IMG/VR virus record: IMGVR_UViG_3300037171_000041
Coordinates: 1-42,336 of that record
Source of the DNA: a virus
DNA: 42,336 nt
Reading direction: 5' to 3' (one strand)
The notes under the pieces were generated by a model that had not been told where the DNA came from, did no database searches, and saw only the letters and a program-made list of their open reading frames with translations. Positions 1 through 42,336 of the stretch are shown in pieces; the first letter of the stretch is position 1, and each line of letters opens with the position of its first letter. The position numbers were made by a program, and so were the translations under genes.

Positions 1-512
1 CGGCGCTGACCTCACTCAAGGCTGATGCGGCTAGGACCGTGTCTGCCAGCGGCTGCCCGGCGCTGACCTCACTCAAGGCCGATGCGGCTGAGACCGTTGA
101 CGTACACGGCTGCACGTCGCTGACCTCGCTCAAGGCCGATGCGGCTAGGACCGTGTATGCCAGCGGCTGCACGTCGCTGACCTCGCTGAAGGCTGATGCG
201 GCTGAGACCGTGTACTCCAGCGGCTGCACGTCGCTGACCTCACTGAAGGCCGATGCGGCTAAGACCGTGTATGCCAGCGGCTGCACGTCGCTGACCTCGC
301 TCAAGGCTGATGCGGCTGAGCACGTGTACGCCAGCGGCTGCACGTCGCTGACCTCACTGAAGGCCGATGCGGCTAAGACCGTGTATGCCTACGGCTGCAC
401 GTCGCTGACCTCACTGAAGGCTGATGCGGCTGAGGCCGTGTATGCCTACGACTGCACGTCGCTGACCTCACTGAAGGCCGATGCGGCTAAGACCGTGTCT
501 GCCAGCGGCTGC
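1..512 (+). repeat. 57-bp tandem repeat array, copy 1 (cut by window start)
   Basis: One partial and eight full 57-bp units, each coding 19 residues of the form (TS/PA)LTSLKAD(A/S)A-x-x-V-x-x-x-(G/D)C. Units differ only at a few positions, and synonymous choices travel with them (for example the EHV variant always has the Tyr codon TAC). The array begins at the window edge, so its true length is unknown. The same alleles occur in the arrays at 39814-40839 and 41979-42206. Confidence 0.95.
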
Positions 513-563
513 CCGGCGCTCAAGGCTGGAAAATCACGCTTTACGAAATGGGGTAAAGGATGA
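3..563 (+). CDS. 19-residue-repeat (LRR-like solenoid) protein, 5'-truncated paralogue 1
   Basis: Partial gene: the N-terminal domain lies outside the window. What remains is 9 repeats (first incomplete) and the C-terminal tail PALKAGKSRFTKWGKG. The repeat has two short strand-like stretches (TSLTSLKA and TVYASGC) and one Cys per turn. This suggests a short-turn beta-solenoid or leucine-rich-repeat-like rod with a cysteine ladder. Its TGA overlaps the ATG of the exonuclease gene (ATGA at 560-563), so the two are probably translationally coupled. The tail is shared with the paralogue at 41667. Function is unknown; early-gene context suggests an intracellular role rather than a virion part. It is not a known pentapeptide or classic 20-24-residue LRR protein. 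Confidence 0.85.
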   Translation, partial: ALTSLKADAARTVSASGCPALTSLKADAAETVDVHGCTSLTSLKADAARTVYASGCTSLTSLKADAAETVYSSGCTSLTSLKADAAKTVYASGCTSLTSLKADAAEHVYASGCTSLTSLKADAAKTVYAYGCTSLTSLKADAAEAVYAYDCTSLTSLKADAAKTVSASGCPALKAGKSRFTKWGKG

Positions 564-1402
564 AGGACGGCATCTATCCCGGTTTGTCCTGGGATGACTA
601 TCGCGCCATCGACGCTTTGAATGGATCGAGTATCATCCCCATGCGCAAGTCGCCTATGTATTACCGATTTATGCGCGAAAACCCGCAGCCGCCCACAGAT
701 GCCATGATTCTCGGCACTGCAACCCATCGCCTGGTTCTCGAACCCGAGAAGGCCGGCGACTTTGCGGTGTGGGGTGAGCGCGAGGAAGAGAAGGTACGGC
801 GCGGCCAGATTTGGGAAGCATTCAAGACTGCGCACGGCGGCAAGATGATTGTCACCGTAGCCGAACGCAATGCGATGGTAGGCATGGCGGTTGGGGCGCG
901 GCGGAATGCTCCGATCATGCGCTATGCCGGCGCGAAGGGCGAGACTGAAGTCACCATGCTCTGGACTGATAAAGTGACAGGTCGAAGGTGGAAGGGTCGC
1001 ATTGACAAACTTATCGAGAAAGGCCACATCATCTTCGACCTGAAGACGTGCCGAGCCTGCAATAAGTACAAATTCGGCGCGCAGGCTCACCAGCTCGGCT
1101 ACCACATCAAAATGGGGCTCTACTGGTCCGGCTACAAAACCCTGACCGGCGAGGCGGCTAAATGTGTTCTTGGCGCGATCGAGAACAAAGAGCCATTCGA
1201 GAGTGCGGTTTACCGCTGCACTAGCGATGTGATCCTGCAGGGGCTTGAAGACCTCGACGGGCTTCTGCGCACCTTGACCCAATGCGAACTTACCGGCGAA
1301 TGGCCCGCAGCCGAGCCCGAAGAGTTAGAGCTGACATTGCCATCCTACGCCTACACTCAGCCCGAAGATGATCTAAGCGATCTTGAATTGGTCGAGGAGT
1401 AA
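560..1402 (+). CDS. PD-(D/E)XK exonuclease, RecE/Cas4-like
   Basis: 280 residues. It resembles the phage PDDEXK-like exodeoxyribonuclease VIII C-domain family, which resects double-stranded DNA ends for single-strand-annealing recombination. Visible motifs: GTATH (His56), acidic residues around E128-E130, D149 in GRIDK, the core D160-L-K162 in IIFDLKTC, and a following QLGYH (about 178-182), as in RecB-type nucleases. The C-terminus is acidic. Start: ATG overlapping the stop of the upstream repeat gene. The next gene follows after 2 nt and looks like a DNA-binding partner. Together with the RusA-like gene at 5859 this forms a phage recombination module. The fold assignment is firm; the exact substrate is inferred. 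Confidence 0.88.
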   Translation: MKDGIYPGLSWDDYRAIDALNGSSIIPMRKSPMYYRFMRENPQPPTDAMILGTATHRLVLEPEKAGDFAVWGEREEEKVRRGQIWEAFKTAHGGKMIVTVAERNAMVGMAVGARRNAPIMRYAGAKGETEVTMLWTDKVTGRRWKGRIDKLIEKGHIIFDLKTCRACNKYKFGAQAHQLGYHIKMGLYWSGYKTLTGEAAKCVLGAIENKEPFESAVYRCTSDVILQGLEDLDGLLRTLTQCELTGEWPAAEPEELELTLPSYAYTQPEDDLSDLELVEE

Positions 1403-1404
1403 CC

Positions 1405-1962
1405 ATGGGAAAACCAACTGTTTACGATGAGCTTTACCCCGGTAGATTCCTGAAGGCGGGGCTACTTAAGGGCCAGAAGGTCACGCTCACAATCAAGGAC
1501 GTTGACCTTGAGGGGCTCGAAGACGAAAACGGCAAGAAGCAGCAGAAGGCTATCCTCGCTTTTGAAGAGCGTCCAATGCAGCTTGTCATGTGCAAGACCA
1601 ACGGAATCTGCATCAAATCGATGTTCGGGCCGGCGCTCGCGGATTGGCTTGGTAAGCGTGTCACGCTTTTTGAATCGCAATGGAACGGTGAGCCTTGTAT
1701 TCGTATATGGGGATCACCGGATATTCCGAGCGATCAGAAAATTGTGGTGCAATTGCCGAGACGCCGGCCTATGGATATGGTAATGCACGCCGTCAGCCAA
1801 AAGAAACAGGCACCAGTAACCACTGGCACCCTGGACCCGCACATCTCGGCTGCATTCGGCATTCTGGGCTGGGAGGCGCGGGCGCAATCTGAGTACTTAG
1901 CGGCCCATACCGGGCTGACCCAACAGGAAATCGCGGCGGACCTCAATCGGATGCTTGAATAA
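1405..1962 (+). CDS. Phage protein next to the exonuclease, possible ssDNA-binding (OB-like)
   Basis: 185 residues, ATG two bases after the exonuclease stop. The N-terminal 110 residues (FLKAGLLKGQKVTLTIKDV, MCKTNGICIKSMFG, DWLGKRVTLFES) match a common phage protein type that sits beside Cas4/RecE-like nucleases. The strand-rich pattern fits a small OB-like barrel. The C-terminal part (from about residue 130) is a linker and a short helical region, TGLTQQEIAADLNRMLE. By position it could coat single-stranded DNA or assist annealing, but no catalytic motif is visible and the role is inferred from context only. Confidence 0.6.
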   Translation: MGKPTVYDELYPGRFLKAGLLKGQKVTLTIKDVDLEGLEDENGKKQQKAILAFEERPMQLVMCKTNGICIKSMFGPALADWLGKRVTLFESQWNGEPCIRIWGSPDIPSDQKIVVQLPRRRPMDMVMHAVSQKKQAPVTTGTLDPHISAAFGILGWEARAQSEYLAAHTGLTQQEIAADLNRMLE

Positions 1963-2033
1963 AAGGGGAATGTGGTAGACTTAGCTTAGGTCGCCGGCCA
2001 GCGGCCCGCTCGTCGCCAGACTGAGCTTAATCA

Positions 2034-2090
2034 ATTCAGGCTGCGCGTTTGGACCTCACACCTGGCGCGCAGCTTGAATACAATGTGAGG
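2034..2090 (+). promoter_or_regulatory. Leader stem-loop with loop complementary to the Shine-Dalgarno
   Basis: A 14-bp inverted repeat (2034-2047 against 2066-2079; one G-T pair) encloses an 18-nt loop. The loop contains CCTCACA (2054-2060), the exact reverse complement of TGTGAGG (2084-2090), the ribosome binding site of the gene starting at 2095. If transcribed, either the full stem forms, or a shorter stem plus loop-to-SD pairing would hide the start. A complete pseudoknot with all 14 bp is unlikely because only 4 nt link stem and SD, so the AT-rich lower stem would have to open. The rest of the 132-bp intergenic (1963-2033) shows no clear promoter. Confidence 0.6.
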
Positions 2091-2094
2091 CTTC

Positions 2095-2964
2095 ATGGCT
2101 TCCAAAAGTCCGGCATTTCAGTTCTACGCCGCCGAGTACCTAGCAGATGAAAATGTAGTTGTGATGACCCTCGAAGAGGAGGGCGCGTATATCCGCGCGT
2201 TATCTTACTGCTGGCGCGAAGGCAGCATCCCAGCAGACAATGAAACTCTTGCGAGGCTCCTGAAGGGCGCATCGAACCAAACTTTAACGGTGGTTCGCAA
2301 AAGGTTCAACCAATGTTCAACCAATGCAGATCGATTAGTGCATTCGAGACTCGAAGCGGAACGCAAAAAACAGGCAGGGTGGCGAGAAAAATCATCTATC
2401 GCAGGTAAGCGTTCCGGTAATGTGCGGAGAAATAAGAAGTTACAAACCGAACCAACCTTCAACCAACCTTCAACCAACCTTCATGATTTGGTTGAACCAA
2501 ATGCGAACTCTTCTTCTTCTTCTTCTTCTTCTAATAAAAACAAATACAAATACAAGGCGCCGCAAGCGGCTTTTGATTTGCCTTCCTGGATTCCGAAGGA
2601 CGCCTGGGACGGTTTTCTTGAGATGCGCCGTAAAAAACGTGTGCCGAGCACCGGCCGGGCTCTGGAGGGAATCGTTCGTAACCTCGACAAGCTCCGTGGC
2701 CTCGGTTTCCAATCAGGCGAGGTTTTAGATCAATCGACGGTCTGCGGATGGACAGGAGTTTTTCCGATAAAAAACTTGACGGGCGCAGCCTCAAAGATCG
2801 CGCAACCCGGAATCAACCACGCGGAGGAACTCAGGCGCGCCAAGCTCAGCGAGCAACAACGCGCAGAAGAGGACGCCGCGATGGTAAAACATCACGAGGA
2901 ATGGTTGCGGCTTTCACCTGAAGAGCGGATCGCTCGGCAAAATGCAGATCTGAGTCAAACGTAG
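2095..2964 (+). CDS. DUF1376 (YdaU-like) replication initiation-type protein
   Basis: 289 residues. The N-terminus (FQFYAAEYLADENVVVMTLE, GAYIRALSYCWREGSIPADN) is the DUF1376/YdaU domain seen in phage replication-initiation proteins, residues about 5-105. Then comes a low-complexity linker (about 118-160) with eight consecutive Ser from a (TCT)8 tract at 2509-2532, then a C-terminal domain (about 163-285). RBS TGAGG 4 nt before the ATG, preceded by the stem-loop at 2034-2079. The DNA of the N-domain/linker holds an iteron-like array and an AT-rich stretch, so the gene may contain its own origin as lambda O does. Family assignment good; initiator role inferred. Confidence 0.8.
   Translation: MASKSPAFQFYAAEYLADENVVVMTLEEEGAYIRALSYCWREGSIPADNETLARLLKGASNQTLTVVRKRFNQCSTNADRLVHSRLEAERKKQAGWREKSSIAGKRSGNVRRNKKLQTEPTFNQPSTNLHDLVEPNANSSSSSSSSNKNKYKYKAPQAAFDLPSWIPKDAWDGFLEMRRKKRVPSTGRALEGIVRNLDKLRGLGFQSGEVLDQSTVCGWTGVFPIKNLTGAASKIAQPGINHAEELRRAKLSEQQRAEEDAAMVKHHEEWLRLSPEERIARQNADLSQT
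2275..2556 (+). other. Candidate replication origin: AACCAA iterons, palindrome, AT-rich tract
   Basis: AACCAA occurs at 2275, 2308, 2319, 2450, 2461, 2472 and 2495. Two 11-bp direct copies of GTTCAACCAAT lie at 2304-2325 and three 11-bp copies of AACCAACCTTC at 2450-2482. A 17-bp palindrome (ATTTGGTT-G-AACCAAAT, 2486-2502) follows, then the TCT tract and an A-rich stretch at 2533-2556. Because 11 is not a multiple of 3, the spacing is kept in the DNA and not in the protein, which argues for a DNA-level role. Initiator binding is inferred. Confidence 0.55.
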
Positions 2965-2969
2965 GGGCA

Positions 2970-3001
2970 AAGGTAAATCAACTTTACCTTCGCGCCACGC
3001 G
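2970..3001 (+). promoter_or_regulatory. Intergenic hairpins before the next ribosome binding site
   Basis: AAGGTAAA (2970-2977) and TTTACCTT (2983-2990) form a perfect 8-bp hairpin with a 5-nt loop. CGCG-CCA-CGCG follows at 2991-3001. There is no U-run, so it is not a typical intrinsic terminator. It more likely acts as an mRNA processing or stability element between the replication gene and the zinc-ribbon gene. Confidence 0.5.
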
Positions 3002-3019
3002 ACCGAAAGGGGAGAAGTG

Positions 3020-3298
3020 ATGGTAACAGGTACACAACATAGCCCCGACGCCACCAGGACGCCTTTAAGCCCCGTAGGAAGAATTATGTGGGAGGGTGGC
3101 CCGACCCGGAAATGGTCGGCTACAAAATGCCCCGGTGTGTTAGGTGCCTATTACGGAGGATGTGGCGGGTTTGTGGGGTCTTATGTATGCCAGACATGCG
3201 GGCACGATGTCGGGAGGGTCTACTGTGTAGATAAATCAGATCCTGCGTTGAGAAAGTGGATTTGCGATGGGTGCAAGGATAATCGCCATGAGAAATAA
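3020..3298 (+). CDS. Small multi-zinc-ribbon protein
   Basis: 92 residues. Cysteines are arranged as KCPG, CGG, VCQTCGHDVG, VYC and ICDGC, enough for one or two zinc-ribbon sites. ATG chosen at 3020 behind GGGGAGAAGTG; an in-frame GTG lies one codon earlier. Preceded by the hairpin pair at 2970-3001 and followed by the hairpin at 3301-3322. No known family recognised; small phage zinc ribbons often bind host nucleic-acid enzymes, but that is only a possibility here. Confidence 0.65.
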   Translation: MVTGTQHSPDATRTPLSPVGRIMWEGGPTRKWSATKCPGVLGAYYGGCGGFVGSYVCQTCGHDVGRVYCVDKSDPALRKWICDGCKDNRHEK

Positions 3299-3300
3299 AT

Positions 3301-3322
3301 GGGAATTACGTACTTAATTCCC
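3301..3322 (+). promoter_or_regulatory. Perfect 8-bp hairpin upstream of the C39-like gene
   Basis: GGGAATTA (3301-3308) pairs perfectly with TAATTCCC (3315-3322) around a 6-nt loop, ending just before the ribosome binding site (TTGGAGAAG) of the gene at 3339. It resembles the hairpin at 2970-2990 in size and placement. No U-run follows. Confidence 0.5.
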
Positions 3323-3338
3323 TTGGAGAAGTGAACGT

Positions 3339-3890
3339 ATGAAACTCCGATTTTCCATGGACGAAGCCAACGCCGCTGCTGATGAGTGGGGCTTGAATTG
3401 TGGCCCTGCAGCGGTCGCCTCTATTTGCGGACTTTCGCTGGCTGAGTTGCGGCCTCATTTGGGCGACTTTGAATTAAAGCGGTACACAAACCCTACTCTC
3501 ATGGCTCATATTTTGAAGAACATTGGCGCTAAAGTGATTGAGTTTGGCAGGCTCAATTGGCGATTCGAGATGGAGCGGACTGGTAGAGCGCCATGGCCTA
3601 GATATGGCCTTGCGAGGGTCCAGTGGGAAGGACCATGGACGAAAGATGGTGTGCCGATAGCCGCCCGCTACCGAGCTACGCATTGGGTGGGCGCAAGCTA
3701 CGCAAACCAAGACAACATCGGAATCTGGGATGTGAATTGCCTGAATAACGGGACTGGATGGGTAGGACTTCATGACTGGACTAACACGCTGGTTCCGTGG
3801 CTCTTGAAGGAACTTTATCCACGCGCAAGCGGCAAGTGGCACTTGACGCACATCATCGAAATCGAACAGCCAAGGGACTCAAGTATATGA
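3339..3890 (+). CDS. C39/papain-fold cysteine peptidase-like protein
   Basis: 183 residues, no signal peptide. A papain-like triad can be read: Cys21 in LNCGPAAVASICG, His115 in THWVGAS, Asp131 in IWDVN, with spacing typical of C39-like and related domains. Residues 18-60 give the typical helix after the nucleophile (SLAELRPHL, TLMAHILKNIGAKV). It sits in the early operon far from the lysis genes. It may therefore cleave a host or phage protein inside the cell, or be an inactive fold. Start is ATG with GGAGAAG upstream; the stop overlaps the next ATG (ATGA at 3887). Confidence 0.65.
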   Translation: MKLRFSMDEANAAADEWGLNCGPAAVASICGLSLAELRPHLGDFELKRYTNPTLMAHILKNIGAKVIEFGRLNWRFEMERTGRAPWPRYGLARVQWEGPWTKDGVPIAARYRATHWVGASYANQDNIGIWDVNCLNNGTGWVGLHDWTNTLVPWLLKELYPRASGKWHLTHIIEIEQPRDSSI

Positions 3891-4477
3891 TTGCCACGAG
3901 GAATAAATACACCAAGTGGACACCGGACCGTTTGGAGAAACTTCGGCACCTGGCGGCCGGCATGTCTATTCGAGATATTGCTGTGGAGTTCAGCACTACT
4001 CCTTGCTCGATTTGGGCGATATGCAAAGAAAAGAAGATTCCCTGCGGCCGTAGATACCTCGCGTGGTCGCAAGAAAGGTGCGAAACCGTGAGAGCAATGG
4101 CGACTGGCGGCTACACGAAGAATGAGGCTGCCAATCGGATCGGCTGCTCGATCGCGGCGGTTAAACGTGCAGCGTATCGTCTTGGGGTTCGGTTCAAAGG
4201 TAAAGGTGGGGCGCCTCGGCGGATCGACTGGGAGAAAGTTCAAGAATTGGCTGCTTCGGGGGTTTGGATCGCTCAAGCGTGCCGGCTACTGCAAATGCAC
4301 CACTCGGCGGCGATTTACATCAGCAAGCAAATGGGGTTCAAGTGGCCGCTCCCGCCTAAGCAACGTCCCCGTTTGCTGCCAAGCCAGCGCATTGTTCGGC
4401 GGGATCGCAAAGAGGATAGTGCTGTAGTAGACCGCATGATGGTGCTCGCGGAACGTTGCAGTGGGGGGGGCGCATGA
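3887..4477 (+). CDS. Triple helix-turn-helix DNA-binding protein
   Basis: 196 residues. Three successive HTH-like units are visible: residues about 10-48 (LRHLAAGMSIRDIAVEFSTT), about 60-103 (ATGGYTKNEAANRIGCSIAA) and about 112-155 (VQELAASGVWIAQACRLLQM). Each has a WTPDR/WSQER/DWEKV-type entry helix, as in GcrA- or resolvase-like HTH repeats. The C-terminus is basic. ATG start overlaps the upstream stop. Probable regulator or DNA-organising protein of the early region; specific target unknown. A longer in-frame reading to 3797 would sit inside the preceding gene and is not preferred. Confidence 0.65.
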   Translation: MIATRNKYTKWTPDRLEKLRHLAAGMSIRDIAVEFSTTPCSIWAICKEKKIPCGRRYLAWSQERCETVRAMATGGYTKNEAANRIGCSIAAVKRAAYRLGVRFKGKGGAPRRIDWEKVQELAASGVWIAQACRLLQMHHSAAIYISKQMGFKWPLPPKQRPRLLPSQRIVRRDRKEDSAVVDRMMVLAERCSGGGA

Positions 4478-4839
4478 AAGAGACGCCGATTATATTCAGC
4501 GCGCCGATGGTCAAGGCGATATTGGAAGGTCGAAAATCTCAAACTAGGCGCAGCGTCTACTCGGACCTCTGTCCCTGGGGCGTCCCCGGCGACCGGATGT
4601 GGGTACCGGAGAGCTTCCAGAAGTGCGGCTGCGATGCCTGCCGTTTCGCGTGGCCAAAGAAGGGGCCGCATGGGATAGCAGCCTTCCGCGAAGGCTACCG
4701 CGGCCCAAGCTGCGCTGCGTTCACTCCGTCAATCTTCATGCCCCGATGGGCGAGCCGCATCACGCTGGAGATTACCGACGTGCGTTTGCAGCTCATGAGT
4801 CACTGGGTATGGGCATTGACGTTTCGGAGGATTGCATGA
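4474..4839 (+). CDS. ASCH-like phage protein, apparently C-terminally shortened
   Basis: 121 residues. Hallmarks of a widespread phage ASCH-like family are present: MKETPIIFSAPMVKAILEG, KSQTRR, PGDRMWVPE and MPRWASRITLEITDVR. In the family the last motif is usually followed by a longer C-terminal half. Here the protein ends about 20 residues later and the reading frame passes into the next gene, so a truncation or frameshift is likely. Start overlaps the previous stop (ATGA). ASCH folds are thought to bind RNA or modified nucleotides; role here unproven. Confidence 0.65.
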   Translation: MKETPIIFSAPMVKAILEGRKSQTRRSVYSDLCPWGVPGDRMWVPESFQKCGCDACRFAWPKKGPHGIAAFREGYRGPSCAAFTPSIFMPRWASRITLEITDVRLQLMSHWVWALTFRRIA

Positions 4840-5045
4840 ACTTTCTATGGCGGTATCTATACCAGTTGAGCCGCGCCAAACTGCAGGCGAAGCGCGGCCC
4901 TCCCATGGTCTGCTCGACCTGCGGCCTGTTGATTCACCGGCATGACCGTTTCCGCGTGCTGGAAGTCGTGCATATCAGCTGCCGCGATCTCGCCCTCCTA
5001 ACAAAACTATCCAAAGGCGGTCGGCCAGCTCAGTATTTCAAATAG
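4836..5045 (+). CDS. Small zinc-ribbon protein
   Basis: 69 residues, start overlapping the ASCH-like stop (ATGA). Basic N-terminus (LWRYLYQLSRAKLQAKRG) and a metal-site pattern VCSTCG ... HRH ... HISC. The frame stays open upstream to 4599, so a fusion with an ASCH-like remnant cannot be excluded. The ATG at 4836 is preferred because of the overlap. Function unknown. Confidence 0.55.
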   Translation: MNFLWRYLYQLSRAKLQAKRGPPMVCSTCGLLIHRHDRFRVLEVVHISCRDLALLTKLSKGGRPAQYFK

Positions 5046-5059
5046 TTACCAAAGTTCTC

Positions 5060-5089
5060 TTGACAATAAGGGTTGAGATTAGCTAGGTT
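5060..5089 (+). promoter_or_regulatory. Candidate sigma70-type promoter (weak -10)
   Basis: TTGACA at 5060-5065 is a perfect -35 box, preceded by AAGTTCTC much as at the 38398 promoter. The -10 is poor (TAGGTT, 5084-5089, spacer 18). A start about 7 nt downstream would place the 5' end of the RNA at the stem-loop 5097-5168. Confidence 0.4.
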
Positions 5090-5096
5090 GATTCTA

Positions 5097-5168
5097 GTTG
5101 CAGAGGAGTCCGAGGCGTGCGGTTGTAGCCAGGACTTAATAGTCAGCCTGACCTGCGTCCTCTGCAAC
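5097..5168 (+). promoter_or_regulatory. Leader RNA structure with perfect 11-bp closing stem
   Basis: GTTGCAGAGGA (5097-5107) is perfectly complementary to TCCTCTGCAAC (5158-5168). A small inner hairpin is GACT-TAAT-AGTC. The element lies between the TTGACA box and the start at 5181, so it would be the 5' end of that transcript. The 72-nt length recalls a tRNA, but there is no T-loop consensus and the closing stem is too long. Confidence 0.5.
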
Positions 5169-5180
5169 TTATGAGGGACC

Positions 5181-5348
5181 ATGCTGAAGGCTTTTTCGAG
5201 AGACGATCTTTGGCGCTGCCTGTGCGGTGGCGTGAACGAGGAGCGTGTTGTTACCTGCCAGGAATGCGGTAAGCGGCGCTGGTCGCAGCTTGGGGTCAGC
5301 CGAAAAGTGGCTCTGTGGCTCATCGGGCAGTTGCGTAAGGTGGCGTGA
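5181..5348 (+). CDS. 55-residue zinc-ribbon microprotein
   Basis: Short gene with the zinc-ribbon pattern RCLCGG ... TCQECGKRRW, followed by a C-terminal hydrophobic/basic helix (KVALWLIGQLRKVA). ATG is preceded by GAGGGACC. The TGA overlaps the next ATG (TGATG at 5346-5350), supporting real translation. First gene after the leader structure 5097-5168. Function unknown. Confidence 0.7.
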   Translation: MLKAFSRDDLWRCLCGGVNEERVVTCQECGKRRWSQLGVSRKVALWLIGQLRKVA

Positions 5349-5578
5349 TGGAAGACTGTGCGCTTTCAGATAACGAAGAGGTCGTCATGAAAACAACCTT
5401 CAAGGCCACGATGCTCCGTTGTGCTGACATTATCGACCATATGACAGATGACGACGTGTTAGCAAAACAGTTGGATCTGCTGCGAGAAGGAATGACTTTG
5501 GCTCAAGTATCCCGTCTCGATAGGGCTATGTTGGCGTCCGCTTGGTTTCGTTTATGTGCAGAAGGTAAGGTGGCGTGA
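5348..5578 (+). CDS. Hypothetical helical protein
   Basis: 76 residues, ATG overlapping the upstream TGA. Mostly helical and acidic at the N-terminus (EDCALSDNEEVV), with a second Met (MKTTFKATMLRCADIIDHM) that could be an alternative start. No family recognised. Operonic position between a zinc ribbon and a HigA-like gene. Confidence 0.6.
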   Translation: MEDCALSDNEEVVMKTTFKATMLRCADIIDHMTDDDVLAKQLDLLREGMTLAQVSRLDRAMLASAWFRLCAEGKVA

Positions 5579-5581
5579 GTG

Positions 5582-5839
5582 ATGGACAGGTCTTATCACC
5601 CATCATTCTTCATTCAAGAGGAACTGGATGCCCGCGAATGGACTCTGCGCGATCTTGTATCTAGAATGCGTCGCTACGAGAGCGAAGAGGACTGGGATGT
5701 TAATATGCTCGCATTTGAGATGTATATGACCATCCCAGATGTGCTTCTCAGTGAAGATATGGCGCGCGATCTGGGTGTAGCGTTTGGGGTCAGCAAAGAG
5801 TTTTTTTTGAATCTTGATGCCGCATGGAGGGCCTCTTGA
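5582..5839 (+). CDS. HigA-like HTH protein (antitoxin/regulator fold)
   Basis: 85 residues. HPSFFIQEELDAREWTLRDL at the N-terminus and DLGVAFGVSKEFFLNLDAAW at the C-terminus match the HigA/VapI-type XRE family, where the second segment is the characteristic ending after the HTH. The central HTH region (about 25-60) is degenerate compared with the family. No HigB-like toxin gene lies next to it, so it may be a solitary regulator or an antitoxin acting against a host toxin. Starts 3 nt after the previous stop. Confidence 0.65.
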   Translation: MDRSYHPSFFIQEELDAREWTLRDLVSRMRRYESEEDWDVNMLAFEMYMTIPDVLLSEDMARDLGVAFGVSKEFFLNLDAAWRAS

Positions 5840-5858
5840 TTCTACGACGAGGAGCAGC

Positions 5859-6209
5859 ATGACTGAAATTACACTCACCCTGCCGCTGGTACCTCCATCG
5901 GTGAACAACTATGTTCGTCACACACGTAAAGGCTTTCATTACCAAACCAAAGAGGCGAAGGCGTTCAAGGCCGCAGTCGGGATCTATGCGCGCGGGGCCA
6001 AAATAGACGCCAAGCGGTATGTGATCGATGCCGTTATCTTCCTGGGTAAGCGCGCGCGCGGAGATGCGGACAACTTCAACAAATGCATCGGGGACGGATT
6101 GGTAGAAGCTGGGGTGATCCATTCCGATGCCGCAGTCAAAGATTGGCGCGTGCGCGTGGATCGAGACTGGGCCAATCCGCGCACCGTTCTGACAGTGAGG
6201 GGAGCATGA
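5859..6209 (+). CDS. rusA: RusA-like Holliday junction resolvase
   Basis: 116 residues. Opening LTLPLVPPSVNNYVR and the catalytic segment RGDADNFNKCIGDGLVEAG give the RusA pattern, with acidic residues D69, D71, D79 and D90 and Lys75. RusA homodimers cut four-way junctions formed during recombination or replication. Length fits the family (about 110-130). ATG at 5859 follows GAGGAGCAGC, preferred to an upstream in-frame ATG inside the HigA-like gene. Part of the recombination set with the exonuclease at 560. Confidence 0.88.
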   Translation: MTEITLTLPLVPPSVNNYVRHTRKGFHYQTKEAKAFKAAVGIYARGAKIDAKRYVIDAVIFLGKRARGDADNFNKCIGDGLVEAGVIHSDAAVKDWRVRVDRDWANPRTVLTVRGA

Positions 6210-6430
6210 GAATGACTTACGACGATTGGAAGCTTGAATCGCCCGAAGAGGAAGAGTACCGCCTGTCCAACTGCCAGCGTCGAGAGAAATCTCGCGCCGA
6301 GTGGATGGAAGAGCACGCTGATTATCTGCTTGAGGCTCGCCGCGAAGCCGAAGGCGAACATGACCGCGACTGGTATCAAGAGAACGATCCCCAATCGCTG
6401 GTCGATTCGATCAGGGAGCATAACTCATGA
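6206..6430 (+). CDS. Hypothetical acidic coiled-coil protein
   Basis: 74 residues, very rich in Glu and Arg (ESPEEEEYRLSNCQRREKSR), predicted to be one or two charged helices. Starts at ATGAGAATG overlapping the RusA stop. No family recognised. Operon member. Confidence 0.6.
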   Translation: MRMTYDDWKLESPEEEEYRLSNCQRREKSRAEWMEEHADYLLEARREAEGEHDRDWYQENDPQSLVDSIREHNS

Positions 6431-6666
6431 GCCGGTCGACCATCCGAGACGACTCGCAGCGGGAGCTGCGGGAAGCGATGAACGGAGATGCTTGCTTAGC
6501 TCTGGAGATAAGCACTCTCGCTGCTATTTGCTGGTACCTTGAGCACGGATACGACAACGCAAAGATCGGGCGGGACGCGCTTGCAAAAGTTCTCCGTGTA
6601 CTACAGAGGAAGTTGGAAAAAGCGCAAATGGCACTCGCTAACGCAGAGAAGCTGGAGGCGTTATGA
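6427..6666 (+). CDS. Hypothetical helical protein
   Basis: 79 residues, overlapping both neighbours by ATGA. Alpha-helical with a C-terminal heptad-like stretch (LQRKLEKAQMALANAEKLEA) suggesting a coiled coil. Function unknown. Confidence 0.6.
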   Translation: MSRSTIRDDSQRELREAMNGDACLALEISTLAAICWYLEHGYDNAKIGRDALAKVLRVLQRKLEKAQMALANAEKLEAL

Positions 6667-6854
6667 CCGCACAGGGACGTGAAGACCTGCAGCACATTCC
6701 GTTGCAATTTGCATACCTTTGTGCAGATTGTCATGCAATTGGCAACCACGCGCGCATCTGCCCGGCGTGCTCTAGCGGGGCCGTGTTGAGTCTGGCGACG
6801 GTTCTGAATCGGGAACTGCAAGCCATAGACGCCACGCCCATCCAGCAATCTTGA
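6663..6854 (+). CDS. Small zinc-ribbon protein, end of early operon
   Basis: 63 residues. Two CxxC knuckles, LCADCHAIGNHARICPACSS, make a classic zinc ribbon. Start overlaps the previous stop (ATGA). Its last 83 bases overlap, in opposite orientation, the 3' end of the minus-strand gene ending at 6772, so the two large transcription units converge inside genes. Confidence 0.65.
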   Translation: MTAQGREDLQHIPLQFAYLCADCHAIGNHARICPACSSGAVLSLATVLNRELQAIDATPIQQS

Positions 6855-7083
6855 CCGCCAAAACGCGCCTTCTGGTCTTGCGAAACTCAACGAGTTTCGT
6901 CAGTATCTCTCCTATCGCGTGCTCCTCTGCAACACCCAGGCCCATAATGAGAGGCCCCAGTTTATCTTTCCCTCCCTCCTGATACCCCTTGCGGCCAGCA
7001 TGATTCTGGCACGAGTCGCGGATCTCTTCAAGGAACAGCTCAAGGTCGCGCGTTACCTGCGACTGCGGGGATAATGCGTCCAT
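6772..7083 (-). CDS. Hypothetical phage protein, last gene of the leftward unit
   Basis: 103 residues with AGGAG 5 nt upstream of its ATG. N-terminal helix (RDLELFLEEIRDSC), a Gly-rich middle (GRKGYQEGGKDKLGPLIM) and a helix EEHAIGEILTKLVEFR. The C-terminus is basic with WAWRLWLA. No secure family. The 3' end overlaps the convergent zinc-ribbon gene. Confidence 0.6.
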   Translation of the reverse strand: MDALSPQSQVTRDLELFLEEIRDSCQNHAGRKGYQEGGKDKLGPLIMGLGVAEEHAIGEILTKLVEFRKTRRRVLAVKIAGWAWRLWLAVPDSEPSPDSTRPR

Positions 7084-7092
7084 AACGTCTCC

Positions 7093-7401
7093 TTATGGCT
7101 GGGCGAGATAGGAAAGCAGACCCGGATTTTCTTGTAGGACCTGCAGCAGTATCGGTGTCACGCCAGTGACAAACTCTTCATCTGTGAACTTATCGCCACC
7201 GCAAAGAGTCGGATGCGTTAAGGCGTGCATGATCTCGTGGAGCAACACTTCCTGAGCCTTTGACCGGCGAAGGCGCGGCTGAACCGCCAGCCTGAGGCCA
7301 TCCATATCGCAGTAGCCATTTGCGCCCGGCCGATACGCCCGCAGAACTGCGTAGGTGTGCGGACCTATCTTGATCGACTCCGGCATCGTGGGTTTGCGCA
7401 T
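7093..7401 (-). CDS. HExxH metallopeptidase-like protein
   Basis: 102 residues. HEIMH at 55-59, preceded by SKAQEVLL, is a zincin active-site helix as in SprT- and ImmA/IrrE-like phage proteins. After it come ALTHPTLCGGDKFTDEEFV and a hydrophobic helix. ATG at 7401 (AGGT upstream); a second ATG at 7386 gives MPESIKIG. The substrate is unknown. Length is short but fits mini-zincins common in phage genomes. Confidence 0.6.
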   Translation of the reverse strand: MRKPTMPESIKIGPHTYAVLRAYRPGANGYCDMDGLRLAVQPRLRRSKAQEVLLHEIMHALTHPTLCGGDKFTDEEFVTGVTPILLQVLQENPGLLSYLAQP

Positions 7402-7403
7402 GG

Positions 7404-8282
7404 CTACCTGCGAGTTGACAGCTTCCAGGCTGCCAGGTTCTTGAACGGCTGGAGAGAATGCACGCTATTGTCGAGAGCAATGCACGGATATTGCGGCTGC
7501 GTGAAGATCGAGAAGTATCGCTCAGCGTAGAGGGAGCCCACGTTCAGGCTTCCGGCCACCATAGAAAGCCGCTCTTTGGGCCCGTCGTAGTAGTGCATGA
7601 ATGCAGGCGTGTGAATGTCTCCCATGATGGCGCATTCGCGGTCTACGCCCTGAAACCGCATGTACCGCTGGCCAGCGTGGCACGGGTTCATATAGGAATA
7701 GCCGCGAAACTTATGACTCACGGCAAAAGCGTAGGTTTGCTTTCCCACCGTAATATCGGCATGGCCGATCCCGTCGAAATACACGGCGCGTTTTCCCATC
7801 AGCCATTTCATCACGCCGAAGCCGGCCTGCTTCTCCGTGCGCTCGTCGTCGTGGTTGCCCCAAGAGCAGAATGCAACTTTAGGCTCGATTTCTCGAAACC
7901 AGTCTTCCACAAACTGCATCTGTTTCTCGGGAGAGAAGATCTGGGCGCAGATTTCGGCAACGCTGCGCAGCTTGATAGCGAATTCCGCCAGGTCGCCGAT
8001 GATGGCTATATAAATCAGCGGATCGGCCAGGATTTCTTCCGTCATGGTGCGGAAGATCTTATAATTCATGCCGCGCGCGCCGATATGCTGGTCAGAGAAC
8101 GGAAGTAGACAAATCGGCCTCTTGCCGGAGCCGAGCTTGATCTTCGCGAATTTCTGCGAGACCGATGCGCGCCTGTAAAGCTCTTGCGTAGCCTCGGCGT
8201 GGGCGCACCATTCGCGCCACTTAAAGTCGGCTTTCTTCTTGTCCGAGACTACTTTGACTGCCACTGCGTCAGTTACTTTCAT
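7404..8282 (-). CDS. Calcineurin-like metallophosphoesterase
   Basis: 292 residues. All core motifs of the family are present: D64-x-H66 in PFSDQHIG, G96-D97 in IIGDLAEF, GNHD 142-145, His190 in VSHKFRG and GDIH 221-224. It should bind two metal ions and hydrolyse phosphoesters. Phage members are thought to act on nucleic acids or nucleotides. ATG at 8282 behind GAAGGG, overlapping the previous gene by 14 nt. It sits beside lysis genes, which is unusual for a nuclease-like enzyme; the substrate is not predictable. Confidence 0.85.
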   Translation of the reverse strand: MKVTDAVAVKVVSDKKKADFKWREWCAHAEATQELYRRASVSQKFAKIKLGSGKRPICLLPFSDQHIGARGMNYKIFRTMTEEILADPLIYIAIIGDLAEFAIKLRSVAEICAQIFSPEKQMQFVEDWFREIEPKVAFCSWGNHDDERTEKQAGFGVMKWLMGKRAVYFDGIGHADITVGKQTYAFAVSHKFRGYSYMNPCHAGQRYMRFQGVDRECAIMGDIHTPAFMHYYDGPKERLSMVAGSLNVGSLYAERYFSIFTQPQYPCIALDNSVHSLQPFKNLAAWKLSTRR

Positions 8283-8556
8283 TTTTGACCCTTCGCAATA
8301 ACTCCGCGATTGCCTTCGGGTTGCCCCAGTAGCGAGCACCTCCGACGCGCGCGGTATAGGTCGGCAGCGATTCTGCGTATTCTTTCCCGCACGCCTTCAT
8401 GTTTAGTTGGGAGCCTTCGATCTTGATCGCCAAGTCGCTATTCGTGAAGATCTCGTCTGCTGGCGCTTGATCGAGGAACGCCCTTATCTTTACTTCGGTT
8501 GGGCGAGGGTGACACAGATCAAACGGCTTCCCATTGAGCTTCAAGATTATCGCCAT
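8269..8556 (-). CDS. Hypothetical protein
   Basis: 95 residues from an ATG 4 nt after GAGGAG; a GTG start at 8583 overlapping the upstream stop is an alternative. MAIILKLNGKPFDLCHPRP begins like a small strand-rich fold, with a helical segment EYAESLPTYTARVGG later. No family recognised. Confidence 0.55.
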   Translation of the reverse strand: MAIILKLNGKPFDLCHPRPTEVKIRAFLDQAPADEIFTNSDLAIKIEGSQLNMKACGKEYAESLPTYTARVGGARYWGNPKAIAELLRRVKNESN

Positions 8557-8579
8557 CGCGCTCCTCAACGGTACGAAAG

Positions 8580-9059
8580 TCACCCTTTGCGCTTCACTAA
8601 ATTGCCGACAAAGATGGGACTAAGGTGCAAAGTTTCAGGCGTCACGAGGTACGCATAGCCCGAAAGCACATTCAGCACCCTTTTGGCACCGAATACCATT
8701 AACAGGCCATCCGTGCAGAACTGCGAGCAGATAAATCGATTTGGTGACGTTAAAAATCTGGCCTTGAACAAAAGTCCCGCAATGTCGAGCAGGTTATACT
8801 TCACCCCGATCTGCGAGCGCGCCCATGTGAGCAAGGTGGCTTGCCGGGCGTCAGTGCAGGGGACTTCGTAGACATATTCCCTCGTTGGCACACAGTAAGT
8901 AGCAGGGCGTTCTCGAATTCCGCCATCCGAATGTGCGCCGATCCAGGTGCCTTCTGGAGTGCCAAACTCCACATGCTGAAAGAGCGATCCAGTAACATAC
9001 CGGATCGCCCTTCCAATAAAACTGCTGTCTGCAACGAATCGGACTCTGATACAGGCCAT
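8580..9059 (-). CDS. Permuted papain-fold (YiiX/NlpC-P60-like) hydrolase
   Basis: 159 residues. The order His-first then Cys (H29-x-E31 in FQHVEFGTPEGTWIGA; C111 in FICSQFCTDGLL) is that of circularly permuted NlpC/P60 enzymes such as YiiX and LRAT-like proteins. IGAHSDGGIRERP fits too. These hydrolyse amide or ester bonds in peptidoglycan, lipids or proteins. Position between lysozyme-side genes and the metallophosphoesterase suggests an accessory role in host exit or entry. ATG overlaps the previous stop (TAATG). Confidence 0.7.
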   Translation of the reverse strand: MACIRVRFVADSSFIGRAIRYVTGSLFQHVEFGTPEGTWIGAHSDGGIRERPATYCVPTREYVYEVPCTDARQATLLTWARSQIGVKYNLLDIAGLLFKARFLTSPNRFICSQFCTDGLLMVFGAKRVLNVLSGYAYLVTPETLHLSPIFVGNLVKRKG

Positions 9060-9433
9060 TAAGCCGCCGTGGTAGTGCCGCAGGCAGGAATCGCGTTGAG
9101 GCTAGCGACGACCGCATTTACCCACGCGGTGATGGCGGTCGCTTGAGAGGCGCTCGGAATGCCCGAAGTAGCCGCATATTGCGCAAATACCGGCTCAATT
9201 GCAGCCACGACAAGCGCGAGCTTTTGCGCTCCCGTACCACTCTGCGCACCGGCAGCTACCGCAGCGGCTTCAGCTTTGGCAACTTCGGAAACGGTGAGGT
9301 TGTATAGGGTAGCAATGCCCGGAAACGCAATGTCTACCAGGGGTTCTGCGGCCTGCGCCACGGTGATGGCCACGCTGAAGAATTTCTTCAGGCCGGTGCC
9401 GATGTCAGAGAGGATGGTACTCAAACTTGCCAT
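9059..9433 (-). CDS. Ala-rich hypothetical protein of the lysis cassette
   Basis: 124 residues, about a quarter alanine. N-terminal amphipathic helix (LSDIGTGLKKFFSVAITVAQ) and several hydrophobic helices. AAGGAG 7 nt before the ATG. Could be a small membrane-active or virion-associated protein; no family recognised. Confidence 0.6.
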   Translation of the reverse strand: MASLSTILSDIGTGLKKFFSVAITVAQAAEPLVDIAFPGIATLYNLTVSEVAKAEAAAVAAGAQSGTGAQKLALVVAAIEPVFAQYAATSGIPSASQATAITAWVNAVVASLNAIPACGTTTAA

Positions 9434-9444
9434 GTGAAACTCCT

Positions 9445-9711
9445 TTATTTGAGTTGAGCCGGGTCCACCGGCGTAGTAGGGTCCACCGGCGTAGTAGGGT
9501 GGGTCCTGTCCTTGCCCTGCGCTCCCATAGCTTGGCCGGTTAGCAAGCCGATACCGGCGCCAATCACGCCAGTTGCCGCGTCAGGGGCCACGCCGTAGAC
9601 TTTGCAGGTCAGATCGAAGGCCATCCCGATGACAATGACCACAATGGCCACCCACGGAGTGTTAACGGAATTGAGAGCCGCTACAAGCTTCTGTAGCATA
9701 CTGGTTTCCAT
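9445..9711 (-). CDS. Holin candidate (two membrane segments)
   Basis: 88 residues. Transmembrane segment 1 about 19-39 (PWVAIVVIVIGMAFDLTC), segment 2 about 46-62 (ATGVIGAGIGLLTGQAM), then a charged Pro-rich tail. This fits a class II-type holin that perforates the inner membrane so that the lysozyme at 10031 can reach the cell wall. The tail carries an 18-bp direct repeat coding the doubled TPVDP motif. Confidence 0.6.
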   Translation of the reverse strand: METSMLQKLVAALNSVNTPWVAIVVIVIGMAFDLTCKVYGVAPDAATGVIGAGIGLLTGQAMGAQGKDRTHPTTPVDPTTPVDPAQLK

Positions 9712-9744
9712 AGATGTTAATTCCTCCAGTAGCCCGCACTCTTT

Positions 9745-10002
9745 TCAAATTTGGACCGCACCGGAACGAATCAGGCTGATGAACTCGTCAAACGCTGGAT
9801 TCTCGCTGAAGAATGCTGCTGCCCTTTCTTGCTTGGCGGCACGATCGGCGTGGAAGGCAGACTGTTGCTCCGCCTCTTCGCGCGCGGTGCGGCGTATCTG
9901 TCTGGGCGGTTCGCATTGGGTGTTGAAGGGTTGTTTCTCCGCTTTCGTTTCCCCTTGGCAGGCGGCGCCGTAAGCGTTATCGAAATTACTCGGATAGCTC
10001 AT
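9745..10002 (-). CDS. Hypothetical lysis-cassette protein
   Basis: 85 residues, strong ribosome binding site AAAGGAGACGA. Charged coiled-coil-like middle (REEAEQQSAFHADRAAKQER). No membrane segment and no recognised family. Lies between holin candidate and lysozyme. Confidence 0.55.
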   Translation of the reverse strand: MSYPSNFDNAYGAACQGETKAEKQPFNTQCEPPRQIRRTAREEAEQQSAFHADRAAKQERAAAFFSENPAFDEFISLIRSGAVQI

Positions 10003-10030
10003 TCGTCTCCTTTGGGATACAGGCTAGATT

Positions 10031-10504
10031 CTACACCGCAACCGGCTCCGGCGCAATAGGCGTTCCTTTCCATAGGGTCAGTTCAGCTTGGCGGCGCTCT
10101 TTAAGCGCATAAACTTCCTGCTCCCTGCCCGCTACAAACCCATGATCCCAAAGGAGAAGCTGCAGGCCGACCAGCGCGTACTCTTTATTGTTGAGATCGC
10201 GCAATAGTGTTGAATTCGCCAGCGCGCCGGGACCCAGGTTGAACACGAAGTCTACCAGCGCATCAAACTGGCCCTGAGTCATCGCCACATGCACCAAGCG
10301 GCCTACTGCCCCTTCCGATGATTTTATGTCCTGCTCAAGCAGCATCACGGCAGTCGCTTCGGTGATGCCATGGTCGTATTGCTCGCCCGGCCTCAGCTTG
10401 TGGCCGTAACCGATAGTGGCATAACCGGCGACGTCACGATAGGGTTCCGCCCTGAAGCCTTCAGAGCGCTTGATGAGGTCGAGTCCCGCTTCGCTGATTT
10501 CCAT
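10031..10504 (-). CDS. Phage lysozyme (endolysin), GH24
   Basis: 157 residues. E15, D24 and T30 in KRSEGFRAEPYRDVAGYATI plus GYGH form the E-(8aa)-D-(5aa)-T catalytic triad of T4/P22-type lysozymes, which cut the MurNAc-GlcNAc bond. FDALVDFVFNLG is the conserved helix later. No signal peptide or SAR segment, so release needs a holin; candidates are at 9445 and 10544. Confidence 0.92.
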   Translation of the reverse strand: MEISEAGLDLIKRSEGFRAEPYRDVAGYATIGYGHKLRPGEQYDHGITEATAVMLLEQDIKSSEGAVGRLVHVAMTQGQFDALVDFVFNLGPGALANSTLLRDLNNKEYALVGLQLLLWDHGFVAGREQEVYALKERRQAELTLWKGTPIAPEPVAV

Positions 10505-10543
10505 AGTATAGGCCCTTTCATATTGTATTGCTCCGCTTGTACG

Positions 10544-10840
10544 TTACCAGTGCTTCGTCGCCACTAGCATTACCACGCTTTGAATAAGCCCAAAGGTGAA
10601 CATTGCAAATGCTATAATTGACATCCCCTTATAGCGCAAGTTTTCAAGCGCCAACACGCGATCCGGCAACCCTGCAGTGTGCGATTGTATAAGCGCCACA
10701 GTTGTTTTTAACTCATTCACGCTCGTGTTGAGTAGGTGGACGCCGTCTAAAACTTGCGTAGCTTGAGCAGCCTGAAGCTCGTACAAGCGCTCCGCAAGAT
10801 CATGAGCCCTGCCAAATTCAATGCTTGCCGGATCAGCCAT
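10544..10840 (-). CDS. Coiled-coil protein with C-terminal membrane helix (holin-like candidate)
   Basis: 98 residues from the ATG after CGGAGCTTT; an in-frame ATG lies 12 nt upstream. An N-terminal helical region (ELQAAQATQVLDGVHLLNTS) is followed by one hydrophobic segment, MSIIAFAMFTFGLIQSVVML, near the C-terminus. The layout resembles small XhlA-type phage membrane proteins that work with holins. Immediately upstream of the lysozyme. Confidence 0.55.
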   Translation of the reverse strand: MADPASIEFGRAHDLAERLYELQAAQATQVLDGVHLLNTSVNELKTTVALIQSHTAGLPDRVLALENLRYKGMSIIAFAMFTFGLIQSVVMLVATKHW

Positions 10841-10875
10841 AAAGCTCCGCATCCCCTTTCGTCATAGCCATAGCC

Positions 10876-13800
10876 TCACTGGGTCTCAAGTAGTTGCGCT
10901 GATGAATTTCCGCTAGTCACAATACCAAATGTGGCAACTACATTGCAGTCGGTTGGGGGCGTGGCTCCCGAATAGGTCGTCCCGCCGCTGCCACCGCAGC
11001 CGCTGATCGATTGCAGGTATTGGTTTGCCGCCGGTGTTGCGGTGCAGGTATAGAGCGAGCCATAGGCGTGTGATCCAGAGCAGCCCGTCACGGTGCCGCC
11101 GCCGCCCGGCACTGAAACCGAGATTGTGTAGTTGTTGGGCGCGAAGTTTGCAGTAATCCCCGAGTCGGCTTCCAGATTAAATTGTACACAGGGAACCGTC
11201 GAACCCGAGCATCCAGCCGAACCAAGAGCGTTGCTCCAATCAACGAAAGAATATCCCGCTACCGGATTCGGAGTGAGAGCGCCGATGGGCGTGGCCGAAA
11301 CATAGGTTCCCCCTACCGAGTTCGTGCCGGTGATGCTTCCGGTTCCCGCCGGGGATACGAGAGGAGTCCACATAAACGATTCAATGCCAAAGACAACCTG
11401 GACCGAGCACGTTGCCGCAGGCATCGTACCGGTGTAAGGCGGCGTCGGTGAGACTCCGCAACCGGTGACTGAATCCACAACCGATCCAGTTGCCGGAGCG
11501 ACCGTGATCGTATAAGCGTCGCCGTAGTGCAGCGACGTTGCAGACGGTGTTGCTGTGCCCGAGCCTGTCCCGCTGGTCGTCGCGCCGAGCGTGTAGGAGG
11601 TCTGGGTGAAGTTGGCCGTAGCGGCCGAGTTAGCCGAGATGACGAACGAGGCACAGGGGTTTGTCGCACCGGAACATCCCGCCGATCCCGACACCGAGGA
11701 CCAGTCATCAAAGGCATAGCCGGTCGCTGGGGTAGCGGTGCAGGCGCCAATGGTTGTTCCAGAGGTGTAGGTTCCTGCCGCGCAGTGCGTTCCTGCTAGC
11801 GTCCCACTTGCTACAGGGCTAATGGTGGGCGTCCACGTGTAGCTGCCGCCGCCGGTCGGCGTGAACGTCGCCGTGAGGGTCGTATTGGCCGAGAGCGAGG
11901 CAACGGTGCAAGTCGAGGTTCCCGAGCAGCCGCCGCCGGACCATCCAGCGAAAGCGTAACTGGCCGCTGGAGTCGCCATGCAAGGACCAATAGTCGTTCC
12001 CGAGGTATAGGAGCCCGTATTGCAGTTAGGGCCGGCGACGTATCCAGAAGACACAGGAGATATGACCTGGGTCAAGGTATAGGTGACAGCCGGAAAGACA
12101 GCGGTTACAGAAGTCGGCCCGTTCATGTTGAACGTGCAAGAGACACCAGAGCACCCGGAGACTCCTGACCAAGTCGGCGTGCCATAGCCTGAGCCCGGCG
12201 TGGCAACGCAAGTAATTGCCTTCCCATTTGGATAATTGCCAGAGGAGCAGGAGAGCGTCCCGGACCCGGAGGGTGAGACAGCGACGGTGAGCGCCGCAGA
12301 TTGCCCTAGCGAAATCGCTGAGATGGACTCGTAGTCCGTTGTACTAACGGGTCCGAAGGTGAACGGTACGAAGGTTGATTGATTGAGAGCGCCAAACGCG
12401 CCGCCGTATTGGTTAGAGGTATCGATGTCGGCGGGAGTGGTCCATGGTCCTCCCGGCGCGGTTGGAGCCGGATTACCTTTCGCGCCCCAGACGAGCACGT
12501 AGTCATTGCCTGAAAGGGTCGGCGCAGGCGCAGCGCAGGCTGTATTGCAGTTCGGGTAACCGATGGCCGTTGTACCGTCGAGAATCGCAGTTCCCGAACT
12601 GATGATGGGCTGAACGATGTCGCAATCGAGGTTGCCCATCGTCGAAGTTGTGTTGAGTGTGATGCTGCCAGTCGTACTTCCACCGGCCGCACTGGCCTCG
12701 TAAGCGCCGCCGGAGAACATATATTTGCCGCCTGCTGTGGCGGGCTGAGTCTTGAAGAGAGCCGGCACATTGGCCAGCGCATCACCGGAGACGGCGTTGA
12801 CGGTCGGCGCGGCCCCTTCGAGCCATCCCCACCAGACGAGGACCGCGGGCGAGCTGGGGGTAAGAGTCTTGGTCGCCGAGCAGGTCTGTGTTGTCCCGGC
12901 GCTCGACCATGAAACAGAGAAATTCGGCGTCGATGTCGCCGTGGTCCAGAGTCCGCCTGAGATTCCTGTGCCGGTGAGTGCGACCGTCTGCTGGGAACCC
13001 GATGTGCCGCCTGAATTATCCGTAAAGGTCAGTATGCCGTTCTGCGCCCCGAGAGCATTCGGTGTGAACGTTACAGTGACGGTGCAGGACTGGCCAGCGG
13101 GGAGCGAATACGCGAAAGTCGATTGGCAAGTATTCGTCGCGACTGCGAACTCAGAACTGCTCGAAATAATGCTGGCAATGATGAGTGAAGCTGTGCCGGT
13201 GTTCGAGAGCGTAACCGTCTGTGGGCCGCCTGTGACCGTAATGACCTGGTTACCGAAAGCGAGCGTAGATGGAGAGACAGAAGCGACCGGCTGGGCTGGT
13301 GGGGGCGCGCCGCTATACTGATAGGCTCCTACATCCCACGCACCGCCTGCAGGCCGCGAGGTCGGGGCTGCTCCCGGAGAACTGGTGCTGTGCGTGGTTG
13401 CGTTGTAGGCGACACCGTAGGTTGTCGATGCCGCACACTTCGCCGCTGCATCTGTCAAAGTGGGGTCGCTGCCCGATGCCGATGAAAGCGCGGCGCAGAA
13501 GGTAGAAGTCTTGTTGGTTCCCGCGCCCACAGTCGGCGCGCTCCCAGATTGCGGCGCGTAGACGGGCGTGGTCGAGCTTGTATATCCTGCCGCGTTGGCC
13601 GCCGCATTGGTCATCAAGATATTCGTTGCGGCGCTTCCCTGACCCGAGCAGGACGAACTGTAGATGCTGCCCACGTCTGAGGAGATGAAATGTATGTTCG
13701 CATCGGCGTAAGGTGCGCTGTACGGAGAAACACCGCAACTGATGTCGTTCCCGCCGCCAGCGATGTTCTGAAAGGTGTCGTTGAAGCGCGAGGTCGTGCC

Positions 13801-14958
13801 TTGGTTATAAGAGTTCGGCCCGTTGAATAGCTCCATCGGTCCCGCGTTCCAGACCACGTTATTGAACCAGTAGAGAGTCGCTCCTACTGGCGGAATAGGC
13901 CAGAATCCTACATTGGTTGTGGGACCGGAAAGGTACAGGTTCTCGAAAAGATTGTTATAGATGGCGTATGCGTTCGCCGGGCTGGCCTGATCCGGGCCAA
14001 CACTCTCCATGATATTCGAGTGACCGCTGTTGACGAAGTTATTGATGGTGTTGTCATGGAAGATGTGCTGCGTACGGGTGATGAACTGCGCGCCATCGTT
14101 GAAGTAGGAATAGGCAATCTCCCAGGCCCCGCCGTACATGAACTCCTGTTGCACCGGGTCTGAGTCCGCGCCGTCCACCACATCGAAGAGAAGCACGTCG
14201 CCGGGAGCCGATGGGCCGAGGGTGTAACCGGTCGGGAAGCCACGAAAGGCGCTCATGCATTGCGAATTGATGTCGCAATTCCCCGCTACGGTGAATTGGA
14301 CATGACTCCAACCATGAATATAAAGGTTGTAATAGAACGTTCCGGCGCTCGTCTCGTTGTAACTGACATAGATGGGGGACCAATTTGACGGGGTGGTACA
14401 GATGCCCGTCATTTCGAAGTTGTCGAGAATGTAATTTCCTACTCCTCCGCCGTCCCACATGTCGTTGCTTGGATGCGTGCAGGAACCGAGCGAGGTTGAA
14501 GTGGTTGCGGGGTTGTCCCACGTCAGGATAGGCCGCGCCCAAGACGAGCCGGAGAACCATGTCTGATCCACGCCGATATAGTTGGGATTGCCGCTCGTTC
14601 CGTTCCAACTCCAATCCCACGATCCGCCGGTATATGGCGAAGCTCCAGAATTGCCGAAGTGCCACGTATCGCCGCCGCGAAAGATGATGCCGACGCCGCC
14701 CGTAGGATTGAGTGCTGCTGCATTGCCTGTGGCCGCTGGCATACCTGGCGCGTGCAGCCACGGACTAGATTCGCTGGTGCCCGCATTCGAGTCCGATCCT
14801 GTCGCTGAGACGTAATAGCACGTTGTTACGCCAAGACTCGAAAGCGTGACCTGACTAAGCGGGCTCTGCCAGTTGATATAGTTCGCACCGGAGGGACACG
14901 AGGCGAACGCCAGCGGAGCGCAAAGCAGGAGAGTGACGAGTTGGAGGAGTTTTCTCAT
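10876..14958 (-). CDS. Giant secreted-type tail spike / adhesin-like protein
   Basis: 1360 residues. Begins with a Sec signal peptide (RKLLQLVTLLLCAPLAFA, likely cleavage after AFA). Residues about 40-550 look like a right-handed beta-helix (YYVSATGSDSNAGTSES, YILDNFEMTG, NNLFENLYLSG). About 555-665 is a choice-of-anchor-D domain (VSPSTLAFGNQ, TVTLSNTGTASL, GQSCTVTVTFTP). About 890-1350 are InlB-B / divergent repeat modules (ATPATGYAFDDWS, TLTATFTPTGG). Such domains are usual in secreted bacterial proteins and rare in virions. ATG overlaps the upstream stop (ATGA). Likely binds host surface glycans, but whether it is in the virion or exported is open. Confidence 0.75.
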   Translation of the reverse strand: MRKLLQLVTLLLCAPLAFASCPSGANYINWQSPLSQVTLSSLGVTTCYYVSATGSDSNAGTSESSPWLHAPGMPAATGNAAALNPTGGVGIIFRGGDTWHFGNSGASPYTGGSWDWSWNGTSGNPNYIGVDQTWFSGSSWARPILTWDNPATTSTSLGSCTHPSNDMWDGGGVGNYILDNFEMTGICTTPSNWSPIYVSYNETSAGTFYYNLYIHGWSHVQFTVAGNCDINSQCMSAFRGFPTGYTLGPSAPGDVLLFDVVDGADSDPVQQEFMYGGAWEIAYSYFNDGAQFITRTQHIFHDNTINNFVNSGHSNIMESVGPDQASPANAYAIYNNLFENLYLSGPTTNVGFWPIPPVGATLYWFNNVVWNAGPMELFNGPNSYNQGTTSRFNDTFQNIAGGGNDISCGVSPYSAPYADANIHFISSDVGSIYSSSCSGQGSAATNILMTNAAANAAGYTSSTTPVYAPQSGSAPTVGAGTNKTSTFCAALSSASGSDPTLTDAAAKCAASTTYGVAYNATTHSTSSPGAAPTSRPAGGAWDVGAYQYSGAPPPAQPVASVSPSTLAFGNQVITVTGGPQTVTLSNTGTASLIIASIISSSSEFAVATNTCQSTFAYSLPAGQSCTVTVTFTPNALGAQNGILTFTDNSGGTSGSQQTVALTGTGISGGLWTTATSTPNFSVSWSSAGTTQTCSATKTLTPSSPAVLVWWGWLEGAAPTVNAVSGDALANVPALFKTQPATAGGKYMFSGGAYEASAAGGSTTGSITLNTTSTMGNLDCDIVQPIISSGTAILDGTTAIGYPNCNTACAAPAPTLSGNDYVLVWGAKGNPAPTAPGGPWTTPADIDTSNQYGGAFGALNQSTFVPFTFGPVSTTDYESISAISLGQSAALTVAVSPSGSGTLSCSSGNYPNGKAITCVATPGSGYGTPTWSGVSGCSGVSCTFNMNGPTSVTAVFPAVTYTLTQVISPVSSGYVAGPNCNTGSYTSGTTIGPCMATPAASYAFAGWSGGGCSGTSTCTVASLSANTTLTATFTPTGGGSYTWTPTISPVASGTLAGTHCAAGTYTSGTTIGACTATPATGYAFDDWSSVSGSAGCSGATNPCASFVISANSAATANFTQTSYTLGATTSGTGSGTATPSATSLHYGDAYTITVAPATGSVVDSVTGCGVSPTPPYTGTMPAATCSVQVVFGIESFMWTPLVSPAGTGSITGTNSVGGTYVSATPIGALTPNPVAGYSFVDWSNALGSAGCSGSTVPCVQFNLEADSGITANFAPNNYTISVSVPGGGGTVTGCSGSHAYGSLYTCTATPAANQYLQSISGCGGSGGTTYSGATPPTDCNVVATFGIVTSGNSSAQLLETQ

Positions 14959-17402
14959 GGAATGCGCAATCCTGTGTCAGTCGTGGTCCCACAACTTCCA
15001 GCCGTGATAGTGAGTGCGCCAGCAGGTAGCGTTCCTGAAGTGGCGCAGCGATAGACAATATTCGTGCCCGAGTTAATGCCGACGATACGATTTAAAATAA
15101 CCCATCCACCAGCCGCGCGGTCAATCTCAAGGGGTGAATCGATATAAGCTCCAGCATCGGAATAAGCTTGAATTTCATAGTTTGAGCCTGCGTTGCTTCC
15201 GCTCTCAGAAGAGGCATTAGCGCGGGCTATCCAGCGAGGCAGGTTGTTTGTCTCGTACCAAAGATCGCGATTTTCTCCCGCCACCGAGGTCGTCAGGTAA
15301 GCGACTGCGTTTGTGGCTCCAACTGACACTCCAAGGGTTCCACCTAGTCTGACGTTTCCCGTTACCGTCAAGGAATTAAGCGTCGCAGCCTTGCCAATGG
15401 CATTGAGATTTCCGTTATCAATAATGGTCGAGTCATAGGCTGCGGTGATTGAAACATCTGCGATGGTACGGCTTGCGTTCGTATTCACGATGTAAGACTG
15501 GTTGACGTGATTGTTGATGGAGAACGATCCGCCCTGTCCGTCGATGAGATAGAGTCCGGTTGCAGCATCGATACTGATTGAGCCAGCCCCGTAGTTGTTA
15601 GTTATCTGACTCCCCAAGATATTAGAGCCTGAATCGGCTAGAAGAAAATAGCCGCTCCCACTTGGCGGAGGTCCGGTAGCGCGGATGTTTGTAAGATTGT
15701 ATCCACCCATCGCCCCATTATAGATAACAGTATTGGGAATGATGTGAAAAGCAGCGTAGGTCTCGGAGAGTCCAGGTGCCCATTCAATCACAGTCCCGTC
15801 AAAGGAAATCTGGCCCTGCACCGATGCATCAGCCTGGATGATCTGTACGGCGTCGTTACCTGCTTTGAGATACCCGCCTTTGTAGTTTAGGGAGGTTGCA
15901 GCGCCTTGTTCAATTTGGATAGGAACTGCGGATGGAGATGACGACTGATCCTCAATGTCTAGGCCCGATAAGTCCATTGCAAGGCTCGTTGAGGCAGTCA
16001 TGCCGCCAAAACTCAGATCGTCCGATTGGGAGAGATAGACAACGCGGAGAGCCCCACCACAGGTCTTGCGGATATAGGAACCTTTGTCAAACTGCAAGCC
16101 ATCCGTCGCCACGCCATAGAACGAAGCTTCTGTTGCGCACCCGTAGATCGTAACGCCATGGAAGTGAATGTCGCTTCCTACCAGATTTGATGTTCTCCCC
16201 AAAGCCATAATGAAATTTGGTGGCGACGAGGAGTTGTCCGCTTCGAGACCGATATCCTCAAAATTCAGGTAACTGGTGCCGACGAGCTTAAATGCCGTTG
16301 CTCCAGATCCCGTGTAGTCTATGACTGTATCTTGGCCTTCCTCTCCTCGGATTGTACCGTGAGCTACCGCTCCAAAATCCAGAGTGCAACTAGTTTTGTA
16401 GACGCCCGTCTCCCAATAGGGGGCATACAAAGAACCTCCAGGATGAGCCGCGAGCCATGTAATTGCATTGGTTAGCGGCGTGCAGTTGTCGGTGGAACTG
16501 TCTGCTTTAGCATTGAAATCAGCGACCAGATTTTTTGTCAGCACTGGTGTTGAGACGCTGCTCGCAGTTATCACCGCCGGACAGCTTGCCTCCCAGTTCC
16601 CGCCGTTCGACCACACACGCAGCAATTGGGGAGACGCGAGCGAAACGGAACTGAAAAGGCCAGGCGGAGGGCATTCGTTGAAGATATTGGTCGATCCGGA
16701 GACGATCGGCGCCAGAGTCCCCGATCCGACGGCGCTGAACGGAATCAGGCACTTCTCCGTATAAGCGGGCAGCGTAGCAACAGCCGCAGAATTCATGAGC
16801 GCGTAACCGTTGCTCGTTCCGCATTGGGCCGTGAATGGCGCAAACTCCTGGATCTGGTCGCCGATGCCCGCCGCGCCCGCACACGAGATTCCAGGGCCGC
16901 CATCTGTAGGCCAACAATCATTGTTGGACCCCCCATTCGGAGCCGCGAGCCCATTGCCCGTCAATTGGCCTGAAAACACAGGATTGTTTAGCGGCGTTCC
17001 GGTTGAGGAGGCGTTTAGCGTAACGGTGGCAGAACCGCTATTCCACGTCTGCGCCTGCACCAGAATGAAGGTTGCAGAGCCTACCGCAACACTCCAGTTT
17101 CCGTTGGCGGTGATGGTGGAGATCTGAGTCCACGTCTGCGAGTTGAGGTTCTGATAGGTTGCGGTAGGAGAGCTGATCGAGACAACCTGAAGCGTTCCCG
17201 ACCAAGTACCGGATACCGTGACGGTGATCCACGGCGCCGGGCCGGGGACACTGGTCTGCCCCAGAATCGGAACTTGCATGTAAACGCAGCTCCGCGCCGT
17301 GCAATTCGATGCACTGGCGTTGATGGTGCCGAAAGTGCTGGTGTTTTGGGCGAAAGCGGCAATCGGCAGAAATAGCGCGAAAATGAGCAATCGTTTCAAC
17401 AT
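14955..17402 (-). CDS. Tail spike-like protein with signal peptide and pectate-lyase-like beta-helix
   Basis: 815 residues from the ATG behind AAGGTGATT. Signal peptide LKRLLIFALFLPIAAFA, cleavage before QNTS. A strand-rich N-domain (about 20-160; VSGTWSGTLQVVSI) is shared with the protein at 24192. Then a pectate-lyase-3-like helix (about 300-650; VADFNAKADSSTDNCTPLTN, GTIRGEEGQDTVIDY). The C-terminal part (SGSNAGSNYEIQAYSDAGAY) is a known tail-fibre ending style. Probably a glycan-binding or depolymerising spike. Confidence 0.75.
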   Translation of the reverse strand: MLKRLLIFALFLPIAAFAQNTSTFGTINASASNCTARSCVYMQVPILGQTSVPGPAPWITVTVSGTWSGTLQVVSISSPTATYQNLNSQTWTQISTITANGNWSVAVGSATFILVQAQTWNSGSATVTLNASSTGTPLNNPVFSGQLTGNGLAAPNGGSNNDCWPTDGGPGISCAGAAGIGDQIQEFAPFTAQCGTSNGYALMNSAAVATLPAYTEKCLIPFSAVGSGTLAPIVSGSTNIFNECPPPGLFSSVSLASPQLLRVWSNGGNWEASCPAVITASSVSTPVLTKNLVADFNAKADSSTDNCTPLTNAITWLAAHPGGSLYAPYWETGVYKTSCTLDFGAVAHGTIRGEEGQDTVIDYTGSGATAFKLVGTSYLNFEDIGLEADNSSSPPNFIMALGRTSNLVGSDIHFHGVTIYGCATEASFYGVATDGLQFDKGSYIRKTCGGALRVVYLSQSDDLSFGGMTASTSLAMDLSGLDIEDQSSSPSAVPIQIEQGAATSLNYKGGYLKAGNDAVQIIQADASVQGQISFDGTVIEWAPGLSETYAAFHIIPNTVIYNGAMGGYNLTNIRATGPPPSGSGYFLLADSGSNILGSQITNNYGAGSISIDAATGLYLIDGQGGSFSINNHVNQSYIVNTNASRTIADVSITAAYDSTIIDNGNLNAIGKAATLNSLTVTGNVRLGGTLGVSVGATNAVAYLTTSVAGENRDLWYETNNLPRWIARANASSESGSNAGSNYEIQAYSDAGAYIDSPLEIDRAAGGWVILNRIVGINSGTNIVYRCATSGTLPAGALTITAGSCGTTTDTGLRIP

Positions 17403-17409
17403 AATCACC

Positions 17410-18966
17410 TTAGAATTGTGAGGGAAGCTGGATCGGAACACCCTGACCCGGGAGCCCGAGCTGCTGCCGTTGGCGCAAGTATTGCATCATAGCCGCGCTT
17501 CTCTCGCCGGGAGTCATAGTCGGTGAGTATGGCACCATTCCAGGTTGAGCATAGGGCGCGCCTGCTTGTGCGGGCAATTGAAGAGCAGGGCCTGTATGGG
17601 GGGTATATGGGCTGTAAAGGGCCGGTCCCGGCAATCTTACAGTTGGCGAAGTCGGCAAATCGGAATAGAAGTTTTGCAACTGGCGCTGAAGCTGATCCAG
17701 CTTCCCTCCGCGAACCATTCCTCCAACTTTACTCAAAGCCGGACCGAGGACACTGCCCCGCGTCAATTGCGGAGCACTCTCTATGGTGTTGCCGACGAAT
17801 GTTCTGGCGTCGAACGGAGCATTGGCTTTAGCTTCGGCCGCAGCAAGGCGCGGTGTGGCTCCTTGTAGTGCTCCTTGCTGTTGAATCAAGCCCCCCTCTA
17901 TCCTTTTGATTCCGCTAAAGTCCTCGCCAGTGGCTTGCTGCAATGCGTCGTAGTAGGCGTTCCGCGTCGAGTTCGCCATCTGGTGCACAAGCTCCGGGGT
18001 GCCCACAGACTTCGCGTAGGTCGGATTTCCGCGCAGGGTCGTATCTTCGACGTTCATGTATTTGCGGAACTCATTGAGGCCATCGAGAGTGGTCACACCC
18101 GCAGCGCGCGCACGCAAATTTTGAATCGTATTCAGATCTTCCGGGTCGATAGCTTGTAATTGCGCCTGCGTGGGCATAATGGACCGCTGTATAGAGGTCG
18201 TATCTACAGGCACGTTGCGCACCTGTCCGAGAATGGCATTATGCGACTGGTCAATAGCGGTTTGAGCCTGCCGGATGATTGCCTTGTGCGCCTGCAAAGC
18301 CGCCACCGGATCATTGCCATTGATCGCTGCGACATCTTGCGGGTTCTGAGCGGCGGTGTCGCGGATGATCGAGCCAGTCTGTTTGGCGATATCTTGCGGA
18401 ATAAAGTTTGGGTTGGCCCCCGCATTGCCTTCGGCTGTCACGGCGGCATGAGACTTCATTTGAGATTCGGTGAAATTCTCTCCGGGAACGAGCTTGGGAG
18501 AGCGAGACGGAATCGATTCTGCCGCATCCTCGACTTCCGCGCCTCCGGCACCCATGAGCGCCGCCTGGGGAAGCGCCGCGATAGCCTCACCGCCCGGATT
18601 CGAGATGAATGGACGCACCATGTTCTCAGCCGGTGTTAGCGTGTCTCCTGTGGCTATTTGCCCGGCCGTCTGCGATAAAGCGGACAGAGTATCGATCGGA
18701 TGGGCGAGCGGTGAGAACAGACGCACTGCGCCCGCCCCAAGATCGGCACCGGCCGACTTGAAGAATCCGCCAACCGAAGAAGTATCGAGCGGAGGCGCTT
18801 GCGCAGCGCTGTCAATCGCGCGGTGCAGGGGGTCTGTGCCGCGTAAGACCGAGCCCACACTCCAACCTGGAGGCGCCGGAGATTTCTCGATCAATCCGGC
18901 AGAGAGATCAACGCTTCCCGCTTTCGGTACCATCCCCGCCGAGAGATCGACCTGAGACGTCGCCAT
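17410..18966 (-). CDS. Internal virion / DNA ejection protein
   Basis: 518 residues from the ATG overlapping the upstream stop (TAATG). N-terminus has a repeated DLSAGM/DLSAGL motif. A long helical, Gln/Ala-rich middle (QDVAAINGNDPVAALQAHKA) and a Pro-rich C-terminus follow. In short-tailed phages such large helical proteins next to a partner of similar size form the ejection channel. No enzyme motif seen. Confidence 0.6.
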   Translation of the reverse strand: MATSQVDLSAGMVPKAGSVDLSAGLIEKSPAPPGWSVGSVLRGTDPLHRAIDSAAQAPPLDTSSVGGFFKSAGADLGAGAVRLFSPLAHPIDTLSALSQTAGQIATGDTLTPAENMVRPFISNPGGEAIAALPQAALMGAGGAEVEDAAESIPSRSPKLVPGENFTESQMKSHAAVTAEGNAGANPNFIPQDIAKQTGSIIRDTAAQNPQDVAAINGNDPVAALQAHKAIIRQAQTAIDQSHNAILGQVRNVPVDTTSIQRSIMPTQAQLQAIDPEDLNTIQNLRARAAGVTTLDGLNEFRKYMNVEDTTLRGNPTYAKSVGTPELVHQMANSTRNAYYDALQQATGEDFSGIKRIEGGLIQQQGALQGATPRLAAAEAKANAPFDARTFVGNTIESAPQLTRGSVLGPALSKVGGMVRGGKLDQLQRQLQNFYSDLPTSPTVRLPGPALYSPYTPHTGPALQLPAQAGAPYAQPGMVPYSPTMTPGERSAAMMQYLRQRQQLGLPGQGVPIQLPSQF

Positions 18967-20531
18967 TACGGGATCACCTGATATCCCTGCTGCTGCGCTG
19001 CCGCCTTGGCTGCGTTCGGATCGCCCTTTGGATTTGCAGCGCGCCATGCCCCCAGACTAAATTGATGCGTCTGCGGCGTGGGTGCAGCGGCGGGGCTAGC
19101 GTTTTGAGTGGGAGGATTGACCTGCACGGGCTCAACGGGCTTAAACTTCGCGCCGTATGTCTGATTTATTGTGGAAAGGTCATTCTCGTATTTGGCCTGA
19201 GACCCGCGCTGCATCACATCCTGCATCTGAGCCATGTCGCTCAGTACAGAGGTGGGGAACGACCGACCAGTGAGAGCGCCTCCGAGATGCCCCTGCAATC
19301 TCTGCAGCCACGAGCCCCCCCCGTAATTCTGAATCTCGGCCATATTGATGCGGTGGACGCCCTGCGAAGTCGTAATTTGCAGCGCGCCCTCTTGAGGGAT
19401 GATCTTGTAGGAAACCACGTTCCCGCTCTTCGCAGCGGCGAGCATCTGCTGAAGCGTCTGCGTGACCGACTGCGCCTGAGCATAGTCCTCCCCTGCTTTC
19501 GTTGCGGCTGCTGTCGCAGGTGCAACCAAGTGCGGTGGGACCATCGCAAGGGCGGCATCGCTGCCCCGCGCCGCTTGGGCTTCTACGTTGGCGCGTGCCG
19601 CGCCCTCGGCGGCCGCGACCTGGACTTTCCCCTGCTGAATCTGCGGATTCGTTTGCATCCTTACCGCCTGATTCACTTCTCCCTGCTGAATCTGCTCAGC
19701 GCCGGGAGCGGTCCCCATAGCGATGGATGCGGCCGACGGCTCGTAGAGCGGGCTATTTGGGTCAGTTTTCCCTTGCGCGTTCTGGAAGGTAATCTTTTTT
19801 TGCGCGGCATCAAGAAGTTGAGCATAGCCGCCCAGGCTTTTAGCTTGGATTTCTAACTGCTGCCGCGCCTGCCCTGGATTCTGCTGCGCAAGCGTTGCGA
19901 GTTGCATGGCCTGTTGGACGTGTGATGGGTCGAAGAGGCCATTGTGAGAGAGTTGTTGCGCTGTCTGTTGTATCGCTTGCGGCAATTGCGCGTCTGGAGT
20001 GTTCAGCACTCCATTCATCGCATCGACGATCATGCCGTTCTTGGTCTTCATCGTTTCGGCATTCGAGGTTCCAGCCCGCGCGTCATCCATCGCAGTCTCG
20101 GCGGCCTGATTTTTCAGCTTGGAAACATACTCTGTGAGTGGCTGGATAGCCTGGGCCGACGCTCCGTTTTTCATCGCCAGCGTGATCAAATCGTCGTAAT
20201 TCGGCAGCGCACTGGAAGAGCCAGAGGAAGGTGCGGCAGCGGATGTATCGCTCGCCGACGCCGCGCCGGTTGCCGGGGATTGAGGAGCGCTTTGCATCTT
20301 TACCCATTGCTGATACGACGCCTGCATCGCTTTTGCATCATTGAGTTGTATCTGGGTCTTCTGATTCTCCATCGTGCCAGCCTGCACCTGATTTTGGAGC
20401 GCGGCTTGCCGAAGCGGTTGCTCCTGCATCTGGTTACGAATACCCATCATCTCAGCATATTGCTGAAGCGGGTTCGCCTGCGTTGGGATGGGCGGTTTTA
20501 CGTCAAGAGCCGGAAGAGGGATGGTTGCCAT
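18966..20531 (-). CDS. Internal virion / DNA ejection protein
   Basis: 521 residues. MATIPLPALDVKPPIPTQAN and a following Gln-rich coiled-coil region (MRNQMQEQPLRQAALQ-like stretches, about 25-75) are typical of podovirus ejection proteins. Mid-region Ala/Gln-rich helices, C-terminal Pro-rich tail ending GYQVIP. Start overlaps the stop of the 330-residue protein (TAATG). Role inferred from family style and position. Confidence 0.65.
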   Translation of the reverse strand: MATIPLPALDVKPPIPTQANPLQQYAEMMGIRNQMQEQPLRQAALQNQVQAGTMENQKTQIQLNDAKAMQASYQQWVKMQSAPQSPATGAASASDTSAAAPSSGSSSALPNYDDLITLAMKNGASAQAIQPLTEYVSKLKNQAAETAMDDARAGTSNAETMKTKNGMIVDAMNGVLNTPDAQLPQAIQQTAQQLSHNGLFDPSHVQQAMQLATLAQQNPGQARQQLEIQAKSLGGYAQLLDAAQKKITFQNAQGKTDPNSPLYEPSAASIAMGTAPGAEQIQQGEVNQAVRMQTNPQIQQGKVQVAAAEGAARANVEAQAARGSDAALAMVPPHLVAPATAAATKAGEDYAQAQSVTQTLQQMLAAAKSGNVVSYKIIPQEGALQITTSQGVHRINMAEIQNYGGGSWLQRLQGHLGGALTGRSFPTSVLSDMAQMQDVMQRGSQAKYENDLSTINQTYGAKFKPVEPVQVNPPTQNASPAAAPTPQTHQFSLGAWRAANPKGDPNAAKAAAQQQGYQVIP

Positions 20532-21523
20532 TAGAATGCCCCTCCACTCGCCATGAGGTTATTAACCTGATTTGCATCCTGCTGGCCCTGTCCGCCGCCT
20601 AGGAGCTGCTGAAGCATGAGCATATTGGAGAGGCTCCCTCCGGCTCCGGACAGCGCCCCTTGCCACGCATTCGCGCCGCCCACGTAGCCGGAAGCCGTAG
20701 CCTCCGCAGCATTGTTCAGCCCCTGGCCGATCTGCTGGCCGGTATTGGTTAGGGTGTTCGCCATCTGCCCTGCGCTCTGAAGCCCCTGACCGCCGAGTGT
20801 CTGCGCAGTAGTCTGACCCATGCCAGCGACTCCAGCAAGGCGGTTGTAGGTATTGGCCTGCTGGTTAGCCCACGTGTTGTAATTCGTCTGGTAAGTGTTC
20901 AGCGCTTGGTTGTAGACGTTATTGTAGTTCGTGTTCGCATAGTTCTGCGCGTAGTTGTTGAGCGCCTCCTGTGTGCCGCCCGTGAGGAGTGAGCCATTCG
21001 CCGCCGCACCGGCCTGTTGAGCCTGTTCACCCTGCTGTAGCGCGAACTGGTAGCCGGGGGTAGCCTGTGCCTGCGCCGCCGTAGGAGCCTGGAACGCTCC
21101 ACCGGAATAGGGGGCGAGCAACGATCCGTAGGCACCCAAATTTGTGTTAGCGGTACCGCTTAATCCCTTGACGGTCGGCACCGAGACCGAGCCAGAAACC
21201 CCCGGAATGCTTAAATTGGTGTTCCCGGTCGAAAGGCCTCCGCCGCCTTGACCGCTGGCTCCGCCCTGACCCAAAAGATAGTCGAGGGACGCCATTGCAT
21301 TCGTGCCAGACTGAAGATACGGCTGATCGAGCGCCAGCGAATTGCCATACATCTGCGACTCAAGCCCGAGCGATTCCTGCCCGAGCCCAGCTTGAAGCTG
21401 TGCAGACTGTTCTGCAGCTTGCGCTTGAGTAGAAGCGGCCTTTTCAGCGGCGTTGCTACCGATCAGCCCTCCAAACAGGCTGCTGACCCCACCAATACCC
21501 GCCCCGAGTGCTAAACCTGACAT
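20531..21523 (-). CDS. Gly/Gln/Asn-rich DNA-transfer (ejection) protein
   Basis: 330 residues. Hydrophobic Gly-rich start (GLALGAGIGGVSSLFGGLIG) resembling a membrane-inserting helix, then AAEKAASTQAQAAEQSAQLQ, then LDQPYLQSGTNAMASL and the family block TPGYQFALQQGEQ ... NGSLLTGGTQEALNNYAQNY. This block is widespread in phage DNA-transfer proteins. Together with the two genes downstream it forms a three-protein ejection set. Confidence 0.75.
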   Translation of the reverse strand: MSGLALGAGIGGVSSLFGGLIGSNAAEKAASTQAQAAEQSAQLQAGLGQESLGLESQMYGNSLALDQPYLQSGTNAMASLDYLLGQGGASGQGGGGLSTGNTNLSIPGVSGSVSVPTVKGLSGTANTNLGAYGSLLAPYSGGAFQAPTAAQAQATPGYQFALQQGEQAQQAGAAANGSLLTGGTQEALNNYAQNYANTNYNNVYNQALNTYQTNYNTWANQQANTYNRLAGVAGMGQTTAQTLGGQGLQSAGQMANTLTNTGQQIGQGLNNAAEATASGYVGGANAWQGALSGAGGSLSNMLMLQQLLGGGQGQQDANQVNNLMASGGAF

Positions 21524-21524
21524 A

Positions 21525-21995
21525 TTACTCCAGATTCCTCGTAAATACCGAAGTTGTTTTTCTGAATTTCTTGCGCCGCGCCAAAAGACGCTCTAAGGAA
21601 CCGCCAATCGGAACGGAATATCCTATGGCGGTGCATCCGTTTTCTTTTGCGTGGCGCTCGACTTTGATAAGCAATCCGAGCCCTAATGCCGTGCGCCGGA
21701 AAGACGGCGCGATGAAAACATTCTCAACAATTGCCACTTTCTTTCCGTATTGAGGGTCAATATAGATCAAAACAGCGGCAAAGCCTACCAGCGTATCGGC
21801 TGCGAAGGCCCCGAAACATTGCAATGCGCCATGCCGCTCCATGGACGCGTACATTTCAGGTTGAGGATTGATTTTCCCGATCTCAGGCAGAGAACATTCG
21901 TCTCCGTATTGAGAACACAGAGCGTCCCAATTGGGTGCTCTAAAGATTCCCGAAGCGAGGATCTTGCGAATTCCCGTCAATGCACTTCCGCCCAT
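21525..21995 (-). CDS. GNAT-type N-acetyltransferase
   Basis: 156 residues from ATG at 21995; a TTG start 33 nt earlier is possible. The core has the GNAT order: QCFGAFAADTLVGFAAVLIY (beta4), VENVFIAPSFRRTALGLGLL (acetyl-CoA pyrophosphate loop region) and a C-terminal half with AIGYSVPIGG. GNAT genes inside podovirus ejection-gene clusters are common; the target is unknown. Overlaps the 3' end of the 591-residue tail gene by 19 nt. Confidence 0.75.
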   Translation of the reverse strand: MGGSALTGIRKILASGIFRAPNWDALCSQYGDECSLPEIGKINPQPEMYASMERHGALQCFGAFAADTLVGFAAVLIYIDPQYGKKVAIVENVFIAPSFRRTALGLGLLIKVERHAKENGCTAIGYSVPIGGSLERLLARRKKFRKTTSVFTRNLE

Positions 21996-23752
21996 GTACT
22001 GATAGCCCAAGTTCCGGCCGGCGAGCAAGTCGAGGTTACGGTTGGGGTCACCGAAAAAGTGTCGCCCGGTGGCACTACGAATGTAAAACTTACGCCGGGG
22101 CTATTGCTGCACTCGTTAGCGATCTCCCCTCCATTGAAGGTCAGTCCCGCATCGGTAAAAGCTGCCTGGTATTGGCCCCCCGTCCCCGACGTCCCAGTCA
22201 ATGAGATACTGACAATTTCCGTCACTGCGTAGCTGGCGCAATTCGTGTACGTGGTTGAAGCGGCATAGGTTGAAGTGGTGGGGCAACTTGTTCCGCCGCT
22301 ACATGACGCGGTCAGGCAGTTCGTGAGCCCGCTCACAACTCCAGCGGTCGAAGAGCCGACCGAGTTCCAGCTCGTGCCGTTGAAGACGCCGATCGCGGTT
22401 GTACAGGAAGACCCTCCGGAAGCAACCGTCGGAGCCTCTAGGAAATTTGTGGGCCAGACAAAGCTCCTGTTACCTGTTGAGTCCTGGCAGATATTGAAGT
22501 TGATTACCTGCCCGAAGAATCCGCTCGTCAGGGTGCTGGACGTGACGTCACCAGTCAGCGTCATGTTAAATTGGTTGTAAATGCCCGCATTGAAGACCGG
22601 CGTCGCGCTGAAGACAACCGCCTGTGGGCTGTAGGGGTAGGTTGTGTTGGCCTGAATCCAATTGGTGCCGTTATAGACGAAGACGGGGGTTATGCAGGCA
22701 TTCGGCGCTGCGGGCACGGCGGGAGGGTTCAGGAACGAGGGATCCCACGTGAACGTAAATCCGCCAACGCTGTTTTGACAGATATAGGTCATGATCTCCT
22801 GACCTAAAACTGCGCCCGTAAGCGTCATCGTCGTGTTTTGGTTGAGCGTGAGCGAAAAAATATAGTAGGGATCGACCGCGAAGGTCACAGCGGAGTCTGG
22901 CGTCACCACGTCGTATGTGGCGGCTGTCTGCGGGCCGAGTGCGTTGACATATTGCCACAGCGCGCCATCAAAGAAGAACATCGGGGTGATACAACCGTTG
23001 GGGGTAGTCGGCAGCGTGGGGGGGTGCACGAAGCCTGAGGGCCAGGCGAAAGTGTATCCGCCTGTAGCGTTCTGGCATAGATCAAACTGAATGAATTGGC
23101 CAGCCAATCCGCCGCTCACGGTCGATGAGGAGACGTTGGCGGTAAGCGTCATGGTAAAGGTTGTGTAGGACCCGGCGTCGAACACGGGCTCTGCCGCAAA
23201 TGTCATAGCATCGACTTTGCCCGCAATTTCTGTGAAGCTGCCGGCCGCCGGTGTTCCGCCGGATGTGCCGATTGGACCATTGAAATATGTGCCGTTTACC
23301 GGTCCCGGTGTCGTTCCGCCAATGGTGCCGTCATCGAACGTCGAAGTCGTGATGGTGGAACTCTCAATCGTTGCGCCTGAAATCACGCCGCCGATCCACT
23401 CGCTGCCTGGAACCTGATCAACTGACCATTGCTGCACGCCAGTCGAGCAATTTGTTCCGCCATAGCTGAAGGCGATGAATTTGTATGTTTCCGGACCCAG
23501 CCACATGACGGCGCTGCCGGTTGAGTCGAGAATCACCGGATTTGTGTTGGGCGTCCCGCCAGTGTAATCCGTGTATGTGGCTTGCGGGGTCGATGTTCCC
23601 CCCGCATAGGTAAAAACGCAGCCATTCGCGAGCGGCACGCCATTGGGATCGACAGCAGTAAATCGCGGCGTGCGAAACGGAGACACGGATACTGAAGCCG
23701 CTACTGCGATTGGCAGCGCCAGGAAAATCGAAAGTAACGCTAATCTGCGCAT
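21977..23752 (-). CDS. Tail fibre-like protein with signal peptide and triplicated domain
   Basis: 591 residues. Signal peptide RRLALLSIFLALPIAVAA. Then a widespread phage tail-spike N-domain (FTAVDPNGVPLANGCVFTYA, TGGTPNTNPVILDSTGSAV, 30-130). Three copies of a roughly 95-residue module follow (each with FTMTLTANVSSSTV / TWDPSFLNPPAVP-like and a CIT/CTT motif ending in F-G-W), about 180-480. C-terminal domain with CSNSPGVSFTFVVPPGD. RBS AAGGA. Likely receptor-binding. Confidence 0.75.
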   Translation of the reverse strand: MRRLALLSIFLALPIAVAASVSVSPFRTPRFTAVDPNGVPLANGCVFTYAGGTSTPQATYTDYTGGTPNTNPVILDSTGSAVMWLGPETYKFIAFSYGGTNCSTGVQQWSVDQVPGSEWIGGVISGATIESSTITTSTFDDGTIGGTTPGPVNGTYFNGPIGTSGGTPAAGSFTEIAGKVDAMTFAAEPVFDAGSYTTFTMTLTANVSSSTVSGGLAGQFIQFDLCQNATGGYTFAWPSGFVHPPTLPTTPNGCITPMFFFDGALWQYVNALGPQTAATYDVVTPDSAVTFAVDPYYIFSLTLNQNTTMTLTGAVLGQEIMTYICQNSVGGFTFTWDPSFLNPPAVPAAPNACITPVFVYNGTNWIQANTTYPYSPQAVVFSATPVFNAGIYNQFNMTLTGDVTSSTLTSGFFGQVINFNICQDSTGNRSFVWPTNFLEAPTVASGGSSCTTAIGVFNGTSWNSVGSSTAGVVSGLTNCLTASCSGGTSCPTTSTYAASTTYTNCASYAVTEIVSISLTGTSGTGGQYQAAFTDAGLTFNGGEIANECSNSPGVSFTFVVPPGDTFSVTPTVTSTCSPAGTWAISTWAEVH

Positions 23753-23789
23753 TGTAATTCCTTGGCTTTCTCCCTGCTCGTGTGGAGCA

Positions 23790-24026
23790 TCAATCTCCGT
23801 TGCAGTTGTAGTAGAGCGCCGGTGTTCCCGTGGTCACGTAGGTAAACGTCACCGCCGTTTTGCTGATTGCGCTCACGTAGGGAAGCGCGGTTGAAGTGCC
23901 CGCGCTCACCGTGCAATTCGCCCATGTTCCCCACGCCACGCCGAAAGTTAAAGTCGTTGCGGTTGAAGCGGTGCCTGTGGCGATGATTCCGGCGTTGTCC
24001 GTGCCGCGAGTAAGGGAGCCGGCCCC
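23790..24026 (-). pseudogene. Orphan C-terminal domain of a tail-fibre protein (no start)
   Basis: An open frame of 78 residues without a start codon, directly after a TGA. RGTDNAGIIATGTAS and the strand-rich remainder ending ALYYNCNGD match the usual C-terminal cap of phage tail-fibre proteins. It lies in the -1 frame relative to the end of the gene starting at 24190. Best read as the relic of a lost fibre gene after deletion and fusion. A -1 frameshift producing a fusion protein is possible but no classic slippery heptamer is visible. Confidence 0.65.
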
Positions 24027-24190
24027 TCATGCCCAAACTCATTCCAGAACGCCACGGCCGCCACTGGGGTACCATCGGGATACGTTGCCCCCTCCATGAA
24101 TCCCACTTCAACTGAACCGCCTCCCAATTTCCGAACGAGATCTTGCAAATGCTTTGTGACTCGTTCGGACATCGGAATCGAGCGTTTCAT
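23948..24190 (-). pseudogene. Neck/virion-morphogenesis-like protein, C-terminus replaced
   Basis: 80 residues. RVTKHLQDLVRKLGGGSVEV, GFMEGATYPDGTPVAAVA and FWNEFGHEGP match small phage head-tail/neck proteins, which continue with a PRPFF-type ending of about 60-100 residues. Here the match stops at GHEGP and an unrelated, out-of-frame tail follows (APLLAARTTPESSPQ). The frame break coincides with the start of the orphan fibre C-domain. May still be translated, but is probably not functional. Confidence 0.6.
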
Positions 24191-24191
24191 C

Positions 24192-25799
24192 TTAATACGT
24201 CACCCAATTTGTTCCGTTGCAGACCACCGGGGATTGCACCGTGCTGCCACCGGTGTATGTTCCCAGGAATGTTGGTATGGTGGCATCGCTCACCTGTAGT
24301 TGGACTCCAGTTGTTGATGCTCCGCAAGTTGGCAATGGCGTTCCAGCGACACTGTAAAGGATGTTTGTTTGGATGCCGTTTGTGTACTGCCAAAACCCAG
24401 CCGCGACCGAATAATCTGAAGAGATGTTGATATTCCCCAGAACCGGCGTCCCTGAAACGATCAAGGGAGTGGATGTCCTTGTGAGCGCGTTTCCGCTCAA
24501 ATTACTGCTGAGTCCGTCGTCGGTCTGCAATGTAATGCTTGAATAGAAATCGGCCCCGGAAGTGGAAACAGCCGAGTTGTGAATCGTGACTCCTCCAGCA
24601 AACGACGTTCCGGAAATTCCTATTGCAACGGCGAATTCAATATCAGATATGCTCCCGTTGGAGTTCTCTGCTGATCCGGCTATTAGTTGCACGTTAACCA
24701 CGCCGGTTAGCTGATAGCTGTCCACGTCGGTGCTTTGCAACACCACATTGCCGCTTGTACCGTTGACGACAACAAATCCATTTCCGTAATAATTGGCTAC
24801 CTTCGCAATGGGAGCATTTATCAAAATTGAGGTATACCCGCCGTTGGGTAGAGTGTTGCCCTGTTCGACATCGTTATCCAATTCCGTGTTAGGGCCTTCT
24901 ATGTCAAAAAGTGCTGGCGTCCCAGTTGCGGATGTTTGATATATCCCCAAATCTCGGATAAGAGATGCTGTGCAATTCGATGACGTGGTGACACCACTCC
25001 CGGTTCCGGCGTAGTTGAAAATTTGACCATTGCCGTAGATGGCGTTATATCCGAACAGATTGGACGCGCTACAAAGCGTAATGCCCACAGTACCAAGATT
25101 GCACTGCGTCGGCGGGGATGGGCCAACCGGAATCATAATGGCCGCGTTCTGATCGAGCGCGGCCTGAATCGCCACGTGATCATCGGTTGAGCCGTCGCAT
25201 TTCGCCGAGTAGGGTGGTTGTGTTACGTCCACAGCGAAGGGCGGAACATAAGCGAGCGCCCCGGAGCCACTATTGGTCAAAACACCGAAAGAGTTAGCTG
25301 GAAGAGGATTGCCGTTGAGACCGGTGACGGTCGGATCGGGAAAACTTCCACCAAGATCACCGCCAGCCGCCCCGACGGCGTCCAGACCGGCTGTAGCAAC
25401 TGAGGCGGCGATAACGGCGGCGCCACTCGTATAGCTGCTTGCGTAGACGCAAATCTGCGTGAGGCCAGCCGGATTGATGGTCCATGTCCCATTTGAAGTT
25501 GTGGAGGTAACGGGACTTCCGGATGGGATTGGTTGGGCACTGACACTTACCCATGTCGAGCCATTGACTGAGCCGACAAATTGCAGGGTGCCGACCCACG
25601 TTCCGGAAATTGTCGCCGCATAGGCAGAGGCAGTTGGCGGTAGCACCAGGTAGACATATCCCGCGCCGGCCCCGGAGCACGAAGAGGTTTGCAGCGTGAT
25701 TTTTCCGTAGGTGCTAAGAGATGGATTCTGGGCGCGGAGAGGCAATGACCATCCAAAGATAGTCAAAATGCCCGCGAAAAGCCATTTAGAAATAGTCAT
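24192..25799 (-). CDS. Tail spike-like protein with signal peptide and beta-helix
   Basis: 535 residues from ATG at 25799 overlapping the previous stop (ATGA). Signal peptide TISKWLFAGILTIFGWSLPL, cleavage before QNPS. Domain about 28-170 (ATISGTWVGTLQFVGSVNGS) resembles the N-domain of the 815-residue spike. From about 230 a pectate-lyase-like helix (AKCDGSTDDHVAIQAALDQN, the usual start of such helices in phage spikes). C-terminal domain CNGTNWVTY. Likely glycan-binding or depolymerase. Confidence 0.75.
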   Translation of the reverse strand: MTISKWLFAGILTIFGWSLPLRAQNPSLSTYGKITLQTSSCSGAGAGYVYLVLPPTASAYAATISGTWVGTLQFVGSVNGSTWVSVSAQPIPSGSPVTSTTSNGTWTINPAGLTQICVYASSYTSGAAVIAASVATAGLDAVGAAGGDLGGSFPDPTVTGLNGNPLPANSFGVLTNSGSGALAYVPPFAVDVTQPPYSAKCDGSTDDHVAIQAALDQNAAIMIPVGPSPPTQCNLGTVGITLCSASNLFGYNAIYGNGQIFNYAGTGSGVTTSSNCTASLIRDLGIYQTSATGTPALFDIEGPNTELDNDVEQGNTLPNGGYTSILINAPIAKVANYYGNGFVVVNGTSGNVVLQSTDVDSYQLTGVVNVQLIAGSAENSNGSISDIEFAVAIGISGTSFAGGVTIHNSAVSTSGADFYSSITLQTDDGLSSNLSGNALTRTSTPLIVSGTPVLGNINISSDYSVAAGFWQYTNGIQTNILYSVAGTPLPTCGASTTGVQLQVSDATIPTFLGTYTGGSTVQSPVVCNGTNWVTY

Positions 25800-25978
25800 G
25801 GGTTGATTGCTTTCTGAAGCGCCGCGATTTGGGCCTGAAGAGTGGCGATGGTAGCCTCGTGGCTCACAAGTTGCGCCTGGATCGATGCCATCTGATTCTG
25901 GCCCATCAATGTGAAGCCACTCGGCTGCTTCGGATCGATATACTTGACCGAGAACTGGAACGGAGCCGTATTCGCCAT
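25796..25978 (-). CDS. Small coiled-coil protein
   Basis: 60 residues. FQFSVKYIDPKQPSGFTLM then a heptad-like helix (SHEATIATLQAQIAALQKAI). Both ends overlap neighbours (TAATG upstream, ATGA downstream), so it is a real operon member. It could be a trimerising adaptor between the DNA-stabilisation protein and the spike; not recognised. Confidence 0.65.
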   Translation of the reverse strand: MANTAPFQFSVKYIDPKQPSGFTLMGQNQMASIQAQLVSHEATIATLQAQIAALQKAINP

Positions 25979-27513
25979 TACGTGATTTCCTCATAGCGCT
26001 GGCTCAAGCGTTGCTGTGGAAGCTGATAGAGCGATCCGGCCTTAAGGTACGCATCGACAATGCGCCACGGCACCGGATCGGTTACCGAAACCTCATAGAC
26101 GCGATCACGCGCCTGTCCAAGCCGGTTCCAGTAGACGCGCTGCCGATATTCTCCCGTCTGACCCGCCGAACGAACGTATTCATTGCTCCAAGTCCTGCCG
26201 CCATCGTTCGACCACCGCAATATCATTTGGGGGCCGCGAGGCTCGCCGGCGCCGTCAAGCAGTGGCGGCATTGGGCCGTCTCCTACTTCGACATCGACCT
26301 GGAGGAAGCTGTGAAAGATGCGAACCTGCTCAACCGAGATATGCGGCGCGCGCCGAACGCGGCGAATCGGCTGTCCATTGTCCTGATAAGTGTAGATCGA
26401 CATGGCGTAGATAACGCCGGTGTTCCAGTCGCCTACGAGGTTCTGACCAAAGCAAAAGGCATGGCAAGTCGAGTTATGAGCCGTCCATCCGCTCGGCGAT
26501 TGTGGTGACCAGTGTCCGCGTTCATGCCACATTTGCGTGGCAGTATCGTATACCCAGGTGGCACCGAATCCCTGATTGGCGCTCGGAAAGCGCAGAACCC
26601 AAAAGGTGTGCCCCTGATCGCGGTAAGCGTAGCCAATCGCATCAGTTCCCCGACTTGGATATGCCGCCCAAGCGGTTTCTACCGCATGATTCGAGATGCG
26701 AGAAGGGGAATATCCGTTCGCCCGCCATGCGATCCCGATGCCGGTCTGGTAGCCGCCGATCCAGGAAGGCGTATTATCCAATACCGCGAGAGAGCTTGGA
26801 GCGCTGATGCCCTCTTCCATGAAAGCGCCCGGAATCACATCGAACGGCGTTACGGCGCTGGCCCCAGAGTTGTAATAGACCTGCGCATGACCATTGAGCC
26901 CGTAGACCCAAAGCTGATTGAAGGCGCTCACGATAGCTGCGACGTTCTCCGGGAACACCAGAACTTGCTCGACGCCAAGAGGATTCCAGGTCGTACCGTC
27001 TAGCAGCGCAGATACCTGGAATTTGTTGCTGTTGGCCAGCAAAGCCACAAAGTAGCCCGAGCAGTAGACCACCATCGATACGGTGCCTTGAAGCCCAAGA
27101 ATCGGACCACTCAGTACATTGGCAGTCAGATCCAAGGAGTACAGATTCCCGGCGGAACATACAACCAGTTGATTTCCGTCTGCCCCATTTGAAGCCATTG
27201 TTACTTGGTTATAGTCGTCACCGATGTTGCCCCGGTTATTGTTTGAGCCGTCTTTATAGACCTCGTAAAGGTTTGGGCCGCCCACTGCAAACAGGCGTCC
27301 ATCAATCGCCAACATGCCGCGCACAGCCCTCGTAGGGGCAATGAGCGACGGAAGAGCAGCAAAGACCGACAAGCCGGGCGTAGGATAAAGCGCCATCGCG
27401 GATTTACCGAGCTGGCTCTCGATCGACTCCGGATACCAATTCATCGCCTGCTGGCAATCGGCGGTGATCGACTGCGACGTGTACGAAGGTCCACAGAACC
27501 CAAAGCGTCCCAT
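25978..27513 (-). CDS. Packaged-DNA stabilisation protein, P22 gp10-like (tail hub)
   Basis: 511 residues from the ATG overlapping the stop of the gp4-like gene. FGFCGPSYTSQSITADCQQA, MNWYPESIESQLGKS and LYPTPGLSVFAALPS are the family start, followed by a repeated-blade/propeller-like central part (VAAIVSAFNQLWVYGLNGHA) and a C-terminal QRVYWNRLGQARDRVYEVSV domain. In P22 gp10 closes the portal channel and carries the tail needle/spike. The frame is open upstream to 27924, but the overlap ATG is preferred. Confidence 0.8.
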   Translation of the reverse strand: MGRFGFCGPSYTSQSITADCQQAMNWYPESIESQLGKSAMALYPTPGLSVFAALPSLIAPTRAVRGMLAIDGRLFAVGGPNLYEVYKDGSNNNRGNIGDDYNQVTMASNGADGNQLVVCSAGNLYSLDLTANVLSGPILGLQGTVSMVVYCSGYFVALLANSNKFQVSALLDGTTWNPLGVEQVLVFPENVAAIVSAFNQLWVYGLNGHAQVYYNSGASAVTPFDVIPGAFMEEGISAPSSLAVLDNTPSWIGGYQTGIGIAWRANGYSPSRISNHAVETAWAAYPSRGTDAIGYAYRDQGHTFWVLRFPSANQGFGATWVYDTATQMWHERGHWSPQSPSGWTAHNSTCHAFCFGQNLVGDWNTGVIYAMSIYTYQDNGQPIRRVRRAPHISVEQVRIFHSFLQVDVEVGDGPMPPLLDGAGEPRGPQMILRWSNDGGRTWSNEYVRSAGQTGEYRQRVYWNRLGQARDRVYEVSVTDPVPWRIVDAYLKAGSLYQLPQQRLSQRYEEIT

Positions 27514-28484
27514 TACGGATTCGGCATTCCAGAATAGTAGTTGTAGTCGCTCATATTGTTCTGCACCCCAGGCATTCCCACATCCCCGGTGAGGCCGCGC
27601 GGGGACTTGATGTTGTTCGACTGCACTGACTTGATGGCCAGCCTCCAGTTGTCTTCCTGTTGTGCCGTCCAACTTCCCTGAAACGGTCCCACCATATCCC
27701 GCGCCAATTGCATCGTCACGGCGTCCTGGTAGCCGGGCGGAAGACTGAAGTTGTAATTCAGGCTCGGAAACTGAGGAATTGTGCCCCAAATAGCCAATCG
27801 AATCAGATAGGCATAATTCGGAACGGGCCACAGATAGATTGATCCATTCGGCCAGTCGGCATCGTAATAAAGGTCGGTCGGGATGTCGGTTTGGAGATTC
27901 TTGACGCGAACATTCATCCACCACTCGCGATCCCGGATATTCATCGGAATATCGACGTATTCTTGGACGCTCATGTTATTCAAAACGAGATTTGCCTGCA
28001 AAATCTTCTGCGGCCGCTGCCCCATATTGGGTGTGGCGAAGGTGGGAGCCGAATTCGCGGTTAAGACAACCGTTCCGGTATCGGCTGCGAGCCCTACCGC
28101 ACCGCCGATCAGCGGAATGCTGAACTTTGCCGCCGTCGCAGACTGAACGTTTCCGGTTCCATTCAGACCATTTATCGAGTTTGAAACCGTTACTGACTGC
28201 CCATTGGTGAAATTATTGGCGCAGAAATACGTCGCGACATTGTTAGCGCGCTCACTTTGCGTCAGTTGGCCTTGCGGCCCAATGGTGTGGGGATTTAGAC
28301 CGGGAACAAGCGTATAGGTGGGCAGGCCGGTGTCGTAGATGAACGGCTTGCGCGCCGCCCATCTATCGACTATCCGGTTGAGCTTTGCCAGCGCAAAAGT
28401 CGCGTCCGCAGAGCTGGGTCCTTCCTGAATCGCTATTGCATTGATTTCCTGAAGGGCACCGGTGATGATGTCAAGTGCCGTCAC
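27513..28484 (-). CDS. Head-to-tail adaptor, P22 gp4-like
   Basis: 323 residues, GTG start in a GTGA overlap. DIITGALQEINAIAIQEGPS, LAKLNRIVDRWAARKPFIY and PNYAYLIRLAIWGTIPQFPS, with LPPGYQDAVTMQLARDM, match the tail-accessory-factor gp4 family. These proteins bind the portal after packaging. Longer than P22 gp4, with an inserted strand-rich domain (about 65-145). Context between capsid and gp10-like genes agrees. Confidence 0.75.
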   Translation of the reverse strand: MTALDIITGALQEINAIAIQEGPSSADATFALAKLNRIVDRWAARKPFIYDTGLPTYTLVPGLNPHTIGPQGQLTQSERANNVATYFCANNFTNGQSVTVSNSINGLNGTGNVQSATAAKFSIPLIGGAVGLAADTGTVVLTANSAPTFATPNMGQRPQKILQANLVLNNMSVQEYVDIPMNIRDREWWMNVRVKNLQTDIPTDLYYDADWPNGSIYLWPVPNYAYLIRLAIWGTIPQFPSLNYNFSLPPGYQDAVTMQLARDMVGPFQGSWTAQQEDNWRLAIKSVQSNNIKSPRGLTGDVGMPGVQNNMSDYNYYSGMPNP

Positions 28485-29008
28485 GCTGCGCCGGCATCCT
28501 TGCGCGGTCTACCTGGCTTACGCCGCAATTGATCATCTGCGCGGGCCGCCTCAGCCTCGTAGGCCCGCGAGAGCGTGTCTTCCAGATCCGCGCGGAATTC
28601 AGGCGCATCTTCTCGCCAGCCGTCTGCCAGATACTCGGCGAGGTCACTTTCGTTGTGCACTATGATAGTAACCACCTTCGCCCGCACGTGGACCCGCTCT
28701 TCGATGACGGAACTGCCCACAATGGCGCTCTTGGTCACCTCGTGAGCGGGCTCGCTCTGCTCGTGATTGTAGAGCATCTTCGGGAATTTCTGGTACCGGT
28801 ACGGCACCTTTGGCGGATCGTTGAGATTGTGGATCTGAACCGGTTTGCGGTCGTTGTCATAGCGCTGCAGGATAGAGCGCATCTGTTCTGCTTCAACAGG
28901 CGTCAATGCTTGTGACATAGGAACTCCGTAGCAGGCCGCTAATTGCTCCTGCCGTTGTTTCTTGTTCAAGTTTGATGGGCGATATAGCCCAGGTTCTGGG
29001 ATGGGCAT
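28481..29008 (-). CDS. Hypothetical virion-region protein
   Basis: 175 residues, mostly charged helices (EAEQMRSILQRYDNDRKPVQ, LAEYLADGWREDAPEFRADL), basic C-terminus (RRKPGRPRKDAG). Overlaps both neighbours (TAATG, GTGA). A YLADGW motif echoes the LDAAIADGF segment of the next gene, a style common in phage capsid-operon proteins. No family named. Confidence 0.6.
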   Translation of the reverse strand: MPIPEPGLYRPSNLNKKQRQEQLAACYGVPMSQALTPVEAEQMRSILQRYDNDRKPVQIHNLNDPPKVPYRYQKFPKMLYNHEQSEPAHEVTKSAIVGSSVIEERVHVRAKVVTIIVHNESDLAEYLADGWREDAPEFRADLEDTLSRAYEAEAARADDQLRRKPGRPRKDAGAA

Positions 29009-29448
29009 TACTGAGCTGCGGCGCGCTCTTCGGCGGTCGGCTCAAATGGCACGGGCGCTTGATCGACACCTACACCGTATGAGCCGGGGTAATCCTTGCC
29101 GTCGCTGCTGAATGTCCAGTTGTCGGGGCCAGACCCGTACCGGTCTGTGCCGCTGCCATCCGAGACGCCTTTAGCGGAGAATCCGTCCGCGATGGCCGCA
29201 TCCAGCTCATCCTGCGACTTGACGACCCGAGATTCCGTGGTGACCAGGGTTTCGGATACTTCCACTGGGGCGGGCGCAACCATCTTCTTGACGACAGTCT
29301 TGTTTTCCCGGTAAACGGTCGTCGGGAAAGCCGCGTAGGGCACCTGTGGATCAGGAAACGCCGACACGGGCGTGTTCTGTCCTTGCGCCTTAAAGCCGTG
29401 AGGATCGTAATTCGCGTTCTCGGCTTTCAATTGATCGGTAAGGGTCAT
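29008..29448 (-). CDS. Hypothetical capsid-operon protein
   Basis: 146 residues from ATG behind AAGGAGCATT. TLTDQLKAENANYDPHG, FPTTVYRENKTVVKKMVA, then SQDELDAAIADGFSAKG and an acidic, Pro-rich end. First gene after the terminator at 29459-29485. Probably a minor head or connector protein. Confidence 0.6.
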   Translation of the reverse strand: MTLTDQLKAENANYDPHGFKAQGQNTPVSAFPDPQVPYAAFPTTVYRENKTVVKKMVAPAPVEVSETLVTTESRVVKSQDELDAAIADGFSAKGVSDGSGTDRYGSGPDNWTFSSDGKDYPGSYGVGVDQAPVPFEPTAEERAAAQ

Positions 29449-29458
29449 AATGCTCCTT

Positions 29459-29485
29459 AAAAAGCGGGGCACCTTGCGATGCCCC
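29459..29485 (-). terminator. Intrinsic terminator inside the capsid block
   Basis: On the minus strand GGGGCA pairs with TGCCCC (29480-29485 and 29466-29471 in plus coordinates, 8-nt loop) and is followed by GC and five U residues. It lies between the signal-peptide gene (29493) and the gene at 29008, so it can lower expression of genes downstream of coat. Confidence 0.7.
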
Positions 29486-29492
29486 ACCAGAA

Positions 29493-30236
29493 TTACGGCT
29501 CGAAGCGCGGCACATCGAGCAGGTAGGTACCTGCTGCCGGTGTGCAAGCCGCGGCTGTAAGGGTTGTGAAATACAAGCTCACCGTGTTGGCTGCCGACAC
29601 CGATGCGCTCGTGAGAGGGCACAGGGAGGTAGCTGCAGGCTGGCTTGCCACAATGATGGGCTCTCCTACAACGAGGCCCGCCACTGTGAAGGTTTGCGCA
29701 GCGGTCTGAATGGCCGCCGAACTCGCCGCTGGGGTGATTGACCCAGTGGTTAGAAGCGGCTCCCAGTTATACACCCCACTTGAAAGGGTGACGCAATTCC
29801 AGTAACTGACCTTCGACTGATAGGCCGGGCCAATTACCAGAGTGGGGTTGTACGTGATAGACGGGGTGCAAGTCCCCTGCGGAATCGAACTCAGGAAGAC
29901 ATTCGGACTCCCCACCCACACGACAGCCGCCGCGTTATGCGCTACCGCTTTGGTGCCATTGGCGCCGCGCACTACCGTGATGGATTTCCCGCTCAGCGAC
30001 TCGACCGTCAACGCTTCCTTGTCAATGACAAGAGTCGTGTTGAAGCCGGGTGTCTGAGAGGGGCCGCCAAAAGCGTTGGGTGCGACGATTCCGGTAGCGG
30101 AAACCACCTGAATCACCTGTTGTACCCTATCCGTTGCACCGGATAGGGTGGTTTGAGTCAAGGCCGTCTGCGCTACCGAAAACACCGGAAACACAAGGAA
30201 AGCCAGGAGGGAGAAGGTTTTAATGAATTTGTTCAT
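29493..30236 (-). CDS. Signal-peptide-bearing coat-adjacent protein (possible decoration)
   Basis: 247 residues. Begins NKFIKTFSLLAFLVFPVFSV, a Sec signal with cleavage before QTALTQ. The mature part has the phage beta-fold segment IDKEALTVESLSGKSITVVR followed by GANGTKAVAHNAA, typical of small capsid-associated or adhesion folds. AAGGAGAAACC before ATG. Placed directly after coat, where decoration proteins usually lie, but export would remove it from the cytoplasm. Confidence 0.65.
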   Translation of the reverse strand: MNKFIKTFSLLAFLVFPVFSVAQTALTQTTLSGATDRVQQVIQVVSATGIVAPNAFGGPSQTPGFNTTLVIDKEALTVESLSGKSITVVRGANGTKAVAHNAAAVVWVGSPNVFLSSIPQGTCTPSITYNPTLVIGPAYQSKVSYWNCVTLSSGVYNWEPLLTTGSITPAASSAAIQTAAQTFTVAGLVVGEPIIVASQPAATSLCPLTSASVSAANTVSLYFTTLTAAACTPAAGTYLLDVPRFEP

Positions 30237-30245
30237 GGTTTCTCC

Positions 30246-31496
30246 TTATGCCCCCGCCACAACGACAGCGCCGTTGTCTTGGTACAGATTGCCGAGCCCA
30301 AAGAGTGAATCCATGCGATTGACCTGCATTGAACGCACAGGGTCCCACGCCTTCACTTTTCGAACACTCAGACCGGTGTCGGGGTCAGTTGCCGCGCCCG
30401 CCGACTCAACCGCGTGGGGCACATAGAGCTTTGCTCCCACGATTGCGAAGGCTTGCCGCGTAAGTCCCAGCGCCACGGTTCCACTCTTGCCGTTAGGCGC
30501 AGTGGTTCCAGGCCACAAGGTGAATGCCGCTCCATCTGCCGGCAGAGCATCGACGTTCTGATACTGACTGCCAGGCCCATAGATCGGCGGAAGGAAGTTG
30601 ATGGTATCACCGCCCGCGCCGCCCGCAGCCACAAGTGCCTGCGTCACGGTGAATGTCTTGTTACGCGCCTTGCCGGGTATTTTGTACGTCATCGGGTTAA
30701 CGAGGTTGACGTTGGCAATAGAGAACTTATCGCCAAGATTCCACGTGTCGCCCGCATTCGCCGTAATCACCAGCGAGGTTCCGGACTGCCCAGCACCATG
30801 AACGATCGGATAGCCCGTAGTGCCCGCCCATGTGCCAGCCGTTTGACGAAGAAGCGCCTGCTCTTCAAAGAACATGAAGGTTCCAAGCTCTCCGATCACG
30901 CCCTCTTTCCAGGACATCTCGATTTCGCTTGCCGGATGGAAAATGGTTGTGATGTTCGAGCCAAGCGAGGTCATCATGCTTGAGGAAACGCACATGGCCC
31001 GCTTGCCAAGGACGCCCGCGGCATTCTCTTCGAGGTACTGCCGCGCCGTGTAATAGGTGGAAACCGATGTGGCATCTACCGCGAGAGCGCCCGTCACCAT
31101 ACTGCTGTTGATGGCCGCAAAATTCGCGCACCGTTTGTCGCATTCCTGCGCAAGAGCGGCGGCAGCGGGCTCGAAATACTGCTCTTCAAGCTCCTCTTCC
31201 GAGCGCTCGACCTTGACCGCGGCTTCGTAATCATCCCACTCGAATGCAACCTGCATCCACTGATCGAGTGAAATTGGTGTCTGAAGCCGGTTGATGCCCT
31301 GCGGATCGTATCCCAACCCGTCAGAGACAGTGAATCGCTGAGGGAATTTCACCGTGATCATCGATCCCGGCGCGAACTCCTTTTGGAAGTCCTTTTCCCA
31401 CGAGCGATTGAAGTATTCGGCAACCACCAGCTTGTTCAGCAGGAGGCGCAGAACCTTCATCGAAACCCATTGGGTGTTTAAGAAATTGTTTGCCAC
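30246..31496 (-). CDS. Major capsid (coat) protein, P22 gp5-like
   Basis: 416 residues, GTG start with GGAG 8 nt upstream. VSMKVLRLLLNKLVVAEYFN, ITVKFPQRFTVSDGLGY, QVAFEWDDYEAAVKVERSEE and AQECDKRCANFAAINSSM give the P22-coat-like pattern of the HK97 fold. The length is close to P22 coat (430). Follows the scaffold-like gene, as in P22. Confidence 0.85.
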   Translation of the reverse strand: MANNFLNTQWVSMKVLRLLLNKLVVAEYFNRSWEKDFQKEFAPGSMITVKFPQRFTVSDGLGYDPQGINRLQTPISLDQWMQVAFEWDDYEAAVKVERSEEELEEQYFEPAAAALAQECDKRCANFAAINSSMVTGALAVDATSVSTYYTARQYLEENAAGVLGKRAMCVSSSMMTSLGSNITTIFHPASEIEMSWKEGVIGELGTFMFFEEQALLRQTAGTWAGTTGYPIVHGAGQSGTSLVITANAGDTWNLGDKFSIANVNLVNPMTYKIPGKARNKTFTVTQALVAAGGAGGDTINFLPPIYGPGSQYQNVDALPADGAAFTLWPGTTAPNGKSGTVALGLTRQAFAIVGAKLYVPHAVESAGAATDPDTGLSVRKVKAWDPVRSMQVNRMDSLFGLGNLYQDNGAVVVAGA

Positions 31497-31499
31497 TTG

Positions 31500-32549
31500 T
31501 TAAACTCCACGGCGGCGGGCAAGCGTTTTGCGGTCTTCCGCGCGTTTCCATTCGCGAAATGCCGCATCGTTGCCGCGCTCAATCTGTGCAAGCGCTCTCG
31601 CCGACTCATCCATTTCGCCACCACCGCGATGGTTGATTTCGATAGGAGGAGCGGGAGCCGCTTCTGGGCCTTTTTTGGCTGGAGTCGTTGTCGTTTCCGT
31701 CTGTGTAAACTGACCTTTGTCGTTGCGGGCGCCGTTCTCTTTCCCTTTTTCAAGCTCTTTCACGATATCCTGCTCCATCAGCAGGGCAACGCGCAGAGCC
31801 TTCGAGGGATTTGAGCGACAAGCATCGAGGAAATCGTTTTTGCTTGCCTCATCGCCACCAATTACGTATAAAAGGTCGGCCAACACAGGAGAATCGTTCA
31901 ATACACCGAAAATTTCGCGTGGAATATCGGGTTGCAGCATCTCTTTGACGAGCGGAGCCGCTACCGTATCGTAATCCTGATAGCGTTTCCGTGCCTCAGA
32001 GAGCTTTTCCCCTACCGCTTGGCGTTGCTGCGCGATTTGCTGTTCAGATGCGCGAAATTCTTCTCTCCGGTCGGCCATGTGGTCGGCCAGGGCCGCTTGA
32101 GCGTCTTCCCAGGTCGCATCTTTGTTTTGAGCGATGTACTGGTTCGTCCACTCCGTCGGCTTGAAGGTTTTGCGCCACTCCTGATAGGTGGCAGGCTTTG
32201 CGGGTGACGGTTCCGCTTTCGTCGGTTGCGGCTTGCCAGCCTCTGTCAGTTGTTGTCTGAGCTGCTTGATCTCGGCGGTCAATTCGCCAATGCGGTGTTC
32301 CGCGCCGGGCTTCCGGCGTGACTCCTGCCTATTGATGCCCGGTTCCGTGCCGGGAGCTGGTTTTGCCTGTTGAGGCTCGGTTGTCGCCGTTTTAGGCGTC
32401 TCAGCGGGTGCCGTTTCCGCAGGTTTCGGCTTTTCTGGAAGATTTCCGGTTACGCGCCACTCTGCATATTCCGCAGAGCCGCTTACCGGCAGTTCAAGTG
32501 TTCCTGTTTCGGTTGCAGTTGACGATTCTGCTTGCGTCGTGGTTTCCAT
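31500..32549 (-). CDS. Scaffolding-like protein
   Basis: 349 residues. N-terminal acidic/Pro-rich disordered part, then long coiled coils (EHRIGELTAEIKQLRQQL, REEFRASEQQIAQQRQAVGE) and a charged C-terminal helix (AAFREWKRAEDRKTLARRRG). P22-type scaffolds have the same order and a basic helix that binds coat. AAGGTGAGAG precedes ATG. Between portal and coat, as expected. Confidence 0.75.
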   Translation of the reverse strand: METTTQAESSTATETGTLELPVSGSAEYAEWRVTGNLPEKPKPAETAPAETPKTATTEPQQAKPAPGTEPGINRQESRRKPGAEHRIGELTAEIKQLRQQLTEAGKPQPTKAEPSPAKPATYQEWRKTFKPTEWTNQYIAQNKDATWEDAQAALADHMADRREEFRASEQQIAQQRQAVGEKLSEARKRYQDYDTVAAPLVKEMLQPDIPREIFGVLNDSPVLADLLYVIGGDEASKNDFLDACRSNPSKALRVALLMEQDIVKELEKGKENGARNDKGQFTQTETTTTPAKKGPEAAPAPPIEINHRGGGEMDESARALAQIERGNDAAFREWKRAEDRKTLARRRGV

Positions 32550-32573
32550 CTCTCACCTTCGCGAGTCGAAGAT

Positions 32574-34655
32574 CTATTGCTGCGCGGAGCCGGTTTGGTC
32601 CTGCTGGCCCTGCTGAGCGGCCACTTGCTGCTGTTGCGCTGCTGCCGCCTGTTGCTGTTGAGCCATTCCGGCTTGGTGCGCATGTTCTTGGGCTTGCATT
32701 GCCGTCTCGTGGGCCGCATCGTGCAGCATGTCATAGACTTGGATTTCGCGATCGGCAATCGCTTCGTTCGAGTCTTTTGAGGCATTCATCTGGGCAACTG
32801 CCAGCTTCGTGTCTTCCTGCATCTTGACGATTGACGCCTTACCCTGCTGCTCTATGACCTTGCCTTGGCGTTCAAGCATTAGCTTCTGAATCAAGCCCTG
32901 CATCTGACCTTGCTGCTGCTGCATCATTCCCATTTGCTGCTGCATTGCCTGCAACTGCTGTGCTTGGCCTTGGTTCTGGGGATTCACGATCTCGGCCATC
33001 TGATCACCGAGCGGGCCGAGCTGCTTCAGTTTGATCCCGAGCGAGAATACCTGCGCTGCCTGTGGAGGAGTTAACGGTAAGTTCTTTAGATTCTGGACCA
33101 CCGTATCAACAAACTCGCTCGCTTCTTCGCGCTGCGATTCGTGCGACGGCCCGGCACTGATGGTTACCTGGTAGCGGCCTTTATCGTCTGCGATTGGGAA
33201 GTGATATTCGTGATCACCCTCCATCACCGGAGCGTCCGTGTTGATCTTGGCGAGCTTGTGTGACCCGTCCGCCTCGCGGATTGGCTTCTCGGTCTCGCCT
33301 AAGTCCACGAGAGAAAGCCAGTTATTGACGATCCTTCCCGTTAGCTTGATGGCGCGATCGTAATTATCGACCAAATGGTAGCTGCCGATCGACTGCTCGG
33401 ACTGAATCTTGTCCAGCGCTACGCCGGATTTCTGATTCTGGCGTTGCGCCGCCGATGGCAAAGCCTGCAGGCCCATCGCCGACTGGATTGCGCGCTGACA
33501 AATGTCGATGCCAATTGCATAGGCTTGAAAGTCTGGCGTCTGGGGTGCGCGCTGCGGAGCCTGTAAGGGTTGCCCGGTGGCCTGATCCACCACAACGTCA
33601 TACTGCAGATAGGGATGAAAGACTGTGTTAACCGTCTTCCAAGCCTCTTCGTCCGTCTCGAATTGCCCCACAGCACCGATATAGCTTGTTTTCGGTAGCT
33701 GGCCAACGTTTTCCAGCATCGCGCTGACGACGTAAGCTAATGCCTTCTGCGGATCTCGCGCCAGACTCACCAGCGAGAGCAGTACACGCTCGGCCCCGCC
33801 TTTGCCGTATTCAACCCAGATTTCCTTGCTAAAGCATGCCACGATGGGAATGTATGGACCAGGCTGAGTGTCGGCTTTCTTGAGGATCTCGACGCCATTG
33901 GTTACGTATTGCTGGATCGACCGCTCGGCAACTGTCCGCTGCTTCTTACCCACCTTCTTTGGGGAAGTTTGGATTTCCCAGTATGATGCTACGACAATGC
34001 TCTTGCCGTCATACCAGTCGTTTGCATCGCCGCCGAAGTCATCGGCCGCGAAACTGCGCCTCTCGGCATCGGGATATTCGCGCTCAAATTCCTCCAGGGT
34101 CAGCTTATCGAGTTCAAAGGCCCATTTAATGTCTGAGCCGTCAAGTTCTTTGTAATCAGGGTCAAGTAGGATGGCGTCTGGATTAAGAACAGGCAAGATG
34201 ATGATTTCCTGCTCGTCTGTCTCGTCTGAGACATAGATGCGTCCGACTTTCCAATAGCCAACGTTACGCTCAACCGCGGCTTGCAGGCCGTTGATGTACG
34301 CCTGCGATGCGTTGCAGCCATATTCGATAGCCCGGATGCGATTCTCGCGATATTCGGCTAATTCCTCGGTTGCGCCATCCCCGGCAGGGTCAACGATAAT
34401 GCCGCGTGGGTTCTGCCGTGCCGTGTTGACTACCTGGTTGACGAACTGATTGAGCTGATCCGCGCAAACTGTCGGGCGCCCCTTACGTGCATTGCGGTCC
34501 TCATCGTCCCATGGATCACCCGAGACGTACCGCATGTTCTTCTGGCCCTCCGTGCGATTCCGGCGCCACTTGTCCATCGCATAGCGATAGCGCTCGCGGA
34601 TACGCTTTAAGAGAGCGTCATTCTTGGTGCCGAGGTCAGCGTCTTTCTCAGCCAT
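32574..34655 (-). CDS. Portal protein, P22 gp1-like
   Basis: 693 residues (P22 gp1 has 725). RYRYAMDKWRRNRTEGQKNM, RKGRPTVCADQLNQFVNQV and ARQNPRGIIVDPAG near the N-terminus, then VERNVGYWKVGRIYVSD and YHLVDNYDRAIKLTGRIV are P22-portal style. The C-terminal about 120 residues are Gln-rich coiled coil (MQQQQGQMQGLIQKLMLERQ), the barrel-like extension. Forms the 12-mer vertex for DNA entry. Overlaps the upstream gene by 8 nt. Confidence 0.9.
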   Translation of the reverse strand: MAEKDADLGTKNDALLKRIRERYRYAMDKWRRNRTEGQKNMRYVSGDPWDDEDRNARKGRPTVCADQLNQFVNQVVNTARQNPRGIIVDPAGDGATEELAEYRENRIRAIEYGCNASQAYINGLQAAVERNVGYWKVGRIYVSDETDEQEIIILPVLNPDAILLDPDYKELDGSDIKWAFELDKLTLEEFEREYPDAERRSFAADDFGGDANDWYDGKSIVVASYWEIQTSPKKVGKKQRTVAERSIQQYVTNGVEILKKADTQPGPYIPIVACFSKEIWVEYGKGGAERVLLSLVSLARDPQKALAYVVSAMLENVGQLPKTSYIGAVGQFETDEEAWKTVNTVFHPYLQYDVVVDQATGQPLQAPQRAPQTPDFQAYAIGIDICQRAIQSAMGLQALPSAAQRQNQKSGVALDKIQSEQSIGSYHLVDNYDRAIKLTGRIVNNWLSLVDLGETEKPIREADGSHKLAKINTDAPVMEGDHEYHFPIADDKGRYQVTISAGPSHESQREEASEFVDTVVQNLKNLPLTPPQAAQVFSLGIKLKQLGPLGDQMAEIVNPQNQGQAQQLQAMQQQMGMMQQQQGQMQGLIQKLMLERQGKVIEQQGKASIVKMQEDTKLAVAQMNASKDSNEAIADREIQVYDMLHDAAHETAMQAQEHAHQAGMAQQQQAAAAQQQQVAAQQGQQDQTGSAQQ

Positions 34656-35265
34656 TTACGCTCTTGGGCGGCCTTCCATAATGCGCCTCGTGCGCCTCAC
34701 GAAGCGATGTTTCGCAAGTGGGACAAATCTCAGTCGGATTGAAGCCGGTCGCATCGCTTGAACCATGCGGATCGTACACCCAGCCGTCACGCCGCGCTTT
34801 GATCACTACATCGGCTTTGGTTTGCCCCTCGTGGCCGTAATAAATAGCCTCGGCGGTGCACTTCGCGCAGTGGAGATACAAAGTTCGTGCTGCCATTTCG
34901 CGTTCAAGGATGCTCTGGGCTTGCTTCCGGGAAGTCAAAACATCCTGCGCCGGCCTGAATTCCAGCAATTGTCCAGTGGGCCCGAGAACCGGCAGCTTTT
35001 CACGTTCGGCCATCTCCCCCGCATGGGCAATGTATTGGTCGAGTGGCCACGCCTCGAAGCGAAGATGTGGGCGCATTACCTCGTACATCTCGTGCCGCAG
35101 GGGTGGCTCCATCTCGGTCAAAAGTCGCGAAAAATGATCGTGGTCGCGCACATAGCCGGATGCCAGATGAGCAATTGCTGCTCCCATATCGGAACTCATG
35201 CCAGCCGCCCGCATCGATTTCTTGACGAAAGATGCTTGGCGCTCAGTTGCCGCTAGATCGATCAA
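34648..35265 (-). CDS. Hypothetical protein upstream of portal
   Basis: 205 residues with TTG start overlapping the preceding TGA (AGGG upstream); the next ATG is 17 codons further on. N-terminal helices (GAAIAHLASGYVRDHDHFSR), then a metal-site-like part YLHCAKCTAEAIYYG with ICPTCETSL at the end, i.e. two CxxC knuckles. Unrecognised; conserved position suggests packaging or portal assembly. Confidence 0.6.
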   Translation of the reverse strand: MIDLAATERQASFVKKSMRAAGMSSDMGAAIAHLASGYVRDHDHFSRLLTEMEPPLRHEMYEVMRPHLRFEAWPLDQYIAHAGEMAEREKLPVLGPTGQLLEFRPAQDVLTSRKQAQSILEREMAARTLYLHCAKCTAEAIYYGHEGQTKADVVIKARRDGWVYDPHGSSDATGFNPTEICPTCETSLREAHEAHYGRPPKSVNG

Positions 35266-35414
35266 TATGCACCCTTTTTTGGCATGTAGCTACTTTTGGT
35301 ATCCGCGCTCATGCCACGCGGGGACGGTGGACGGCTCGGACGGTTTGCTGAGACGACGCGCAAAGGCATTGCCAGCTTAGGGGCTGCTGACTTAAGCAGG
35401 GTCGCTTGGATCAT
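35262..35414 (-). CDS. 50-residue microprotein
   Basis: Short gene (ATG at 35414, TGA overlapping the next TTG). Basic and Pro-rich (NRPSRPPSPRGM), ending SYMPKKGAY. No clear Shine-Dalgarno. Reading is supported only by its overlap and position in the operon. Confidence 0.45.
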   Translation of the reverse strand: MIQATLLKSAAPKLAMPLRVVSANRPSRPPSPRGMSADTKSSYMPKKGAY

Positions 35415-35428
35415 CTTAGGCGTCCAGG

Positions 35429-35695
35429 TCACGCTTCCTCTTCGCCTTCCGGCTCCTCTGTTTCTTGCGCCGGCTCGCCCTGGCTTTCTGGGATGTTGAG
35501 GTGGTTGGCGACATGTGCCAGCATCTCGTGGCCTTCGTTCTTGCCGAAGACGTGCGACTCGGGTTCTGCGTATCCCATGCTTATACCGGCCGCGGCGCGA
35601 TTGTCCTTGCGGGGGCTCTCTTTGTAGTGGTGAGTGACCGTATGCCCCCCATTCTCGGCGGGCTCGATTTCCATTCTGCGAATTACCTTAGCCAT
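35429..35695 (-). CDS. Conserved phage hypothetical protein
   Basis: 88 residues. KVIRRMEIEPAENGGHTVTH and HVFGKNEGHEMLAHVANHLN are recognisable as a phage protein seen near terminase/portal genes; the C-terminus is very acidic. Overlaps the 50-residue gene upstream by 8 nt. Function unknown. Confidence 0.65.
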   Translation of the reverse strand: MAKVIRRMEIEPAENGGHTVTHHYKESPRKDNRAAAGISMGYAEPESHVFGKNEGHEMLAHVANHLNIPESQGEPAQETEEPEGEEEA

Positions 35696-35840
35696 TTTTC
35701 TTCAGCTCCTTTGATCCCTTGCGGGCATGTCCCATTGCCGGATTGGCGTGCAGCTCGTCGACCATCTTCGTCTTTTGCGGCGCCGTGAGCGGCGAATACT
35801 TCGAGAGCAGCAGTTTCACTTGCTTACGGGTCCAGGGCAT
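35688..35840 (-). CDS. 50-residue basic microprotein
   Basis: PWTRKQVKLLLSKYSPLTAP then KMVDELHANPAMGHARKG. Start overlaps the upstream stop (TGATG). Lysine/arginine-rich, helical. A very short but tightly packed operon member; unknown role near packaging genes. Confidence 0.65.
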   Translation of the reverse strand: MPWTRKQVKLLLSKYSPLTAPQKTKMVDELHANPAMGHARKGSKELKKNG

Positions 35841-36043
35841 CACTCCCCCAAAATCCGGTTTGCTTTCGCTCGAATCTTCGACGCCGACGACGCGCTCAGA
35901 TTGCCGCGTGCAACCTGCTGTGTGGCGCGTGCCTTGGCGTTAGCGGCGTGGCTGCGGTCTGGCATCGGATACTTGCGCGAGCCTGGCAGGCCGAACGTGC
36001 TGCTGGGCAATGCGTTGCGCTTTGCTGCTTTCAAGACTGCCAT
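35840..36043 (-). CDS. Small basic DUF6582-like phage protein
   Basis: 67 residues. ALPSSTFGLPGSRKYPMPDR followed by SHAANAKARATQQVARGN resembles a common phage/prophage motif (Leu-Pro-x-x-x-Phe ... Tyr-Pro-x-x-Asp-x-x-His-Ala). Begins 1 nt after the terminase stop. Possibly a virion-associated small protein. Confidence 0.65.
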   Translation of the reverse strand: MAVLKAAKRNALPSSTFGLPGSRKYPMPDRSHAANAKARATQQVARGNLSASSASKIRAKANRILGE

Positions 36044-36044
36044 A

Positions 36045-37316
36045 TCACCCCCATACCGATACCGTAACCGGCGGTTTGTTGGTCTTTGCTTTCTTGCCTT
36101 TAGGTTCTTTGATCGCCATCGCCATTGTGCGCAGCGCATCGGCCGGGTGGCTGGCATCGTCGTGTAAGGGTTCGCGTCTCGCTTGCCCTAGCGCGCTTGA
36201 TGGGCCCCATTGGTAGCGCCGCAGATAGCTCAGGCCATCCGCACAAAGATTGGAATCGAAGTACATCTGCGGAAACAGCGTGCGCACCGCATTGATGCCG
36301 TCTGCAATGCTGGATTGGCGCAGAACCTCGACCTTGAATCCTTTGGCGCGGACAACCTCTTCTATCGATCGTCCTGTGCCCAACTGTTTCGCGCCGCCAT
36401 CCCAAGGTAGGTAACAGGTGCCGAGAATGTATCCCCAGGCCTGTATCTCTTTGAGATAGTAGTCGATAGCCTGATGGTCGCCCTCGAAGTAGCGAAGGAT
36501 TTTGACTTCAAACGGCGTGCGCTGCGCGGCCCAAACAGAGACACGATCAGCGTATCCCAGATCAAAGAAAGTGTCGACTGCCCGCATGGTATCGTAGGGG
36601 ACGGCGCGTATTCGGCCTTCCTTCTCAGCCTCCCGTATCTCCGCCTTATAGATCGCGCCTTCAACTGTTGAGCGCGTGCCGCCTTCGTAGACGTGGTGGA
36701 ACGCATCTGGATCTTTAGCTTTGAGGGTCTCAATCTTTTGCTTCGATTCGGGACTCAGCCATTTGTTGTCGTGATAACTTGTCTTTCGCAACCACGCGCC
36801 CGGCGGCGGATCTAACACAAAATCGGTGTAGACGGGATCGGTCACGAGGTCGGGGTTAAGACTCCACCAGATTTCCGAGCCCGGCTTGCGAACAGTCGGG
36901 AGCAGAATCGTCAGGGATCGCCGGCTGACTGTGCTGGCTTCCTCTCCCCAGAAGATGTCGATCGACTCATAGGATTTGATTGAGCTGACGGTTTGCTTGC
37001 GCAAGCCGCAGAAAACAAACTCAGTCGGGTGCCACTCTGGCCCGCGAATCTCGGATTGCAGGACGCGGTAAAAATCGCCTAACCCAAGTCGGCCGATCTG
37101 ATCGCTGAGCAACTGGTGTACAGACTCCCGAATCGAATCCATCGTCTCGCGCCCGCAGAGAATGCGCAGCGGCGTCGCCCAGCCATCCATTTTGCCTGTC
37201 CCCAGCAGCAACAGCGCTTGAGCGATCGACCAGCTCTTGACCCCATCGCGGCCGCCGTAAAGAACCTTGTATGGATGGTGCTCAAGGAGCGGCGTAAGCT
37301 CTTCAGGAAATTGCAT
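36045..37316 (-). CDS. terL: Terminase large subunit
   Basis: 423 residues. Walker A GGRDGVKS (21-28), Walker B IDIFWGEEAS (119-128) with the catalytic Glu, and RNase-H-like nuclease aspartates in FDLGYAD (D252), LPWDGG (D306) and HPADAL (D393). PBSX/XtmB-like family, usually headful packaging. Powers DNA translocation into the prohead and cuts the concatemer. ATG overlaps the small-subunit stop. Confidence 0.95.
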   Translation of the reverse strand: MQFPEELTPLLEHHPYKVLYGGRDGVKSWSIAQALLLLGTGKMDGWATPLRILCGRETMDSIRESVHQLLSDQIGRLGLGDFYRVLQSEIRGPEWHPTEFVFCGLRKQTVSSIKSYESIDIFWGEEASTVSRRSLTILLPTVRKPGSEIWWSLNPDLVTDPVYTDFVLDPPPGAWLRKTSYHDNKWLSPESKQKIETLKAKDPDAFHHVYEGGTRSTVEGAIYKAEIREAEKEGRIRAVPYDTMRAVDTFFDLGYADRVSVWAAQRTPFEVKILRYFEGDHQAIDYYLKEIQAWGYILGTCYLPWDGGAKQLGTGRSIEEVVRAKGFKVEVLRQSSIADGINAVRTLFPQMYFDSNLCADGLSYLRRYQWGPSSALGQARREPLHDDASHPADALRTMAMAIKEPKGKKAKTNKPPVTVSVWG

Positions 37317-37765
37317 CAGGGATTCGAGTTTTGGGTTTTTACGAGTTCGATCTTGATCTCGGCCTGGATAGGACCGCCGCTGGGTCCGCTTGCCTCTACT
37401 GCGCGGCGTTCCATGTATTTTTGTGGCTTCGCCCCTTTAAGAAGGAAGATCATCAGTGTATCGCTATACTCCTGAATGTGCCCTACCAGCTCGCCGCCCT
37501 GGTACACAGGTTTGAGCGTGCCATCTTTGGCCCGGCGTACCGCTTCCTCTTCCAGCAAGTCTGCCGCAACATCCAACGCTTTCTGCCAATCCACAGCGAA
37601 GTCGGGATCGTCCCCTCTCCAATCATACGCCGTGGTCCTCGATAAACCGCTCAATTCACATGCTTTAGTGATGTTGCATGTTTCTTTAAGCGACGCAAGA
37701 AACGCTGCGCGCCTTTTAGGGGTCCGATTTGTCCGCGGCTTATCGCCTTTGATAAGGTTTGCCAT
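37316..37765 (-). CDS. terS: Terminase small subunit
   Basis: 149 residues. N-terminal HTH-like region (FLASLKETCNITKACELSGL, RTTAYDWRGDDPDFAVDW) binds packaging DNA, then EEEAVRRAKDGTLKPVYQGG and DTLMIFLLKGAKPQKYMERR, the usual ending before terL. The overlap with terL is one base. Confidence 0.92.
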   Translation of the reverse strand: MANLIKGDKPRTNRTPKRRAAFLASLKETCNITKACELSGLSRTTAYDWRGDDPDFAVDWQKALDVAADLLEEEAVRRAKDGTLKPVYQGGELVGHIQEYSDTLMIFLLKGAKPQKYMERRAVEASGPSGGPIQAEIKIELVKTQNSNP

Positions 37766-37771
37766 CGCGCA

Positions 37772-38059
37772 TCACACCGCCTCGAACGCGAACTTGTTAG
37801 CTGTCGTTGCGAGTTCAAGCTCGTCCGAATAATGCGGCAGATTTCTTACCACCAGGCCGGGTAGCTCAGCCAACGGCAACGGCTCAGCTATGCGGGCCTG
37901 CTCATTGCGGGCTGTAATCGCCTCTGCAATCGTGAGATCGCGAATCGAAACGCCGTATTCGACCCAGGCACAAGCGCAATTGCCAATAGCCTTAACGGCC
38001 TGGCCATGCTTGAGCGTGAAACCGCGAGATACATTGAGGATGCGATGATTTTTGGACAT
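37772..38059 (-). CDS. Hypothetical protein
   Basis: 95 residues, first gene of the packaging block. KNHRILNVSRGFTLKHGQAV and CACAWVEYGVSIRDLTIAEA; a compact strand-helix pattern, no family recognised. Follows the palindromic intergenic 38060-38125. Confidence 0.55.
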   Translation of the reverse strand: MSKNHRILNVSRGFTLKHGQAVKAIGNCACAWVEYGVSIRDLTIAEAITARNEQARIAEPLPLAELPGLVVRNLPHYSDELELATTANKFAFEAV

Positions 38060-38083
38060 CTCTGGCTTGGTTACTTCAGGAGG

Positions 38084-38111
38084 CCGAGCCTATTGGCGCT
38101 CGGAGCCAATA
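38084..38111 (-). promoter_or_regulatory. Two mutually exclusive hairpins before the late genes
   Basis: CCGAGC (38084-38089) pairs with GCTCGG (38098-38103), and TATTGGC (38091-38097) pairs with GCCAATA (38105-38111). The two stems share sequence, so only one can form. Lies between the HTH gene and the terminase block. It could be an attenuator-like switch, a regulator binding site, or part of the packaging (pac) site. Confidence 0.5.
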
Positions 38112-38125
38112 AATCGGGTGCGGAT

Positions 38126-38347
38126 TTAGTATCGCATGTGATCTGGCAAAGACGCAATGTATGAAGATAACACCTTGTCTTTGTTGAGCTTACGTAACGC
38201 GCTCCGTAAGGTTTGTTCCACTGCTTGGCGAGTGCAACCGAGTCGCTCGGCGATCTGCTGAGTGGTCATCGCGTAATCGCTATAAGGGGTTTTGGCTTTT
38301 GCCTTTACCGCTTCGTGCTGTTGCATTTGCTTCAGTGTAGCATACAT
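38126..38347 (-). CDS. Sigma-region-4-like HTH regulator
   Basis: 73 residues from ATG at 38347. DYAMTTQQIAERLGCTRQAV then EQTLRSALRKLNKDK is the HTH of sigma factor region 4.2. A longer in-frame start at 38404 would place the gene inside the -35 box of the opposite promoter and is not preferred. Neither start has a strong Shine-Dalgarno. Position at the head of the late genes suggests a late-transcription activator. Confidence 0.7.
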   Translation of the reverse strand: MYATLKQMQQHEAVKAKAKTPYSDYAMTTQQIAERLGCTRQAVEQTLRSALRKLNKDKVLSSYIASLPDHMRY

Positions 38348-38397
38348 ACGCAATGTTCGCGATGTGGGACGATAGTAAGAAAGTTTCAAAAAAGTTC

Positions 38398-38426
38398 TTG
38401 ACATTTGGCGTGTAATATCGTAACAT
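38398..38426 (+). promoter_or_regulatory. Sigma70-type early promoter
   Basis: TTGACA (38398-38403), 17-bp spacer, TAACAT (38421-38426, 4 of 6). About 20 nt downstream lies GGAGGGG and the ATG at 38446. Fires away from the late genes. Confidence 0.75.
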
Positions 38427-38445
38427 TATTTCATTGGAGGGGATT

Positions 38446-38766
38446 ATGAAATACGGAATCCGCACATCGAATGGAGATGAACAAATCGGCCAGGTTCTTC
38501 CCAACTCTTTCCATGAGCCGATCTCCTGTGATTGGGTGGAAGAGCTTACTGAACTTGATGGCACCTGCTGTTTTGAGATTTCCGATGATTCTGAAGAGAA
38601 AATTGCTGAAGGCATCCGGGCTTGCCGCTCTTTTTGGCCATCAACTGAATCGTATTTGCTTATTTCTGGCGAGCGTGAGGGCGATGCAGCCCGCGATGGC
38701 GGATTGCCCGAGGATGGAGCAATTTTGATTCGGAAAGCGCAAGTAATGCGCATCTTGGCGAACTAG
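38446..38766 (+). CDS. Hypothetical early protein
   Basis: 106 residues, strong GGAGGGG before ATG. N-terminus KYGIRTSNGDEQIGQVLPNS, acidic middle (ISDDSEEKIAEGIRACRSFW), C-terminal strand/helix (ILIRKAQVMRILAN). First gene of the promoter at 38398; may be an anti-host early protein. Not recognised. Confidence 0.65.
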   Translation: MKYGIRTSNGDEQIGQVLPNSFHEPISCDWVEELTELDGTCCFEISDDSEEKIAEGIRACRSFWPSTESYLLISGEREGDAARDGGLPEDGAILIRKAQVMRILAN

Positions 38767-39012
38767 ATGGGAAGGCCGAAAAAACCGGACTCTCTCACCG
38801 GGAAGGAACGCCAAGCAAAGTATCGCTTGAATCACCCCGGTAAATGCGCTGCCGAGCAAAAGAGGCGGAGAGCACTCCGGCAATACGATAAGAAGTGCTC
38901 CATTTGCGATGAGGCACCAAAAACCGGCTTCAAAAAGTGCGCACGCCACCTCGAGGCGCAACAATTAGCTGTAGCAAAATTCAGATGGCGGAAACGGGTC
39001 CGGGCGGAATAG
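38767..39012 (+). CDS. Small basic zinc-finger protein
   Basis: 81 residues, begins immediately after the previous TAG. Very basic (GKERQAKYRLNHPGKCAAEQ) with a knuckle KCSICDEAPKTGFKKCARHL. Probably binds nucleic acid. No HNH active site visible. Confidence 0.6.
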   Translation: MGRPKKPDSLTGKERQAKYRLNHPGKCAAEQKRRRALRQYDKKCSICDEAPKTGFKKCARHLEAQQLAVAKFRWRKRVRAE

Positions 39013-39103
39013 GCTCCGCCGCTCCGATCCTACGGTAAGCGGTGCACAATGTGGGACGACAGTACTTTAGTCATTTTTTTCTCGGATTTGGCTCACTTTT
39101 TTC

Positions 39104-39132
39104 TTGACACGCCATTTTGGTCGGCGCATAGT
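39104..39132 (+). promoter_or_regulatory. Sigma70-type early promoter
   Basis: TTGACA (39104-39109), 17-bp spacer, CATAGT (39127-39132, 4 of 6). Drives the gene at 39178 and probably the repeat-protein genes beyond. Confidence 0.7.
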
Positions 39133-39177
39133 GGTTGTGTTGTTAGAGGCAACCAGCCTCATGGAGGGAGACCTAAA

Positions 39178-39402
39178 ATGATCACCAAAACAGAGCAGAA
39201 CTGGCAACCAGGCAGCATTGTCAAGATCGGCTTTATGAATCTAATGGTTCAAGCCCACATTCCAACCCCCAAAAACTACCGCCCAGATGCTTACCTGTTA
39301 ACCAGCGCAAAAGGGCAGAACTATATTTTCGTTCCCCATTGGGGGATCGAGAAATACGACGGAGACACCTCGCTTGAGGCCATCCAATCTGCTCTCGCTT
39401 GA
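39178..39402 (+). CDS. Small SH3/KOW-like early protein
   Basis: 74 residues, GGAGGGAGACC before ATG. NWQPGSIVKIGFMNLMVQAH and QNYIFVPHWGIEKYDG give a small strand-rich barrel pattern. Immediately upstream of the repeat gene. Function unknown. Confidence 0.65.
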   Translation: MITKTEQNWQPGSIVKIGFMNLMVQAHIPTPKNYRPDAYLLTSAKGQNYIFVPHWGIEKYDGDTSLEAIQSALA

Positions 39403-39501
39403 TCTTCCCCGAGCCGGTCTCCACGGCAAGCGGAGCGTCAAGCTGGTAACTTGGGCCGGTACGTAACCCGCCAGAAAGCCTTAGACAACAGGGAGACTAA
39501 T

Positions 39502-40851
39502 ATGTGTAAATTTGCCAGCTTCGTCCTGACGAAAGATCGCGAATTTTGGCTTGACGAGTCGAATTCGCATTCCGCGATCATCGGTAAACACAACCTGAAT
39601 GAGTGGGGCACGAGAGGCCCCAATGTTATCAAAGTCGAGATTTCGCCAACCGACAAGATCAAGACGTGGCCGAGTCTCAAGCAATGGGCGTTTCGCATCG
39701 ATCAGGATGTGCTCCCGGAGTGGCACGACCCAGCGGTAACAGAGGCGCGGACGCGCGCAGCGCTGGCGCGGCGCTATAAGGCTGGGGTTAAGATCGTTGA
39801 CGCCAGCGGCTGCACGTCGCTGACCTCGCTCAAGGCCGATTCGGCTGAGGCCGTGTATGCCAGCGGCTGCACGTCGCTGACCTCGCTGAAGGCCGATGCG
39901 GCTAAGACCGTGTATGCCAGCGACTGCCCGGCGCTGACCTCACTCAAGGCTGATGCGGCTGAGCACGTGTACGCCAGCGGCTGCACGTCGCTGACCTCGC
40001 TCAAGGCCGATTCGGCTAAGGCCGTTGACGTACACGGCTCCACGTCGCTGACCTCGCTGAAGGCCGATTCGGCTAGGACCGTGTATGCCAGCGGCTGCAC
40101 GTCGCTGACCTCGCTGAAGGCTGATGCGGCTGAGACCGTGGCTGCGGGCGGCTGCCCGGCGCTGACCTCACTCAAGGCCGATTCGGCTAGGACCGTGTAT
40201 GCCAGCGGCTGCCCGGCGCTGACCTCACTCAAGGCCGATTCGGCTAGGACCGTGTATGCCTACGACTGCCCGGCGCTGACCTCACTCAAGGCCGATGCGG
40301 CTAAGACCGTGTCTGCCAGCGGCTGCCCGGCGCTGACCTCACTCAAGGCCGATGCGGCTGAGACCGTGTATGCCAGCGGCTGCACGTCGCTGACCTCACT
40401 CAAGGCCGATTCGGCTAGGACCGTGTATGCCTTCGACTGCCCGGCGCTGACCTCACTCAAGGCCGATGCGGCTAAGACCGTGTCTGCCAGCGGCTGCCCG
40501 GCGCTGACCTCACTCAAGGCTGATGCGGCTGAGACCGTGTATGCCTACGACTGCCCGGCGCTGACCTCACTCAAGGCCGATTCGGCTAGGACCGTGTATG
40601 CCTACGACTGCCCGGCGCTGACCTCACTCAAGGCTGATGCGGCTGAGCACGTGTACGCCAGCGGCTGCCCGGCGCTGACCTCACTCAAGGCTGATGCGGC
40701 TAGGACCGTGTATGCCAGCGGCTGCCCGGCGCTGACCTCACTCAAGGCCGATGCGGCTAAGACCGTGTCTGCCAGCGGCTGCCCGGCGCTGACCTCAATC
40801 AAGGCCGATGCGGCCAAGTACGTGTACGTCAGCGGCTGCACGTCGCGCTGA
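39502..40851 (+). CDS. 19-residue-repeat protein, full-length paralogue 2 (18 units)
   Basis: 449 residues. ATG after GGGAGAC at 39502. Residues 1-104 form a conserved N-domain (MCKFASFVLTKDREFWLDES, WPSLKQWAFRIDQDVLPEWH) present also in paralogue 3. Then 18 exact 19-residue units, unit 4 with Ser instead of Cys. It ends TSR*: a 2-bp difference just before the end (40844 region) shifts the frame and removes the AGKSRLTKWGK tail kept in both other paralogues. Consequently its stop is 38 nt upstream of the zinc-ribbon gene instead of overlapping it. Function unknown. Confidence 0.85.
   Translation: MCKFASFVLTKDREFWLDESNSHSAIIGKHNLNEWGTRGPNVIKVEISPTDKIKTWPSLKQWAFRIDQDVLPEWHDPAVTEARTRAALARRYKAGVKIVDASGCTSLTSLKADSAEAVYASGCTSLTSLKADAAKTVYASDCPALTSLKADAAEHVYASGCTSLTSLKADSAKAVDVHGSTSLTSLKADSARTVYASGCTSLTSLKADAAETVAAGGCPALTSLKADSARTVYASGCPALTSLKADSARTVYAYDCPALTSLKADAAKTVSASGCPALTSLKADAAETVYASGCTSLTSLKADSARTVYAFDCPALTSLKADAAKTVSASGCPALTSLKADAAETVYAYDCPALTSLKADSARTVYAYDCPALTSLKADAAEHVYASGCPALTSLKADAARTVYASGCPALTSLKADAAKTVSASGCPALTSIKADAAKYVYVSGCTSR
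39814..40839 (+). repeat. 57-bp tandem repeat array, copy 2 (18 units)
   Basis: 18 in-frame 57-bp units. Alternative segments (TCG or CCG start, GAT-GCG or GAT-TCG, AAG/GAG/AGG, TAC/TAT/TCT, AGC/TAC/TTC) recur as linked blocks in different orders. Confidence 0.95.
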
Positions 40852-40971
40852 CGGCTGGAAAATCGCGCTTGACGAAATGGGGTAAATTATGAGTTCCTAT
40901 ATCCAAACCTGCCCGTCCTGCGGTCGGCACGTTGCCGAAGAGTTGGCGGGCCGCTCGTGTTCGCATTGTCG
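40845..40971 (+). repeat. 127-bp exact repeat, internal copy
   Basis: Identical to 42210-42336. Begins at GCGCTGACGG within the end of paralogue 2 and runs into the zinc-ribbon gene. The base before it differs (C here, G there). Confidence 0.95.
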
Positions 40972-41110
40972 CATCGCGGAAGAGGTAGTCAAGATCATGA
41001 GCTACCCTATTCTGAGCGGCGGCCGCAGCGTCATGATCGAGTACCGGCCACCGTCGCGCATACTGGCCGCTGCGGTTCGTGGCGCGGCCCTCGTTTCTCA
41101 CTTGCTTTAA
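40889..41110 (+). CDS. Zinc-ribbon microprotein downstream of repeat gene
   Basis: 73 residues. TCPSCGRHVAEELAGRSCSH followed by CRIAEE: two CxxC knuckles, then a basic C-terminal part (RPPSRILAAAVRGAALVSHL). Duplicated: a second, identical start occurs at 42254 after paralogue 3. Together the repeat protein and this ribbon form a duplicated module. Confidence 0.75.
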   Translation: MSSYIQTCPSCGRHVAEELAGRSCSHCRIAEEVVKIMSYPILSGGRSVMIEYRPPSRILAAAVRGAALVSHLL

Positions 41111-41134
41111 TCAGACGTAGTTTACGGAGACGAA

Positions 41135-41548
41135 ATGGAAAACGTGAATCAGAAATCAATCAACGCCTACCGCGAGGCTGCGGATTGGCTTGAGCAACAT
41201 CCTGAGTTGCCTCGAATCTACCCGGGCAATATCGGCGTATTTGCAAGGGGAGAAGATCAAAAGGCGGAGGCTGCAATCGTCGCCAAGGCTATGGGCAAGA
41301 GCCGGAAGGTTTACACGGAATCGTCGCTCCATCTTGGGAAAAAGTTTGGCGAGCACTGCACGATCACCTACCTCGCGGACCGCGATAAAGTCTGCGAGCG
41401 CGTCAAGGTTGGCACTCGGGTTGAGCCAGCGCAAACTCTCTCGGCGCGTGAGGAGCAGTTTGTACCCGAGCATGAAGTTGAGCTATTCGAGTGGAAATGC
41501 TCTCCTCTTCTTGAACCCGAAGAGGAATCTGCGGTTACGGCCGCATAA
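41135..41548 (+). CDS. Hypothetical early protein
   Basis: 137 residues, ACGGAGACGAA before ATG. QKSINAYREAADWLEQHPEL, then KAEAAIVAKAMGKSRKVYTE and CTITYLADRDKVCERVKVG; strand-helix fold, acidic C-tail. Lies between the two [repeat + ribbon] modules. Not recognised. Confidence 0.65.
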   Translation: MENVNQKSINAYREAADWLEQHPELPRIYPGNIGVFARGEDQKAEAAIVAKAMGKSRKVYTESSLHLGKKFGEHCTITYLADRDKVCERVKVGTRVEPAQTLSAREEQFVPEHEVELFEWKCSPLLEPEEESAVTAA

Positions 41549-41551
41549 CAG

Positions 41552-41641
41552 TTTCCCGCCGCGCCGAAAGCAAAGGTGGAAGGTTGGCCCTGCTAGCGGA
41601 GACCGGCTCCTTGCCAATGTCACCAACCATGCGGCGGGAAA
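41552..41641 (+). promoter_or_regulatory. Structured leader (nested stems) before repeat paralogue 3
   Basis: TTTCCCGCCGC (41552-41562) pairs perfectly with GCGGCGGGAAA (41631-41641). Inside, GGTTGG (41582-41587) pairs with CCAACC (41623-41628), and GGAG-ACCGG-CTCC (41598-41610) can form a small hairpin. Ends about 9 nt before the ribosome binding site of the next gene. Confidence 0.55.
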
Positions 41642-41666
41642 GCAACCCCCAGGAGAGGAGACTAAG

Positions 41667-42257
41667 ATGTGTAAATTTGCCAGCTTCGTCCTGACGAAAG
41701 ATCGCGAGTTTTGGCTTGACGGGAATGATTCGCATTCCGCGATCATCGGTAAACACAACCTGAATGAGTGGGGCACGAGAGGCCCCTATGTTATCAAAGT
41801 CGAGATCTCACCTACCGCCAAGATCAAGACGTGGCCGAGTCTCAAGCAATGGGCGTTTCGCATCGACCAGGACCGACTGCCCGATTGGCATGATGCCGCT
41901 ACCACAGAAAAGCGCACCAGAGAAGCACTGGCGCGCCGCTACAAGGCGGGTTTCAAGCACGTGTACGCCAGCGGCTGCACGTCGCTGACCTCACTCAAGG
42001 CTGATGCGGCTAAGTGCGTGAACGTCCACGGCTGCCCGGCGCTGACCTCACTCAAGGCTGATGCGGCTGAGACCGTGTATGCCTACGACTGCACGTCGCT
42101 GACCTCGCTGAAGGCCGATGCGGCTAAGACCGTGTATGCCAGCGACTGCCCGGCGCTGACCTCACTCAAGGCTGATGCGGCTGAGCACGTGTACGCCAGC
42201 GGCTGCACGGCGCTGACGGCTGGAAAATCGCGCTTGACGAAATGGGGTAAATTATGA
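41667..42257 (+). CDS. 19-residue-repeat protein, short paralogue 3 (4 units)
   Basis: 196 residues, ATG after GGAGAGGAGACTAAG. N-domain 1-104 (MCKFASFVLTKDREFWLDGN, about 88 percent the same as paralogue 2 by eye). Four units, then TALTAGKSRLTKWGKL. Its TGA overlaps the ATG of the next zinc ribbon (ATGA at 42254-42257). First unit carries a second Cys (KCVNVHGC). Clearly a recent duplicate of paralogue 2 that differs mainly in unit number. Function unknown. Confidence 0.85.
   Translation: MCKFASFVLTKDREFWLDGNDSHSAIIGKHNLNEWGTRGPYVIKVEISPTAKIKTWPSLKQWAFRIDQDRLPDWHDAATTEKRTREALARRYKAGFKHVYASGCTSLTSLKADAAKCVNVHGCPALTSLKADAAETVYAYDCTSLTSLKADAAKTVYASDCPALTSLKADAAEHVYASGCTALTAGKSRLTKWGKL
41979..42206 (+). 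repeat. 57-bp tandem repeat array, copy 3 (4 units)
   Basis: Four 57-bp units of the same alleles as the other arrays. Confidence 0.95.
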
Positions 42258-42336
42258 GTTCCTATATCCAAACCTGCCCGTCCTGCGGTCGGCACGTTGC
42301 CGAAGAGTTGGCGGGCCGCTCGTGTTCGCATTGTCG
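42210..42336 (+). repeat. 127-bp exact repeat, terminal copy
   Basis: Identical to 40845-40971 and ends exactly at the last base, as expected from a k=127 assembly-graph break rather than a biological terminus. Confidence 0.95.
42254..42336 (+). CDS. Zinc-ribbon microprotein, second copy, cut by window end
   Basis: First 27 codons identical to the gene at 40889, including TCPSCGRHVAEELAGRSCSH. The rest lies outside the window. Start overlaps the stop of repeat paralogue 3. Confidence 0.7.
   Translation, partial: MSSYIQTCPSCGRHVAEELAGRSCSHC

Follow-up and report, generated by a model that had tools for sequence, protein, structure and literature searches.

Production and attachment of the spikes of tailed phages normally take place in the cytoplasm, and phage morphogenesis is taught as complete before lysis. 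In P22 the spikes are added to finished heads, as the last step of assembly. Coat proteins of the filamentous phages (Inoviridae) are made with a signal peptide and mature outside the cytoplasm. The spikes described here are, like those coats, predicted virion proteins with a signal peptide; however, filamentous phages assemble at the membrane, without lysis and without a head, whereas the phage analysed here is tailed, with a P22-like head and lysis genes. The P22 gp9-type tailspikes (P22, Sf6, Pam1, Pan3 and PBR31) present the head-binding domain at the mature N-terminus and are encoded by a late gene with P22-type head genes around it, and gene 23752 of the present phage resembles them in all these respects. 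The known gp9-type tailspikes examined begin with the domain and have no signal, while the 23752 product would begin with a Sec signal, and it also differs from them by a cysteine pair in the domain, the second cysteine lying in a lineage-specific insertion. Use of the host Sec system by tailed phages is known for SAR endolysins and spanins (JG068 gp47, PMC3765740), but these are lysis effectors of the envelope and the proteins studied here are putative virion appendages. PMC10769870 describes tail-fibre-like proteins exported by Bdellovibrio, which are likewise fibre-like and used outside the cytoplasm but are there presented as cellular, with no attachment to a virion. Phage DGR target proteins are stated to lack signal peptides (PMC6199706), in agreement with the usual rule that phage tail proteins are signal-less. 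A search confined to the open-licence literature, and hence weak as evidence of absence, found no earlier report of Sec-exported tailspikes or of signals on phage tail proteins; in the same literature no paper was found on the in vitro joining of P22 tailspikes to tailless heads.

The whole stretch of DNA analysed (the window) is an IMG/VR record of 42,336 bases with its late genes on the minus strand, and corresponds to a P22-like podovirus. The late block encodes the large terminase, portal, scaffold, P22-type coat, a gp4-like protein, Hc3/gp10 and DNA-ejection proteins, and is followed by lysis genes. All features with coordinates in this text lie on the minus strand. Four of them served as references and have no signal: the P22-type coat protein (30246..31496; phrog_283, 5e-51), the portal (32574..34655; phrog_156, 5e-76), the head closure protein of Hc3/gp10 type (25978..27520; phrog_578, 5e-94) and the ejection-protein block (17410..21523; first gene phrog_598, DNA ejection), whose three genes each encode 0 Cys. 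A related coat is encoded on more than 300 viral contigs. In about 85,000 bacterial and archaeal genomes four coat relatives were found, one of them on a scaffold of 1.16 Mb from Acidicapsa dinghuensis 4GSKX, an isolate, and since all four belong to Acidobacteriota the host of the window virus is very probably an acidobacterium.

Five late genes, called here by the position of their start, had been described in an initial annotation as encoding Sec signal peptides. All five reading frames are present at the starts proposed there, and these starts are backed either by ATGA overlap with the upstream stop (14958 and 25799) or by a Shine-Dalgarno-like sequence upstream (AAGGTG for 17402, AAGGA for 23752, AAGGAG for 30236). 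The leaders were evaluated with a home-made scorer that combines a charged n-region, a hydrophobic core and the -3/-1 rule; of 32 E. coli signal peptides that are well known, it recognised 31 with a cut-off of 6. Four genes carry clear predicted Sec signal peptides by this measure, of textbook grade: 30236 (MNKFIKTFSLLAFLVFPVFSVA before QT, 30171..30236, score 7.9, cleavage SVA/QT), 23752 (MRRLALLSIFLALPIAVA before AS, 23699..23752, score 8.9, AVA/AS), 17402 (MLKRLLIFALFLPIAAFA before QN, 17349..17402, score 9.4, AFA/QN) and 14958 (MRKLLQLVTLLLCAPLAFA before SC, 14902..14958, score 8.6, AFA/SC), the slash marking the predicted site. The fifth, 25799, is weaker than had been described (MTISKWLFAGILTIFGWSLPLRA before QN, 25731..25799); its score of 4.85 lies below the cut-off and its LRA/QN site fits less well the A-x-A type that suits the other four. 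The n-region has a net charge of +1 to +2 in all five leaders, and the hydrophobic cores are uninterrupted over 8-10 residues, with a mean hydropathy of 2.25-3.39. Cleavage between Ala and Gln, which had been called frequent, applies to three of the five (30236, 17402 and 25799), the residues being Ala and Ala in 23752 and Ala and Ser in 14958. The other head, packaging and ejection genes of the window never exceed a score of 3.8. Chance hydrophobic N-termini were ruled out by a scan of all starts together with the conservation across relatives: of 1027 window start codons followed by 60 open codons 12 score at least 6, six of which belong to four of the five genes and the other six of which are antisense or membrane-type, so that signal-like starts have a background rate of about 0.6% per start. 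No good-quality lipobox (L-[AS]-[GA]-C, for SPase II) occurs in the five, which rules out lipoproteins; only 14958 has a Cys near the site (FASC), in a poor lipobox, and its even number of 36 mature cysteines fits cleavage by SPase I. Tat substrates were likewise rejected, no twin-arginine motif being present in the five leaders on inspection.

The clearest case is the tailspike gene 23752 (21977..23752, 591 aa, 14 Cys in the mature protein), assigned by signal score, domain alignment, profile and fold match. Its mature product opens directly with a domain of about 95 residues (23408..23698) identified by profile, AF2 and Foldseek as the head-binding, virion-anchoring domain. The domain profile retrieves from the PDB 7eeq, 'Tailspike head-binding domain', with E=3e-19, and also the Pan3 tail spike 9vyg; the AF2 model of the domain has a pLDDT of 88 and is matched by Foldseek to the Pan3, Pam1 and P22 head-binding domains with prob 1.00 (1lkt, 2vky, 8tvr, 8eb7 and 9jg6), 8tvr, 8eb7 and 9jg6 being in situ P22 tail structures. 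Xanthomonas phage PBR31, Shewanella phage X14 and Pseudoalteromonas H6/1 are isolated phages in which homologues of the domain are annotated as tail spikes, and the majority of homologues occur in phages with a related coat. Outside the N-domain no family match was obtained, except a weak one to the tail-assembly family phrog_19976. By its domain, and by its place among late genes that include a P22-type portal, coat and gp10, the predicted product is a P22 gp9-type tailspike, in which a putative Sec leader is placed directly before the virion-anchoring domain. Phages of Xanthomonas, Shewanella, Vibrio, Rhodoferax, Pseudoalteromonas and Pseudomonas have the domain free of signal, starting at residue 1-8. 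The leader is treated as a difference of the variant and not of the family, since the head-binding domain itself defines the family.

The other four genes are less uniform. The initial annotation had counted four tail spikes, of which 23752 is supported by homology, 17402 and 25799 are only spike-like and 14958 is of another kind. Gene 17402 (14955..17402, 815 aa, 14 Cys in the mature protein) follows the ejection genes and precedes the lysis genes, in the same place as the tail spike of Xanthomonas phage PBR31. Gene 25799 (24192..25799, 535 aa, 8 Cys in the mature protein) is coupled by its ATGA to an ORF of 60 aa (25796-25978), and its N-domain is homologous to that of 17402, the two being paralogous. 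Both products look like spikes, and their bodies gave no spike match in the PDB or Pfam. Residues 659-769 of the 17402 product match 8ojn, a cell wall surface anchor protein. Gene 14958 (10876..14958, 1360 aa, 36 Cys in the mature protein), ATGA-coupled to the 17402 gene, encodes a large putative appendage that is a mosaic of host-type extracellular domains, with InlB-type repeats, which are divergent, and an ASH-like Ig domain. Gene 30236 (29493..30236, 247 aa) does adjoin the coat gene, as had been noted, and joins a predicted signal peptide to a tail-fibre-like domain (phrog tail fiber match, 1e-5) that is common to phage tail fibres. In an alignment of 26 homologues the mature Q23 and the cysteines C123 (29868..29870) and C148 (29793..29795) are invariant, and the place next to the coat is kept in relatives; the AF2 model of the protein is of low confidence (pLDDT 64, pTM 0.43). 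Gene position and weak domain matches would place the 30236 and 14958 proteins in the virion.

Signals are kept over a large divergence. After dereplication of the relatives, 19/20 clusters of 30236-type proteins have the signal, as do 8/9 of the 23752-type and 3/3 of the 17402-type clusters; the corresponding figures are 0/43 for scaffold, 0/27 for gp4-like, 0/19 for Hc3, 0/17 and 0/10 for the ejection proteins ej1 and ej2, 0/11 for portal and 0/8 for TerL. The coat is likewise signal-less across relatives. Iterated HMM searches yielded about 40 diverged relatives that encode a 30236-type protein, and almost all of these proteins have a signal, which ends at Ala-Gln or near the domain. The leaders vary freely in sequence while the properties of the n-, h- and c-regions are kept. 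Longer stretches of ten relatives mostly have two to five signal-bearing genes each, and in one record that lacks a 30236-type gene (L068), tail genes of 418, 863, 277 and 1076 aa carry signals. The genes form part of the late head and tail operon and accompany it in relatives. Prophages or contigs from Acidobacteriota, the isolate Acidicapsa dinghuensis among them, also retain the signal; of the copies of the head-binding domain in acidobacterial genomes, six carry it (L087, L089, L090, L190, L191 and L192), and one further copy (L193), a weak match to the domain, is signal-less.

The same arrangement recurs in a lineage with no detectable protein similarity to the window in head or tail, the lysozyme excepted. 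Tunturi_1 and Tunturi_2 are podoviruses isolated on an acidobacterial host, Tunturiibacter (PMC11924767, a paper whose text makes no mention of signal peptides), and have, like the window, five signal-bearing genes in the tail block. An annotated tail spike or pectin lyase is among these genes, whose products contain 20, 10, 20, 1 and 32 Cys (34 for the last in Tunturi_2). The proposal that export is a property of the whole block of tail-appendage genes, and not a single odd case, is strongly supported; the property is kept in dozens of relatives and recurs in this unrelated lineage.

Independent support for real export comes from the cysteines. According to PMC7678975, reviewing Dutton 2008, even numbers of cysteines are preferred in the exported proteins of bacteria with oxidative folding. 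Acidobacteria possess VKOR-type oxidases, the enzymes that drive the formation of disulfides (PMC4555120). The mature counts in the window are all even: 4 in 30236, 8 in 25799, 14 in 23752, 14 in 17402 and 36 in 14958. Among 39 dereplicated signal-bearing clusters, 37 of the 38 that have any cysteine have an even number (binomial p=1.4e-10), and 17/18 do so when one orthologous family, accounting for half of the signal-bearing clusters, is left out; the signal-less clusters are even in 114/241 cases and the core virion clusters in 56/107. In 23752 the pair in the head-binding domain is formed by the cysteine of NGCVFTY (23618..23620) and that of the GGTNCSTG insertion (23447..23449), both located by alignment. 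The comparison was extended to 108 distinct copies of the domain, 23 with and 85 without a signal: two cysteines are found in 20/23 signal-bearing and 1/85 signal-less copies (Fisher p=1e-17, with copies treated as unrelated). The exceptions are L150, L191 and L192, with a signal and no domain pair, and L219, with a pair and no signal. The positions of the pair differ by sub-lineage (23/80, 19/22, 25/31 and 74/82), so a single pair was not simply inherited. Supported branches in the tree of domain copies require the signal label to have changed at least 4 times, and a tree-aware sign test of signal against cysteine pair, with only 4 independent pairs, too few for significance, had 2-3 in agreement and 0 opposed (p ~0.25).

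These observations can be accommodated in a single scheme for the P22-like acidobacterial podoviruses to which the window belongs. The outer tail appendages (23752, 17402, 25799, 14958 and 30236) would be made as Sec preproteins and translocated to the periplasm, where signal peptidase I would remove the leader and disulfides would form between the paired cysteines, probably to keep the proteins stable in soil, outside the cell. The heads would be built and filled in the cytoplasm by signal-less proteins. The lysis proteins would then remove the membrane barrier, head and spike would meet, and the head-binding domain, now the mature N-terminus, would dock on the tail hub. Such late joining outside the cytoplasm is plausible because P22 spikes are added last, to finished heads. 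Three consequences of export had been put forward: surface display before lysis, secreted depolymerases, and assembly of spikes after lysis. The third, as assembly at or after lysis, is favoured over the other two, since what follows immediately upon the signal is a domain with no known function other than fixing the spike to the virion. Pairing of cysteines adds a further reason for export, namely oxidative folding in the periplasm. Export and oxidation are highly probable from the sequences, although translocation, cleavage and disulfides as actual events are what we infer from them; presence of the proteins in the virion is likely, and joining at or after lysis is somewhat likely. Taken as a whole, export of the spikes, their oxidation in the periplasm and their attachment to heads at or after lysis constitute what is fairly probably the best explanation. 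We incline only slightly to its wider form, a two-compartment assembly with filled heads in the cytoplasm and the adsorption apparatus in the periplasm, infectious only after mixing at lysis, as a trait gained repeatedly among Acidobacteriota podoviruses.

The main rival accepts export and oxidation but has the proteins work on the infected cell or lysogen itself, in its periplasm or on its surface (in superinfection block, receptor masking or as a secreted depolymerase), and not in the virion. The envelope is where most known phage proteins with a signal peptide act (spanins, exclusion proteins, SAR endolysins such as that of PMC3765740), and Sec export by itself would deliver the proteins there; the host-type extracellular domains of 14958 (InlB repeats, ASH-like Ig) would also suit it. 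For 23752 the head-binding domain argues against this role, since it stands directly behind the signal, is homologous to annotated signal-less tail spikes and would be of no obvious use off the virion. The position of the genes inside the late head and tail operon, which they track across relatives, and the absence from the window of any signal-less spike with a head-binding domain also count against it, and we consider it unlikely.

Much less probable is that the hydrophobic N-termini stay uncleaved, as membrane-interacting or trimerising segments of virion proteins assembled in the cytoplasm. The residue at -1 is small in dozens of diverged sequences, with -3 usually in keeping with the signal peptidase rule, the mature Gln of the 30236 family is invariant and the leaders diverge yet keep their regional properties; moreover, the even-cysteine bias is confined to signal-bearing proteins (37/38 against 114/241 clusters). 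A shade less probable still is non-adaptive hitchhiking, in which the N-termini, captured from secreted genes of the host together with modules for surface binding, would play no part in assembly. The host-type secreted domains of the 14958 protein would agree with such a capture, but in 23752 the signal precedes a phage-born head-binding domain, retention (19/20 and 8/9 clusters of the 30236 and 23752 types) spans a large divergence, and the signal, gained or lost on at least 4 occasions together with cysteine pairs, recurs in the unrelated Tunturi lineage. It is hardly credible that translation begins downstream and the leaders are never made, as a GTG at 23686 dropping the leader of 23752 would permit, because every upstream start has an SD or ATGA coupling and signal-peptide character is kept across relatives, which would be unexpected of untranslated DNA.

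If the spikes are exported and joined afterwards, completion of the virion would be tied to lysis, receptor-binding proteins of phages could be stabilised by disulfides like secreted enzymes, and the Sec and oxidative-folding machinery of the host would be host factors for infectivity. Annotation pipelines in which a signal peptide counts against a place in the virion would misassign such genes, for which a signal plus an even number of cysteines offers a simple search key, and periplasmic production would be advisable for recombinant spikes of such phages. The isolates Tunturi_1 and Tunturi_2, and Acidicapsa dinghuensis with its related prophage, make the export of spikes testable now.

The trait does not extend to all acidobacterial phages, the tail blocks of Tunturi_3 (a podovirus) and Tunturi_4 (a siphovirus) being without signals. 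It is not a trait of P22-like or podovirus tails in general either, as P22, crAss001, PBR31 and others indicate. P22, crAss001 (first 50 kb), FCL-2 and Mx8 have one signal match each, none of them in a recognised tail-spike gene: the matches are the spanin of P22, a lysis regulatory protein of crAss001, a lipoprotein-like hypothetical protein of FCL-2 and a hypothetical protein of Mx8.

The domain that characterizes the 30236-type family, the signal-bearing proteins encoded next to coat, also occurs without a signal in relatives with a related coat (L069, L060, L070, L071, L072 and L076), where it lies within proteins of 540-710 residues whose cysteine counts, both odd and even, are 17, 10, 7, 7, 4 and 2. 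These signal-less proteins constitute an internal control, and assignment of their hosts would be worthwhile. In the window, the gene that follows the 30236-type gene would overlap it out of frame by as much as 130 bases (29493-29622, minus strand) if translated from the GTG at 29622, but it more probably starts near 29451.

The P22 gp9-type head-binding domain, which in the window directly follows the signal peptide of 23752, is found with its Cys pair in a protein of another relative (L219:10014-11018) that starts with MSINAG and bears no signal. The signal is still present on the 30236-type protein of that phage, and the head-binding-domain protein has probably lost its own recently. One phage (record of L121) contains three tandem copies of the domain (G665:C1:25996-27277), two of them in short ORFs and at least two with a signal peptide, which may be a cassette store of tailspike N-termini. 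The locus of L191, a signal-bearing copy without the Cys pair, is probably a prophage; located on a 6.4 Mb contig of an Acidobacteriota genome (G245:C1), it presents two successive tail-type genes, both signal-bearing, with 8 and 2 cysteines.

The stretch between the 25799 and 23752 genes (23836-24190, minus strand) contains a short ORF (MKRSIPMSERVTKHLQDLVRKLGGGSVEVGFMEG...) and, after it in another frame, a tail-like fragment; together they resemble a gene that has decayed or undergone a frameshift. Towards the record ends, a 57-bp tandem repeat, encoding a unit of about 19 residues (ASGCPALTSLKADAAKTVY), forms arrays at 39451-40851 and 41190-42257 (plus strand) within ORFs that have the MCKFASFVLTKDREFWLD leader in common. 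Since further copies are located at the left end (4-520), the record ends seem to cut through the array or to duplicate it.
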